Assembly (NCBI GenBank): GCA_034401795.1
Contig: CM067369.1
Location: forward strand, 140,876,496 to 140,940,495
Source of the DNA: Chaetoderma sp. LZ-2023a
Lineage: Eukaryota > Mollusca > Caudofoveata > Chaetodermatida > Chaetodermatidae
Length of the DNA stretch: 64,000 nucleotides
Direction of reading: 5' to 3'
This document shows, piece by piece, positions 1 to 64,000 of this stretch. Position 1 is the first letter of the stretch; every line of letters starts with the position of its first letter. Both the position numbers and the translations under genes were made by a program. A model generated the notes under the pieces. It saw only the letters and a list, made by a program, of their open reading frames with translations, ran no database searches and was not told the origin of the DNA.

Positions 1-3000
1 ATGGCAGGCCGGACGGAGAGACGGAAGGTCGGAGGGAGAGATGGAAGGCCGGAGAGAGAGATGGAAGGCCGGAGGGAGAGACGGAAGACCGGAGCGAGAG
101 ATGGCAGGCCGGAGGGAGAGATGGAAGGCCGGAGGGAGAGATGGAAGGCCGGAGGGAAAGATGGAAGGCCGGAGGGAAAGATGCCTTCCTTCCATCTTTC
201 CCTCCGGCCTTCCATCTTTCCCTATGTCCTTCCATCTTTCCCTCCGGCCTTCCATCTTTCCCTCCGGCCTACCATCTTTCCCTCCGGCCTTCCATCTTTC
301 CCTCCGGCCTTACATCTTTCCCTCCAGCCTTTCATCTTTCCCTCCAGCCTTCCATCTTTCCCTCCAGCCTTACATCTTTCCCTCCAGCCTTCCATCTTTC
401 CCTCCGGCTGGAAAGATGGAAGGCCGGAGGGAGAGACGGAAGGCCGGAGGGAGAGAGGGAAAGCCGGAGGGAGAGACGGAAGGCCGGAGGGAGAGACGGA
501 AGGCTGGAGGGAGAGACGGAAGGCCGGAGGGAGAGACGGAAGGCCGGATGGAGAGACGGAAGGCCGGAGGGAGAGCCGGAAGGCGGGAGGGAGAGACGGA
601 AGGCCGGAGGGAGAGACGGAAGGCCAGAGGGAGAGACGGAAGGACGGAGGGAGAGATGGCAGGCCGGAGGGAGAGATGGCAGGCCGGAGGGAGAGATGGA
701 AAGCCGGAGAGAGAGATGGAAGTCCGGAGGGAGAGATGGAAGGCTGGAGAGAGAGATGGAAGGCCGGAGGGAGAGATGGAATGCCGGAGGGAAAGATGCC
801 TTCCTTCCATCTTACCCTCCGGCCTTCCATCTTTCCCTCGGGCCTTCCATCTTTCCCTCCGGCCTTCCATCTTTCCCTCCGGCCCTCCATCTTTCCCTCT
901 GGCCTTCCATCTTTCCCTCCGGCTGGAAAGATGTAAGGCCGGAGGGAAAGATGGAAGGCCGGAGGGAAAGATGGAAGGCCGGAGGGAGAGACGGAAGGAC
1001 GGAGGGAGAGAGGGAAGGCCGGAGGGAGAGAGGGAAGGCCGGAGGGAGAGAGGGACGGCTGGAGGGAGAGACGGAAGGCCGGAGGGAGAGACGGAAGGCC
1101 GGAGGGAGAGACGGAAGGCCGGAGGGAGAGACGGAAGACCGGAGGGAGAGATGGAAGGCCGGAGGGAGAGCTGGAAGGCCGGAGGGAGAGATGGCAGGCC
1201 GGAGGGAGAGATGGCAGGCCGGAGGGAGAGATGGAAGGCCGGAGGGAGAGATGGAAGGCCGGAGGGAAAGATGCCTTCCTTCCATCTTTCCCTCCGGCCT
1301 TCCATCTTTCCCTCTGGAGGGAAAGACGGAAGGCTGGAGGGAAAGACGGAAGGCTGGCGGGAAAGATGGAAGGCTGAGGGAGAGACGGAAGGCCGGAGGG
1401 AGAGACGGAAGGCCGGAGGGAGAGACGGAAGGCCGGAGGGAGAGACGGAAGGCCGACGGGAGAGACAGAAGGCCGGAGGGAGAGACGGAAGGCCGGAGGG
1501 AGAGATGGAAAGCCGGAGGGAGAGATGGAAGTCCGGAGGGAGAGATGGAAGGCTGGAGAGAGAGATGGAAGGCCGGAGGGAGAGATGGAAGGCCGGAAGG
1601 AAAGATGCCTTCCTTCCATCTTACCCTCCGGCCTTCCATCTTTCCCTATGGCCTTCCATCTTTCCCTCCGGCCTACCATCTTTCCCTCCGGCCTTCCATC
1701 TTTCCCTCCGGCCTTCCATCTTTCCCTCCGGCCTTACATCTTTCCCTCCAGCCTTACATCTTTCCCTCCAGCTTTCTATCTTTCCCTCCATCCTTACATC
1801 TTTCCCTCCAGCCTTCCATCTTTCCCTCCGGCTGGAAAGATGGAAGGCCAGAGGGAGAGACGGAAGGCCGGAGGGAGAGACGGAAGGCCGGAGGGAGAGA
1901 TGGAAGGCCGGAGGGAGAGACAGAAGGCCGGAGGGAGAGATGGATGGCCGGAGGGAGAGACGGAAGGCCGGACGGAGAGACGGAAGGCCGGAGGGAGAGA
2001 CGGAAGGAAGGAGGGAGAGACGGAAGGATGGAGGGAGACACGGCAGGCCGGAGGGAGAGAGGGAAGGCCGGAGGGAGAGAGGGAAGGCTGGAGGGAGAGA
2101 CGGAAGGCCGGAGGGAGAGACGGAAGGCCGGAGGGAGAGACGGAAGGCCAGAGGGAGAGACGGAAGACCGGAGGGAGAGACGGAAGGCTGGAGGGAGAGA
2201 CGGAAGGCCGGAGGGAGAGACGGAAGGACGGAGGGAGAGAGGGAAGGCCGGAGGGAGAGAGGGAAGGCCGGAGGGAGAGACGGAAGGCCGGAGGGAGAGA
2301 CGGAAGGCCGAAGGGAGAGACGGAAGGCAAGAGGGAGAGACGGAAGGCCGGAGGGAGAGACGGAAGGCCGGAGGGAGAGACGGAAGGCCGGAGGGAGAGA
2401 CGGAAGATCGGAGGGAGAGATGGAAGGCTGGAGGGAGAGATGGAAGGCCGGAGGGAGAGATGGCAGGCCGGAGGGAGAGATGGAAGGCCGGAGGGAGAGA
2501 TGGAAGGCCGGAGGGAAAGATGGAAGGCCGGAGTGAAAGATGCCTTCCTTCCATCTTTCCCTCCGACCTTCCATCTTTCCCTCTGGAGGGAAAGACGGAA
2601 GGCCGGAGGGAAAGACGGAAGGCCGGAGGGAAAGACGGAATGCCGGAGGGAGAGATGGAAGTCCGGAGGGAAAGACGGAAGGCCGGAGGGAGAGACGGAA
2701 GGCCGGAGGGAGAGACGGAAGGCCGGAGGGAGAGACGGAAGGCCGGAGGGAGAGATGGAAGGCCGGAGGGAGAGATGGAAGGCCGGAGGGAAAGATGGAA
2801 GGCCGGAGGGAATGATGCCTTCCTTCCATCTTCCACTCCGGCCTTCCATCTTTCCATATGGCCTTCCATCTTTCCCTCCGGCCTACCATCTTTCCCTCCG
2901 GCCTTCCATCTTTCCCTCCGGCCTTCCATCTTTCCCTCCGGCCTTACATCTTTCCCTCCAGCCTTACATCTTTCCCTCCAGCCTTACATCTTTCCCTCCA

Positions 3001-6000
3001 GCCTTACATCTTTCCCTCCAGCCTTCCATTTTTCCCTCCAGACTTCCATAGTTCCCTCCAGCCTTCCATCTTTCCCTCTGGCTGGAAAGATGTAAGGCCG
3101 GAGGGAGAGACGGAAGGCCGGAGGGAGAGACGGAAGGCCGGAGCGAGAGATGGAAGGCCGGAGGGAGAGATGGCAGGCCGGAGGGAGAGATGGAAGGCTG
3201 GAGGGAGAGATGGAAGGCCGGAGGGAAAGATGGAAGGCCGGAGGGAAAGATGCCTTCCTTCCATCTTTCCCTCCGGCCTTCCATCTTTCCCTATGGCCTT
3301 CCATCTTTCCCTCCGGCCTTCCATCTTTCCCTCCGGCCTACCATCTTTCCCTCCGGCCATCCATCTTTCCCTCCGGCCTTCCATCTTTCCCTCCGGCCTT
3401 ACATCTTTCCCTCCAGCATTACATCTTTCCCTCCAGCCTTACATCTATCCCTCCAGGCTTACATCTTTCCCTCCAGCCTTCCATCTTTCCCTCCGGCTGG
3501 AAAGATAGAAGGCCGGAGGGAGAGACGGAAGGCCGGAGGGAGAGACGGAAGGAAGGAGGGAGAGACGGAAGGCCGGAGGGAGAGACGGGAGAGATGGAAG
3601 GCCGGAGGGAGAGCTGGAAGGCCGGAGGGAGAGAGGGAAGGCCGGATGGAGAGAGGGAAGGCTGGAGGGAGAGACGGAAGGCCGGAGGGAGAGACGGAAG
3701 GCCGGAGGGAGAGACGGAAGGCCGGAGGGAGAGACGGAAGACCGGAGGGAGAGATGGAAGGCCGGAGGGAGAGCTGGAAGGCCGGAGGGAGAGATGGCAG
3801 GCCGGAGGGAGAGATGGAAGGCCGGAGGGAAAGATGGAAGGCCGGAGGGAGAGACGGAAGGACGGAGGGAGAGAGGGAAGGCCGGAGGGAGAGAGGGAAG
3901 GCCGGACGGAGAGAGGGAAGGCTGGAGGGAGAGACGGAAGGCCGGAGGGAGAGACGGAAGGCCGGAGGGAGAGACGGAAGGCTGGAGGGAGAGACGGAAG
4001 ACCGGAGGGAGAGATGGAAGGCCGGAGGGAGAGCTGGAAGGCCGGAGGGAGAGATGGCAGGCCGGAGGGAGAGATGGAAGGCCGGAGGGAAAGATGGAAG
4101 GCCGGAGGGAGAGACGGAAGGACGGAGGGAGAGAGGAAAGACCGGAGGGAGAGAGGGAAGGCCGGAGGGAGAGAGGGAAGGCTGGAGGGAGAGACGGAAG
4201 GCCGGAGGGAGAGACGGAAGGGCGGAGGGAGAGACGGAAGGCCGGAAGGAGAGACGGAAGACCGGAGGGAGAGATGGAAGGCCGGAGGGAGAGCTGGAAG
4301 GCCGGAGGGAGAGATGGCAGGCCGGAGGGAGAGACGGAAGACCGGAGGGAGAGATGGAAAGCCGGAGGGAGAGCTGGAAGGCCGGAGGGAGAGATGGCAG
4401 GCCGGAGGGAGAGATGGAAGGCCGGAGGGAAAGATGGAAGGCCGGAGGGAGAGACGGAAGGACGGAGGGAGAGAGGGAAGGCCGGAGGGAGAGAGGGAAG
4501 GCCGGAGGGAGAGACGGAAGGCCGGAGGGAGAGACGGAAGGCAAGAGGGAGAGACGGAAGGCCGGAGGTAGAGACGGAAGGCCGGAGGGAGAGACGGAAG
4601 GCCGGAGGGAGAGACGGAAGATCGGAGGGAGAGATGGAAGGCTGGAGGGAGAGATGGAAGGCCGGAGGGAGAGATGGCAGGCCGGAGGGAGAGATGGAAG
4701 GCCGGAGGGAGAGATGGAAGGCCGGAGGGAAAGATGGAAGGCCGGAGGGAAAGAGGCCTTCCGTCCATCTTTCCCTCCGACGTTCCATCTTTCCCTCTGG
4801 AGGGAAAGACGGAAGGCCGGAGGGAAAGACGGAAGGCCGGAGGGAAAGGCGGAATGCCGGAGGGAGAGACGGAAGTCCGGAGGGAAAGACGGAAGGCCGG
4901 AGGGAGAGACGGAAGGCCGGAGGGAGAGACGGAAGGCCGGAGGGAGAGACGGAAGGCCGGAGGGAGAGATGGAAGGCCGGAGGGAGAGATGGAAGGCCGG
5001 AGGGAAAGATGGAAGGCCGGAGGGAATGATGCCTTCCTTCCATCTTTCCCTCCGACCTTCCATCTTTCCCTCTGGAGGGAAAGACGGAAGGCCGGAGGGA
5101 AAGACGGAAGGCCGGAGGGAAAGACGGAATGCCGGAGGGAGAGATGGAAGTCCGGAGGGAAAGACGGAAGGCCGGAGGGAGAGACGGAAGGCCGGAGGGA
5201 GAGACGGAAGGCCGGAGGGAGAGACGGAAGGCCGGAGGGAGAGATGGAAGGCCGGAGGGAGAGATGGAAGGCCGGAGGGAAAGATGGAAGGCCGGAGGCA
5301 ATGATGCCTTCCTTCCATCTTCCACTCCGGCCTTCCATCTTTCCCTATGGCCTTCCATCTTTCCCTCCGGCCTACCATCTTTCCCTCCGGCCTTCCATCT
5401 TTCCCTCCGGCCTTCCATCTTTCCCTCCGGCCTTACATCTTTCCCTCCAGCCTTACATCTTTCCCTCCAGCCTTACATCTTTCCCTCCAGCCTTACATCT
5501 TTCCCTCCAGCCTTCCATCTTTCCCTCCAGACTTCCATAGTTCCCTCCAGCCTTCCATCTTTCCCTCTGGCTGGAAAGATGTAAGGCCGGAGGGAGAGAC
5601 GGAAGGCCGGAGGGAGAGACGGAAGGCCGGAGCGAGAGATGGACGGCCGGAGGGAGAGATGGCAGGCCGGAGGGAGAGATGGAAGGCTGGAGGGAGAGAT
5701 GGAAGGCCGGAGGGAAAGATGGAAGGCCGGAGGGAAAGATGCCTTCCTTCCATCTTTCCCTCCGGCCTTCCATCTTTCCCTATGGCCTTCCATCTTTCCC
5801 TCCGGCCTTCCATCTTTCCCTCCGGCCTACCATCTTTCCCTCCGGCCATCCATCTTTCCCTCCGGCCTTCCATCTTTCCCTCCGGCCTTACATCTTTCCC
5901 TCCAGCATTACATCTTTCCCTCCAGCCTTACATCTATCCCTCCAGGCTTACATCTTTCCCTCCAGCCTTCCATCTTTCCCTCCGGCTGGAAAGATAGAAG

Positions 6001-8685
6001 GCCGGAGGGAGAGACGGAAGGCCGGAGGGAGAGACGGAAGGAAGGAGGGAGAGACGGAAGGCCGGAGGGAGAGACGGGAGAGATGGAAGGCCGGAGGGAG
6101 AGCTGGAAGGCCGGAGGGAGAGAGGGAAGGCCGGATGGAGAGAGGGAAGGCTGGAGGGAGAGACGGAAGGCCGGAGGGAGAGACGGAAGGCCGGAGGGAG
6201 AGACGGAAGGCCGGAGGGAGAGACGGAAGACCGGAGGGAGAGATGGAAGGCCGGAGGGAGAGCTGGAAGGCCGGAGGGAGAGATGGCAGGCCGGAGGGAG
6301 AGATGGAAGGCCGGAGGGAAAGATGGAAGGCCGGAGGGAGAGACGGAAGGACGGAGGGAGAGAGGGAAGGCCGGAGGGAGAGAGGGAAGGCCGGACGGAG
6401 AGAGGGAAGGCTGGAGGGAGAGACGGAAGGCCGGAGGGAGAGACGGAAGGCCGGAGGGAGAGACGGAAGGCTGGAGGGAGAGACGGAAGACCGGAGGGAG
6501 AGATGGAAGGCCGGAGGGAGAGCTGGAAGGCCGGAGGGAGAGATGGCAGGCCGGAGGGAGAGATGGAAGGCCGGAGGGAAAGATGGAAGGCCGGAGGGAG
6601 AGACGGAAGGACGGAGGGAGAGAGGAAAGGCCGGAGGGAGAGAGGGAAGGCCGGAGGGAGAGAGGGAAGGCTGGAGGGAGAGACGGAAGGCCGGAGGGAG
6701 AGACGGAAGGGCGGAGGGAGAGACGGAAGGCCGGAAGGAGAGACGGAAGACCGGAGGGAGAGATGGAAGGCCGGAGGGAGAGCTGGAAGGCCGGAGGGAG
6801 AGATGGCAGGCCGGAGGGAGAGACGGAAGACCGGAGGGAGAGATGGAAAGCCGGAGGGAGAGCTGGAAGGCCGGAGGGAGAGATGGCAGGCCGGAGGGAG
6901 AGATGGAAGGCCGGAGGGAAAGATGGAAGGCCGGAGGGAGAGACGGAAGGACGGAGGGAGAGAGGGAAGGCCGGAGGGAGAGAGGGAAGGCCGGAGGGAG
7001 AGACGGAAGGCCGGAGGGAGAGACGGAAGGCCGGAGGGAGAGACGGAAGGCCGGAGGGAGAGACGGAAGGCAAGAGGGAGAGACGGAAGGCCGGAGGTAG
7101 AGACGGAAGGCCGGAGGGAGAGACGGAAGGCCGGAGGGAGAGACGGAAGATCGGAGGGAGAGATGGAAGACTGGAGGGAGAGATGGAAGGCCGGAGGGAG
7201 AGATGGAAGGCCGGAGGGAGAGATGGCAGGCCGGAGGGAGAGATGGAAGGCCGGAGGGAAAGATGGAAGGCCGGAGGGAAAGATGCCTTCCTTCCATCTT
7301 TCCCTCCGACGTTCCATCTTTCCCTCTGGAGGGAAAGACGGAAGGCCGGAGGGAAAGACGGAAGGCCGGAGGGAAAGGCGGAATGCCGGAGGGAGAGACG
7401 GAAGTCCGGAGGGAAAGACGGAAGGCCGGAGGGAGAGACGGAAGGCCGGAGGGAGAGACGGAAGGCCGGAGGGAGAGACGGAAGGCCGGAGGGAGAGATG
7501 GAAGGCCGGAGGGAGAGATGGAAGGCCGGAGGGAAAGATGGAAGGCCGGAGGGAATGATGCCTTCCTTCCATCTTCCACTCCGGCCTTCCATCTTTCCCT
7601 ATGGCCTTCCATCTTTCCCTCCGGCCTACCATCTTTCCCTCCGGCCTTCCATCTTTCCCTCCGGCCTTCCATCTTTCCCTCCGGCCTTACATCTTTCCCT
7701 CCAGCCTTACATCTTTCCCTCCAGCCTTACATCTTTCCCTCCAGCCTTACATCTTTCCCTCCAGCCTTACATCTTTCCCTCCAGCCTTACATCTTTCCCT
7801 CCAGCCTTCCATCTTTCCCTCCAGCCTTCCATCTTTCCCTCCAGCCTTCCATAGTTCCCTCCAGCCTTCCATCTTTCCCTCTGGCTGGAAAGATGGAAGG
7901 CCGGAGGGAGAGACGGAAGGCCGGAGGGAGAGACGGAAGGCCGGAGCGAGAGATGGAAGGCCGGAGGGAGAGATGGCAGGCCGGAGGGAGAGATGGAAGG
8001 CTGGAGGGAGAGATGGAAGGCCGGAGGGAAAGATGGAAGGCCGGAGGGAAAGATGCCTTCCTTCCATCTTTCCCTCCGGCCTTCCATCTTTCCCTATGGC
8101 CTTCCATCTTTCCCTCCGGCCTTACATCTTTCCCTCCAGCATTACATCTTTCCCTCCAGCCTTACATCTATCCCTCCAGCCTTACATCTTTCCCTCCAGC
8201 CTTCCATCTTTCCCTCCGGCTGGAAAGATAGAAGGCCGGAGGGAGAGACGGAAGGCCGGAGGGAGAGACGGAAGGAAGGAGGGAGAGACGGAAGGCCGGA
8301 GGGAGAGACGGAAGACCGGAGGGAGAGATGGAAGGCCGGAGGGAGAGCTGGAAGGCCGGAGGGAGAGAGGGAAGGCCGGAGGGAGAGAGGGAAGGCTGGA
8401 GGGAGAGACGGAAGGCCGGAGGGAGAGACGGACGGCTGGAGGGAGAGATGGAAGCCGGGAGGGAGAGATGGAAGGCCGGAGGGAGAGATGGAAGGCCGGA
8501 GGGAGAGATGGCAGGCAGGAGGGAGAGATGGAAGGCCGGAGGGAGAGATGGAAGGCCGGAGGGAAAGATGGAAGGCCGGAGGGAAAGATGCCTTCCTTCC
8601 ATCTTTCCCTCCGGCCTTCCATCTTTCCCTCTGGAGGGAAAGACGGAAGGCCGGAGGGAAAGACAGAAGGCCGGAGGGAAAGACG
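1..8685. repeat. 20-bp satellite array, left part (inverted polarity)
   Basis: Continuous 20-bp monomers, purine-strand consensus GGAAGGCCGGAGGGAAAGAT, with variants at few fixed positions (GAGAGAC for AAAGAT, GGCTGG or GGCCAG for GGCCGG, GGCAGG). Orientation alternates: long purine-rich blocks (for example about 409-797, 1834-2540, 3499-4755, 5988-7284) are separated by pyrimidine-rich blocks (about 183-408, 1606-1833, 2816-3085, 5305-5572, 7559-7884). R-to-Y switches read GATGCCTTCCTTCC near 181, 796, 1270, 1605, 2540, 2815, 3250, 5029, 5304, 5740, 7284, 7558, 8052 and 8589. Y-to-R switches read CCGGCTGGAAAG or CCCTCTGGAGGG. Purine blocks are mostly GAGAGAC/GAGAGAT type and pyrimidine blocks mostly CTTTCC type, the mirror of the part after the first gap. 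The array continues off the left edge. Long open frames here are periodic (20-residue period) on both strands and are not taken as genes. Confidence 0.97.
2540..7557. repeat. Higher-order tandem duplication, about 2.49-2.53 kb period
   Basis: Variant monomers and block boundaries at 2540-5028 recur at 5029-7557. The offset is 2,489 bp at the start (short Y block at 2541/5030, hairpin-like block 2816-3085/5305-5572, rare GACGGGAGAGATGG junction near 3585/6075). It is 2,529 bp after about 4,550, so copy 2 has gained 40 bp, exactly two monomers. A third partial copy begins at 7558 with some blocks deleted. Copies look near-identical by eye, with scattered substitutions. Confidence 0.85.
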
Positions 8686-9185
8686 NNNNNNNNNNNNNNN
8701 NNNNNNNNNNNNNNNNNNNNNNNNNNNNNNNNNNNNNNNNNNNNNNNNNNNNNNNNNNNNNNNNNNNNNNNNNNNNNNNNNNNNNNNNNNNNNNNNNNNN
8801 NNNNNNNNNNNNNNNNNNNNNNNNNNNNNNNNNNNNNNNNNNNNNNNNNNNNNNNNNNNNNNNNNNNNNNNNNNNNNNNNNNNNNNNNNNNNNNNNNNNN
8901 NNNNNNNNNNNNNNNNNNNNNNNNNNNNNNNNNNNNNNNNNNNNNNNNNNNNNNNNNNNNNNNNNNNNNNNNNNNNNNNNNNNNNNNNNNNNNNNNNNNN
9001 NNNNNNNNNNNNNNNNNNNNNNNNNNNNNNNNNNNNNNNNNNNNNNNNNNNNNNNNNNNNNNNNNNNNNNNNNNNNNNNNNNNNNNNNNNNNNNNNNNNN
9101 NNNNNNNNNNNNNNNNNNNNNNNNNNNNNNNNNNNNNNNNNNNNNNNNNNNNNNNNNNNNNNNNNNNNNNNNNNNNNNNNNNNNN
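8686..9185. other. Assembly gap (500 N)
   Basis: Exactly 500 N inside the satellite; a round number indicates a placeholder, not a measured length. The compound-array polarity reverses across this gap. Confidence 0.99.
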
Positions 9186-10441
9186 GAAGGCCGGAGGGAA
9201 AGACGGAAGGCCGGAGGGAAAGACGGAAGGCCGGAGGGAGAGACGGAAGGCCGGAGGGAGAGACGGAAGGCCGGAGGGAAAGACGGAAGGCCGGAGGGAA
9301 AGATGGAAGGCCGGAGGGAAAGATGGAATGATGGAGGGAAAGATGGAAGGAAGGCATCTTTCCCTCCGGCCTTCCGTATTTCCCTCCGGCCTTCCTCTCT
9401 CCCTCCGGCCTTCCGTCTCTCCCTCCGGCCTTCCGTCTCTCCCTCCGGCCTTCCGTCTCTCCCTCCAGCCTTCCGTCTCTCCCTCCGGCCTTCTGTCTCT
9501 CCCTCTGGCCTTCCGGCTCTCCCTCCGGCCTTCTGTCTCTCCCTCCGGCCTTCCGTCTCTCCCTCCGGCCTTCCGTCTCCCCCCTCCGGCCTTCCGTCTC
9601 CCCCTCCGGCCTTCCGTCTCCCCCTCCGGCCTTCCATCTCTCTTTCCGGCCTTCCGTCTCTCCCTCCGGCCTTCCGTCTCTCCCTCCGGCCTTCCGTCTT
9701 TCCCTCCGGACTTCCGTCTCTCCCTCCGGCATTCCGTCTTTCCCTCCGGCCTTCCGTCTTTCCCTCCGGCCTTCCGTCTTTCCCTCCAGAGGGAAAGATG
9801 GAAGGTCGGAGGGAAAGATGGAAGGAAGGCATCTTTCCCTCCGGCCTTCCATCTTTCCCTCCGGCCTTCCATCTCTCCCTCCGGCCTTCCATCTCTCCCT
9901 CCGGCCTGCCATCTCTCCCTCCGGCATTCCATCTCTCCCTCCAGCCTTCCATCTCTCCCTCCGATCTTCCGCCTCTCCCTCCGGCCTTCGTCTCTCCCTC
10001 CGGCCTTCCGTCTCTGCCTCCGGCCTTCCGTCTCTCCCTCTTGCCTTCCGTCTCTCCCTCCAGCCTTCCGTCTCTCCCTCCGGCTTTCCGTCTCTCCCTC
10101 CGGCCTTCCCTCTCTCCCTCCGGCCTCCCTCTCTCCCTCCGTCCTTCCGTCTCTCCCTCCGGCCTTCCATCTCTCCCTCCAGCCTTCCATCTCTCCCTCC
10201 GGTCTTCCGTCTCTCCCTCTGGCCTTCCGTCTCTCCCTCCGGCCTTCCGTCTCTCCCTCCGGCCTTCCGTCTCTCCCTCCAGCCTTCCCTCTCTCCCTCC
10301 GGCCTTCCCTCTCTCCCTCCGGCCTGCCGTGTCTCCCTCCATCCTTTCGTCTCTCCCTCCGTCCTTCCGTCTCTCCCTCCGGCCTTCTGTCTCTCCCTCC
10401 GGCCTTCCGTCTCTCCCTCCGGCCATCCGTCTCTCCCTCCG

Positions 10442-13400
10442 GCCTTCTGTCTCTCCCTCCGGCCTTCCGTCTCTCCCTCCGGCCTTCCGTCTCTCCCTCC
10501 GGCCTTCCGTCTCTCCCTCTGGCCTTCCATCTTTCCCTCCGGCCTTCTGTCTTTCCCTCCGGCCTTCCGTCTTTCCCTCCAGAGGGAAAGATGGAAGGCC
10601 GGAGGGAAAGATGGAAGGAAGGCATCTTTCCCTCCGGCCTTCCATCTTTTCCTCCGGCCTTCCATCTCTCCCTTCGGCCTTCCATCTCTCCCTCCTGCCT
10701 GCCATCTCTCCCTCCGGCCTTCCATCTCTCCCTCCGGCCTTCCATCTCTCCCTCCCGGCTTCCATCTCTCCCTCCAGCCGTCCGTCTCTCCCTCCGGCCT
10801 TCCGTCTCTCCCTCCGGCCTTCCGTCTCTCCCTCCGGCCTTCCGTCTCTCCCTCAGCCTTCCATCTTTCCCGCCAACCTTCCGTCTTTCCCTCCAGCCTT
10901 CCGTCTTTCCCTCCAGAGGGAAAGATGGAAGGCCGGAGGGAAAGATGGAAGGAAGGCATCTTTCCCTCCGGCCTTCCATCTCTCCCTCCGGCCTTCCATC
11001 TCTCCCTCCGGCCTGCCATCTCTCCCTCCGGCCTGCCATCTCTCCCTCCGGCCTTCCAGCTCTCCCTCCGGCCTTCCATCTCTCCCTCCGGTCTTCCGAC
11101 TCTCCCTCCGGCCTTCCGTCTCTCCCTCCGGCCTTCCGTCTCTCCCTCCGGCCTTCCCTCTCTCCCTCCGGCCTTCCCTCTCTCCCTCCGTCCTTCCGTC
11201 TCTCCCTCCGGCCTTCCATCTTTCCCTCCGGCCTTCCATCTCTCCCTCCGGCCTGCCATCTCTCCCTCCGGCCTTCCAGCTCTCCCTCCGGCCTTCCATC
11301 TCTCCCTCCGGTCTTCCGTCTCTCCCTCCGGCCTTCCGTCTCTCCCTCCGGCCTTCCGTCTCTCCCTCCGGCCTTCCGTCTCTCCCTCCAGCCTTCCCTC
11401 TCTCCCTCCGGCCTTCCCTCTCTCCCTCCGGCCTTCCCTCTCTCCCTCCGTCCTTCCGTCTCTCCGTCCGGCCTTCCATCTTTCCCTCCGGCCTTCCATC
11501 TCTCCCTCCGGCCTGCCATCTCTCCCTCCGGCCTTCCAGCTCTCCCTCCGGCCTTCCATCTCTCCCTCCGGTCTTCCGTCTCTCCCTCCGGCCTTCCGTC
11601 TCTCCCTCCGGCCTTCCGTCTCTCCCTCCGGCCTTCCGTCTCTCCCTCCAGCCTTCCCTCTCTCCCCCGGCCTTCCCTCTCTCCCTCCGGCCTTCCAGCT
11701 CTCCCTCCGGCCTCCCATCTCTCCCTCCGGTCTTCCGTCTCTCCCTCCGGCCTTCCGTCTCTCCCTCCTTCCTTCCGTCTCTCCCTCCGGCCTTCCGTCT
11801 CTCCCTCCGGCCTTCTATCTTTCCAGCCGGAGGGAAAGATGGAAGGCTGGAGGGAAAGATGTAAGGCTGGAGGGATAGATGTAAGGCTGGAGGGAAAGAT
11901 GTAATGCTGGAGGGAAAGATGTAAGGCCGGAGGGAAAGAGGGAAGGCCGGAGGGAAAGATGGAAGGCCGGAGGGAAAGATGGTAGGCCGGAGGGAAAGAT
12001 GGAAGGCCGGAGGGAAAGCTGGAAGGCCATAGGGAAAGATGGAAGGCCGGAGGGAAAGATGGAAGGAAGGCATCTTTCCCTCTGGCCTTCCATCTTTCCC
12101 TCCGGCCTTCCATCTCTCCCTCCAGCCTTCCATCTCTCCCTCCGGCCTGCCATCTCTCCCTCCGGCCTTCCATCTCTCGCTCCGGCCTTCCGTCTCTCCC
12201 TCCGGCCTTCCGTCTCTCCCTCCGGCCTTCCATCTTTCCAGCCAGAGGGAAAGATGGAAGGCTGGAGGGAACTATGGAAGGCTGGTGGGAAAGATGGAAG
12301 GCTGGAGGGAAAGATGGAAGGCTGGAGGGAAAGATGTAAGGCTGGAGGGAAAGATGTAAGGCTGGAGGGAAAGATGTAAGGCTGGAGGGAAAGATGTAAG
12401 GCTGGAGGGAAAGATGTAAGGCTGGAGTGAAAGATGTAAGGCCGGAGGGAAAGATGGAAGGCCGGAGGGAAAGATGGAAGGCCGGAGGGAAAGATGGTAG
12501 GCCGGAGGGAAAGATGGAAGGCCATAGGGAAAGATGGAAGGCCGGAGTGGAAGATGGAAGGAAGGCATCATTCCCTCCGGCCTTCCATCTTTCCCTCCGG
12601 CCTTCCATCTCTCCCTCCGGCCTTCCATCTCTCCCTCCGGCCTTCCGTCTCTCCCTCCAGCCTTCTGTCTCTCCCTCCGGCCTTCCGTCTCTCCCTCCGG
12701 CCTTCCGTCTTTCCCTCCGGACTTCCGTCTCTCCCTCCGGCATTCTGTCTTTCCCTCCAGCCTTCCGTCTTTCCCTCCAGCCTTCCGTCTTTCCCTCCAG
12801 AGGGAAAGATGGAAAGTCGGAGGGAAAGATGGAAGGAAGGCATCTTTCCCTCCGGCCTTCCATCTTGCCCTCCGGCCTTCCATCTCTCCCTCCGGCCTTC
12901 CATCTCTCCCACCGGCCTGCCATCTCTCCCTCCGGCCTTCCATCTCTCCCTCCAGCCTTCCATCTCTCCCTCCGATCTTCCGTCTCTCCCTCCGGCCTTC
13001 CGTCTCTCCCACCGGCCTTCCGTCTCTCCCTCCGGCCTTCCGTCTCTCCCTCCGGCCTTACCTCTCTCCCTCTGGCCTTCCATCTTTCCAGCCGGAGGGA
13101 AAGATGGAAGGCCGGAGGGAAAGATGGAAGGCCGGAGGGAAAGATGGTAGGCCGGAGGGAAAGATGGAAGGCCATAGGGAAAGATGGAAGGCCGGAGTGG
13201 AAGATGGAAGGAAGGCATCATTCCCTCTGGCCTTCCATCTTTCCCTCCGGCCTTCCGTCTCTCCCTCAGGCCTTCCGTCTCTCCCTCCGGCCTTCCGTCT
13301 CTCCCTCCGGCCTTCCGTCTCTCCCTCTGGCCTTCCATCTTTCCCTCCGGCCTTCTGTCTTTCCCTCCGGCCTTCCGTCTTTCCCTCCAGAGGGAAAGAT

Positions 13401-15385
13401 GGAAGGCCGGAGGGAAAGATGGAAGGAAGGCATCTTTCCCTCCGGCCTTCCATCTTTTCCTCCGGCCTTCCATCTCTCCCTCCGGCCTTCCATCTCTCCC
13501 TCCTGCCTGCCATCTCTACCTCCGGCCTTCCATCTCTCCCTCCGGCCTTCCATCTCTCCCTCCCGGCTTCCATCTCTCCCTCCAGCCGTCCGTCTCTCCC
13601 TCCGGCCTTCCGTCTCTCCCTCCGGCCTTCCGTCTCTCCCTCCGGCCTTCCGTCTCTCCCTCAGCCTTCCATCTTTCCCGCCAGCCTTCCGTCTTTCCCT
13701 CCAGCCTTCCGTCTTTCCCTCCAGAGGGAAAGATGGAAGGCCGGAGGGAAAGATGGAAGGAAGGCATCTTTCCCTCCGGCCTTCCATCTCTCCCTCCGGC
13801 CTTCCATCTCTCCCTCCGGCCTGCCATCTCTCCCTCCGGCCTGCCATCTCTCCCTCCGGCCTTCCAGCTCTCCCTCCGGCCTTCCATCTCTCCCTCCGGT
13901 CTTCCGTCTCTCCCTCCGGCCTTCCGTCTCTCCCTCCGGCCTTCCGTCTCTCCCTCCGGCCTTCCCTCTCTCCCTCCGGCCTTCCCTCTCTCCCTCCGTC
14001 CTTCCGTCTCTCCCTCCGGCCTTCCATCTTTCCCTCCGGCCTTCCATCTCTCCCTCCGGCCTGCCATCTCTCCCTCCGGCCTTCCAGCTCTCCCTCCGGC
14101 CTTCCATCTCTCCCTCCGGTCTTCCGTCTCTCCCTCCGGCCTTCCGTCTCTCCCTCCGGCCTTCCGTCTCTCCCTCCGGCCTTCCGTCTCTCCCTCCAGC
14201 CTTCCCTCTCTCCCTCCGGCCTTCCCTCTCTCCCTCCGGCCTTCCCTCTCTCCCTCCGTCCTTCCGTCTCTCCGTCCGGCCTTCCATCTTTCCCTCCGGC
14301 CTTCCATCTCTCCCTCCGGCCTGCCATCTCTCCCTCCAGCCTTCCAGCTCTCCCTCCGGCCTTCCATCTCTCCCTCCGGTCTTCCGTCTCTCCCTCCGGC
14401 CTTCCGTCGCTCCCTCCGGCCTTCCGTCTCTCCCTCCGGCCTTCCGTCTCTCCCTCCAGCCTTCCCTCTCTCCCCCGGCCTTCCCTCTCTCCCTCCGGCC
14501 TTCCAGCTCTCCCTCCGGCCTCCCATCTCTCCCTCCGGTCTTCCGTCTCTCCCTCCGGCCTTCCGTCTCTCCCTCCTTCCTTCCGTCTCTCCCTCCGGCC
14601 TTCCGTCTCTCCCTCCGGCCTTCTATCTTTCCAGCCGGAGGGAAAGATGGAAGGCTGGAGGGAAAGATGTACGGCTGGAGGGATAGATGTAAGGCTGGAG
14701 GGAAAGATGTAATGCTGGAGGGAAAGATGTAAGGCCGGAGGGAAAGAGGGAAGGCCGGAGGGAAAGATGGAAGGCCGGAGGGAAAGATGGTAGGCCGGAG
14801 GGAAAGATGGAAGGCCGGAGGGAAAGCTGGAAGGCCATAGGGAAAGATGGAAGGCCGGAGGGAAAGATGGAAGGAAGGCATCTTTCCCTCTGGCCTTCCA
14901 TCTTTCCCTCCGGCCTTCCATCTCTCCCTCCAGCCTTCCATCTCTCCCTCCGGCCTGCCATCTCTCCCTCCGGCCTTCCATCTCTCGCTCCGGCCTTCCG
15001 TCTCTCCCTCCGGCCTTCCGTCTCTCCCTCCGGCCTTCCATCTTTCCAGCCAGAGGGAAAGATGGAAGGCTGGAGGGAACTATGGAAGGCTGGAGGGAAA
15101 GATGGAAGGCTGGAGGGAAAGATGGAAGGCTGGAGGGAAAGATGTAAGGCTGGAGGGAAAGATGTAAGGCTGGAGGGAAAGATGTAAGGCTGGAGGGAAA
15201 GATGTAAGGCTGGAGGGAAAGATGTAAGGCTGGAGTGAAAGATGTAAGGCCGGAGGGAAAGATGGAAGGCCGGAGGGAAAGATGGAAGGCCGGAGGGAAA
15301 GATGGTAGGCCGGAGGGAAAGATGGAAGGCCATAGGGAAAGATGGAAGGCCGGAGTGGAAGATGGAAGGAAGGCATCATTCCCTC
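10442..15385. repeat. Higher-order tandem duplication, 2,808-bp period
   Basis: Block order and private variants at about 10,442-13,249 recur from 13,250 at a constant 2,808-bp offset. Examples are the CTCCCTCAGCC short monomer followed by TTTCCCGCC near 10,853/13,661, the CTCCCCCGGCC deletion near 11,664/14,472, and the GGAGGGATAGATG variant near 11,870/14,678. The match stops near 15,385, where the second copy lacks the last part of the first. Confidence 0.85.
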
Positions 15386-16260
15386 CGGCCTTCCATCTCT
15401 CCCACCGGCCTGCCATCTCTCCCTCCGGCCTTCCATCTCTCCCTCCAGCCTTCCATCTCTCCCTCCGATCTTCCGTCTCTCCCTCCGGCCTTCCGTCTCT
15501 CCCACCGGCCTTCCGTCTCTCCCTCCGGACTTCCGTCTCTCCCTCCGGCCTTACCTCTCTCCCTCTGGCCTTCCATCTTTCCAGCCGGAGGGAAAGATGG
15601 AAGGCCGGAGGGAAAGATGGAAGGCCGGAGGGAAAGATGGTAGGCCGGAGGGAAAGATGGAAGGCCATAGGGAAAGATGGAAGGCCGGAGTGGAAGATGG
15701 AAGGAAGGCATCATTCCCTCCGGCCTTCCATCTTTCCCTCCGGCCTTCCATCTCTCCCTCCGGCCTGCCATCTCTCCCTCCGGCCTTCCATCTCTCGCTC
15801 CGGCCTTCCGTCTCTCCCTCCGGCCTTCCGTCTCTCCCTCCGGCCTTCCATCTTTCCAGCCAGAGGGAAAGATGGAAGGCTGGAGGGAACTATGGAAGGC
15901 TGGAGGGAAAGATGGAAGGCTGGAGGGAAAGAAGGAAGGATGGAGGGAAAGATGTAAGGCTGGAGGGAAAGATGTAAGGCTGGAGGGAAAGATGTAAGGC
16001 TGGAGGGAAAGATGTAAGGCTGGAGGGAAAGATGTAAGGCTGGAGGGAAAGATGTAAGGCCGGAGGGAAAGATGGAAGGCCGGAGGGAAAGATGGAAGGC
16101 CGGAGGGAAAGATGGTAGGCCGGAGGGAAAGATGGAAGGCCATAGGGAAAGATGGAAGGCCGGAGTGGAAGATGGAAGGAAGGCATCATTCCCTCCGGCC
16201 TTCCATCTTTCCCTCCGGCCTTCCGTCTCTCCCTCAGGCCTTCCGTCTCTCCCTCCAGCC

Positions 16261-19200
16261 TTCCATCTTTCCAGCCGGAGGGAAAGATGGAAGGCTGGAG
16301 GGAAAGATGGAAGGCTGGAGGGAAAGATGGAAGACCGGTGGGAAAGATGGAAGGCCGGAGGGAAAGATGGAAGGCCGGAGGGAAAGATGGAAGGCCGGAG
16401 GGAAAGATGGAAGGCCGGAGGGAAAGATGGAAGGCCGGAGGGAAAGATGGAAGGCCGGAGGGAAAGATGGAAGGCCGGAGGGAAAGACGGAAGGCCGGAG
16501 GGAAAGACGGAAGGCCGGAGGGAAAGATGGAAGGCCGGAGGGATAAGATGGAAGGAAGGCATCTTTCCCTCCGGCCTTCCGTCTTTCCCTCCGGCCTTCC
16601 TCTCTCCCTCCGGCCTTCCGTCTCTCCCTCCGGCCTTCCGTCTCTCCCTCCGCCTTCCGTCTCTCCCTCCAGCCTTCCGTCTCTCCCTCCAGCCTTCTGT
16701 CTCTCCCTCCGGCCTTCCGGCTCTCCCTCCGGCCTTCCGTCTCTCCCTCCAGCCTTCCGTCTCTCCCTCTGGCCTTCCGTCTCCCCCTCCGGCCTTCTGT
16801 CTCCCACTCCGGCCTTCCATCTCCCCCTCCAGCCTTCCGTCTCCCCCTCCGGCCTTCCGTCTCCCCCTCCGGCCTTCCGTCTCCCCCTCCGGCCTTCCGT
16901 CTCTCTTTCCGGCCTTCCATCTCTCCCTCCGGCCTTCCGTCTCTCCCTCCGGCCTTCCGTCTCTCCCTCCGGCCTTCCGTCTCTCCCTCCGGCCTTCCGT
17001 CTCTCCCTCCGGCCTTCCGTCTCTCCCTCCGGCCGTCCGTCTCTCCCTCTGGCCTTCCGTCTCTCCCTCCGGCCTACCGTCTCTCCCTCCGGCCTCCGTC
17101 TCTCCCTCCAGCCTTCCATCTTTCCAGCCGGAGGGAAATATGGAAGGCTGGAGGGAAAGATGTAAGGCTGGAGGGAAAGATGGAAGGCCGGAGGGAAAGT
17201 TGGAAGGCCATAGGGAAAGATGGAAGGCCGGAGGGAAAGATGGAAGGCCGGAGGGAAAGATGGAAGGCCAGAGGGAAAGATGGAAGGCCGGAGGGAAAGA
17301 TGGAAGGCCGGAGGGAAAGATGGAAGGAAGGTATCTTTCCCTCCGGCCTTCCATCTTTCCCTTCGACCTTCCATCTCTCCCTCCGGCCTTCCATCTCTCC
17401 CTCCGGCCTTCCGTCTCTCCCTCCGGCCTTCCGTCTCTCCCTCCAGCCTTCCATCTTTCCAGCCGGAGGGAAAGATGGAAGGCTGGAGGGAAAGATGGAA
17501 GGCTGGAGGGAAAGATGGAAGACTGGTGGGAAAGATGGAAGGCCGGAGGGAAAGATGGAAGGCCGGAGGGAAAGATGGTAGGCCGGAGGGAAAGTTGGAA
17601 GGCCATAGGGAAAGATGGAAGGCCGGAGGGAAAGATGGAAGGCCAGAGGGAAAGATGGAAGGCCGGAGGGAAAGATGGAAGGCCGGAGGGAAAGATGGAA
17701 GGCCGGAGGGAAAGATGGAAGGAAGGTATCTTTCCCTCCGGCCTTCCATCTTTCCCTCCGACCTTCCATCTCTCCCTCCGGCCTTCCATCTCTCCCTCCG
17801 GCCTTCCGTCTCTCCCTCCGGCCTTCCGTCTCTCCCTCCAGCCTTCCATCTTTCCAGCCGGAGGGAAATATGGAAGGCTGGAGGGAAAGATGTAAGGCTG
17901 GAGGGAAAGATGGAAGGCCGGAGGGAAAGACAGAAGGCCAGAGGGAGAGGCGGAAGGCCGGAGGGAGAGACGGAAGGCTGGAGGGAGAGACGGAAGGCTG
18001 GAGGGTGAGACGGAAGGCCGGAGGGAAAGATGGAAGGCCGGAGGGAAAGATGGAAGGCTGGAGGGAAAGATGGAAGGAAGGAATCTTTCCCACCGGCCTT
18101 CCGTCTTTCCCTCCGGCCTTCCGTCTCTCCCTCCGGCCTTCCGTCTCTCCCTCCGGCCTTCCGTCTCTTCCTCCGGCCTTCCATCTTTCCAGCCGGAGGG
18201 AAAGATGGAAGGCTGGAGGGAAAGATGGAAGGCTGGAGGGAAAGATGGAAGGCCAGAGAGAAAGATGGAAGCCCGGAGGGAAAGATGGAAGGCCGGAGGG
18301 AAAGATGGTAGGCCGGAGGGAAAGATGGAAGGCCGGAGGGAAAGATGGAAGGCCGGAGGGAAAGATGGAAGGCCGGAGGGAAAGATGGAAGGAAGGCATC
18401 TTTCCCTCTGGCCTTCTGTCTCTCCCTCCAGCCTTCCGTCTCTCCCTCCGGCCTTCCGTCTCTCCCTCCGGCCTTCCGTCTCTCCCTCAGGCCTTCCGTC
18501 TCTCCCTCCGGCCTTCCGTCTCTCCCTCTGGCCTTCCGTCTCCCCCTCCGGCCTTCCATCTCCCACTCCGGCCTTCCGTCTCTCCCTCCGGCCTTCCGTC
18601 TCTCCCTCCGGCCTTCCGTCTCCCCCCTCCGGCCTTCCGTCTCCCCCTCCGGCCTTCCGTCTCCCCCTCCGGCCTTCCATCTCTCTTTCCGGCCTTCCGG
18701 CTCTCTTTCCGGCCTTCCATCTCTCCCTCCAGCCTTCCATCTCTCCCTCCGGCCTTCCGTCTCTCCCTCCGGCCTTCCGTCTCCCCCTCCGGCCTTCCGT
18801 CTCCCCCTCCGGCCTTCCGTCTCCCCCTCCAGCTTTCCATCTCTCTTTCTGGCCTTCCGTCTCTCTTTCCCAGAGGGAGAGATGGAAGGCCAGAGGGTGA
18901 GACGGAAGGCCGGAGGGAAAGACGGAAGGCCGGAGGGAAAGATGGAAGGCCGGAGGGAAAGATGGAAGGAAGGCATCTTTCCCTTCGGCCTTCCATCTTT
19001 CCCTCCGGCCTTCCGTCTCTCCCTCCGGCCTTCCGTCTCTCCCTCCGGCCTTCCGTCTCTCCCTCCGGCCTTCCATCTTTCCAGCCGGAGGGAAAGATGG
19101 AAGGCTGGAGGGAAAGATGGAAGGCTGGAGGGAAAGATGGAAGACCGGTGGGAAAGATTGAAGGCCGGAGGGAAAGATGGAAGGCCGGAGGGAAAGATGG

Positions 19201-22200
19201 AAGGCCGGAGGGAAAGATGGTAGGCCGGAGGGAAAGTTGTAAGGCCATAGGGAAAGATGGAAGGCCGGAGGGAAAGATGGAAGGCCAGAGGGAAAGATGG
19301 AAGGCCGGAGGGAAAGATGGAAGGCCGGTGGGAAAGACGGAAGGCCGGAGGGAAAGACGGAAGGCCGGAGGGCGAGACGGAAGGCCGGAGGGAGAGAGGG
19401 AAGGCCGGAGGGAGAGACGGAAGGCCGGAGGGAGAGACAGAAGGCCAGAGGGAAAGATGGAAGGCCGTAGGGAAAGATGGAAGGCCGGAGGGAAAGATGG
19501 AAGGCCGGAGGGAAAGATGGAAGGCCGGAGGGAAAGATGGAAGGCCGGAGGGAAAGATGGAAAGCCGGAGGGAAAGACGGAAGGCCGGAGGGAAAGACGG
19601 AAGGCCGGAGGGAAAGACGGAAGGCCGGAGGGAAAGACGGAAGGCCGGAGGGAAAGATGGAAGGCCGGAGGGAAAGATGGAAGGCCGGAGGGAAAGATGG
19701 AAGGAAGGCATCTTTCCCTCCGGCCTTCCGTCTTTCCCTCTGGCCTTCCGTCTCTCCCTCCGGCCTTCCGTCTCTCCCTCCGGCCTTCCGTCTCTCCCTC
19801 CGGCCTTCCATCTTTCCAGCCGGAGGGAAAGATGGAAGGCTGGAGGGAAAGATGGAAGGCTGGAGGGAAAGATGGAAGACCGGTGGGAAAGATGGAAGGC
19901 CGGAGGGAAAGATGGAAGGCCGGAGGGAAAGATGGAAGGCCGGAGGGAAAGATGGAAGGCCGGAGGGAAAGATGGAAGGCCGGAGGGAAAGACGGAAGGC
20001 CGGTGGGAAAGACGGAAGGCCGGAGGGAAAGATGGAAGGCCGGAGGGAAAGATGGAATGACGGAGGGAAAGATGGAAGGAAGGCATCTTTCCCTCCGGCC
20101 TTCCGTCTTTCCCTCCGGCCTTCCTCTCTCCCTCCGGCCTTCCGTCTCTCCCTCCGGCCTTCCGTCTCTTCCTCCGGCCTTCCGTCTCTCCCTCCAGCCT
20201 TCCGTCTCTCCCTCCGGCCTTCTGTCTCTCCCTCTGGCCTTCCGGCTCTCCCTCCGGCCTTCCGTCTCTCCCTCCGGCCTTCCGTCTCTCCCTCCGGCCT
20301 TCCGTCTCCCCCCTCCGGCCTTCCGTCTCCCCCTCCGGCCTTCCGTCTCCCCCTCCGGCCTTCCATCTCTCTTTCCGGCCTTCCGGCTCTCTTTCCGGCC
20401 TTCCATCTCTCCCTCCAGCCTTCCATCTCTCCCTCCGGCCTTCCATCTCTCCCTCCGGCCTTCCGTCTCCCCCTCCGGCCTTCCGTCTCCCCCTCCGGCC
20501 TTCCGTCTCCCCCTCCAGCTTTCCATCTCTCTTTCTGGCCTTCCGTCTCTCTTTCCCAGAGGGAGAGATGGAAGGCCAGAGGGTGAGACGGAAGGCCGGA
20601 GGGAAAGACGGAAGGCCGGAGGGAAAGACGGAAGGCTGGTGGGAAAGACGGAAGGCCGGAGGGAAAGATGGAAGGCCGGAGGGAAAGATGGAAGACCGGT
20701 GGGAAAGATTGAAGGCCGGAGGGAAAGATGGAAGGCCGGAGGGAGAGACGGAAGGCCGGAGGGAGAGACAGAAGGCCAGATGGAAAGATGGAAGGCCGTA
20801 GGGAAAGATGGAAGGCCGTAGGGAAAGATGGAAGGCCGGAGGGAAAGATGGAAGGCCGGAGGGAAAGATGGAAGGCCGGAGGGAGAGACAGAAGGCCAGA
20901 GGGAAAGATGGAAGGCCGTAGGGAAAGATGGAAGGCCGGAGGGAAAGATGGAAGGCCGGAGGGAAAGATGGAAGGCCGGAGGGAAAGATGGAAGGCCGGA
21001 GGGAAAGATGGAAGACCGGTGGGAAAGATGGAAGGCCGGAGGGAAAGATGGAAGGCCGGAGGGAAAGATGGAAGGCCGGAGGGAAAGATGGAAGGCCGGA
21101 GGGAAAGATGGAAGGCCGGAGGGAAAGACGGAAGGCCGGTGGGAAAGACGGAAGGCCGGAGGGAAAGATGGAAGGCCGGAGGGAAAGATGGAATGCCGGA
21201 GGGAAAGATGGAAGGAAGGCATTTTTCCCTCCGGCCTTCCGTCTTTCCCTCCGGCCTTCCTCTCTCCCTCCGGCCTTCCGTCTCTCCCTCCGGCCTTCCG
21301 TCTCTCCCTCCGGCCTTCCGTCTCTCCCTCCAGCCTTCCGTCTCTCCCTCCGGCCTTCTGTCTCTCCCTCTGGCCTTCCGGCTCTCCCTCCGGCCTTCCG
21401 TCTCTCCCTCCAGCCTTCCGTCTCTCCCTCTGGCCTTCCGTCTCCCCCTCCGGCCTTCCGTCTCCCCCTCCGGCCTTCCGTCTCTCCGTCCGGCCTTCCG
21501 TCTCTCCCTCCGGCCTTCCATCTCCCCCTCCAGCCTTCCGTCTCCCCCTCCGGCCTTCCGTCTCCCCCTCCGGCCTTCCGTCTCCCCCTCCGGCTTCCGT
21601 CTCTCTTTCCGGCCTTCCATCTCTCCCTCCGGCCTTCCGTCTCTCCCTCCGGCCTTCCGTCTCTCCCTGCGGCCTTCCGTCTCTCCCTCCGGCCTTCCGT
21701 CTCTCCCTCTGGCCTTCCGTCTCTCCCTCCGGCCTTCCATCTCTCCCTCCGGCCTTACGTCGTTCCCTCCGGCCTTCCGTCTCTCCCTCCGTCCTTCCGT
21801 CTCTCCCTCCGGCCTTCCGTCTCTCCCTCCGGCCTTCCGTCTCTCCCTCCGGCCTTCCGTCTCCCCCTCCGGCCTTCCGTCTCTCCCTCCGGCCTTCCGT
21901 CTCTCCCACCGTCGTTCTGTCTCTCCCTCCGGCCTTCCGTCTCTCCCACCGTCGTTCCGTCTCTCCCTCCGGCCTTCCGTCTCTCCCTCTGGCGTTCCGT
22001 CTCTCCCTCTTGCCTTCCGTCTCTCCCTCCGGCCTTCCGTCTCTCCCTCCGGCCTTCCATCTCTCCCTCCGGCCTTACGTCGTTCCCTCTGGCCTTCCGT
22101 CTCCCCCTCCAGCCTTCCGTCTCCCCCTCCGGCCTTCCGTCTCCCCCTCCGGCCTTCCGTCTCTCCCACCGTCGTTCCGTCTCTCCCTCCGGCCTTCCGT

Positions 22201-25200
22201 CTCTCCCTCTGGCGTTCCGTCTCTCCCTCTGGCCTTCCGTCTCTCCCTCCGGCCTTCCGTCTCTCCCTCCGGCCTTCCATCTTTCCAGCCGGAGGGAAAG
22301 ATGGAAGGCTGGAGGGAAAGATGGAAGGCTGGAGGGAAAGATGGAAGACCGGTGGGAAAGATGGAAGGCCGGAGGGAAAGATGGAAGGCCGGAGGGAAAG
22401 ATGGAAGGCCGGAGGGAAAGATGGAAGGCCGGAGGGAAAGATGGAAGGCCGGAGGGAAAGATGGAAGGCCGGAGGGAAAGATGGAAGGCCGGAGGGAAAG
22501 ACGGAAGGCCGGAGGGAAAGACGGAAGGCCGGAGGGAAAGATGGAAGGCCGGAGGGATAAGATGGAAGGAAGGCATCTTTCCCTCCGGCCTTCCGTCTTT
22601 CCCTCCGGCCTTCCTCTCTCCCTCCGGCCTTCCGTCTCTCCCTCCGGCCTTCCGTCTCTCCCTCCGCCTTCCGTCTCTCCCTCCAGCCTTCCGTCTCTCC
22701 CTCCAGCCTTCTGTCTCTCCCTCCGGCCTTCCGGCTCTCCCTCCGGCCTTCCGTCTCTCCCTCCAGCCTTCCGTCTCTCCCTCTGGCCTTCCGTCTCCCC
22801 CTCCGGCCTTCTGTCTCCCACTCCGGCCTTCCATCTCCCCCTCCAGCCTTCCGTCTCCCCCTCCGGCCTTCCGTCTCCCCCTCCGGCCTTCCGTCTCCCC
22901 CTCCGGCCTTCCGTCTCTCTTTCCGGCCTTCCATCTCTCCCTCCGGCCTTCCGTCTCTCCCTCCGGCCTTCCGTCTCTCCCTCCGGCCTTCCGTCTCTCC
23001 CTCCGGCCTTCCGTCTCTCCCTCCGGCCTTCCGTCTCTCCCTCCGGCCGTCCGTCTCTCCCTCTGGCCTTCCGTCTCTCCCTCCGGCCTACCGTCTCTCC
23101 CTCCGGCCTCCGTCTCTCCCTCCAGCCTTCCATCTTTCCAGCCGGAGGGAAATATGGAAGGCTGGAGGGAAAGATGTAAGGCTGGAGGGAAAGATGGAAG
23201 GCCGGAGGGAAAGTTGGAAGGCCATAGGGAAAGATGGAAGGCCGGAGGGAAAGATGGAAGGCCGGAGGGAAAGATGGAAGGCCAGAGGGAAAGATGGAAG
23301 GCCGGAGGGAAAGATGGAAGGCCGGAGGGAAAGATGGAAGGAAGGTATCTTTCCCTCCGGCCTTCCATCTTTCCCTTCGACCTTCCATCTCTCCCTCCGG
23401 CCTTCCATCTCTCCCTCCGGCCTTCCGTCTCTCCCTCCAGCCTTCCGTCTCTCCCTCCAGCCTTCCATCTTTCCAGCCGGAGGGAAAGATGGAAGGCTGG
23501 AGGGAAAGATGGAAGGCTGGAGGGAAAGATGGAAGACTGGTGGGAAAGATGGAAGGCCGGAGGGAAAGATGGAAGGCCGGAGGGAAAGATGGTAGGCCGG
23601 AGGGAAAGTTGGAAGGCCATAGGGAAAGATGGAAGGCCGGAGGGAAAGATGGAAGGCCAGAGGGAAAGATGGAAGGCCGGAGGGAAAGATGGAAGGCCGG
23701 AGGGAAAGATGGAAGGCCGGAGGGAAAGATGGAAGGAAGGTATCTTTCCCTCCGGCCTTCCATCTTTCCCTCCGACCTTCCATCTCTCCCTCCGGCCTTC
23801 CATCTCTCCCTCCGGCCTTCCGTCTCTCCCTCCGGCCTTCCGTCTCTCCCTCCAGCCTTCCATCTTTCCAGCCGGAGGGAAATATGGAAGGCTGGAGGGA
23901 AAGATGTAAGGCTGGAGGGAAAGATGGAAGGCCGGAGGGAAAGACAGAAGGCCAGAGGGAGAGGCGGAAGGCCGGAGGGAGAGACGGAAGGCTGGAGGGA
24001 GAGACGGAAGGCTGGAGGGTGAGACGGAAGGCCGGAGGGAAAGATGGAAGGCCGGAGGGAAAGATGGAAGGCTGGAGGGAAAGATGGAAGGAAGGAATCT
24101 TTCCCACCGGCCTTCCGTCTTTCCCTCCGGCCTTCCGTCTCTCCCTCCGGCCTTCCGTCTCTCCCTCCGGCCTTCCGTCTCTTCCTCCGGCCTTCCATCT
24201 TTCCAGCCGGAGGGAAAGATGGAAGGCTGGAGGGAAAGATGGAAGGCTGGAGGGAAAGATGGAAGGCCAGAGAGAAAGATGGAAGCCCGGAGGGAAAGAT
24301 GGAAGGCCGGAGGGAAAGATGGTAGGCCGGAGGGAAAGATGGAAGGCCGGAGGGAAAGATGGAAGGCCGGAGGGAAAGATGGAAGGCCGGAGGGAAAGAT
24401 GGAAGGAAGGCATCTTTCCCTCTGGCCTTCTGTCTCTCCCTCCAGCCTTCCGTCTCTCCCTCCGGCCTTCCGTCTCTCCCTCCGGCCTTCCGTCTCTCCC
24501 TCAGGCCTTCCGTCTCTCCCTCCGGCCTTCCGTCTCTCCCTCTGGCCTTCCGTCTCCCCCTCCGGCCTTCCATCTCCCACTCCGGCCTTCCGTCTCTCCC
24601 TCCGGCCTTCCGTCTCTCCCTCCGGCCTTCCGTCTCCCCCCTCCGGCCTTCCGTCTCCCCCTCCGGCCTTCCGTCTCCCCCTCCGGCCTTCCATCTCTCT
24701 TTCCGGCCTTCCGGCTCTCTTTCCGGCCTTCCATCTCTCCCTCCAGCCTTCCATCTCTCCCTCCGGCCTTCCGTCTCTCCCTCCGGCCTTCCGTCTCCCC
24801 CTCCGGCCTTCCGTCTCCCCCTCCGGCCTTCCGTCTCCCCCTCCAGCTTTCCATCTCTCTTTCTGGCCTTCCGTCTCTCTTTCCCAGAGGGAGAGATGGA
24901 AGGCCAGAGGGTGAGACGGAAGGCCGGAGGGAAAGACGGAAGGCCGGAGGGAAAGATGGAAGGCCGGAGGGAAAGATGGAAGGAAGGCATCTTTCCCTTC
25001 GGCCTTCCATCTTTCCCTCCGGCCTTCCGTCTCTCCCTCCGGCCTTCCGTCTCTCCCTCCGGCCTTCCGTCTCTCCCTCCGGCCTTCCATCTTTCCAGCC
25101 GGAGGGAAAGATGGAAGGCTGGAGGGAAAGATGGAAGGCTGGAGGGAAAGATGGAAGACCGGTGGGAAAGATTGAAGGCCGGAGGGAAAGATGGAAGGCC

Positions 25201-28200
25201 GGAGGGAAAGATGGAAGGCCGGAGGGAAAGATGGTAGGCCGGAGGGAAAGTTGTAAGGCCATAGGGAAAGATGGAAGGCCGGAGGGAAAGATGGAAGGCC
25301 AGAGGGAAAGATGGAAGGCCGGAGGGAAAGATGGAAGGCCGGTGGGAAAGACGGAAGGCCGGAGGGAAAGACGGAAGGCCGGAGGGCGAGACGGAAGGCC
25401 GGAGGGAGAGAGGGAAGGCCGGAGGGAGAGACGGAAGGCCGGAGGGAGAGACAGAAGGCCAGAGGGAAAGATGGAAGGCCGTAGGGAAAGATGGAAGGCC
25501 GGAGGGAAAGATGGAAGGCCGGAGGGAAAGATGGAAGGCCGGAGGGAAAGATGGAAGGCCGGAGGGAAAGATGGAAAGCCGGAGGGAAAGACGGAAGGCC
25601 GGAGGGAAAGACGGAAGGCCGGAGGGAAAGACGGAAGGCCGGAGGGAAAGACGGAAGGCCGGAGGGAAAGATGGAAGGCCGGAGGGAAAGATGGAAGGCC
25701 GGAGGGAAAGATGGAAGGAAGGCATCTTTCCCTCCGGCCTTCCGTCTTTCCCTCTGGCCTTCCGTCTCTCCCTCCGGCCTTCCGTCTCTCCCTCCGGCCT
25801 TCCGTCTCTCCCTCCGGCCTTCCATCTTTCCAGCCGGAGGGAAAGATGGAAGGCTGGAGGGAAAGATGGAAGGCTGGAGGGAAAGATGGAAGACCGGTGG
25901 GAAAGATGGAAGGCCGGAGGGAAAGATGGAAGGCCGGAGGGAAAGATGGAAGGCCGGAGGGAAAGATGGAAGGCCGGAGGGAAAGATGGAAGGCCGGAGG
26001 GAAAGACGGAAGGCCGGTGGGAAAGACGGAAGGCCGGAGGGAAAGATGGAAGGCCGGAGGGAAAGATGGAATGACGGAGGGAAAGATGGAAGGAAGGCAT
26101 CTTTCCCTCCGGCCTTCCGTCTTTCCCTCCGGCCTTCCTCTCTCCCTCCGGCCTTCCGTCTCTCCCTCCGGCCTTCCGTCTCTTCCTCCGGCCTTCCGTC
26201 TCTCCCTCCAGCCTTCCGTCTCTCCCTCCGGCCTTCTGTCTCTCCCTCTGGCCTTCCGGCTCTCCCTCCGGCCTTCCGTCTCTCCCTCCGGCCTTCCGTC
26301 TCTCCCTCCGGCCTTCCGTCTCCCCCCTCCGGCCTTCCGTCTCCCCCTCCGGCCTTCCGTCTCCCCCTCCGGCCTTCCATCTCTCTTTCCGGCCTTCCGG
26401 CTCTCTTTCCGGCCTTCCATCTCTCCCTCCAGCCTTCCATCTCTCCCTCCGGCCTTCCATCTCTCCCTCCGGCCTTCCGTCTCCCCCTCCGGCCTTCCGT
26501 CTCCCCCTCCGGCCTTCCGTCTCCCCCTCCAGCTTTCCATCTCTCTTTCTGGCCTTCCGTCTCTCTTTCCCAGAGGGAGAGATGGAAGGCCAGAGGGTGA
26601 GACGGAAGGCCGGAGGGAAAGACGGAAGGCCGGAGGGAAAGACGGAAGGCCGGTGGGAAAGACGGAAGGCCGGAGGGAAAGATGGAAGGCCGGAGGGAAA
26701 GATGGAAGACCGGTGGGAAAGATTGAAGGCCGGAGGGAAAGATGGAAGGCCGGAGGGAGAGACGGAAGGCCGGAGGGAGAGACAGAAGGCCAGAGGGAAA
26801 GATGGAAGGCCGTAGGGAAAGATGGAAGGCCGTAGGGAAAGATGGAAGGCCGGAGGGAAAGATGGAAGGCCGGAGGGAAAGATGGAAGGCCGGAGGGAGA
26901 GACAGAAGGCCAGAGGGAAAGATGGAAGGCCGTAGGGAAAGATGGAAGGCCGGAGGGAAAGATGGAAGGCCGGAGGGAAAGATGGAAGGCCGGAGGGAAA
27001 GATGGAAGGCCGGAGGGAAAGATGGAAGACCGGTGGGAAAGATGGAAGGCCGGAGGGAAAGATGGAAGGCCGGAGGGAAAGATGGAAGGCCGGAGGGAAA
27101 GATGGAAGGCCGGAGGGAAAGATGGAAGGCCGGAGGGAAAGACGGAAGGCCGGTGGGAAAGACGGAAGGCCGGAGGGAAAGATGGAAGGCCGGAGGGAAA
27201 GATGGAATGCCGGAGGGAAAGATGGAAGGAAGGCATTTTTCCCTCCGGCCTTCCGTCTTTCCCTCCGGCCTTCCTCTCTCCCTCCGGCCTTCCGTCTCTC
27301 CCTCCGGCCTTCCGTCTCTCCCTCCGGCCTTCCGTCTCTCCCTCCAGCCTTCCGTCTCTCCCTCCGGCCTTCTGTCTCTCCCTCTGGCCTTCCGGCTCTC
27401 CCTCCGGCCTTCCGTCTCTCCCTCCAGCCTTCCGTCTCTCCCTCTGGCCTTCCGTCTCCCCCTCCGGCCTTCCGTCTCCCCCTCCGGCCTTCCGTCTCTC
27501 CGTCCGGCCTTCCGTCTCTCCCTCCGGCCTTCCATCTCCCCCTCCAGCCTTCCGTCTCCCCCTCCGGCCTTCCGTCTCCCCCTCCGGCCTTCCGTCTCCC
27601 CCTCCGGCTTCCGTCTCTCTTTCCGGCCTTCCATCTCTCCCTCCGGCCTTCCGTCTCTCCCTCCGGCCTTCCGTCTCTCCCTGCGGCCTTCCGTCTCTCC
27701 CTCCGGCCTTCCGTCTCTCCCTCTGGCCTTCCGTCTCTCCCTCCGGCCTTCCATCTCTCCCTCCGGCCTTACGTCGTTCCCTCCGGCCTTCCGTCTCTCC
27801 CTCCGTCCTTCCGTCTCTCCCTCCGGCCTTCCGTCTCTCCCTCCGGCCTTCCGTCTCTCCCTCCGGCCTTCCGTCTCCCCCTCCGGCCTTCCGTCTCTCC
27901 CTCCGGCCTTCCGTCTCTCCCACCGTCGTTCTGTCTCTCCCTCCGGCCTTCCGTCTCTCCCACCGTCGTTCCGTCTCTCCCTCCGGCCTTCCGTCTCTCC
28001 CTCTGGCGTTCCGTCTCTCCCTCTGGCCTTCCGTCTCTCCCTCCGGCCTTCCGTCTCTCCCTCCGGCCTTCCATCTCTCCCTCCGGCCTTACGTCGTTCC
28101 CTCTGGCCTTCCGTCTCCCCCTCCAGCCTTCCGTCTCCCCCTCCGGCCTTCCGTCTCCCCCTCCGGCCTTCCGTCTCTCCCACCGTCGTTCCGTCTCTCC

Positions 28201-28288
28201 CTCCGGCCTTCCGTCTCTCCCTCTGGCGTTCCGTCTCTCCCTCTGGCCTTCCGTCTCTCCCTCCGGCCTTCCGTCTCTCCCTCCGGCC
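16261..28288. repeat. Higher-order tandem duplication, 6,014-bp period, two full copies
   Basis: 16,261-22,274 and 22,275-28,288 match at a constant 6,014-bp offset over their whole length, with only occasional substitutions (for example CTCTTGCC at about 22,010 against CTCTGGCC at about 28,024). Shared private markers include the GGATAAGATGG junction (16,541/22,555), CACCGTCGTT (21,907/27,921) and TTACGTCGTTCC (21,756/27,770). The sequence diverges immediately after 28,288. Confidence 0.9.
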
Positions 28289-31200
28289 TTCCGTCTCCCC
28301 CTCCGGCCTTCCGTCTCCCCCTCCAGCCTTCCGTCTCTCCCTCCAGCCTTCCGTCTCCCCCTCCGGCCTTCCGTCTCCCCCTCCGGCCTTCCGTCTCCCC
28401 CCTCGGGCCTTCCGTCTACCCCTCTGGCCTTCCGTCTCTCTTTCCGGCCTTCCGTCTCTCTTTCTGGCCTTCCACCTCTTTTTCCGGCCTTCCATCTCTC
28501 CCTCCAGCCTTCCGTCTCTCCCTCCGGCCTTCCGTCTCTCCCTCCGGCCTTCCGTCTCTCCCTCCGGCCTTCCGTCTCTCCCTCCGGCCTTCCGTCTCTC
28601 CCTCCGGCCTTCCGTCTCTCCCTCCGGCCTTCCGTCTCTCCCTCCGGCCTTCCATCTTTCCAGCCGGAGGGAAAGATGTAAGGCCGGAGGGAAAGATGTA
28701 AGGCCGGAGGGAAAGATGGAAGGCCGGAGGGAAAGATGGAAGGCCGGAGGGAAAGATGGAAGGCCGGAGGGAAAGATGGAAGGCCGGAGGGAAAGATGGA
28801 AGGCGGGAGGGAAAGAGGGAAGGCCGGAGGGAAAGATGGAATGCCGGAGGGAAAGATGGAAGGAAGGCATCTCTCCCTCCGGCCTTCCGTCTCTCCCTCC
28901 GGTCTTCCGTCTCTCCCTCCGGCCTTCCGTCTCTCCCTCTGGCCTTCCGTCTCTCCCTCCGGCCTTCCGTCTCCCCCTCCGGCCTTCCGTCTCCCCCTCC
29001 GGCATTCCGTCTCTCTTTCCGGCCTTCCGTCTCTCTTTCCGGCCTTCCGTCTCTCTTTCCGGCCTTCCGTCTCTCCCTCCGGCCTTCCGTCTCTCCCTCC
29101 GGCCTTCCGTCTCTCCCTCCGGCCTTCCGTCTTTCCCTCCGGCCTTCCATCTTTCCAGCCGGCCTTCCATCTTTCCAGCCGGAGGGAAAGATGTAAGGCT
29201 GGAGGGAAAGATGTAAGGCTGGAGGGAAAGATGTAAGGCCGGAGGGAAAGATGTAAGGCCGGAGGGAAAGATGGAAGGCCGGAGGGAAAGATGGAAGGCC
29301 AGAGGGAAAGATGGAATGCCGGAGGGAAAGATGGAAGGCCGGAGGGAAAGATGGAATGCCGGAGGGAAAGATGGAAGGAAGGCATTTTTCCCTCCGGCCT
29401 TCCGTCTTTCCCTCCGGCCTTCCTCTCTCCCTCCGGCCTTCCGTCTCTCCCTCCGGCCTTCCGTCTCTCCCTCCGGCCTTCCGTCTCTCCCTCCAGCCTT
29501 CCGTCTCTCCCTCCGGCCTTCTGTCTCTCCCTCTGGCCTTCCGGCTCTCCCTCCGGCCTTCCGTCTCTCCCTCCAGCCTTCCGTCTCTCCCTCTGGCCTT
29601 CCGTCTCCCCCTCCGGCCTTCCGTCTCCCCCTCCGACCTTCCGTCTCTCCGTCCGGCCTTCCGTCTCTCCCTCCGGCCTTCCATCTCCCCCTCCAGCCTT
29701 CCGTCTCCCCCTCCGGCCTTCCGTCTCCCCCTCCGGCCTTCCGTCTCCCCCTCCGGCTTCCGTCTCTCTTTCCGGCCTTCCATCTCTCCCTCCGGCCTTC
29801 CGTCTCTCCCTCCGGCCTTCCGTCTCTCCCTGCGGCCTTCCGTCTCTCCCTCCGGCCTTCCGTCTCTCCCTCTGGCCTTCCGTCTCTCCCTCCGGCCTTC
29901 CATCTCTCCCTCCGGCCTTACGTCGTTCCCTCCGGCCTTCCGTCTCTCCCTCCGTCCTTCCGTCTCTCCCTCCGGCCTTCCGTCTCTCCCTCCGGCCTTC
30001 CGTCTCTCCCTCCGGCCTTCCGTCTCCCCCTCCGGCCTTCCGTCTCTCCCTCCGGCCTTCCGTCTCTCCCACCGTCGTTCTGTCTCTCCCTCCGGCCTTC
30101 CGTCTCTCCCACCGTCGTTCCGTCTCTCCCTCCGGCCTTCCGTCTCTCCCTCTGGCGTTCCGTCTCTCCCTCTGGCCTTCCGTCTCTCCCTCCGGCCTTC
30201 CGTCTCTCCCTCCGGCCTTCCATCTCTCCCTCCGGCCTTACGTCGTTCCCTCTGGCCTTCCGTCTCCCCCTCCAGCCTTCCGTCTCCCCCTCCGGCCTTC
30301 CGTCTCCCCCTCCGGCCTTCCGTCTCTCCCACCGTCGTTCCGTCTCTCCCTCCGGCCTTCCGTCTCTCCCTCTGGCGTTCCGTCTCTCCCTCTGGCCTTC
30401 CGTCTCTCCCTCCGGCCTTCCGTCTCTCCCTCCGGCCTTCCGTCTCCCCCTCCGGCCTTCCGTCTCCCCCTCCAGCCTTCCGTCTCTCCCTCCAGCCTTC
30501 CGTCTCCCCCTCCGGCCTTCCGTCTCCCCCTCCGGCCTTCCGTCTCCCCCCTCGGGCCTTCCGTCTACCCCTCTGGCCTTCCGTCTCTCTTTCCGGCCTT
30601 CCGTCTCTCTTTCTGGCCTTCCACCTCTTTTTCCGGCCTTCCATCTCTCCCTCCAGCCTTCCGTCTCTCCCTCCGGCCTTCCGTCTCTCCCTCCGGCCTT
30701 CCGTCTCTCCCTCCGGCCTTCCGTCTCTCCCTCCGGCCTTCCGTCTCTCCCTCCGGCCTTCCGTCTCTCCCTCCGGCCTTCCGTCTCTCCCTCCGGCCTT
30801 CCATCTTTCCAGCCGGAGGGAAAGATGTAAGGCCGGAGGGAAAGATGTAAGGCCGGAGGGAAAGATGGAAGGCCGGAGGGAAAGATGGAAGGCCGGAGGG
30901 AAAGATGGAAGGCCGGAGGGAAAGATGGAAGGCCGGAGGGAAAGATGGAAGGCCGGAGGGAAAGAGGGAAGGCCGGAGGGAAAGATGGAATGCCGGAGGG
31001 AAAGATGGAAGGAAGGCATCTCTCCCTCCGGCCTTCCGTCTCTCCCTCCGGTCTTCCGTCTCTCCCTCCGGCCTTCCGTCTCTCCCTCTGGCCTTCCGTC
31101 TCTCCCTCCGGCCTTCCGTCTCCCCCTCCGGCCTTCCGTCTCCCCCTCCGGCATTCCGTCTCTCTTTCCGGCCTTCCGTCTCTCTTTCCGGCCTTCCGTC

Positions 31201-31489
31201 TCTCTTTCCGGCCTTCCGTCTCTCCCTCCGGCCTTCCGTCTCTCCCTCCGGCCTTCCGTCTCTCCCTCCGGCCTTCCGTCTTTCCCTCTGGCCTTCCATC
31301 TTTCCAGCCGGCCTTCCATCTTTCCAGCCGGAGGGAAAGATGTAAGGCTGGAGGGAAAGATGTAAGGCTGGAGGGAAAGATGTAAGGCCGGAGGGAAAGA
31401 TGTAAGGCCGGAGGGAAAGATGGAAGGCCGGAGGGAAAGATGGAAGGCCAGAGGGAAAGATGGAATGCCGGAGGGAAAGATGGAAGGAA
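27192..31489. repeat. Nested tandem duplication, 2,149-bp period
   Basis: 27,192-29,340 recurs at 29,341-31,489 with a 2,149-bp offset. Shared markers are GGCATTTTTCC (about 27,232/29,381), the CCTCGGGCC monomer (about 28,401/30,550) and the doubled TTTCCAGCCGGCC end (about 29,155/31,304). Because 27.2-28.3 kb is also inside the 6,014-bp duplication, that stretch is present three times (from about 21.2, 27.2 and 29.3 kb). Confidence 0.88.
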
Positions 31490-32185
31490 GGCATCTTTCC
31501 CTCCGGCCTTCCGTCTCTCCCTCCGGCCTCCCGTCTCTCCCTCCAGCCTTCTGTCTCTCCCTCCGGCCTTCCGTCTCTCCCTCCGGCCTTCCGTCTCTCC
31601 CTCCGGCCTTCCAGCTCTCCCTTCGGCCTTCCGTCTCTCCCTCCATCCTTCCATCTCTCCCTCCGTTCTTCCGTCTCTCCCTCCGGCCTTCGGTCTCTCC
31701 CTCCAGCCTTCCGTCTCTCCCTCCGGCCTTCCGTCTCTCCCTCCAGCCTTCCGTCTCCCCCTCCGGCCTTCCGTCTCCCCCTCCGGCCTTCCATCTCCCC
31801 CTCCGACCTTCCGTCTCTCTTTACGGCCTTCCGTCTCTTTCCGGCCTTCCGTCTCTCTTTCCGGCCTTCCATCTCTCCCTCTGGCCTTCCGTCTCTCCCT
31901 CCGGCCTTCCGTCTCTCCCTCCAGCCTTCCGTCTCTCCCTCTGGCCTTCCGTCTCTCCCTACGGCCTTCCGTCTCTCCCTCCGGCCTTCCGTCTCTCCCT
32001 CCGGCCTTCCGTCTCTCCCTCCGGCCTTCCGTCTCTCCCTCCGTCCTTCCATCTTTCCAGCTGGAGGGAAAGATGTAAGGCTGGAGGGAAAGATGTAAGG
32101 CTGGAGGGAAAGATGTAAGGCCGGAGGGAAAGATGGAAGGCTGGAGGGAAAGATGGAAGGCTGGAGGGAAAGATGGAAGGCCGGA

Positions 32186-32685
32186 NNNNNNNNNNNNNNN
32201 NNNNNNNNNNNNNNNNNNNNNNNNNNNNNNNNNNNNNNNNNNNNNNNNNNNNNNNNNNNNNNNNNNNNNNNNNNNNNNNNNNNNNNNNNNNNNNNNNNNN
32301 NNNNNNNNNNNNNNNNNNNNNNNNNNNNNNNNNNNNNNNNNNNNNNNNNNNNNNNNNNNNNNNNNNNNNNNNNNNNNNNNNNNNNNNNNNNNNNNNNNNN
32401 NNNNNNNNNNNNNNNNNNNNNNNNNNNNNNNNNNNNNNNNNNNNNNNNNNNNNNNNNNNNNNNNNNNNNNNNNNNNNNNNNNNNNNNNNNNNNNNNNNNN
32501 NNNNNNNNNNNNNNNNNNNNNNNNNNNNNNNNNNNNNNNNNNNNNNNNNNNNNNNNNNNNNNNNNNNNNNNNNNNNNNNNNNNNNNNNNNNNNNNNNNNN
32601 NNNNNNNNNNNNNNNNNNNNNNNNNNNNNNNNNNNNNNNNNNNNNNNNNNNNNNNNNNNNNNNNNNNNNNNNNNNNNNNNNNNNN
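32186..32685. other. Assembly gap (500 N)
   Basis: Exactly 500 N inside the satellite; true length unknown. Array polarity is the same on both sides. Confidence 0.99.
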
Positions 32686-33879
32686 CCTCAGGCCTTCCAT
32701 CTTTCCCTCCGGCCTTCCATCTTTCCCTCCGGCCTTCCATCTTTCCAGCCGGAGGGAAAGATGTAAGGCTGGAGGGAAAGATGTAAGGCTGGAGGGAAAG
32801 TTGTAAGGCCGGAGGGAAAGATGGAAGGCCGGAGGGAAAGATGGAAGGCCGGAGGGAAAGATGGAAGGACGGAGGGGGAGATGGAAGGCCGGAGGGACAG
32901 ACGGAAGGCCTGAGGGAGAGACGGAAGGCTGGAGGGGGAGACGGAAGGCCGGAGGGAGAGACGGAAGGCTGGAGGGAGAGACGGAAGGCTGGAGGGAAAG
33001 ATGTAAGGCTGGAGGGAAAGATGTAAGGCCGGAGGGAAAGATGTAAGGCCGAAAGGAAAGATGTCAGGCTGGAGGGAAAGATGGAAGGCCGGAGGGAAAG
33101 ATGGAAGGCCGGAGGGAAAGATGGAAGGCCGGAGGGAAAGATGGAATGCCGGAGGGAAAGATGGAAGGAAGGCATCTTACCCTCCGGCGTTCCATCTCTC
33201 TCTCCGGCCTTCCGTCTCTCCCTCCGGCCTTCCGTCTCTCCCTCCGGCCTTCCGTCTCTCCCTCCAGCCTTCCGTCTCTCCCTCCGGCCTTCCGTCTCTC
33301 CCTCCAGCCTTCCGTCTCTCCCTCAGGCCTTCCGTCTGTCCCTCCGGCCTTCCATCTCCCCCTCCGTCCTTCCATCTTTCCCTCCGGCCTTCCGTCTTTC
33401 CCTCCGGCCTTCCGTCTTTCCCTCAGGCCTTCCATCTTTCCCTCCGGCCTTCCATCTTTCCCTCCGGCCTTCCATCTTTCCAGCCGGAGGGAAAGATGTA
33501 AGGCTGGAGGGAAAGATGTAAGGCTGGAGGGAAAGATGTAAGGCCGGAGGGAAAGATGGAAGGCCGGAGGGAAAGATGGAAGGCCGGAGGGAAAGATGGA
33601 AGGTCGGAGGGGGAGATGGAAGGCCGGAGGGACAGACGGAAGGCCTGAGGGAGAGACGGAAGGCTGGAGGGAGAGACGGAAGGCCGGAGGGAGAGACGGA
33701 AGGCTGGAGGGAGAGACGGAAGGCCGGAGGGAAAGATGTAAGGCTGGAGGGAAAGATGTAAGGCCGGAGGGAAAGATGTAAGGCCGGAAGGAAAGATGTA
33801 AGGCTGGAGGGAAAGATGTAAGGCCGGAGGGAAAGATGTAAGGCCGGAAGGAAAGATGTAAGGCTGGAGGGAAAGATGG

Positions 33880-36240
33880 AAGGCCGGAGGGAAAGATGGA
33901 AGGCCGGAGGGAAAGATGGAAGGCCGGAGGGAAAGATGGAATGCCGGAGGGAAAGATGGAAGGAAGGCATCTTTCCCTCCAGCCTTCCGTCTCTCCCTCC
34001 GGCCTTCCGTCTCTCCCTCCGGCCTTCCGTCTCTCCCTCCAGCCTTCCGTCTCCCCCTCCGGCCTTCCGTCTTTCCCTCCGGCCTTCCGTCTTTCCCTCC
34101 GGCCTTCCGTCTTTCTCTCGGGCCTTCCATCTTTCCCTCCGGCCTTCCATCTTTCCCTCCGGCCTTCCATCTTTCCAGCTGGAGGGAAAGATGTAAGGAT
34201 GGAGGGAAAGATGTAAGGCTGGAGGGAAAGATGTAAGGCCGGAGAGAAATATGGAAGGCCGGAGGGAAAGATGGAAGGCCGGAGGGAAAGATGGAAGGCC
34301 GGAGGGAAAGATGGAAGGCCGGAGGGAAAGATGGAAGGCCGGAGGGAAAGATGGAAGGCCGGAGGGAAAGATGGAAGGCCGGAGGGAAAGATGGAAGGCC
34401 GGAGGGAAAGATGGAAGGCCGGAGGGAAAGATGGAAGGCCGAGGGAAAGCTGGAAGGCCAGAGGGAAAGATGGAATGCCGGAGGGAAAGATGGAAGGAAG
34501 GCATCTTTCCCTCTGGCCTTCTGTCTCTCCCTCCGGCCTTCCGTCTCTCCATCCGGCCTTCCGTCTCTCCCTCCGGCCTTCCGTCTCTCCCTCCGGCCTT
34601 CCGTCTCTCCCTCCGGCCTTCCCTCTCTCCCTCCGGCCTTCCGTCTCTCCCTCCGGCCTTCCGTCTCCCCCTCCGGCCTTCCGTCTCTCCCTCCGGCATT
34701 CCGTCTTTCCCTCCGGCCTTCCGTCTTTCCCTCCGGCCTTCCGTCTTTCCCTCCGGCCTTCCGTCTTTCCCTGCGGCCTTCCATCTTTCCCTCCAGCCTT
34801 CCATCTTTCCCTCCGGTCTTCCATTTTTCACTCCGGCCTTCCATCTTTCCAGCCGGAGGGAAAGATGTAAGGCTGGAGGGAAAGATGTAAGGCTGGAGGG
34901 AAAGATGTAAGGCCGGAGGGAAAGATGGAAGGCCGGAGGGAAAGATGGAAGGCCGGAGGGAAAGATGGAAGGCCGGAGGGAAAGATGGAATGCCGGAAGG
35001 AAAGATGGAAGGACGGAGGGAGAGACGGAAGGCTGGAGGGAGAGACGGAAGCCTGGAGGGAGAGATGGAAGCCCAGAGGGAGAGATGGAAGCCCAGAGGG
35101 AGAGACGGAAGGCCGGAGGGAAAGATGGAAGGCCGGAGGGAATGATGGAAGGCCGGAGGGAAAGATGGAATGCCGGAGGGAAATATGGAAGGAAGGCATC
35201 TTTCCCTCCAGCCTTCCGTCTCTCCCTCCGGCCTTCCGTCTCTCCCTCCGGCCTTCCGTCTCTCCCTCCAGCCTTCCGTCTCCCCCTCCGGCCTTCCGTC
35301 TTTCCCTCCGGCCTTCCGTCTTTCCCTCCGGCCTTCCGTCTTTCCCTCGGGCCTTCCATCTTTCCCTCCGGCCTTCCATCTTTCCCTCCGGCCTTCCATC
35401 TTTCCAGCTGGAGGGAAAGATGTAAGGATGGAGGGAAAGATGTAAGGCTGGAGGGAAAGATGTAAGGCCGGAGAGAAATATGGAAGGCCGGAGGGAAAGA
35501 TGGAAGGCCGGAGGGAAAGATGGAAGGCCGGAGGGAAAGATGGAAGGCCGGAGGGAAAGATGGAAGGCCGGAGGGAAAGATGGAAGGCCGGAGGGAAAGA
35601 TGGAAGGCCGGAGGGAAAGATGGAAGGCCGGAGGGAAAGATGGAAGGCCGGAGGGAAAGATGGAAGGCCGAGGGAAAGATGGAAGGCCAGAGGGAAAGAT
35701 GGAATGCCGGAGGGAAAGATGGAAGGAAGGCATCTTTCCCTCTGGCCTTCTGTCTCTCCCTCCGGCCTTCCGTCTCTCCCTCCGGCCTTCCGTCTCTCCC
35801 TCCGGCCTTCCGTCTCTCCCTCCGGCCTTCCGTCTCTCCCTTCGGCCTTCCCTCTCTCCCTCCAGCCTTCCGTCTCTCCCTCCGGCCTTCCGTCTCCCCC
35901 TCCGGCCTTCCGTCTCTCCCTCCGGCATTCCGTCTTTCCCTCCGGCCTTCCGTCTTTCCCTCCGGCCTTCCGTCTTTCCCTCCGGCCTTCCGTCTTTCCC
36001 TCCGGCCTTCCGTCTTTCCCTCCAGCCTTCCATCTTTCCCTCCGGTCTTCCATTTTTCACTCCGGCCTTCCATCTTTCCAGCCGGAGGGAAAGATGTAAG
36101 GCTGGAGGGAAAGATGTAAGGCTGGAGGGAAAGATGTAAGGCCGGAGGGAAAGATGGAAGGCCGGAGGGAAAGATGGAAGGCCGGAGGGAAAGATGGAAG
36201 GCCGGAGGGAAAGATGGAATGCCGGAAGGAAAGATGGAAG
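33880..36240. repeat. Higher-order tandem duplication, 1,229-bp period
   Basis: The block at about 33,880-35,011 recurs at about 35,110-36,240 with a 1,229-bp offset. Markers are GGAGAGAAATATGG at 34,241 and 35,470, the CTTTCC/CAGCC start of the Y block at 33,961/35,190, and the CATTTTTCAC monomer near 34,820/36,050. The copies are separated by a short purine block rich in GAAGCCC variants. Confidence 0.8.
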
Positions 36241-38535
36241 GAAGGCATCTTTCCCTCTGGCCTTCTGTCTCTCCCTCCGGGCTTCCGTCTCTCCCTCCGG
36301 CCTTCCGTCTTTCCCTCCGGCCTTCCATCTTTCCCTCCGGCCTTCCATCTCTCCCTCTGGCCTTCGATTTCTCCCTCCGGCCTTCCGTCTCTCCCTCCGG
36401 CCTTCCATCTCTCCAGCCGGAGGGAAAATGGAAGGCTGGAGGGAAAGTTGTAAGGCCGGAGGGAAAGACAGAAGGCCAGAGGGAGAGATGGAATGCCGGA
36501 GGGAGAGACGGAAGGCTGGAGGGAAAGATGTAAGGCCGGAGGGAAAGATGGAAGGCCGGAGGGAAAGATGGAAGGCCGGAGTGAAAAATGGAAGGCCGGA
36601 GGGAAAGATGGAAGGCTGGAGGGAAAGATGGAAGGCCGGAGGGAAAGACGGAAGGAAGGCATCTTTCCCTCCGGCCTTCCATCTCTCCCTCCGGCCTTCC
36701 ATCTCTCCCTCCGGCCTTCCATCTCTCCCTCCGGCCTTCGATCTCTCCCTCCGGCCTTCCGTCTCTCCCTCCGGCCTTCCATCTTCCCAGCTGGAGGGAA
36801 AGATGGAAGGCTGGAGGGAAAGATGTAAGGCTGGAGGGAAAGATGTAAGGCCGGAGGGAAAGATGTAAGGCCGGAGGGAAAGATGTAAGGCCGGAAGGAA
36901 AGATGTAAGGCCGGAGGGAAAGATGGAAGGCCGGAGGGAAAGATGGAAGGCCGGAGGGAAAGATGGAAGGCCGGAGGGAAAGATGGAATGCCGGAGGGAA
37001 AGATGGAAGGAAGGCATCTTTCCCTCCGGCCTTCCGTCTTTCCCTCCGGCCTTCCGTCTCTCCCTCCGGCCTTCCGTCTCTCCCTCCGGCCTTCCGTCTC
37101 CCCCTCCGGCCTTCCGTCTTTCCCTCCGGCCTTCCGTCTTTCCCTCCGGCCTTCCGTCTTTCCCTCGGGCCTTCCATCTTTCCCTCCGGCCTTCCATCTG
37201 TCCCTCCGGCCTTCCATCTTTCCAGCCGGAGGGAAAGATGTAAGGCTGGAGGGAAAGATGTAAGGCTGGAGGGAAAGATGTAAGGCTGGAGGGAAAGATG
37301 TAAGGCCGGAGGGAAAGATGGAAGGCCGGAGGGAAAGATGGAAGGCCGGAGGGACAGATGGAAGGCCAAAGGGAAAGATGGAAGGCCAGAGGGAAAGATG
37401 GAAGGCCGGAGGGAAAGATGGAAGGCCGGAGGGAAAGATGGAAGGCCAGAGGGAAAGATGGAATGCCGGAGGGAAAGATGGAAGGAAGGCATCTTTCCCT
37501 CTGGCCTTCTGTCTCTCCCTCCGGCCTTCCGTCTCTCCCTCCGGCCTTCCGTCTCTCCCTCCGGCCTTCCGTCTCTCCCTCCGGCCTTCCGTCTCCCCCT
37601 CCGGCCTTCCGTCTCTCCCTCCGGCCTTCCGTCTTTCCCTCCGGCCTTCCGTCTTTCCCTCCGGCGTTCCGTCTTTCCCTCCAGCCTTCCGTCTTTCCCT
37701 CCGGCCTTCCGTCTTTCCCTCCGGCCTTCCATCTTTCCCTCCAGCCTTCCATCTTTCCCTCCGGCCTTCCATTTTTCACTCCGGCCTTCCATCTTTCCCT
37801 CCGGCCTTCCATCTTTCCCTCCGGCCTTACATCTTTCCCTCCAGCCTTACATCTTTCCCTCCAGCCTTACATCTTTCCCTCCGGCTGGAAAGATGGAAGG
37901 CCGGAGGGAAAAATGGAAGGCCGGAGGGAAAGACGGAAGGCCAGAGGGAGAGACGGAATGCCGGAGGGAGAGACGGAAGGCTGGAGGGAGAGATGAAAGC
38001 CTGGAGGGAGAGATGGAAGCCCAGAGGGAGAGACGGAAGCCCAGAGGGAGAGACGGAAGGCCGGAGGCAAAAATGGAAGGCCGGAGGGAAAGATGGAAGG
38101 CCGGAGGGAAAGATGGAAGGAAGGCATCTTTCCCTCCGGCCTTCCGTCTCTCCCTCCGGCCTTCCGTCTCTCCCTCCGGCCTTCCGTCTCTCCCTCCGGC
38201 CTTCCATCTCCCCCTCCAGCCTTCCGTCTCCCCCTCCGGCCTTCTGTCTCCCCCTCCAGCCTTCCGTCTCCCCCTCCGGCCTTCCGTCTCTCTTTCCGGC
38301 CTTCCATCTCTCCCTCCGGCCTTCCGTCTCTCCCTCCGGCCTTCCGTCTCTCCCTCTGGCCTTCCGTCTCTCCCTCCGGCTTTCCGTCTCTCCCTCCGGC
38401 CTTCCGTCTCTCCCTCCGTCCTTCCGTCGTTCCCTCCAGCCTTCCATCTCTCCCTCCGTCCTTCCGTCTCTCCCTCCGGCCTTCCGTCTCTCCCTCCGGC
38501 CTTCCGTCTCTCCCTCCGGCCTTTCATCTTTCCAG

Positions 38536-41500
38536 CCGGAGGGAAAGATGTAAGGCTGGAGGGAAAGATGTAAGGCCGGAGGGAAAGATGTAAGGCCGGA
38601 TGGAAAGATGTAAGGCCGGAGGGAAAGATGTAAGGCCGGAGGGAAAGATGTAAGGCCGGAGGGAAAGATGGAAGGCCAGAGGGAAAGATGGAAGGCCGGT
38701 GGGAAAGATGGAAGGAAGGCATCTTTCCCTCTGGCCTTCTGTCTCCCCCTCCAGCCTTCCGTCTCCCCCTCCGGCCTTCCGTCTCTCCCTCCAGCCTTCC
38801 GTCTCTCCCTCCGGCCTTCCGTCTCTCCCTCCGGCCTTCCGTCATTCCCTCCGGCCTTCCATCTCTCCCTCCGTCCTTCCGTCTCTCCCTCTGGCCTTCC
38901 GTCTCTCCCTCCGGCCTTCCATCTTTCCCTCCGGCCTTTCATCTTTCCAGCCGGAGGGAAAGATGTAAGGCTGGAGGGAAAGATGTAAGGCTGGAGGGAA
39001 AGATGTAAGGCCGGATGGAAAGATGTAAGGCCGGAGGGAAAGATGTAAGGCCGGAGGGAAAGATGTAAGGCCGGAGGGAAAGATGTAAGGCCGGAGGGAA
39101 AGATGGAAGGATGGAGGGAAAGATGGAAGGCCGGAGGGAAAGATGGAAGGAAGGCATCTTTCCCTCTGGCCTTCTGTCTCTCCCTCTGGCCTTCCGTCTC
39201 TCCCTCCGGCCTTCCGTCTCTCCCTCCGGCCTTCTGTCTCTCCCTTCGGCCTTCCGTCTCTCCCTCCGGCCTTCCGTCTCTCCCTCAGGCCTTCCATCTC
39301 TCCCTCCGGCCTTCTGTCTCTCCCTCCGGCCTTCCGTCTCCCCCTCCGGCCTTCCATCTCCCACTCCGGCCTTCCGTCTCTCCCTCCGGCCTTCCATCTC
39401 TCCCTCCGGCCTTCCGTTTCCCCCTCCGGCCTTCCGTCTCCCCCTCCGGCCTTCCGTCTCCCCCTCCGGCCTTCCATCTCCCACTCCAGCCTTCCGTCTC
39501 TCCCTCCGGCCTTCCATCTCTCCCTCCGGCCTTCCGTCTCCCCCTCCGGCCTTCCGTCTTTCCCTCCGGCCTTCCGTCTTTCCCTCCGGCCTTCCGTCTT
39601 TCCCTCGGGCCTTCCATCTTTCCCTCCGGCCTTCCATCTTTCCCTCCGGCCTTCCATCTTTCCAGCCGGAGGGAAAGATGTAAGGCTGGAGGGAAAGATG
39701 TAAGGCTGGAGGGAAAGATGTAAGGCTGGAGGGAAAGATGTAAGGCCGGAGGGAAAGATGGAAGGCCGGAGGGAAAGATGGAAGGCCGGAGGGACAGATG
39801 GAAGGCCAGAGGGAAAGATGGAAGGCCAGAGGGAAAGATGGAAGGCCGGAGGGAAAGGTGGAAGGCCGGAGGGAAAGATGGAAGGAAGGCATCTTTCCCT
39901 CCGGCCTTCCGTCTCTCCCTCCGGCCTTCCGTCTCTCCCTCCGGCCTTCCGTCTCTCCCTCCGGCCTTCCATCTCCCCCTCCAGCCTTCCGTCTCTCCCT
40001 CCGGCTTTCCATCTCTCCCTCCGGCCTTCCGTCTCTCCCTCCGGCTTTCCGTCTCTCCCTCCGGCCTTCCGTCTCTCCCTCCGTCCTTCCGTCGTTCCCT
40101 CCAGCCTTCCATCTCTCCCTCCGTCCTTCCGTCTCTCCCTCCGGCCTTCCGTCTCTCCCTCCGGCCTTCCGTCTCTCCCTCCGGCCTTTCATCTTTCCAG
40201 CCGGAGGGAAAGATGTAAGGCTGGAGGGAAAGATGTAAGGCCGGAGGGAAAGATGTAAGGCCGGATGGAAAGATGTAAGGCCGGAGGGAAAGATGGAAGG
40301 CCGGAGGGAAAGATGTAAGGCCGGAGGGAAAGATGGAAGGCCGGAGGGAAAGATGGAAGGCCGGTGGGAAAGATGGAAGGAAGGCATCTTTCCCTCCAGC
40401 CTTCCGTCTCTCCCTCCGGCCTTCCGTCTCTCCCTCCGGCCTTCCGTCTCTCCCTCCGGCCTTCCGTCTCTCCCTCCGGCCTTCCGTCATTCCCTCCGGC
40501 CTTCCATCTCTCCCTCCGTCCTTCCGTCTCTCCCTCTGGCCTTCCGTCTCTCCCTCCGGCCTTCCATCTTTCCCTCCGGCCTTTCATCTTTCCAGCCGGA
40601 GGGAAAGATGTAAGGCTGGAGGGAAAGATGTAAGGCTGGAGGGAAAGATGTAAGGCCGGATGGAAAGATGTAAGGCCGGAGGGAAAGATGTAAGGCCGGA
40701 GGGAAAGATGTAAGGCCGGAGGGAAAGATGTAAGGCCGGAGGGAAAGATGGAAGGATGGAGGGAAAGATGGAAGGCCGGAGGGAAAGATGGAAGGAAGGC
40801 ATCTTTCCCTCTGGCCTTCTGTCTCTCCCTCTGGCCTTCCGTCTCTCCCTCCGGCCTTCCGTCTCTCCCTCCGGCCTTCCGTCTCTCCCTCCGGCCTTCC
40901 GTCTCTCCCTCCGGCCTTCCCTCTCTCCCTCCGGCCTTCCGTCTCTCCCTCCGGCCTTCCGTCTCCCCCTCCGGCCTTCCGTCTCTCCCTCCGGCATTCC
41001 GTCTTTCCCTCCGGCCTTCCGTCTCCCCCTCCGGCCTTCCGTCTTTCCCTCCGGCCTTCCGTCTTTCCCTCCGGCCTTCCATCTTTCCCTCCAGCCTTCC
41101 ATCTTTCCCTCCGGCCTTCCATCTTTCCCTCCGGCCTTCCATCTTTCCAGCCGGAGGGAAAGATGTAAGGCTGGAGGGAAAGATGTAAGGCTGGAGGGAA
41201 AGATGTAAGGCCGGAGGGAAAGATGGAAGGCCGGAGGGAAAGATGGAAGGCCGGAGGGAAAGATGGAAGGCCGGAGGGAAAGATGGAATGCCGGAAGGAA
41301 AGATGGAAGGAAGGCATCTTTCCCTCCGGCCTTCCGTCTCTCCCTCCGGCCTTCCGTCTCTCCCTCCGGCCTTCCGTCTTTCCCTCCGGCCTTCCATCTT
41401 TCCAGCCGGAGGGAAATATGTAAGGCTGGAGGGAAAGATGTAAGGCTGGAGGGAAAGATGTAAGGCCGGATGGAAAGATGTAAGGCCGGAGGGAAAGATG

Positions 41501-41950
41501 TAAGGCCGGAGGGAAAGATGTAAGGCCGGAGGGAAAGATGGAAGGCCGGAGGGAAAGATGGAAGGCCGGAGGGAAAGATGGAAGGAAGGCATCTTTCCCT
41601 CTGGCCTTCTGTCTCCCCCTCCAGCCTTCCGTCTCCCCCTCCGGCCTTCCGTCTCTCTTTCCGGCCTTCCATCTCTCCCTCCGGCCTTCCGTCTCTCCCT
41701 CCGGCCTTCCATCTCTCCCTCCGGCCTTCCGTCTCTCCCTCCGGCTTTCCGTCTCTCCCTCCGGCCTTCCGTCTCTCCCTCCGTCCTTCCGTCGTTCCCT
41801 CCAGCCTTCCATCTCTCCCTCCGTCCTTCCGTCTCTCCCTCCGGCCTTCCGTCTCTCCCTCCGGCCTTCCGTCTCTCCCTCCGGCCTTTCATCTTTCCAG
41901 CCGGAGGGAAAGATGTAAGGCTGGAGGGAAAGATGTAAGGCCGGAGGGAA
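38536..41950. repeat. Higher-order tandem duplication, about 1.65-kb period
   Basis: The purine block starting at 38,536 recurs at 40,201 (offset 1,665), and later markers such as CCGGATGG at 39,011 recur at 40,656 (offset 1,645). The 20-bp difference is one monomer. Related block order continues to about 41.9 kb with lower regularity, so the outer limits are approximate. Confidence 0.65.
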
Positions 41951-42299
41951 AGATGTAAGGCCGGATGGAAAGATGTAAGGCCGGAGGGAAAGATGTAAGG
42001 CCGGAGGGAAAGATGTAAGGCCGGAGGGAAAGATGGAAGGCCAGAGGGAAAGATGGAAGGCCGGTGGGAAAGATGGAAGGAAGGCATCTTTCCCTCTGGC
42101 CTTCTGTCTCCCCCTCCAGCCTTCCGTCTCTCCCTCCGGCCTTCCGTCTCTCCCTCCGGCCTTCCGTCTCTCCCTCCGGCCTTCCGTCTCTCCCTCCGGC
42201 CTTCCGTCTCTCCCTCCGGCCTTCCGTCTCTCCCTCCGGCCTTCCGTCTCTCCCTCTGGCCTTCCGTCTCTCCCTCCGGCCTTCCATCTTTCCCTCCGG

Positions 42300-45200
42300 C
42301 CTTTCATCTTTCCAGCCGGAGGGAAAGATGTAAGGCTGGAGGGAAAGATGTAAGGCTGGAGGGAAAGATGTAAGGTCGGATGGAAAGATGTGAGGCCGGA
42401 GGGAAAGATGTAAGGCCGGAGGGAAAGATGTAAGGCCGGAGGGAAAGATGGAAGGCCGGAGGGAAAGATGGAAGGCTGGAGGGAAAGATGGAAGGAAGGC
42501 ATCTTTCCCTCTGGCCTTCTGTCTCTCCCTCCGGCCTTCCGTCCCTCCCTCCGGCCTTCCGTCTCTCCCTCCGGCCTTCTGTCTCTCCCTCCGGCCTTCC
42601 GTCTCTCCCTCCGGCCTTCCGTCTCTCCCTCCGGCCTTCCGTCTCTCCCTCAGGCTTTCCGTCTCTCACTCCGGCCTTCCGTCTCTCCCTCCGGCCTTCC
42701 GTCTCCCCCTCCGGCCATCCATCTCCCACTCCGGCCTTCCGTCTCTCCCTCCGGCCTTCCGTCTCTCCCTCCGGCCTTCCGTTTCCCCCTCCGGCCTGCC
42801 GTCTCCCCCTCCGGCCTTGCGTCTCCCCCTCCGGCCTTCCATCTCTCTTTCCGGCCTTCCGTCTCTCTTTACGGCCTTCCATCTCTCCCTCCGGCCTTCC
42901 ATCTCTCCCTCCGGCCTTCCGTCTCTCCCTCCGGCCTTCCGTCTCCCCCTCCAGCCTTCCGTCTCCCCCTCCGGCCTTCCGTCTCTCCCTCCGGCCTTCT
43001 GTCTCTCCCTCCGTCCTTCCGTCTCTCCCTCCAGCCTTCCGTCTCTCCCTCCGGCCTTCCATCTTTCCAGACGGAGGGAAAATGGAAGGCTGGAGGGAAG
43101 ATGTAAGGCCGGAGGGAAAGATGGAAGGAAGGCATCTTTCCCTCTGGCCTTCTGTCTCACCCTCCAGCCTTCCGTCTCCCCCTCCGGCCTTCCGTCTCTC
43201 TTTCCGGCTTTCCATCTCTCCCTCCGGCCTTCCGTCTCTCCCTCCGGCCTTCCGTCGTTCCCTCCGGCCTTCCATCTCTCCCTCCGTACTTCCGTCTCTC
43301 CCTCCGGCCTTCCGTCTCTCCCTCCGGCCTTCCGTCTCTCCCTCCGGCCTTCCATCTTTCCCTCCGGCCTTTCATCTTTCCAGCCGGAGGGAAAGATGTA
43401 AGGCTGGAGGGAAAGATGTAAGGCTGGAGGGAAAGATGTAAGGTCGGATGGAAAGATGTAATGCCAGAGGGAAAGATGTAAGGCCGGAGGGAAAGATGGA
43501 AGGCCGGAGGGAAAGATGGAAGGCCGGAGGGAAAGATGGAAGGCCGGAGGGAAAGATGGAAGGCCGGAGGGAAAGATGGAAGGAAGGCATCTTTCCCTCT
43601 GGCCTTCTGTCTCCCCCTCCAGCCTTCCGTCATCCCCTCCGGCCTTCCGTCTCTCTTTCCGGCCTTCCATCTCTCCCTCCGGCCTTCCGTCTCTCCCTCC
43701 GGCCTTCCGTCTCTCCCTCCGGCCTTCCGTCGTTCCCTCCGGCCTTCCATCTCCCCCTCCGTCCTTCCGTCTCTCCCTCCGGCCTTCCGTCTCTCCCTCC
43801 GGCCTTCCATCTTTCCCTCCGGCCTTTCATCTTTCCAGCCAGAGGGAAAGATGTAAGGCTGGAGGGAAAGATGTAAGGCTGGAGGGAAAGATGTAAGGTC
43901 GGATGGAAAGATGTAAGGCTGGAGGGAAAGATGTAAGGCCGGAGGGAAAGATGTAAGGCCGGAGGGAAAGATGGAAGGCCGGAGGGAAAGATGGAACGCT
44001 GGAGGGAAAGATGGAAGGAAGGCATCTTTCCCTCTGGCCTTCTGTCTCTCCCTCCGGCCTTCCGTCTCTCCCTCCGGCCTTCCGTCTCTCCCTCCGGCCT
44101 TCTGTCTCTCCCTCCGGCCTTCCGTCTCTCCCTCCGGCCTTCCGTCTCTCCCTCCGGCCTTCCGTCTCTCCCTCAGGCCTTCCGTCTCTCCCTCCGGCCT
44201 TCCGTCTCTCCCTCCGGCCTTCCGTCTCCCCTTCCGGCCTTCCATCTCCCACTCCGGCCTTCCGTCTCTCCCTCCGGCCTTCCGTCTCTCCCTCCGGCCT
44301 TCCGTTTCCCCCTCCGGCCTTCCGTCTCCCCCTCCGGCCTTCCGTCTCCCCCTCCGGCCTTCCATCTCTCTTTCCGGCCTTCCGTCTCTCTTTACGGCCT
44401 TCCATCTCTCCCTCCGGCCTTCCATCTCTCCCTCCGGCCTTCCGTCTCTCCCTCCGGCCTTCCGTCTCCCCCTCCACTTCCGTCTCCCCCTCCGGCCTTC
44501 CGTCTCTCCCTCCAGCCTTCCGTCTCTCCCTCCGTCCTTCCGTCTCTCCCTCCAGCCTTCCGTCTCTCCCTCCGGCTTTCCATCTTTCCAGACGGAGGGA
44601 AAATGGAAGGCTGGAGGGAAGATGTAAGGCCAGAGGGAAAGATGGAAGGAAGGCATCTTTCCCTCTGGCCTTCTGTCTCACCCTCCAGCCTTCCGTCTCC
44701 CCCTCCGGCCTTCCGTCTCTCTTTCCGGCCTTCCATCTCTCCCTCCGGCCTTCCGTCTCTCCCTCCGGCCTTCCGTCTCTCCCTCCGGCCTTCCGTCGTT
44801 CCCTCCGGCCTTCCATCTCCCCCTCCGTCCTTCCGTCTCTCCCTCCGGCCTTCCGTCTCTCCCTCCAGCCTTCCGTCTCTCCCTCCGGCCTTCCATCTTT
44901 CCAGACGGAGGGAAAATGGAAGGCTGGAGGGAAGATGTAAGGCCGGAGGGAAAGATGGAAGGAAGGCATCTTTCCCTCTGGCCTTCTGTCTCACCCTCCA
45001 GCCTTCCGTCTCCCCCTCCGGCCTTCCGTCTCTCTTTCCGGCCTTCCATCTCTCCCGCCGGCCTTCCGTCTCTCCCTCCGGCCTTCCGTCGTTCCCACCG
45101 GCCTTCCATCTCTCCCTCCGGCCTTCCGTCTCTCCCTCCGGCCTTCCGTCTCTCCCTCCGGCCTTCCGTCGTTCCCTCCGGCCTTCCATCTCTCCCTCCG

Positions 45201-48200
45201 GCCTTCCGTCTCTCCCTCCGGCCTTCCGTCTCTCCCTCCGGCCTTCCGTCGTTCCCTCGGGCCTTCCATCTCCCCCTCCGTCCTTCCGTCTCTCCCTCCG
45301 GCCTTCCGTCTCTCCCTCCGTCCTTCCGTCTCTCCCTCCGGCCTTCCATCTCTCCCTCCGGCCTTCCGTCTCTCCCTCCGGCCTTCTGTCTCTCCCTCAG
45401 GCCTTCCGTCTCTCCCTCCGGCCTTCCGTCTCTCCCTCCGGCCTTCCGTCTCCCCCTCCGGCCTTCCATCTCCCACTCCGGCCTTCCGTCTCTCCCTCCG
45501 GCCTTCCGTCTCTCCCTCCGGCCTTCCGTCTCTCCCTCCGGCCTTCCGTCTCTACCTCCGGCCTTCCGTCTCTCCCTCCGGCCTTCCGTCGTTCCCTCCG
45601 GCCTTCCGTCTCTCCCTCCGTCCTTTCATCTTTCCAGCCGGAGGGAAAGATGTAAGGCTGGAGGGAAAGATGTAAGGCTGGAGGGAAAGATGTAAGGCCG
45701 GATGGAAAGATGTAAGGCCGGAGGGAAAGATGTAAGGCCGGAGGGAAAGATGTAAGGCCGGAGGGAAAGATGGAAGGCCGGAGGGAAAGATGGAAGGCCG
45801 GAGGGAAAGATGGAAGGAAGGCATCTTTCCCTCTGGCCTTCTGTCTCCCCCTCCAGCCTTCCGTCTCCCCCTCCGGCCTTCCGTCTCTCTTTCCGGCCTT
45901 CCATCTCTCCCTCCGGCCTTCCGTCTCTCCCTCCGGCCTTCCGTCTCTCCCTCCGGCTTTCCGTCGTTCCCTCCGGCCTTCCATCTCCCCCTCCGTCCTT
46001 CCGTCTCTCCCTCCGGCCTTCCGTCTCTCCCTCCGGCCTTCCATCTTCCCCTCCGGCCTTTCATCTTTCCAGCTGGAGGGAAAGATGTAAGGCTGGAGGG
46101 AAAGATGTAAGGCTGGAGGGAAAGATGTAAGGTCGGATGGAAAGATGTAAGGCCGGAGGGAAAGATGTAAGGCCGGAGGGAAAGATGTAAGGCCGGAGGG
46201 AAAGATGGAAGGCCGGAGGGAAAGATGGAAGGCTGGAGGGAAAGATGGAAGGAAGGCATCTTTCCCTCTGGCCTTCTGTCTCTCCCTACGGCCTTCCGTC
46301 TCTCCCTCCGGCCTTCCGTCTCTCCCTCCGGCCTTCTGTCTCTCCCTCCAGCCTTCCGTCTCTCCCTCAGGCCTTCTGTCTCTCCTTCCGGCCTTCCGTC
46401 TCTCCCTCAGGCCTTCCGTCTCTCACTCCGGCCTTCCGTCTCTCCCTCCGGCCTTCCGTCTCCCCCTCCGGCCATCCATCTCCCACTCCGGCCTTCCGTC
46501 TCTCCCTCCGGCCTTCCGTCTCTCCCTCCGGCCTTCCGTTTCCCCCTCCGGCCTGCCGTCTCCCCCTCCGGCCTTCCGTCTCCCCCTCCGGCCTTCCATC
46601 TCTCTTTCCGGCCTTCCGTCTCTCTTTACGGCCTTCCATCTCTCCCTCCGGCCTTCCATCTCTCCCTCCGGCCTTCCGTCTCTCCCTCCGGCCTTCCGTC
46701 TCCCCCTCCAGCCTTCCGTCTCCCCCTCCGGCCTTCCGTCTCTCCCTCCGGCCTTCTGTCTCTCCCTCCGTCCTTCCGTCTCTCCCTCCAGCCTTCCGTC
46801 TCTCCCTCCGGCCTTCCATCTTTCCAGACGGAGGGAAAATGGAAGGCTGGAGGGAAGATGTAAGGCCGGAGGGAAAGATGGAAGGAAGGCATCTTTCCCT
46901 CTGGCCTTCTGTCTCACCCTCCAGCCTTCCGTCTCCCCCTCCGGCCTTCCGTCTCTCTTTCCGGCTTTCCATCTCTCCCTCCGGCCTTCCGTCTCTCCCT
47001 CCGGCCTTCCGTCGTTCCCTCCGGCCTTCCATCTCTCCCTCCGTACTTCCGTCTCTCCCTCCTGCCTTCCGTCTCTCCCTCCGGCCTTCCGTCTCTCCCT
47101 CCGGCCTTCCATCTTTCCCTCCGGCCTTTCATCTTTCCAGCCGGAGGGAAAGATGTAAGGCTGGAGGGAAAGATGTAAGGCTGGAGGGAAAGATGTAAGG
47201 TCGGATGGAAAGATGTAATGCCAGAGGGAAAGATGTAAGGCCGGAGGGAAAGATGGAAGGCCGGAGGGAAAGATGGAAGGCCGGAGGGAAAGATGGAAGG
47301 CCGGAGGGAAAGATGGAAGGCCGGAGGGAAAGATGGAAGGAAGGCATCTTTCCCTCTGGCCTTCTGTCTCCCCCTCCAGCCTTCCGTCATCCCCTCCGGC
47401 CTTCCGTCTCTCTTTCCGGCCTTCCATCTCTCCCTCCGGCCTTCCGTCTCTCCCTCCGGCCTTCCGTCTCTCCCTCCGGCCTTCCGTCGTTCCCTCCGGC
47501 CTTCCATCTCCCCCTCCGTCCTTCCGTCTCTCCCTCCGGCCTTCCGTCTCTCCCTCCGGCCTTCCATCTTTCCCTCCGGCCTTTCATCTTTCCAGCCAGA
47601 GGGAAAGATGTAAGGCTGGAGGGAAAGATGTAAGGCTGGAGGGAAAGATGTAAGGTCGGATGGAAAGATGTAAGGCTGGAGGGAAAGATGTAAGGCCGGA
47701 GGGAAAGATGTAAGGCCGGAGGGAAAGATGGAAGGCCGGAGGGAAAGATGGAACGCTGGAGGGAAAGATGGAAGGAAGGCATCTTTCCCTCTGGCCTTCT
47801 GTCTCTCCCTCCGGCCTTCCGTCTCTCCCTCCGGCCTTCCGTCTCTCCCTCCGGCCTTCTGTCTCTCCCTCCGGCCTTCCGTCTCTCCCTCCGGCCTTCC
47901 GTCTCTCCCTCCGGCCTTCCGTCTCTCCCTCAGGCCTTCCGTCTCTCCCTCCGGCCTTCCGTCTCTCCCTCCGGCCTTCCGTCTCCCCCTCCGGCCTTCC
48001 ATCTCCCACTCCGGCCTTCCGTCTCTCCCTCCGGCCTTCCGTCTCTCCCTCCGGCCTTCCGTTTCCCCCTCCGGCCTTCCGTCTCCCCCTCCGGCCTTCC
48101 GTCTCCCCCTCCGGCCTTCCATCTCTCTTTCCGGCCTTCCGTCTCTCTTTACGGCCTTCCATCTCTCCCTCCGGCCTTCCATCTCTCCCTCCGGCCTTCC

Positions 48201-50685
48201 GTCTCTCCCTCCGGCCTTCCGTCTCCCCCTCCAGCCTTCCGTCTCCCCCTCCGGCCTTCCGTCTCTCCCTCCAGCCTTCCGTCTCTCCCTCCGTCCTTCC
48301 GTCTCTCCCTCCAGCCTTCCGTCTCTCCCTCCGGCTTTCCATCTTTCCAGACGGAGGGAAAATGGAAGGCTGGAGGGAAGATGTAAGGCCGGAGGGAAAG
48401 ATGGAAGGAAGGCATCTTTCCCTCTGGCCTTCTGTCTCACCCTCCAGCCTTCCGTCTCCCCCTCCGGCCTTCCGTCTCTCTTTCCGGCCTTCCATCTCTC
48501 CCTCCGGCCTTCCGTCTCTCCCTCCGGCCTTCCGTCTCTCCCTCCGGCCTTCCGTCGTTCCCTCCGGCCTTCCATCTCCCCCTCCGTCCTTCCGTCTCTC
48601 CCTCCGGCCTTCCGTCTCTCCCTCCAGCCTTCCGTCTCTCCCTCCGGCCTTCCATCTTTCCAGACGGAGGGAAAATGGAAGGCTGGAGGGAAGATGTAAG
48701 GCCGGAGGGAAAGATGGAAGGAAGGCATCTTTCCCTCTGGCCTTCTGTCTCACCCTCCAGCCTTCCGTCTCCCCCTCCGGCCTTCCGTCTCTCTTTCCGG
48801 CCTTCCATCTCTCCCGCCGGCCTTCCGTCTCTCCCTCCGGCCTTCCGTCGTTCCCACCGGCCTTCCATCTCTCCCTCCGGCCTTCCGTCTCTCCCTCCGG
48901 CCTTCCGTCTCTCCCTCCGGCCTTCCGTCGTTCCCTCCGGCCTTCCATCTCTCCCTCCGGCCTTCCGTCTCTCCCTCCGGCCTTCCGTCTCTCCCTCCGG
49001 CCTTCCGTCGTTCCCTCCGGCCTTCCATCTCCCCCTCCGTCCTTCCGTCTCTCCCTCCGGCCTTCCGTCTCTCCCTCCGTCCTTCCGTCTCTCCCTCCGG
49101 CCTTCCATCTCTCCCTCCGGCCTTCCGTCTCTCCCTCCGGCCTTCCGTCTCTCCCTCAGGCCTTCCGTCTCTCCCTCCGGCCTTCCGTCTCTCCCTCCGG
49201 CCTTCCATCTCCCACTCCGGCCTTCCGTCTCTCCCTCCGGCCTTCCGTCTCTCCCTCCGGCCTTCCGTCTCTCCCTCCGGCCTTCCGTCTCTACCTCCGG
49301 CCTTCCGTCTCTCCCTCCGGCCTTCCGTCGTTCCCTCCGGCCTTCCGTCTCTCCCTCCGTCCTTTCATCTTTCCAGCCGGAGGGAAAGATGTAAGGCTGG
49401 AGGGAAAGATGTAAGGCTGGAGGGAAAGATGTAAGGCCGGATGGAAAGATGTAAGGCCGGAGGGAAAGATGTAAGGCCGGAGGGAAAGATGTAAGGCCGG
49501 AGGGAAAGATGGAAGGCCGGAGGGAAAGATGGAAGGCCGGAGGGAAAGATGGAAGGAAGGCATCTTTCCCTCTGGCCTTCTGTCTCCCCCTCCAGCCTTC
49601 CGTCTCCCCCTCCGGCCTTCCGTCTCTCTTTCCGGCCTTCCATCTCTCCCTCCGGCCTTCCGTCTCTCCCTCCGGCCTTCCGTCTCTCCCTCCGGCCTTC
49701 CGTCGTTCCCTCCGGCCTTCCATCTCCCCCTCCGTCCTTCCGTCTCTCCCTCCGGCCTTCCGTCTCTCCCTCCGGCCTTCCATCTTCCCCTCCGGCCTTT
49801 CATCTTTCCAGCTGGAGGGAAAGATGTAAGGCTGGAGGGAAAGATGTAAGGCTGGAGGGAAAGATGTAAGGTCGGATGGAAAGATGTAAGGCCGGAGGGA
49901 AAGATGTAAGGCCGGAGGGAAAGATGTAAGGCCGGAGGGAAAGATGGAAGGCCGGAGGGAAAGATGGAAGGCTGGAGGGAAAGATGGAAGGAAGGCATCT
50001 TTCCCTCTGGCCTTCTGTCTCTCCCTCCGGCCTTCCGTCTCTCCCTCCGGCCTTCCGTCTCTCCCTCCGGCCTTCTGTCTCTCCCTCCAGCCTTCCGTCT
50101 CTCCCTCAGGCCTTCCGTCTCTCCTTCCGGCCTTCCGTCTCTCCCTCAGGCCTTCCGTCTCTCACTCCGGCCTTCCGTCTCTCCCTCCGGCCTTCCGTCT
50201 CCCCCTCCGGCCATCCATCTCCCACTCCGGCCTTCCGTCTCTCCCTCCGGCCTTCCGTCTCTCCCTCCGGCCTTCCGTTTCCCCCTCCGGCCTGCCGTCT
50301 CCCCCTCCGGCCTTCCGTCTCCCCCTCCGGCCTTCCATCTCTCTTTCCGGCCTTCCGTCTCTCTTTACGGCCTTCCATCTCTCCCTCCGGCCTTCCATCT
50401 CTCCCTCCGGCCTTCCGTCTCTCCCTCCGGCCTTCCGTCTCCCCCTCCAGCCTTCCGTCTCCCCCTCCGGCCTTCCGTCTCTCCCTCCGGCCTTCTGTCT
50501 CTCCCTCCGTCCTTCCGTCTCTCCCTCCAGCCTTCCGTCTCTCCCTCCGGCCTTCCATCTTTCCAGACGGAGGGAAAATGGAAGGCTGGAGGGAAGATGT
50601 AAGGCCGGAGGGAAAGATGGAAGGAAGGCATCTTTCCCTCTGGCCTTCTGTCTCACCCTCCAGCCTTCCGTCTCCCCCTCCGGCC
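42300..50685. repeat. Higher-order tandem array, about 3.75-kb period, 2.2 copies
   Basis: 42,300-46,056 recurs at 46,057-49,795 and again from 49,796 until the gap at 50,686. The offset is 3,757 bp for most of the first copy and 3,739 bp for the next step, about one 20-bp monomer shorter. Shared private markers include GGTCGGATGG, the TCATCCCC monomer (43,631/47,388), CACCGGCC (45,096/48,855) and AGACGGAGGGAAAATGG junctions. The gap cuts the third copy, so more copies may be hidden there. Confidence 0.88.
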
Positions 50686-51185
50686 NNNNNNNNNNNNNNN
50701 NNNNNNNNNNNNNNNNNNNNNNNNNNNNNNNNNNNNNNNNNNNNNNNNNNNNNNNNNNNNNNNNNNNNNNNNNNNNNNNNNNNNNNNNNNNNNNNNNNNN
50801 NNNNNNNNNNNNNNNNNNNNNNNNNNNNNNNNNNNNNNNNNNNNNNNNNNNNNNNNNNNNNNNNNNNNNNNNNNNNNNNNNNNNNNNNNNNNNNNNNNNN
50901 NNNNNNNNNNNNNNNNNNNNNNNNNNNNNNNNNNNNNNNNNNNNNNNNNNNNNNNNNNNNNNNNNNNNNNNNNNNNNNNNNNNNNNNNNNNNNNNNNNNN
51001 NNNNNNNNNNNNNNNNNNNNNNNNNNNNNNNNNNNNNNNNNNNNNNNNNNNNNNNNNNNNNNNNNNNNNNNNNNNNNNNNNNNNNNNNNNNNNNNNNNNN
51101 NNNNNNNNNNNNNNNNNNNNNNNNNNNNNNNNNNNNNNNNNNNNNNNNNNNNNNNNNNNNNNNNNNNNNNNNNNNNNNNNNNNNN
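50686..51185. other. Assembly gap (500 N)
   Basis: Exactly 500 N inside the satellite; true length unknown. It interrupts the third copy of the 3.75-kb higher-order unit. Confidence 0.99.
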
Positions 51186-52356
51186 CTTCCGTCTCTCCCT
51201 CCGGCCTTCCGTCTCTCCCTCCGGCCTTCCGTCTCTCCCTCAGTCCTTCTGTCTCTCCCTCAGGCCTTCCGTCTCTCCCTCCGGCCTACCGTCTCTCCCT
51301 CCAGCCTTCCATCTCCCCCTCCGGCCTTCCGTCTCTCTTTCCGGCCTTCCGTCTCTCTTTCTGGCCTTCCATCTCTCCCTCCGGCCTTCCATCTCTCCCT
51401 CCGGCCTTCCATCACTCCCTCCGGCCTTCCGTCTCTCCCTCCGGCCTTCCGTCTCTCCTTCCGGCCTTCCGTCTCTCCCTCCAGCCTTCCATCTTTCCAG
51501 CCAGAAGGAAAGATGGAAGGCTGGAGGGAAAGATGTAAGGCTGGATGGAAAGATGTACGGCTGGAGGGAAAGATGGAAGGCCGGAGGGAAAGATGGAAGG
51601 CCAGAGGGAAAGATGGAAGGCCGGAGGGAAAGATGGAAGGCCGGAGGGAAAGATGGAATGCCGGAGGGAAAGATGGAAGGAAGGCATCTTTCCCTCCGGC
51701 GTTCCGTCTCTCCCTCCGGCCTTCCGTCTCTCCCTCCGGCCTTCCGTCTCTCCCTCCGGCCTTCTGTCTCTCCCTCCGGCCTTCCGTCTCTCCCTCCAGC
51801 CTTCCGTCTCTCCCTCAGGCTTTCCGTCTCTCCCTCCGGCCTTCCGTCTCCCCCTCCGGCCTTCCGTCTCCCCCTCCGGCCTTCCGTCTTTCCCTCCGGC
51901 CTTCCGTCTTTCCCTCCAGCCTTCCGTCTTTCCCTCCGGCCTTCCGTCTTTCCCTCCGGCCTTCCATCTTTCCCTCCGGCCTTCCATCTTTCCCTCCGAT
52001 CTTCCGTCTTTCCCTCCGATCTTCCATCTTTCCCTCCGGCCTTCCATCTTTCCAGCCGGAGGGAAAGATGTAAGGCTGGAGGGAAAGATGTAAGGCTGGA
52101 GGGAAAGATGGAAGGCCGGAGGGAAAGATGGAAGGCCGGAGGGAAAGATGGAAGGCCGGAGGGAAAGATGGAAGGCCGTAGGGAAGGATGGAAGGAAGGC
52201 ATCTTTCCCTCTGGCCTTCTGTCTCTCCCTCCGGCCTTCCGTCTCTCCCTCCGGCCTTCCATCTTTCCCTCCGGCCTTCCGTCTTTCCCTCCAGCCTTCC
52301 GTCTCTCCCTCCGGCCTTCCGTCTCTCCCTCTGGCCTTCCGTCTCTCCCTCCGGCT
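51186..52356. repeat. 20-bp satellite array, right terminal part
   Basis: Last array segment, with R-to-Y junctions near 51,680 and 52,192. The final Y block (CCGTCTCTCC monomers) ends abruptly within CCCTCCGGCTGG at about 52,356, and the next bases are ordinary AT-rich DNA. Terminal monomers do not look noticeably more degenerate than internal ones. Confidence 0.95.
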
Positions 52357-52577
52357 GGTCCAATTTTAACACAGGAAGTGGTGCAACTGTACACTAAGAT
52401 TCCACACCTTTTATCATGATCCGAAAAATTCTAGAAACTCTCTACAATGTGACAAAAGCGTGATGGCACAGGTTTGTAATCTCTATACCATGATGAGGTT
52501 GCACACATAAATGTGCTTCATGAGCCCTGACCTGATGAAACGCTTTTATGTGCAAAAGCTAAGTTATCCATAGCGCT
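52357..52577. other. AT-rich flank next to the satellite, no gene seen
   Basis: About 220 bp of single-copy-looking DNA. The only structure is an imperfect inverted repeat at about 52,501-52,554, with arms near GCACACATAAATGTGC and CTTTTATGTGC, which could be a decayed palindromic element. No supportable ORF. Confidence 0.5.
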
Positions 52578-52787
52578 TTAACCCTCGAATTTATTCAAGA
52601 AAATTTCAATTTTCTTATAGGAAATGTCCATTTGCAGACCAAGAAAAGACTATTTTTGAAATTTTACCACTGAAATGACATTCCAGTAGTAAATTTTCAA
52701 AAATAGTCTTGTTTTGGTTGGCAAATGGACATTTCTCAAGACCACTGCAGAAGCTATTTTTGGTTGATATGAGTGTTAAAGTGTTAA
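52578..52787. mobile_element. TTAA-bounded palindromic MITE, family F2, copy a
   Basis: A 210-bp element running from TTAA at 52,578 (TTAACCCTCGAATTT) to TTAA at 52,784 (TTAAAGTGTTAA). The core is an extended palindrome: AAATGTCCATTTGCAGACC at about 52,622 is mirrored by GCAAATGGACATTTC at about 52,720, around a CCACTG/CAGTAG centre. TTAA at both edges with CCCT-type ends is typical of piggyBac-like non-autonomous elements; the transposase assignment is inference. Four further copies lie within 8 kb. Confidence 0.75.
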
Positions 52788-53201
52788 TCGGTACTACCGT
52801 TGAATCCTATGTGTATTGTCTATACAGATGAACATGGCTCCCTACCATTTCTCCGCATAACTATATACTACTTTATTGTGGGTTTTTTTCGCAGAACACG
52901 AGAAAAGTGGTGGTATTCAACTAAATGGAATGAAATCTCAGAAGCATGTAAAGCTCCAACAGATGGCAGAGTCAGTCGCTTGAGATTGCACCTCTCATAC
53001 TGTATTTTATATCCTGTATAAACTCACGTTGTGACAGATGCTGCCATGGGGATATAGAAAGGAGGTGGTCTCATTGCAAAATCTGGTGCATTGTGCTGAT
53101 AGTTGAATGTATACGTCCGTTAATTCTTATCCAGATTAGGATTGTGTTATTTTTGTCGATGCGTACGTGAAGCTGAGGATGCCTCAACATAGTGATCCAA
53201 T
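52788..53201. other. AT-rich intergenic stretch, no gene seen
   Basis: About 410 bp without a repeat I can identify. A 73-codon open frame at 52,800-53,021 is preceded internally by a pyrimidine tract and CAG (ending 52,892) that resembles a splice acceptor. There is no recognisable domain and no codon-level support, so it is not called as an exon. Confidence 0.4.
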
Positions 53202-53520
53202 GGAGGAATCGAGTTTTAGCTATGCCCCGCCCATCTCTAGCTAAGCTCCATCCACGCTTTTCCTGTGTTGGGATCGATCGATCCCTGCACTCCCTGAATC
53301 TCAGTTTCCAGAAAACTATAAGAAAAGCTGAATATTTTAAAACTAATTTGACTTGGTGCTGTTGCTGCCTAATCGGCAGCAACAGCGCCCGGTCAAATTA
53401 GTTTCGAAATATTCAACAGCTTGTTTATTAAATAGTAAAGACATACAATTCGTACAACTTATCAGATCTCAATAAAACTGTACAGATCTGTTCTATACCA
53501 TCATGAAATCTAGTCTGCAG
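53202..53520 (+). mobile_element. M1-family MITE, copy a (hairpin 53,326-53,421)
   Basis: Starts GGAGGAATC at 53,202, followed by TAGCTATGCCCCGCCC, the GTGTTGGGATCGATCGATCC motif and CAGTTTCCAGAAAACTA, as in the other copies. The hairpin follows: the left arm (GCTGAATATTTTAAAAC...) at 53,326-53,369 is mirrored by the right arm ending ATTCAACAGCT at 53,421, with GTGCTGTTGCTGCC/GGCAGCAACAGCGCC at the tip. Next comes the family signature TTTATTAAATAGTAAAG. The right terminal repeat is not clear, so the end is approximate. Confidence 0.6.
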
Positions 53521-54493
53521 CATAATGAAAATGATTTTCAAATTTATTCCATATTTTTTACGTAGTTGAGCCGTAGCAACGAGAATTAGGATGTTAAGCA
53601 TTTTCAATGGACATTTAATTGGTTTGGATTTAGTTTATTCCTGTGTGCACTGAGAATTTAACGAATATTACCAGTAGTTTTTCAATGGACACTTTAAATC
53701 ATCAAGGGCTTAACCGATCTCAATAAAATTGCCTGCCCTATGTGTGATACCTTGCTATACCATGTCATGCCCTATACCCTCACACACATTAGCAATCCTT
53801 ATTTCATGCCATCACCACATAAGATACGCACAAAATATAAGGTTTCGACATGTGGAAACTTACCTGTGGGGTCCCAAGGACGTATATGGCAATTCCTTGG
53901 GGCAAAAGCAACAGCTTTCAGAAATATTGCTTCAAAATGGATGCTTTTGTTTTTCACTAACTCTTGTTCTAGTGGCACAATCTTCTCCAAACATGGGTGG
54001 AAACTTGCCTGTGTACTCCCAAAGACATATCTGAATTTTGGTGTAAAAACCTAAAACAGGACAGCAACAGCTGTAGGCAACATTTTCTCCAAAATAGATA
54101 CTTGACGTCAGGCCTGATTGAAAATTTTTATCAATAACGTGGATATTGACAAATTTGTCCTTGTTTGAAACTAATTTGACTTGAAGCTATTGTTTTTACA
54201 TTATTACTCCTAAAATGGCCCGGCCACAAATGTCTGTATTCCTGGCCAAAACCAGTGAGTTTCTTGTATAAAATGTCGAACATGCCGTTCTAGTTGAAAT
54301 GCCAATGTTTTAGGTGCACGATACAGGCGCCTGGGACTCTTGATTACCAAACTATGACAATTTCTAGCCAGTTTCAAGATGAATAATTAGCATGTTAATG
54401 GGAACTGAATGATGCAAGCTTGAAATAGCAGTACAAGTGTTAGCAGACCATACTGCATACTATTAGTGTGCATCCAGACAGTGACTTAAACCT
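53521..54493. other. AT-rich stretch with a diverged about 145-bp direct repeat
   Basis: No gene seen. A roughly 145-bp segment appears twice in direct orientation: one copy starts near 53,852 (GTGGAAACTTACCTGTG) and the other near 53,997 (GTGGAAACTTGCCTGTG). Both continue through CCCAA, CAACAGCT and TCCAAAAT/TTCAAAATGGATGC with many substitutions. Short overlapping open frames at 53,729-54,054 arise from this repeat. An isolated M1 hairpin arm (TTTGAAACTAATTTGACTTG) lies at about 54,165-54,184. Confidence 0.5.
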
Positions 54494-54698
54494 TTAACCC
54501 TTTGAACCGGGAGTTCCCAGAATCGCAATTTTAAGACCATCGTACAGGTAAGCTGTTGAGTATTTTGAAACTAATTTGACAGCGACCTGTTGCTCCCATA
54601 ACAGCTCCCAATCAAATTAATTTCAAAATACTCAACAGAATATTAAAAAAAATCATCAAGGAATTTGATGTCTTGGCCTTTCGGGTTCAAAGTGTTAA
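54494..54698. mobile_element. TTAA-bounded palindromic MITE, family F3
   Basis: A 205-bp element with ends TTAACCCTTTGAACC (54,494) and GGGTTCAAAGTGTTAA (ending 54,698), imperfect terminal inverted repeats including TTAA. Its centre is an 86-bp hairpin at 54,553-54,638, with arms CTGTTGAGTATTTTGAAAC and TTTCAAAATACTCAACAG. This is the same hairpin sequence carried by M1 elements. It abuts or shares TTAA with F2 copy b immediately to the right. Confidence 0.72.
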
Positions 54699-54919
54699 TG
54701 GTCAAGCCGCTTAAAACTGACCGTCTTGAACAATGTTCATTTTGCAGGACAAGAGAAGGCTGTTTTAAAAAATTTATCACTGGAATGTCTGGCTCAATAA
54801 CCCAGCCAGTCATGCCAGTGATACAGTTTTCAAAGATAGTCTTATCTTGACCTGCAAATGAACATTTAATAAGCAAAAAATTTGAAATTTGTGACCAATT
54901 GTGACCAGTAACGGTTTAA
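54695..54919. mobile_element. TTAA-bounded palindromic MITE, family F2, copy b
   Basis: About 225 bp from TTAATGGTCAAGCC at 54,695 to TTAA at 54,916. Palindromic core: ATGTTCATTTTGCAGG near 54,730 mirrored by CCTGCAAATGAACATT near 54,851, with CACTGGAATG and CATGCCAGTG around a GGCTC centre. More diverged than copies a and c. Confidence 0.65.
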
Positions 54920-54950
54920 TGATCAAAATTTGACATTAAAATAAAATTTC

Positions 54951-55159
54951 TTAACCCTTGCCACTCCAATGTCAAAAGTTTACAATTTCACATTAAATTA
55001 AAAGATGAACTGGTGTTAATTTTTCAAGAAATTTGGTGGATGATGGTGCTGTCATAGACAGCAACATCATCCACCAAAACTGTTGAAAAATATACACCAG
55101 TTTCTTTGCTATTGACCAGGTAAAAGACTAAATATTGACATCAGAGTGGTAGGGGTTAA
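54951..55159. mobile_element. TTAA-bounded palindromic MITE, family F4
   Basis: A 209-bp element with terminal inverted repeats TTAACCCTTGCCACTC (54,951) and GAGTGGTAGGGGTTAA (ending 55,159). An inner palindrome at about 55,009-55,102 has near-perfect arms GGTGGATGATG...GCTGTC and GACAGC...CATCATCCACC flanking a 3-4 base loop near 55,053. Ends and layout match the F2/F3 style, but the interior is unrelated. Confidence 0.72.
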
Positions 55160-55911
55160 AAGGAATGTGGATTTGTCGGCCAAGAGACTAATGTTTAGAA
55201 AATGTACAATTTGAATGATTAAATGCTATCTAACATATCCTTTTGGTCTGCAAATAGAGATTTTTTCAGACAAGTGCAGACACCATTAATGGGTTGAGTT
55301 GTTGTTGATACTCTCAGTCAAGTGTCTGAAAATTTATTATTTATAAAATTGTCACTGGCATGTTAACTTACAGTCTATGAAATTCTATCAGTCCAGAAAT
55401 ATTACTGTAATATTATTTTGCTATTGTTCTATAGCACTGAAGATTATACAATGTAAAATTCTATATTATGATACTTACATAGGTAAAGTGTACTTACATT
55501 AATATGTTTCATATATTGAAGTTGGACTTGGCAGTATGTCCGACTATAAAAATTATGGCAGCTGAATAAATAATGATGTTGACCTATTCAAATATATTAT
55601 TAGTAATTATTTTGCTGGATTTTACGGGTGCATTTTCGAGTTAAACCTGTTTCAATATGCATTGTATTCAACAGTATATCTGTATGATTGCTTTCAAATT
55701 GCGATACTGTGGATAAATGGGTTACCCGTTTGACGGATGACTTTCCAGTGTAACTCAATTTCAATATAATAATACAGAAAAGCTGGTGAATATATTGAAA
55801 ATTATTGGCCCGGAAGCTGTTGATGCTTTTAGAAGTAACTTCGAGTTAAATTAATTTCGAAATATGTGTCTTACAACGTTGTATCTGGTCTGTAGTGGTA
55901 AACAGGTTAAT
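55160..55911. other. AT-rich stretch with degenerate element remnants
   Basis: No gene seen. A decayed F2-like fragment lies at about 55,176-55,300 (GGCCAAGAGACTA, GGTCTGCAAATAGAGATTT, ACCATTAATGGG). A degenerate M1-type hairpin lies at about 55,780-55,866 (AGCTGGTGAATATATTG mirrored by AATTTCGAAATAT). The rest is AT-rich without visible structure. Confidence 0.45.
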
Positions 55912-56269
55912 GGAGGAATCCATGTTTAGCTATGCCCTGCCCATCGCTATGCCCCGCCCATCTCTATCAAAGATCTGCTCATGGTTTGCCCGTGTTGGGA
56001 TTTATTGACCCATGAACTCCCTAAATCTCAATTTCCAAAAAACTAAACAGGTAAGCTGATATTTTGAAACTAATTTGCCTTGGTGCTGCACCCAGTCAAA
56101 TTAGTTTTAAAATATTCAACAGAAAGGTTATTAAGTAGTAAAGACATACAATTTGTATACATGACAGACTTGGATACACCATTCATGACGTATTTTAATT
56201 GTGACGTCACCCTACCTGCGACGTATTTGATTATGACATCATATATTTGACTAACATATTGGATTCCTC
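55912..56269 (+). mobile_element. M1-family MITE, copy b (358 bp, hairpin 56,053-56,122)
   Basis: Ends GGAGGAATCCA (55,912) and TTGGATTCCTC (ending 56,269) form a terminal inverted repeat. Internal order: TAGCTATGCCCTGCCC with a second GCTATGCCCCGCCC unit, CCCGTGTTGGGAT, CTCAATTTCC, the hairpin (AGCTGATATTTTGAAAC...AGTTTTAAAATATTCAAC), TTATTAAGTAGTAAAGACAT, then TGACGT/ATGACATC motifs. No ORF; a non-autonomous DNA element is the simplest reading. No convincing target-site duplication was identified. Confidence 0.75.
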
Positions 56270-56509
56270 TATTGACTCAGTGAGACTAGTATTTATCGAA
56301 TAATTAGATATTGTTAGATTAAATCCGATGAATATATCTTTGTTTAACTTATATCATTTTACATTGTCACATTTTTCACAGTATTTAGCCAGCTTTATAT
56401 TTAAGTGACGTGAAATGTTCTGGGAATTTGGACTCAAGTTACGACTCCCAACTCTCACATGCTGACCTGTTTTTGTTCTCACATCGAGGGACGCACTCTA
56501 ATACTCAAG

Positions 56510-56935
56510 GGAGGATTCCAGTTTATCTCCATCATTCATATGTCATAATCAATTATGCGATGTGTAGGATGACATCATAATCAATTGCATGACGTGTAGG
56601 ATGATGTCATAATCAATTATGTCATGAATGACGTGGATGTAGCTAAGTTCATCATGAACCGTTAATTGATGACAGACTAAGCATTGTTTTAAGAATTGTA
56701 TGGCTTTACTATTTAATAAACATGCTGTTTGTTGAATATTTTGAAACTAATTTGACTGGGCGTTGTTGCTGCGTAAGCATCAACAGCACCAAGTCAAATT
56801 AGTTTCACAATATTCAACAACTTGTAGTTTTCTGGAAATTGATAGGGAATTCATGGATCGAGCGATCCCAACATGGTGAAACATGGGTGGAGCTTTGCTA
56901 GGGATGGGGTTAGCATAAGTAAGACTGGATTCCTC
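56510..56935 (-). mobile_element. M1-family MITE, copy c (426 bp, hairpin 56,730-56,820)
   Basis: Ends GGAGGATTCCAG (56,510) and CTGGATTCCTC (ending 56,935). Orientation is reversed relative to copies a and b: CTTTACTATTTAATAAAC comes before the hairpin and the GATCCCAACA/GGGATGGGGTTAGC motifs after it. Hairpin arms are TGTTGAATATTTTGAAAC and GTTTCACAATATTCAACA with a GTTGTTGCTG/CATCAACAGC tip. A 32-bp direct triplication (CATAATCAATTATG and variants, at 56,544, 56,576 and 56,608) sits in the left third. Confidence 0.8.
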
Positions 56936-57355
56936 AAGTATCTAACGTCATAATCAAGTATGTCACTAGATAACTGACATCAGAATCATGATGCCGTATT
57001 ATAACTCTGACATGAGCATCGAAAAGTCTGTCATGTGTACAGAATTGTATGTCTTTGATGGACGTACTATTTAATAAACATTTTGTGGAATATTTTGAAA
57101 CTAATTTGACTGGGAGTTGTTACCCCCATGCAAATTATTTTTAAAATATTCAGCAGCTTTCCTGTATAACTGTCTTGAAATTGGGATTCTGGTTATTTAT
57201 GGTTGAAAGTAGATAAATTGATTCCAACACGTACAAAGAAGGAAGATTTTAGTTTGAAATGGACGGGGCATAACTAGAAATGGGCGGGGCATAACTAGAA
57301 ATGGGCGGGGCATAACTAGAAATGGGCGGGGAATAGCTAGAAATGGATGCCTCCT
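56936..57355 (-). mobile_element. M1-family MITE, copy d, ending in a 21-bp minisatellite
   Basis: Continues directly from copy c in the same orientation. ATCTAACGTCATAATCAAG comes first, then ACTATTTAATAAACATT at about 57,067, a shortened hairpin at 57,087-57,157 (GGAATATTTTGAAAC...AAAATATTCAGCAGC), a TTGAAATTGGGATTC segment, and the GC-box region expanded into a minisatellite (57,256-57,345). It closes with GGATGCCTCC, a mutated terminal repeat. The left terminal repeat is missing or shared with copy c. Confidence 0.6.
57256..57345. repeat. 21-bp minisatellite, about 4.3 copies
   Basis: Units GAAATGGGCGGGGCATAAC plus TA start at 57,256, 57,277, 57,298 and 57,319, followed by a partial GAAATGG. 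The fourth unit has GGGGAATAGC. The unit is the reverse complement of the TAGCTATGCCCCGCCCATCTC segment found once in M1 copy a and about twice in copy b, so it looks like local amplification inside an M1 element. Confidence 0.85.
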
Positions 57356-57893
57356 TTAGTGTTTATTGACCAAGGACCCAAGCTCACCTTGAACCCCAAC
57401 CTCCCCACTCCCCCCAAAGGGGCCGGGAGGTCTCTGACCTAAAGCCCCCCCCCCCCCCCCCCCTTGGGTGCATCAGGTCATAAGACCGTACGCACCTCCC
57501 CCGACCCAACACCTACCCCATCCCTTACCCACCCCTGTTAGGTCCAGGTTAGGCCATCCCCATTACACACGCCCAAGCATGAGGAGAAAAAAAAAAAAAA
57601 GCCATGGAAAAGAACAGCAACATGAGACAAAATCGAGAGACAACGATCAACACACACACACACACACACACAGAGAGAGAGACACAAGCTAATGCACAAA
57701 CCGACGTCACAAGAATTCACAAGAATTCAACAGAAACCATAAAGGCCAGGCGTGAGTCTAGACCCTAGCATTGGGAACTAGCATATAAACGCCTCAAATA
57801 TTACAACACACACAGCTCACCTTGAAGTTTCATTCATATGTTATCTTACCCAGAACTCCCACGCTCCTGGATGTGTGCCTCGACTGGTTGAAT
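57356..57893. other. C-rich, low-complexity stretch; no gene
   Basis: Contains a 19-base C run at 57,445-57,463, a 14-base A run at 57,587-57,600 and a CA repeat at 57,651-57,672 continuing into GAGAGA to 57,682. GC content is visibly higher than around it up to about 57,560. A 74-codon open frame at 57,468-57,692 consists of these simple repeats and is not called. Confidence 0.6.
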
Positions 57894-58134
57894 TTAACCC
57901 TTTAACACTTATATCAGGCAAAAACTGCTTCTGCAGTGGTCTTCAGAAATGTTCATTTGCAGACCAAAAGTAGACTATTTTTAAAAGACTTACCACTGGA
58001 ATGACTGGCTCGATAACCGAGCAAGTCATTCCAGTGGTAAATTAGCAAAAATAGTCTCTTGGTCTGCAAATGGACATTTTCTATAAGAAAATTGAAATAT
58101 TCTTGAGTAAATTCGACGGTAATTAAAGGGTTAA
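57894..58134. mobile_element. TTAA-bounded palindromic MITE, family F2, copy c (best preserved)
   Basis: A 241-bp element whose ends are perfect 12-bp inverted repeats, TTAACCCTTTAA (57,894-57,905) and TTAAAGGGTTAA (58,123-58,134). Inside, CAGTGGTCTTCAGAAATG leads to CATTTGCAGACCAAAAG, CCACTGGAATGACTGGCTCG, the mirror image CAAGTCATTCCAGTGG, then GGTCTGCAAATGGACATTTT. The centre CTCGATAACCGAG is itself palindromic. TTAA plus CCCT ends are the form expected for a piggyBac-type footprint. No ORF. Confidence 0.82.
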
Positions 58135-59051
58135 TGAATTGTATGCTTTCGTATTTGAATCTCTTGTTTGATATTGTCATCTGGAATCTGTTTCTCAATT
58201 TAATTAATATTGCTGCGATATTCAGTCTTTATCCATTTCAGCAACGAATTCCTCATATCTCATTTTCCAAGGAAAACTGTTGAATACTTTCAAAATGATT
58301 TGACTGGAAGCCGTTGCTGGCTTAGGCATACTTTCCATGTGCATGTGTGTACTCGCTCGTGTATTATCATGCGTGTGTGCTAGTATGCGTTTCTTTTCTA
58401 TGTGGCCATGTACGTTTTGTGTTTCTCGCGTGATCAATGAATTTATAGATTGAAAACAATGACAGTATATTATCTAGTCTGGGATAGATGCCCAAAAAGA
58501 TGTGATTGATGTCATTTTGCAGGCACGTCCATTGCGCTAAAAAAAAAAAATATATCCAACATTGCTAGACTTTTTCCCAGACACATGCGCATGTGGAAAG
58601 GTTACATCAGTGACTAAGGTCATGCTAGATAACTCTTGTGAAACAACTGTTTGTCGTGCGATAATATTCACACAAGGAAAGCAGCAGACCGTACGTAGAC
58701 AGTCAAATTTATTTCAAATATTCAACAGCTTCTAGGCCCTCAGATTTCTGTGTTGAAAGGAGTAATGTGTCTATCAGCCGATAGTTGACTGTTTTAGACG
58801 TCGCAATGTACTAATGTCCGTCCCGTTAACTGTTGTGCATAATGTATTGTATATTCCTAGAAATTTTAAGATATCTATTTTACAAAAATATTTTGTATAT
58901 TTGTATTATTATTTTCATTTTCAAATACATGTAGATATTAAATATTTATTACAGATCTAATTTATATACTTAAACAAATATTTGTGATGTAATCATTTAT
59001 CCTATCGTAGGTCTTATAAGCCTCTATCATCTGGCTTGTGAAGATGAGAAT
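58135..59051. other. AT-rich stretch with an interrupted M1 hairpin
   Basis: No gene seen. A left M1 hairpin arm (CTGTTGAATACTTTCAAAATG) lies at about 58,277-58,325 and ends in CCGTTGCTGGC. The matching right arm (GTCAAATTTATTTCAAATA, then TTCAACAGCT) lies at about 58,702-58,732. About 370 bp of TG-rich, otherwise unfamiliar DNA separates them. 58,740-59,051 is AT-rich with nothing recognisable. Confidence 0.5.
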
Positions 59052-59332
59052 GGAGGATTCCAGTTTCTCAGTCAATCATATGATGTCATAATCAACTATG
59101 TGCTGTGTAGGATGATCTCATAATCAATTACATCATGAATGACGTAGCTAAGTCAGTCGCAAATGCTTTATTGATGATGGAGTAAGTGTTGTTGGACGAA
59201 TTGTTTGTCTTTACTATTTAATAAACATGCTGTTGAATATTTTGAAACTAATTTGAGTGGGCACTGTTCCTCCCAACACGGGTGAAGTGTAGGTGGAGCG
59301 TAGATAAAGATAGCTTAGATTCAATGTCAAAC
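59052..59332 (-). mobile_element. M1-family MITE, copy e, truncated
   Basis: Starts GGAGGATTCCAG at 59,052 and follows copy c through GATGTCATAATCAAC, ATGAATGACGTAGCTAAG and CTTTACTATTTAATAAACATGC. The left hairpin arm TGTTGAATATTTTGAAAC is at 59,231. The right arm is missing: after GGGCACTGTTCC the sequence jumps to CCCAACACGGGTGAAG and GTGGAGCG, and a degenerate end TTAGATTCAA is near 59,325. Confidence 0.68.
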
Positions 59333-59369
59333 ACAAACAAGAACGTCAATCAGAGATTGCTAAACTAAA

Positions 59370-59600
59370 TTATACCCCCCCCATTTCCGCCAAGCACAAC
59401 CTCCCACCCAAGATTGGTCACAGTGACCTTGATGGCCGACTTCAAAATTGATAGGGTTCTTCGGATCACCAAGGACAAGATTGGTAACGGTCCCTTCAAT
59501 AGAACTTTAGTTATCATTCAGAAATGAAACCTGAACGGACAGACGGACAAAGCAAACTCTATATACCCACAATATATTTATATGGAGGGCATAATTACAG
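59370..59600. repeat. Dispersed repeat of the CCTTGA...GGACAGACGGAC...GGGCATAATTA type
   Basis: Contains TTATACCCCCCCCATT, GTCACAGTGACCTTGATGG, TGAACGGACAGACGGACAAA and GGAGGGCATAATTA in that order. This succession resembles a dispersed repeat frequent in molluscan and other marine-invertebrate genomes; that identification is from memory of its style, not a search. TTATACCCCCC at one side and GGAGGGCATAA at the other may be imperfect terminal inverted repeats. Confidence 0.4.
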
Positions 59601-59654
59601 GTTGGACCCATAGACATTTTCTAGAGTAGTGAAACCAATAGGTGGATGTTACTA

Positions 59655-60125
59655 GAGGGGTCCATTTCTCGCTATTCCCCGCCCAGTCCTACCTAAGCTC
59701 CGCTCACCTTGTATACATGTGTGTTTAACCTTTTAATGGTTAAGCCAGCCAAAACTGGCCTCTGCAGTGGTCTTAAGGAATGTCCATTGTAGGCCAGAAA
59801 TTTTTTTTGAAAATTAACCACTGGAATGACTGGCTCGATAACCGATCCAGTCATTCCAGTGGTAAATACTCTTCAATAAGCAAATATTATGACTCTGAAT
59901 TACCAATTTCAAGGAAATACAAGAAAGCTGCTGAATATTTTGAAACTAATTTGACAGTCAAATGTCTCAAAATAATAAACAAAATGTTTATTAAATTGGA
60001 CCTCCAATAAAGACATACAATCCGACGTCATAATCAATTACATCACTGGTAAGCCGACATCGCAATCAAAATATGTAATGAATGACATAACTCAGTTTGT
60101 CATGAAGCTTGAATAGTCCATCAGT
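59655..60125 (+). mobile_element. M1-family MITE, copy f, with F2 inserted
   Basis: Begins GAGGGGTCCATTTCTCGC with TATTCCCCGCCCAG, equivalent to the left end of other copies. It is interrupted from 59,725 by an F2 element, then resumes with CAATTTCAAGGAAATAC, a short hairpin at 59,926-59,977 (CTGAATATTTTGAAAC/CTCAAAATAATA), TTTATTAAATTGG, CAATAAAGACATACAATC and CGACGTCATAATCAATTAC. The right end is not defined. The nesting implies F2 moved after this M1 copy arrived. Confidence 0.6.
59725..59868. mobile_element. TTAA-type palindromic MITE, family F2, copy d, truncated
   Basis: Starts TTAACCTTTTAATGGTTAAG at 59,725, continues GCAGTGGTCTTAAGGAATG, TGTAGGCCAGAAA and CCACTGGAATGACTGGCTCG, passes the palindrome centre (CGATAACCG) and fades after CCAGTGGTAAATA near 59,868. 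The distal arm and right TTAA are missing. Confidence 0.65.
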
Positions 60126-60136
60126 TGTATGAATTG

Positions 60137-60240
60137 AGCCAGGCATTCCAGTGGTAAAAAAATAGTCTTTTCTTGGCCTGGAAATGGACATTCCTCAATA
60201 CCAGAGGCTGGTTTTAGCCGGCTTGACCATTAAAGGGTCA
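60137..60240. mobile_element. F2 half-element, copy e
   Basis: Only one arm is present: GGCATTCCAGTGGTAAAAA, TAGTCTTTTCTTGGCC, AAATGGACATTCCTCAATACC, then GGCTTGACCATTAAAGGG up to TCAA at 60,240 (a mutated TTAA). It ends with the same TTTAATGG(T/C)(C/T)AAGCC end found in copies b and d. Confidence 0.6.
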
Positions 60241-61080
60241 ACAAATATTCTGTTGAATATTTTGAAACTAATTTGATTGGTTGCTGTTTCTACTTCGAAT
60301 AATACTTACCAGATGTACTATTATGATAATGTCTATTATCTAGTCTAGCTCAAAATAAACAATTAAAACTCCGCACTCTCCTGGTCCTGCCCATACTGTG
60401 TCCGGGAATACCATAGCCCCAGGTACCGAGTCAATTCCCAATCACAGTCAGATTCGTCTATTTTGCGCTCTTGAAAAGTCGCATGTTTTATTAGCTCAAA
60501 ACTTTGCAATTTTAAGCAGATTTAAGCGTGTTATTCGTGAATCATCGTTGGCTTCGTGGAGGAAAAAGGAAAATCATCACAGGGGCGGGTTGTATCAATC
60601 TAAAATTTATACATTCGTGCCATAATGACTGTTTGAAATTTTCTTAAATTGGCACATTATTCTAAAATGGTAGCCATTGTTGGAGTCGCTCTGTACCCGT
60701 TAACTCTTTAGTTTTAATCCGGTACTCGGTTAATTTCTCTTGCGACTCGGTTCCTTCTAAGATGGATGCGCCCGTAGCCAAGATGGGGGTGCCCATGATT
60801 AATGTTTCGCTTTGGCTTGGCGTGTCTATGCACTCTGTTTTACGCCGATTTTTAGCTCTCGCTTCATTGTCGAGGGTGTTTGTAGCGATCAGCGTTTATT
60901 TCTTGGCTGTATTAACGTTAGTTAACTTCCAAGTTGCGTTTATTAATTTTCACTCAAAAAAGTTTCAAATTTTTCCTGCCTAAAGGCTTGATTATCATTA
61001 ATTTAAGAGAAAGTTAATGTTTCTAAGTAATTCTACTTTACAATCAATTCAATTGTGCGTATTGCTCGTCGTCGTTTGTC
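60241..61080. other. AT-rich stretch upstream of the retroelement; no gene called
   Basis: An M1 hairpin arm (CTGTTGAATATTTTGAAAC) is at 60,250, without its partner. From about 60,360 the composition becomes more balanced. Related short motifs GGTACCGAGTCAATT (about 60,422) and GGTACTCGGTTAATT (about 60,721) may belong to the retroelement's left terminal region, but I cannot define a terminal repeat. A 73-codon open frame at 60,762-60,983 has no recognisable domain and is not supported as a gene. Confidence 0.4.
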
Positions 61081-61785
61081 ATGTGCAGTGTTTTAATTCT
61101 TCTCTATTCGCAGAAAGCCAAGAACCAGGACACATGCCAGAAATGCAACAGGTTCATGAAGCAGAAGTATTCAGGCCATCATTGTGTGACTTGCGCTACG
61201 TGCAAGGTGGGAAGTCCCTGTGATGTGTGCGCCAAGTGGTCGTCGGAAATGGTGGCGGAATTCGATCGAGATCGTCGTACGCATTTGGAGAGGATCGCGA
61301 GGGACAAGGCGGCCAAGCTGGATCAGGCGTCGATGAGAGGACTGGAAGGTCATCTGAATGAACGTATGGATTCAGTACTGGGCATATGGGCGGCCCAGTT
61401 CAAGGCAATGTTTGAGTCATTGCAGTCCACGATCCCGACGATGCAGGCTGGTGTAGGGCAACCTTTAGGTGGTCCGGCTAGCTCTGCGGAGGAACGAGCA
61501 CCTGTCCCTTCTCTGACCTTGGCTCAAGAGCCGACGATGGAGGAGGAAGATCTTCTAATGGAAGATTCCGGCATGCCGGATATCTCGATGACGGCTATGC
61601 TTAGTACATCCCAGGGATCTCCCTCGGGATTTGTACGGGTTTGCCAAGCGGGTGGTGATGTCGACGTTCCGTCGGGCATTTTCCACCCGGATTTCGTGCA
61701 ACCCGTGTTGTCGGTGGAACCGTGTTTTAAGGTTCCTAGCGGCATTCCAGTGGCGTTAGGTATGGCTCCTCTCGGAATGCCGAAT
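61081..61785 (+). pseudogene. DIRS-like retrotransposon, gag-like ORF, N-terminal part
   Basis: An open frame of about 235 codons before it runs into foreign inverted sequence. Near the N-terminus it has a compact Cys/His cluster: C19-x2-C22, H33-H34-C35-x2-C38-x2-C41-x5-C47-x2-C50, the first Cys at 61,135. This is followed by a charged helix-like stretch (EFDRDRRTHLERIARDKAAK) and an acidic, Pro/Ser-rich middle (EEEDLLMEDSG). That layout is what I would expect of gag-like ORF1 products of DIRS/PAT elements, where the protein would package or bind element RNA; this role is inferred from family. A pyrimidine tract and CAG ending at 61,113 sit just upstream of the conserved part, so the true start is uncertain. 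The frame continues to 61,866, but the last roughly 25 codons are antisense to a recombinase fragment. Elements of this type end gag in an RGG-rich tail, found displaced at 62,104-62,605. Confidence 0.7.
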
Positions 61786-61786
61786 C

Positions 61787-62101
61787 CTACCGTAGTACAA
61801 GCGGCTGTGATGATGCAGAAAAGGGATCGATATCTCTTCCCTTACACCACTCTGCAAATTTGTTGATTCTATAATTATATGTTTTAGTGGTTGAACCTCT
61901 TCTGGCTGAAGTGACAAACTTCGCTGCTTGCTCAGAAAAGCCACCCTTAATTGCACGCTGCTTGATAACATCCATGCAGTCAATTTGAACATTTCTGGTC
62001 TGTCGTGGAAGTACAGACCCCTGTTCTGAGAGATTAGATCTCTTCTGTCTGGAAGAGGGATTAGATTGCAGACCAGAAGGTCCAGCAGATCCATAAACCA
62101 T
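61787..62101 (-). pseudogene. Tyrosine recombinase (DIRS-type) N-terminal fragment, inverted
   Basis: On the minus strand, 104 codons without a stop. They include LPRQTRNVQIDCMDVI, IKGGFSEQAAKFVTSARR and TYNYRINKFAEWCKGRDIDP. This pattern (GFSxxAAxxVxxARRxST, then Y-x-x-R-I-x-x-F-x-x-W-C and D-P-x-S-A-S) is the core-binding, SAM-like N-terminal domain of the tyrosine recombinases of DIRS and related retrotransposons, which would insert the circular DNA form. The catalytic domain (R...HxxR...Y) is absent: the frame becomes antisense gag just after the DPFSASS stretch at about 61,815. In an intact DIRS element the recombinase lies on the same strand as gag, downstream of or overlapping the RT ORF. 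Here it is inverted inside gag, so it is a rearranged remnant or an assembly misjoin. A second open minus-strand frame over the same bases is a shadow. Confidence 0.72.
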
Positions 62102-62103
62102 GA

Positions 62104-62605
62104 TCGGCGATCAGTAGTACTTGGCACATAACTTCACAAGATTGCCTGGCCAGGGTGATCACCAGTTCGTTGGCAGAGCGATGGAGAATGGTTCTCGATT
62201 GTGTAGAACCAGGACCTGAGATGAGGGCTGCGTTGTCTTCTGCGCTTTTCATTGGTCAAGGCGTGTTCGGCGGCTCGGCACTACAAGCCTTATCCAAGGT
62301 CGCGTCAATGGTTGCAGAACAAGAAGTAGTCGGCAAGTCGTGGAAGTCGACGAAAAGGACTCAGCCGCAACAGTCCTACAAGCAGCATCGGCAAGAGTAG
62401 CAGAGGCAGTGCCAGAGATCGGGCATCCAGATCTCAGGGACCTGGCCGTTCGTCCTCATACAAGTCCTCTAATAAGAGGCTGTATGAGGATGACAGGAAG
62501 GGTGGCGGGTCGGGCCGTGGCGGTTACCGTAAGGATAGCTGTGGTGGCGGTTCCGGACCATCATATTCCAAGAAGCCGCGGGGCGGCCGTGGAGGCTGGT
62601 TCTGA
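62104..62605 (+). pseudogene. DIRS-like gag, C-terminal part (frameshifted)
   Basis: Coding resumes on the plus strand after the inverted fragment. From about 62,104 one frame reads SQDCLARVITSSLAERW, then LDCVEPGPEMRAALSSALF and ALQALSKVASMVAEQE, and stops at 62,400. The protein then continues convincingly in the next frame, up to a TGA at 62,603-62,605. That stretch is Arg/Ser-rich (SSRGSARDRASRSQGPG, SSYKSSNKR) and ends in Gly/Arg repeats (KPRGGRGGWF), a likely RNA-binding RGG tail. The change of frame lies somewhere in about 62,320-62,395; its exact place is not determinable by eye. This is the same gag as at 61,081-61,785, split by the recombinase fragment. The next ORF (RT) overlaps its 3' end in a third frame, as is usual in DIRS elements. 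Confidence 0.65.
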
Positions 62606-63580
62606 CGGATTTCCGGCGGAATCAGTTCCGGTGACGTCAGGAACGAAGGGAGTCGAGAATCTTCACCCAAGCGATTTAGCGTCTTATCGTGCAAACTTGA
62701 CCACCAGCTGTGTGCAGATTCCTACAGTCGGAGGCAGACTTCAACTATTCTCAAGCCAATGGGAACAGGTCATGCGAGATTGTTTAGTCTGTCAGTGGTT
62801 AAGAAATGGCTACGAACCGGACTGGCTCATCCATCAATCGTTAGTTCCGTTAACATCGACTCGTGTGGACTAGATGCCATTTGCTCGGAAATATAATCTC
62901 TTCAGCAGAGGAACGCGATTCATCTAGTCCGCATCAGTCATCCCTAGGCTTCTATTCGATGATGTTCCTCGTTCCGAAACGTACCGGAGGATGGAGACCA
63001 ATTCTCAATCTCAAACCGTTGAACAAGTTTATTCTTTCTCCCAAATTTCAGATGGAGACTGTAGCAGCGGTGATGACGCGGCTGAGAAAAGGCATGTGGG
63101 CAGTGTCGATAGATCTGAAGGATGCTTATTTTCATATTCCAATGTCAATTCCTTTTCAGAAATACCTTTGCATTGCATTCCAAGACAATGTTTGGGAATT
63201 CAATGCGCTTCCATTCGGCCTGACCACAGCACCAAGGGTCTTCACCAATGGTTCCCGCCATGACTTCTTATCTTTGCAGGAGAAACATAGCTGTTCATAC
63301 TTACATAGACGACTGGCTGCTGAAGGTGGGGCATCCAGCCACTCTGCGCAACAATTTACAGGTAGTCCTAGCCTTACTAAAGGATCTAGGATGGATTGTG
63401 AATCTAGAGAAATCAGAATTGACTCCATCCCAGGAGTTTGTTTACCTGGGAATATTTTTCAATCTCAGGGACGGCGTAGCTTTTCCGGCGGAGAGCAGAG
63501 TCAAGAGCCTGATTGCAGTTCTTGAGTCAGTTTCTCTAGGAGCCTATCTGATGGCGTGCCAATTTCTCAGAATACTGTAG
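62606..63580 (+). pseudogene. DIRS-like reverse transcriptase, frameshifted and truncated
   Basis: RT of a DIRS-type element, in at least three frame pieces. Piece 1 (frame stopping at 62,873) has PTVGGRLQLFSSQWEQV at about 62,724 and a WLRNGYEPDW segment, typical of the region before the fingers. Piece 2 (62,884-63,246) carries SLGFYSMMFLVPKRTGGWRP (62,941 on), NLKPLNKF, motif A SIDLKDAYFHIPM (catalytic Asp codon near 63,112) and motif B ALPFGLTTAPRVF (63,205 on). A one-base phase change at about 63,247 leads into piece 3, with motif C YIDD at 63,302-63,313 and the primer-grip-like LGWIVNLEKSEL...FVYLGI segment. The region between pieces 1 and 2 (62,840-62,940) is garbled. Similarity ends at FLRIL followed by TAG at 63,578, where an intact protein would continue into the connection, RNase H and methyltransferase-like domains. 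The catalytic motifs are retained, but the gene cannot be translated as one protein. Confidence 0.85.
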
Positions 63581-64000
63581 TCCAGTAAAACTACAAATTA
63601 ACCTAGAACAAATTGCAACATAATTTATTTCTTTTCTGCGGCATTCGTGGGACTGCCAGGTGTCACATATCAAAAGTCCTCCAAAATCCCTCGATGGGAA
63701 AGTGGGTAAATTCGCATATTTAGCTACCGCCATTATCCGAATAATGAATTTTCCCTTACCTGCTTCATTCCGCAAATAAACGAAGTAGAAATGTTGTCTA
63801 AGCTCTGAATTTCATGGTCACGGAAGACAGTAAGCAATTGGCAATATTGCCGTGAACCACTTGTACAAATTCTCCAAACCACAGATTAAATATGGTTGTA
63901 TGCACAGGGCCGGGGTAATTAAAAAAAATTATATTTAAAGTAAGTTTAATTTTGTTTTTCGCTTTTAAAATTTTATCTAAAATAAATTGCATTTTAATTT
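63581..64000. other. AT-rich terminal stretch; nothing recognised
   Basis: About 420 bp after the abrupt end of RT similarity. AT-rich, especially after 63,900, with no element ends, hairpins or credible ORF. No RNase H, methyltransferase or recombinase similarity is visible, so the retroelement does not continue here. Confidence 0.6.

What the first reader, a model, noticed from the sequence alone, without database searches (positions are those of the whole stretch)
1..52356. A satellite over 50 kb long that switches strand about every 0.6 kb
The array is a single 20-bp monomer family, but blocks of purine-strand and pyrimidine-strand orientation alternate throughout (by hand count about 15 R-to-Y switches in the first 8.7 kb and about 72 in the remaining 43 kb). 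Ordinary satellites run head-to-tail. This one forms a continuous chain of inverted arms of 100-1,000 bp, each able to pair with its neighbour. I do not recognise this satellite.
Basis: seen in the sequence. Interest (0 to 1): 0.72.

Follow-up and report, generated by a model that had tools for sequence, protein, structure and literature searches.

The report
Strand-alternating satellite built from palindromic units
A long stretch of repeated DNA flips strand every few hundred bases because its real repeating unit is a pair of opposite-facing arms that has been copied head-to-tail, a new twist on a known type of repeat and not a new kind of gene.

Summary
A 20-bp monomer fills window 1-52,355 and changes strand 174 times: 87 R-to-Y (15 before 8.7 kb, 72 after, as reported) and 87 Y-to-R. 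The window hides three 500-N gaps, but a gap-free 83-kb piece upstream, other loci and an unplaced contig alternate too. A mirror test argues against fold-back reads.

The switches are not 174 separate events. One junction sequence (J1) accounts for 86 of 87 R-to-Y switches and two (J2a, J2b) for 75 of 87 Y-to-R; random breakpoints give 0.1% and 3%. Each is a short palindrome. J1 is asymmetric, and its direction is nearly constant within each assembled piece. The unit is therefore [A arm][J1][inverted B arm][J2], mean 0.58 kb in the window, running head-to-tail. A and B arms carry different diagnostic bases. Direct duplications with lags of about 1-6 kb spread the pattern. Every place listed lies on C1, C11 or one unplaced contig.

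Best reading: a non-coding, possibly pericentromeric satellite whose strand switching is an old inversion amplified as a passenger. Closest known: Tribolium macro-dyad satellites and Chionographis Chio repeats. No selected function is shown.

The parts
1..52355 (.). satellite array, 20-bp monomer GGAGGGA(A/G)AGA(T/C)GGAAGGC(C/T), 87 R-to-Y and 87 Y-to-R strand switches, three N gaps
1..8685 (+). part with J1 in + direction (A arms purine on +): right end of an exactly 25,000-bp scaffold piece
8686..9185 (.). 500-N scaffold gap; unit direction reverses here; monomer phase is continuous across it
9186..32185 (-). 23,000-bp piece, J1 in - direction (36 of 36)
32186..32685 (.). 500-N scaffold gap
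32686..50685 (-). 18,000-bp piece, J1 in - direction (34 of 34)
50686..51185 (.). 500-N scaffold gap
410..798 (+). example A arm (389 bp, mostly GAGAGACGG- and GAGAGATGG-type monomers)
789..816 (+). example J1 junction, inverted repeat around the 9-nt loop CCTTCCTTC (this copy has one mismatch in the right stem)
799..924 (-). example B arm (126 bp, AAAGATG-type monomers), inverted relative to the A arm
908..933 (+). example J2a junction CATCTTTCCCTCCGGCTGGAAAGATG (8-nt loop)
1306..1325 (+). example J2b junction CTTTCCCTC TG GAGGGAAAG (2-nt loop)
16170..28326 (.). direct duplication of a multi-arm segment, lag 6,014 bp, about 99% identical
42098..50685 (.). region with direct duplications at lags 3,757 and 3,739 bp, about 98% identical
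52351..52358 (+). array/flank joint CCGGCTGG: the Y arm stops where a J2a junction would switch strand; CTGG is shared with the array-less copies of the flank

Best explanation
This is a non-coding composite (higher-order) satellite. Its unit is A arm, J1 palindrome, inverted B arm, J2 palindrome, mean 0.58 kb in the window. SHOWN: three recurrent junction families explain 161 of 174 switches; units point one way within most of each assembled piece; A and B arms carry different diagnostic bases; multi-arm segments are directly duplicated; arm lengths fall mainly in a few classes modulo 20. INFERRED: a head-to-tail 20-bp satellite was inverted once or a few times at short interrupted inverted repeats, most simply by fold-back or template switching during replication or repair. 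The inverted pair was then amplified head-to-tail by unequal exchange or replication slippage. Exchange acts mainly between same-strand arms, so A and B drifted apart. The alternation is a passenger of amplification; hairpins or cruciforms in cells are possible but unproven.
For: Window: J1 86 of 87 R-to-Y; J2a 63 plus J2b 12 = 75 of 87 Y-to-R (up to 3 mismatches). Control: 2,000 random breakpoints of each kind give 0.1% and about 3%. The gap-free 83-kb piece f0: 136 of 154 and 141 of 154. Majority J1 direction: 130 of 136, 41 of 44, 36 of 36, 34 of 34 classified; 21 R-to-Y switches of f0 and f1 are unclassified. Window A arms have G at monomer base 8 in 86% and C at base 12 in 70%; B arms 7% and 10%; the G contrast recurs in 5 of 8 other loci. 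Mean mismatches per 20: A-A 2.18, B-B 2.35, A-B 3.15. Ungapped scan for 600-bp windows above 95%: direct pairs 136, 20, 6, 21 in f0, f1, f2, f3; inverted 26, 0, 0, 0 (each counted from both sides; longest listed 763 bp). Rare bases are shared more by same-strand than opposite-strand pairs in all 31 distance bins. Junctions also occur at C1:108 Mb, where neither arm has the G base (7 arms each), and in a 779-bp island at C11:123.49 Mb, so junctions may predate the A/B split.
Against: Outside the four diagnostic bases, opposite-strand monomers are no more different than same-strand ones (about 1.0-1.1 per 16 in both; in f3 opposite-strand pairs are closer), so A/B divergence rests on few sites. 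In f1 the rare-base contrast is small, and opposite-strand pairs at 300-600 bp (0.017) exceed same-strand pairs at 10-20 kb (0.015). f0 holds both J1 directions and the 26 inverted long matches, so some later inversions happened. At C11:138.84 Mb the G-type sits on the other side of J1 (62% against 6%, 10 arms each), so arm identity is not fixed across arrays. 13 of 174 window switches are unclassified. The first four monomers on each side of J1 resemble their mirror partners more (2.4-2.7 mismatches) than later ones (3.4-3.8), so some exchange across J1, or a younger palindrome core, is possible. Rank from J1 predicts similarity only modestly (A 2.04 against 2.16; B 1.92 against 2.19). No reads, no second species, no chromatin data.
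Confidence: 0.77

Rival explanations
1. Selected dyad structure: the alternation is kept because arms form hairpins or cruciforms that help pericentromeric or centromeric chromatin, as proposed for Tribolium macro-dyads.
For: The largest clusters listed lie at C11:138.8-141.1 Mb, near the midpoint (138.96 Mb) of the largest chromosome. Strong folding of two stretches. The common junctions are short-loop palindromes. The Tribolium madens paper reports conserved inversion sites.
Against: Every listed place is on 2 of 17 chromosome-sized contigs or one unplaced contig, which does not fit a general centromere satellite, though some lists were cut. J1 copies diverge 2.7% per base against 3.4-3.5% for non-diagnostic arm bases, no strong sign of constraint. 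The centromere position of C11 is unknown.
Confidence: 0.15
2. Foldback-transposon origin: the unit descends from an element with long inverted repeats made of 20-bp subrepeats, comparable with Tetris in Drosophila virilis, later amplified as a satellite.
For: A lone 779-bp island at C11:123.49 Mb carries J2a, J1 and J2a and begins and ends with inverted copies of the monomer. Tetris shows that foldback elements can seed satellites.
Against: No target-site duplication seen by eye around that one island. Listed islands are on C1 and C11 only. No element ends recognised.
Confidence: 0.1
3. Assembly artefact: fold-back read chimeras or scaffold flips create the alternation.
For: Three 500-N gaps in the window; pieces of exactly 25,000, 23,000 and 18,000 bp; unit direction reverses at gap 1.
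Against: 0 of 192 R-to-Y and 0 of 183 Y-to-R junctions that have three whole monomers on both sides (of 273 each in the 152 kb) have three identical mirrored monomers. A gap-free 83-kb piece alternates (308 switches). Unplaced contig C1009 and other C11 and C1 loci use the same junctions. The array/flank joint recurs at a second place at the same base.
Confidence: 0.04
4. Many independent inversions inside an ordinary satellite, for example through ongoing recombination between inverted arms.
For: A few reversed units in pieces f0 and f1; mixed directions at C11:138.84 Mb (J1 4 - and 6 +, 6 others).
Against: Independent breakpoints would rarely match the junction families (0.1% and 3%), yet 161 of 174 window switches do.
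Confidence: 0.04

Closest known systems
Tribolium madens TmSat1/TmSat2 macro-dyad satellites (PMC13081366, abstract and passages seen)
   Same: Satellite arrays with inverted subarrays and conserved inversion sites; the 704-bp TmSat2 monomer is palindrome-like, with inverted repeats of about 300 bp
   Different: About 110-bp basic unit, subarrays of several kb, mostly two per array, regions on all chromosomes; here a 20-bp monomer, arms of about 0.3 kb in long chains, listed places on C1, C11 and one unplaced contig, arms with strand-linked sub-types
Chio1/Chio2 of Chionographis japonica (PMC10264360, abstract and passages seen)
   Same: Short (23 and 28 bp) monomers, mixture of forward and reverse arrays, predicted hairpins between neighbours
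   Different: CENH3-associated, 100 units in the assembly; the passages seen report no fixed two-arm unit with recurrent junctions; centromere role here untested
Tetris foldback element and TIR-220 satellite of Drosophila virilis (PMC4079207, abstract and passages seen)
   Same: Inverted repeats that contain tandem repeats, linked to satellite growth
   Different: About 220-bp repeats, a transposon with defined ends; no element ends or target duplication recognised here (one island looked at)
Inverted junctions at short interrupted inverted repeats in yeast, ODIRA model (PMC10766183, abstract and passages seen)
   Same: Inversion junctions sit at short interrupted inverted repeats
   Different: New yeast amplicons; by that paper repeats less than 40 bp apart, as with the 2-9-nt loops here, tend to form a hairpin on one strand, so a fold-back may fit better than a leading/lagging switch

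Membership tests
satellite DNA with inverted subarrays (macro-dyad type) | long tandem array of one monomer family | tested here: met
satellite DNA with inverted subarrays (macro-dyad type) | blocks of opposite orientation with conserved inversion sites | tested here: met
   161 of 174 window switches in three junction families
satellite DNA with inverted subarrays (macro-dyad type) | multi-kb, roughly symmetrical subarrays | tested here: not met
   window arms 41-1,428 bp, A arms mean 372, B arms mean 207
higher-order repeat satellite | multi-monomer unit repeated in one direction with high identity | tested here: met
   direct lags 6,014 (about 99%), 2,171 and 3,757 bp; unit length varies, so only in the loose sense
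centromeric satellite | associated with CENP-A nucleosomes | not testable with these tools
   no chromatin data
centromeric satellite | present on most chromosomes | tested here: inconclusive
   listed places on C1, C11 and unplaced C1009 only, but searches list only about 100 of 2,907 and 386 places, and one search scored 3 of 232 candidates
foldback transposon | fixed ends and target-site duplication | tested here: inconclusive
   one lone island read by eye, no duplication seen
read or scaffold artefact | arms mirror each other exactly, or switches only at gaps | tested here: not met

The most novel reading that the evidence does not exclude
The junction palindromes are the engine, not the scar: J1 and J2 repeatedly fold back during replication, so the array propagates as paired arms, and the strand-linked sub-types show that one satellite can hold two separately evolving repeat populations, one per strand, interleaved every 0.3 kb.
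Probability: 0.12. Interest if true: 0.75.

Novelty: new variant of a known kind. Interest (0 to 1): 0.43.

Why it matters
It offers a natural test of how satellites stay uniform. Unequal exchange needs copies in the same direction; gene conversion need not. Here same-strand monomers 10-20 kb apart share more rare bases than opposite-strand neighbours under 300 bp apart (clear in three of four pieces, slight in f1), which points to direction-dependent exchange. The array also shows how an inverted pair can be amplified into a long strand-alternating satellite, and it warns that scaffold direction inside such arrays may be wrong.

Tried and rejected
Fold-back chimeras: tested and not supported. 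Protein coding: the long open frames follow from stop-poor monomers (48-93 stops per 17,451 codons in each of six frames); no other coding test was made. Monomer strings in print: 0 papers for four strings. A six-term search on satellite orientation gave one unrelated paper. The array-less flank copies at C11:138.69 and 139.06 Mb were tried as an empty site: the 27-bp pattern from their left side has 20 places (up to 3 mismatches), so they show a shared breakpoint but not which state is older. A BLAST self-comparison timed out and was replaced by a diagonal scan.
Full report
What is there. The window is C11:140,876,496-140,940,495 of an unnamed 2.44-Gb assembly with 2,753 contigs. C1-C17 are chromosome-sized and together hold 2,322 Mb; C11, 277.9 Mb, is the largest. 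Positions 1-52,355 are a satellite with a 20-bp monomer. A two-strand hidden-Markov decomposition finds 87 R-to-Y and 87 Y-to-R switches, 15 of the former before the first gap. The array goes on to the left: C11:140,776,496-140,928,850 is satellite apart from four 500-N gaps, with 546 switches; its left end was not reached.

Gaps. Three gaps lie in the window and one in the fetched part upstream. Pieces between gaps measure exactly 25,000, 23,000 and 18,000 bp. Round sizes and 500-N spacers look like cuts by a Hi-C scaffolder (recalled: 3D-DNA uses 500 N). Monomer phase is continuous across window gap 1, off by one base at window gap 3, and not continuous at window gap 2 or at the upstream gap. 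So the joint at gap 1 may be original, including its change of direction; the reverse complement of the piece before gap 1 matches the piece after it over 1,210 bp at 95%, and no direct match of that kind exists between them. The other joints are unproven.

Junctions. With up to 3 mismatches, one J1 sequence explains 86 of 87 R-to-Y switches in the window, and J2a (63) plus J2b (12) explain 75 of 87 Y-to-R. Random breakpoints between arms fit in 0.1% and about 3% of 2,000 trials each. Each family is an inverted repeat: commonest loops are 9 nt at J1 and 8 or 2 nt at J2. J1 is asymmetric, which gives each unit a direction. J1 direction (-: +) is 130:6, 3:41, 36:0 and 34:0 in f0 (83 kb upstream), f1 (25 kb), f2 (23 kb) and f3 (18 kb), with 18, 3, 0 and 0 R-to-Y switches unclassified. 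One search, with stricter text patterns, gave 130:4, 3:37, 36:0 and 34:0 and 27 unclassified. The unit is [A][J1][inverted B][J2]; in the window A arms average 372 bp and B arms 207 bp. Arm lengths fall mainly in a few classes modulo 20: of 177 window arms, 48 are Y with remainder 9 and 46 are R with remainder 6. This suggests growth and loss by whole monomers between fixed junctions.

Arms. In the 152 kb, A and B arms (245 each) differ mainly at four monomer bases: G at base 8 is 81% in A and 11% in B, C at base 12 is 61% and 12%, T at base 14 is 1% and 28%, T at base 20 is 12% and 33%. The arms are not mirror copies: mirrored monomers differ by 2.4-3.8 per 20 bases, and none of 192 (R-to-Y) or 183 (Y-to-R) testable junctions, of 273 each, had its first three mirrored monomers identical. 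This speaks against fold-back reads. The first four monomers beside J1 are closer to their mirror partners (2.4-2.7) than later ones (3.4-3.8).

Spread. Direct long copies dominate: lags of 6,014 (about 99%), 2,171 (98.8%), 2,149, 2,489, 3,757 bp and others. An ungapped, seeded scan for 600-bp windows above 95% found 136, 20, 6 and 21 direct pairs in f0, f1, f2 and f3, and 26, 0, 0 and 0 inverted pairs, the latter counted from both sides. Between these four pieces it found only inverted pairs, 8 for f0-f1 and 18 for f1-f2, in keeping with the opposite direction of f1. The alternation is carried along by head-to-tail duplication of segments that hold several arms.

Where else. The exact monomer has 2,907 places and the first ones listed are on C1. 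Exact J1 has 386 places (111 +, 275 -); the 100 listed are on C1 and C11. A longer J1 variant has 32 places, 28 on C11 and 4 on unplaced C1009. A J2 variant absent from the 152 kb has 25 places, all on C1 and C11. A DNA search scored 3 of 232 candidates, and its 148 matches are on C11. So nothing was seen elsewhere, but the lists are partial. Of eight other loci decomposed, five show the same G contrast between A and B arms (C11:139.34, 0.80/0.15; C11:139.40, 0.69/0.18; C1009, 0.93/0.19; the copy at C11:141.08, 0.70/0.00; C1:114.35, 0.83/0.00), C11:138.84 shows it reversed (0.06/0.62), and C1:108 and C11:123.49 have no G in either arm. The last two carry J1 and J2 all the same. The simplest order is junctions first, arm sub-types later; this is inference from few loci.

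Boundary. The array ends at 52,355 where a J2a junction would switch strand, CCGGCTGG, followed by non-satellite DNA. The same joint occurs inverted at C11:141,077 kb (array end plus flank 99.5% identical over 1,879 bp). Two further copies of the flank (98%) at 138.69 and 139.06 Mb lack the array and read CCTACTGG before the same base. The array ends of the two joined copies match for about 520 bp (99.7% and 98.8%, with a 20-bp difference between) and then differ by larger blocks, a sign of fast turnover or of two haplotypes.

Homogenisation. Rare bases (under 5%) are shared more by same-strand than by opposite-strand pairs in all 31 distance bins tested, by factors of 1.2 to about 15 (f0 was limited to its first 60 kb). 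Same-strand monomers 10-20 kb apart share 0.027, 0.015, 0.024 and 0.015 in f0, f2, f3 and f1; opposite-strand neighbours under 300 bp share 0.012, 0.003, 0.011 and 0.012. In f1 opposite-strand pairs at 300-600 bp reach 0.017. Outside the four diagnostic bases the mean mismatch is about the same in both groups. Pairs are not independent and no error bars were computed.

Function. Two stretches fold as single-stranded DNA far better than shuffles, so pairing is possible. J1 copies are slightly less diverged than non-diagnostic arm bases (2.7% against 3.4-3.5%; J1 copies were pre-selected at 8 or fewer mismatches, 259 of 273), so there is no clear sign of selection. The place near the C11 midpoint suggests, but does not show, a pericentromeric site.

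Comparison. Tribolium madens satellites form macro-dyad symmetries with conserved inversion sites, and TmSat2 is palindrome-like (PMC13081366, abstract and passages). Chio1/2 are 23- and 28-bp repeats in mixed orientation (PMC10264360, abstract and passages). Tetris links foldback elements to satellites (PMC4079207, abstract and passages). Inverted junctions at short interrupted inverted repeats are known in yeast (PMC10766183, abstract and passages). The present array is a new variant: very short monomer, dense switching, recurrent asymmetric junctions and strand-linked sub-types.

Noticed in passing
window 61027-63580: Retroelement remains: reverse transcriptase pieces (PF00078, E 4e-10 and 3e-7) in different frames. 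A DIRS-type element is suspected from recall, but Pfam found no recombinase in the one reverse-strand frame tried.
   Followed up: partly
window 52357-60300: The flank is rich in short near-perfect palindromes, seemingly of at least two families (38 inverted pairs of 24 nt or more within 1.5 kb over 52357-64000); perhaps miniature inverted-repeat elements.
   Followed up: partly
window 57256-57346: Tandem repeat of 21 bp, GAAATGGGCGGGGCATAACTA, 4.3 copies; related words recur elsewhere in the flank (by eye).
   Followed up: no
C11:138,686,870; 139,058,817; 140,928,846; 141,076,990: Four near-identical copies of the same flank on C11, one inverted: segmental duplications or unmerged haplotypes around the array.
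   Followed up: partly
window 43072-43128 and six similar places to 50624: Short R arms with a 19-bp period (one base lost per monomer), recurring at the duplication lags.
   Followed up: no
L023-L032, C1:108,064,265-108,095,814: The C1 array has one 8.5-kb R arm and four stretches of 384-1,571 bp that do not match the monomer, two of them 418 bp.
   Followed up: no
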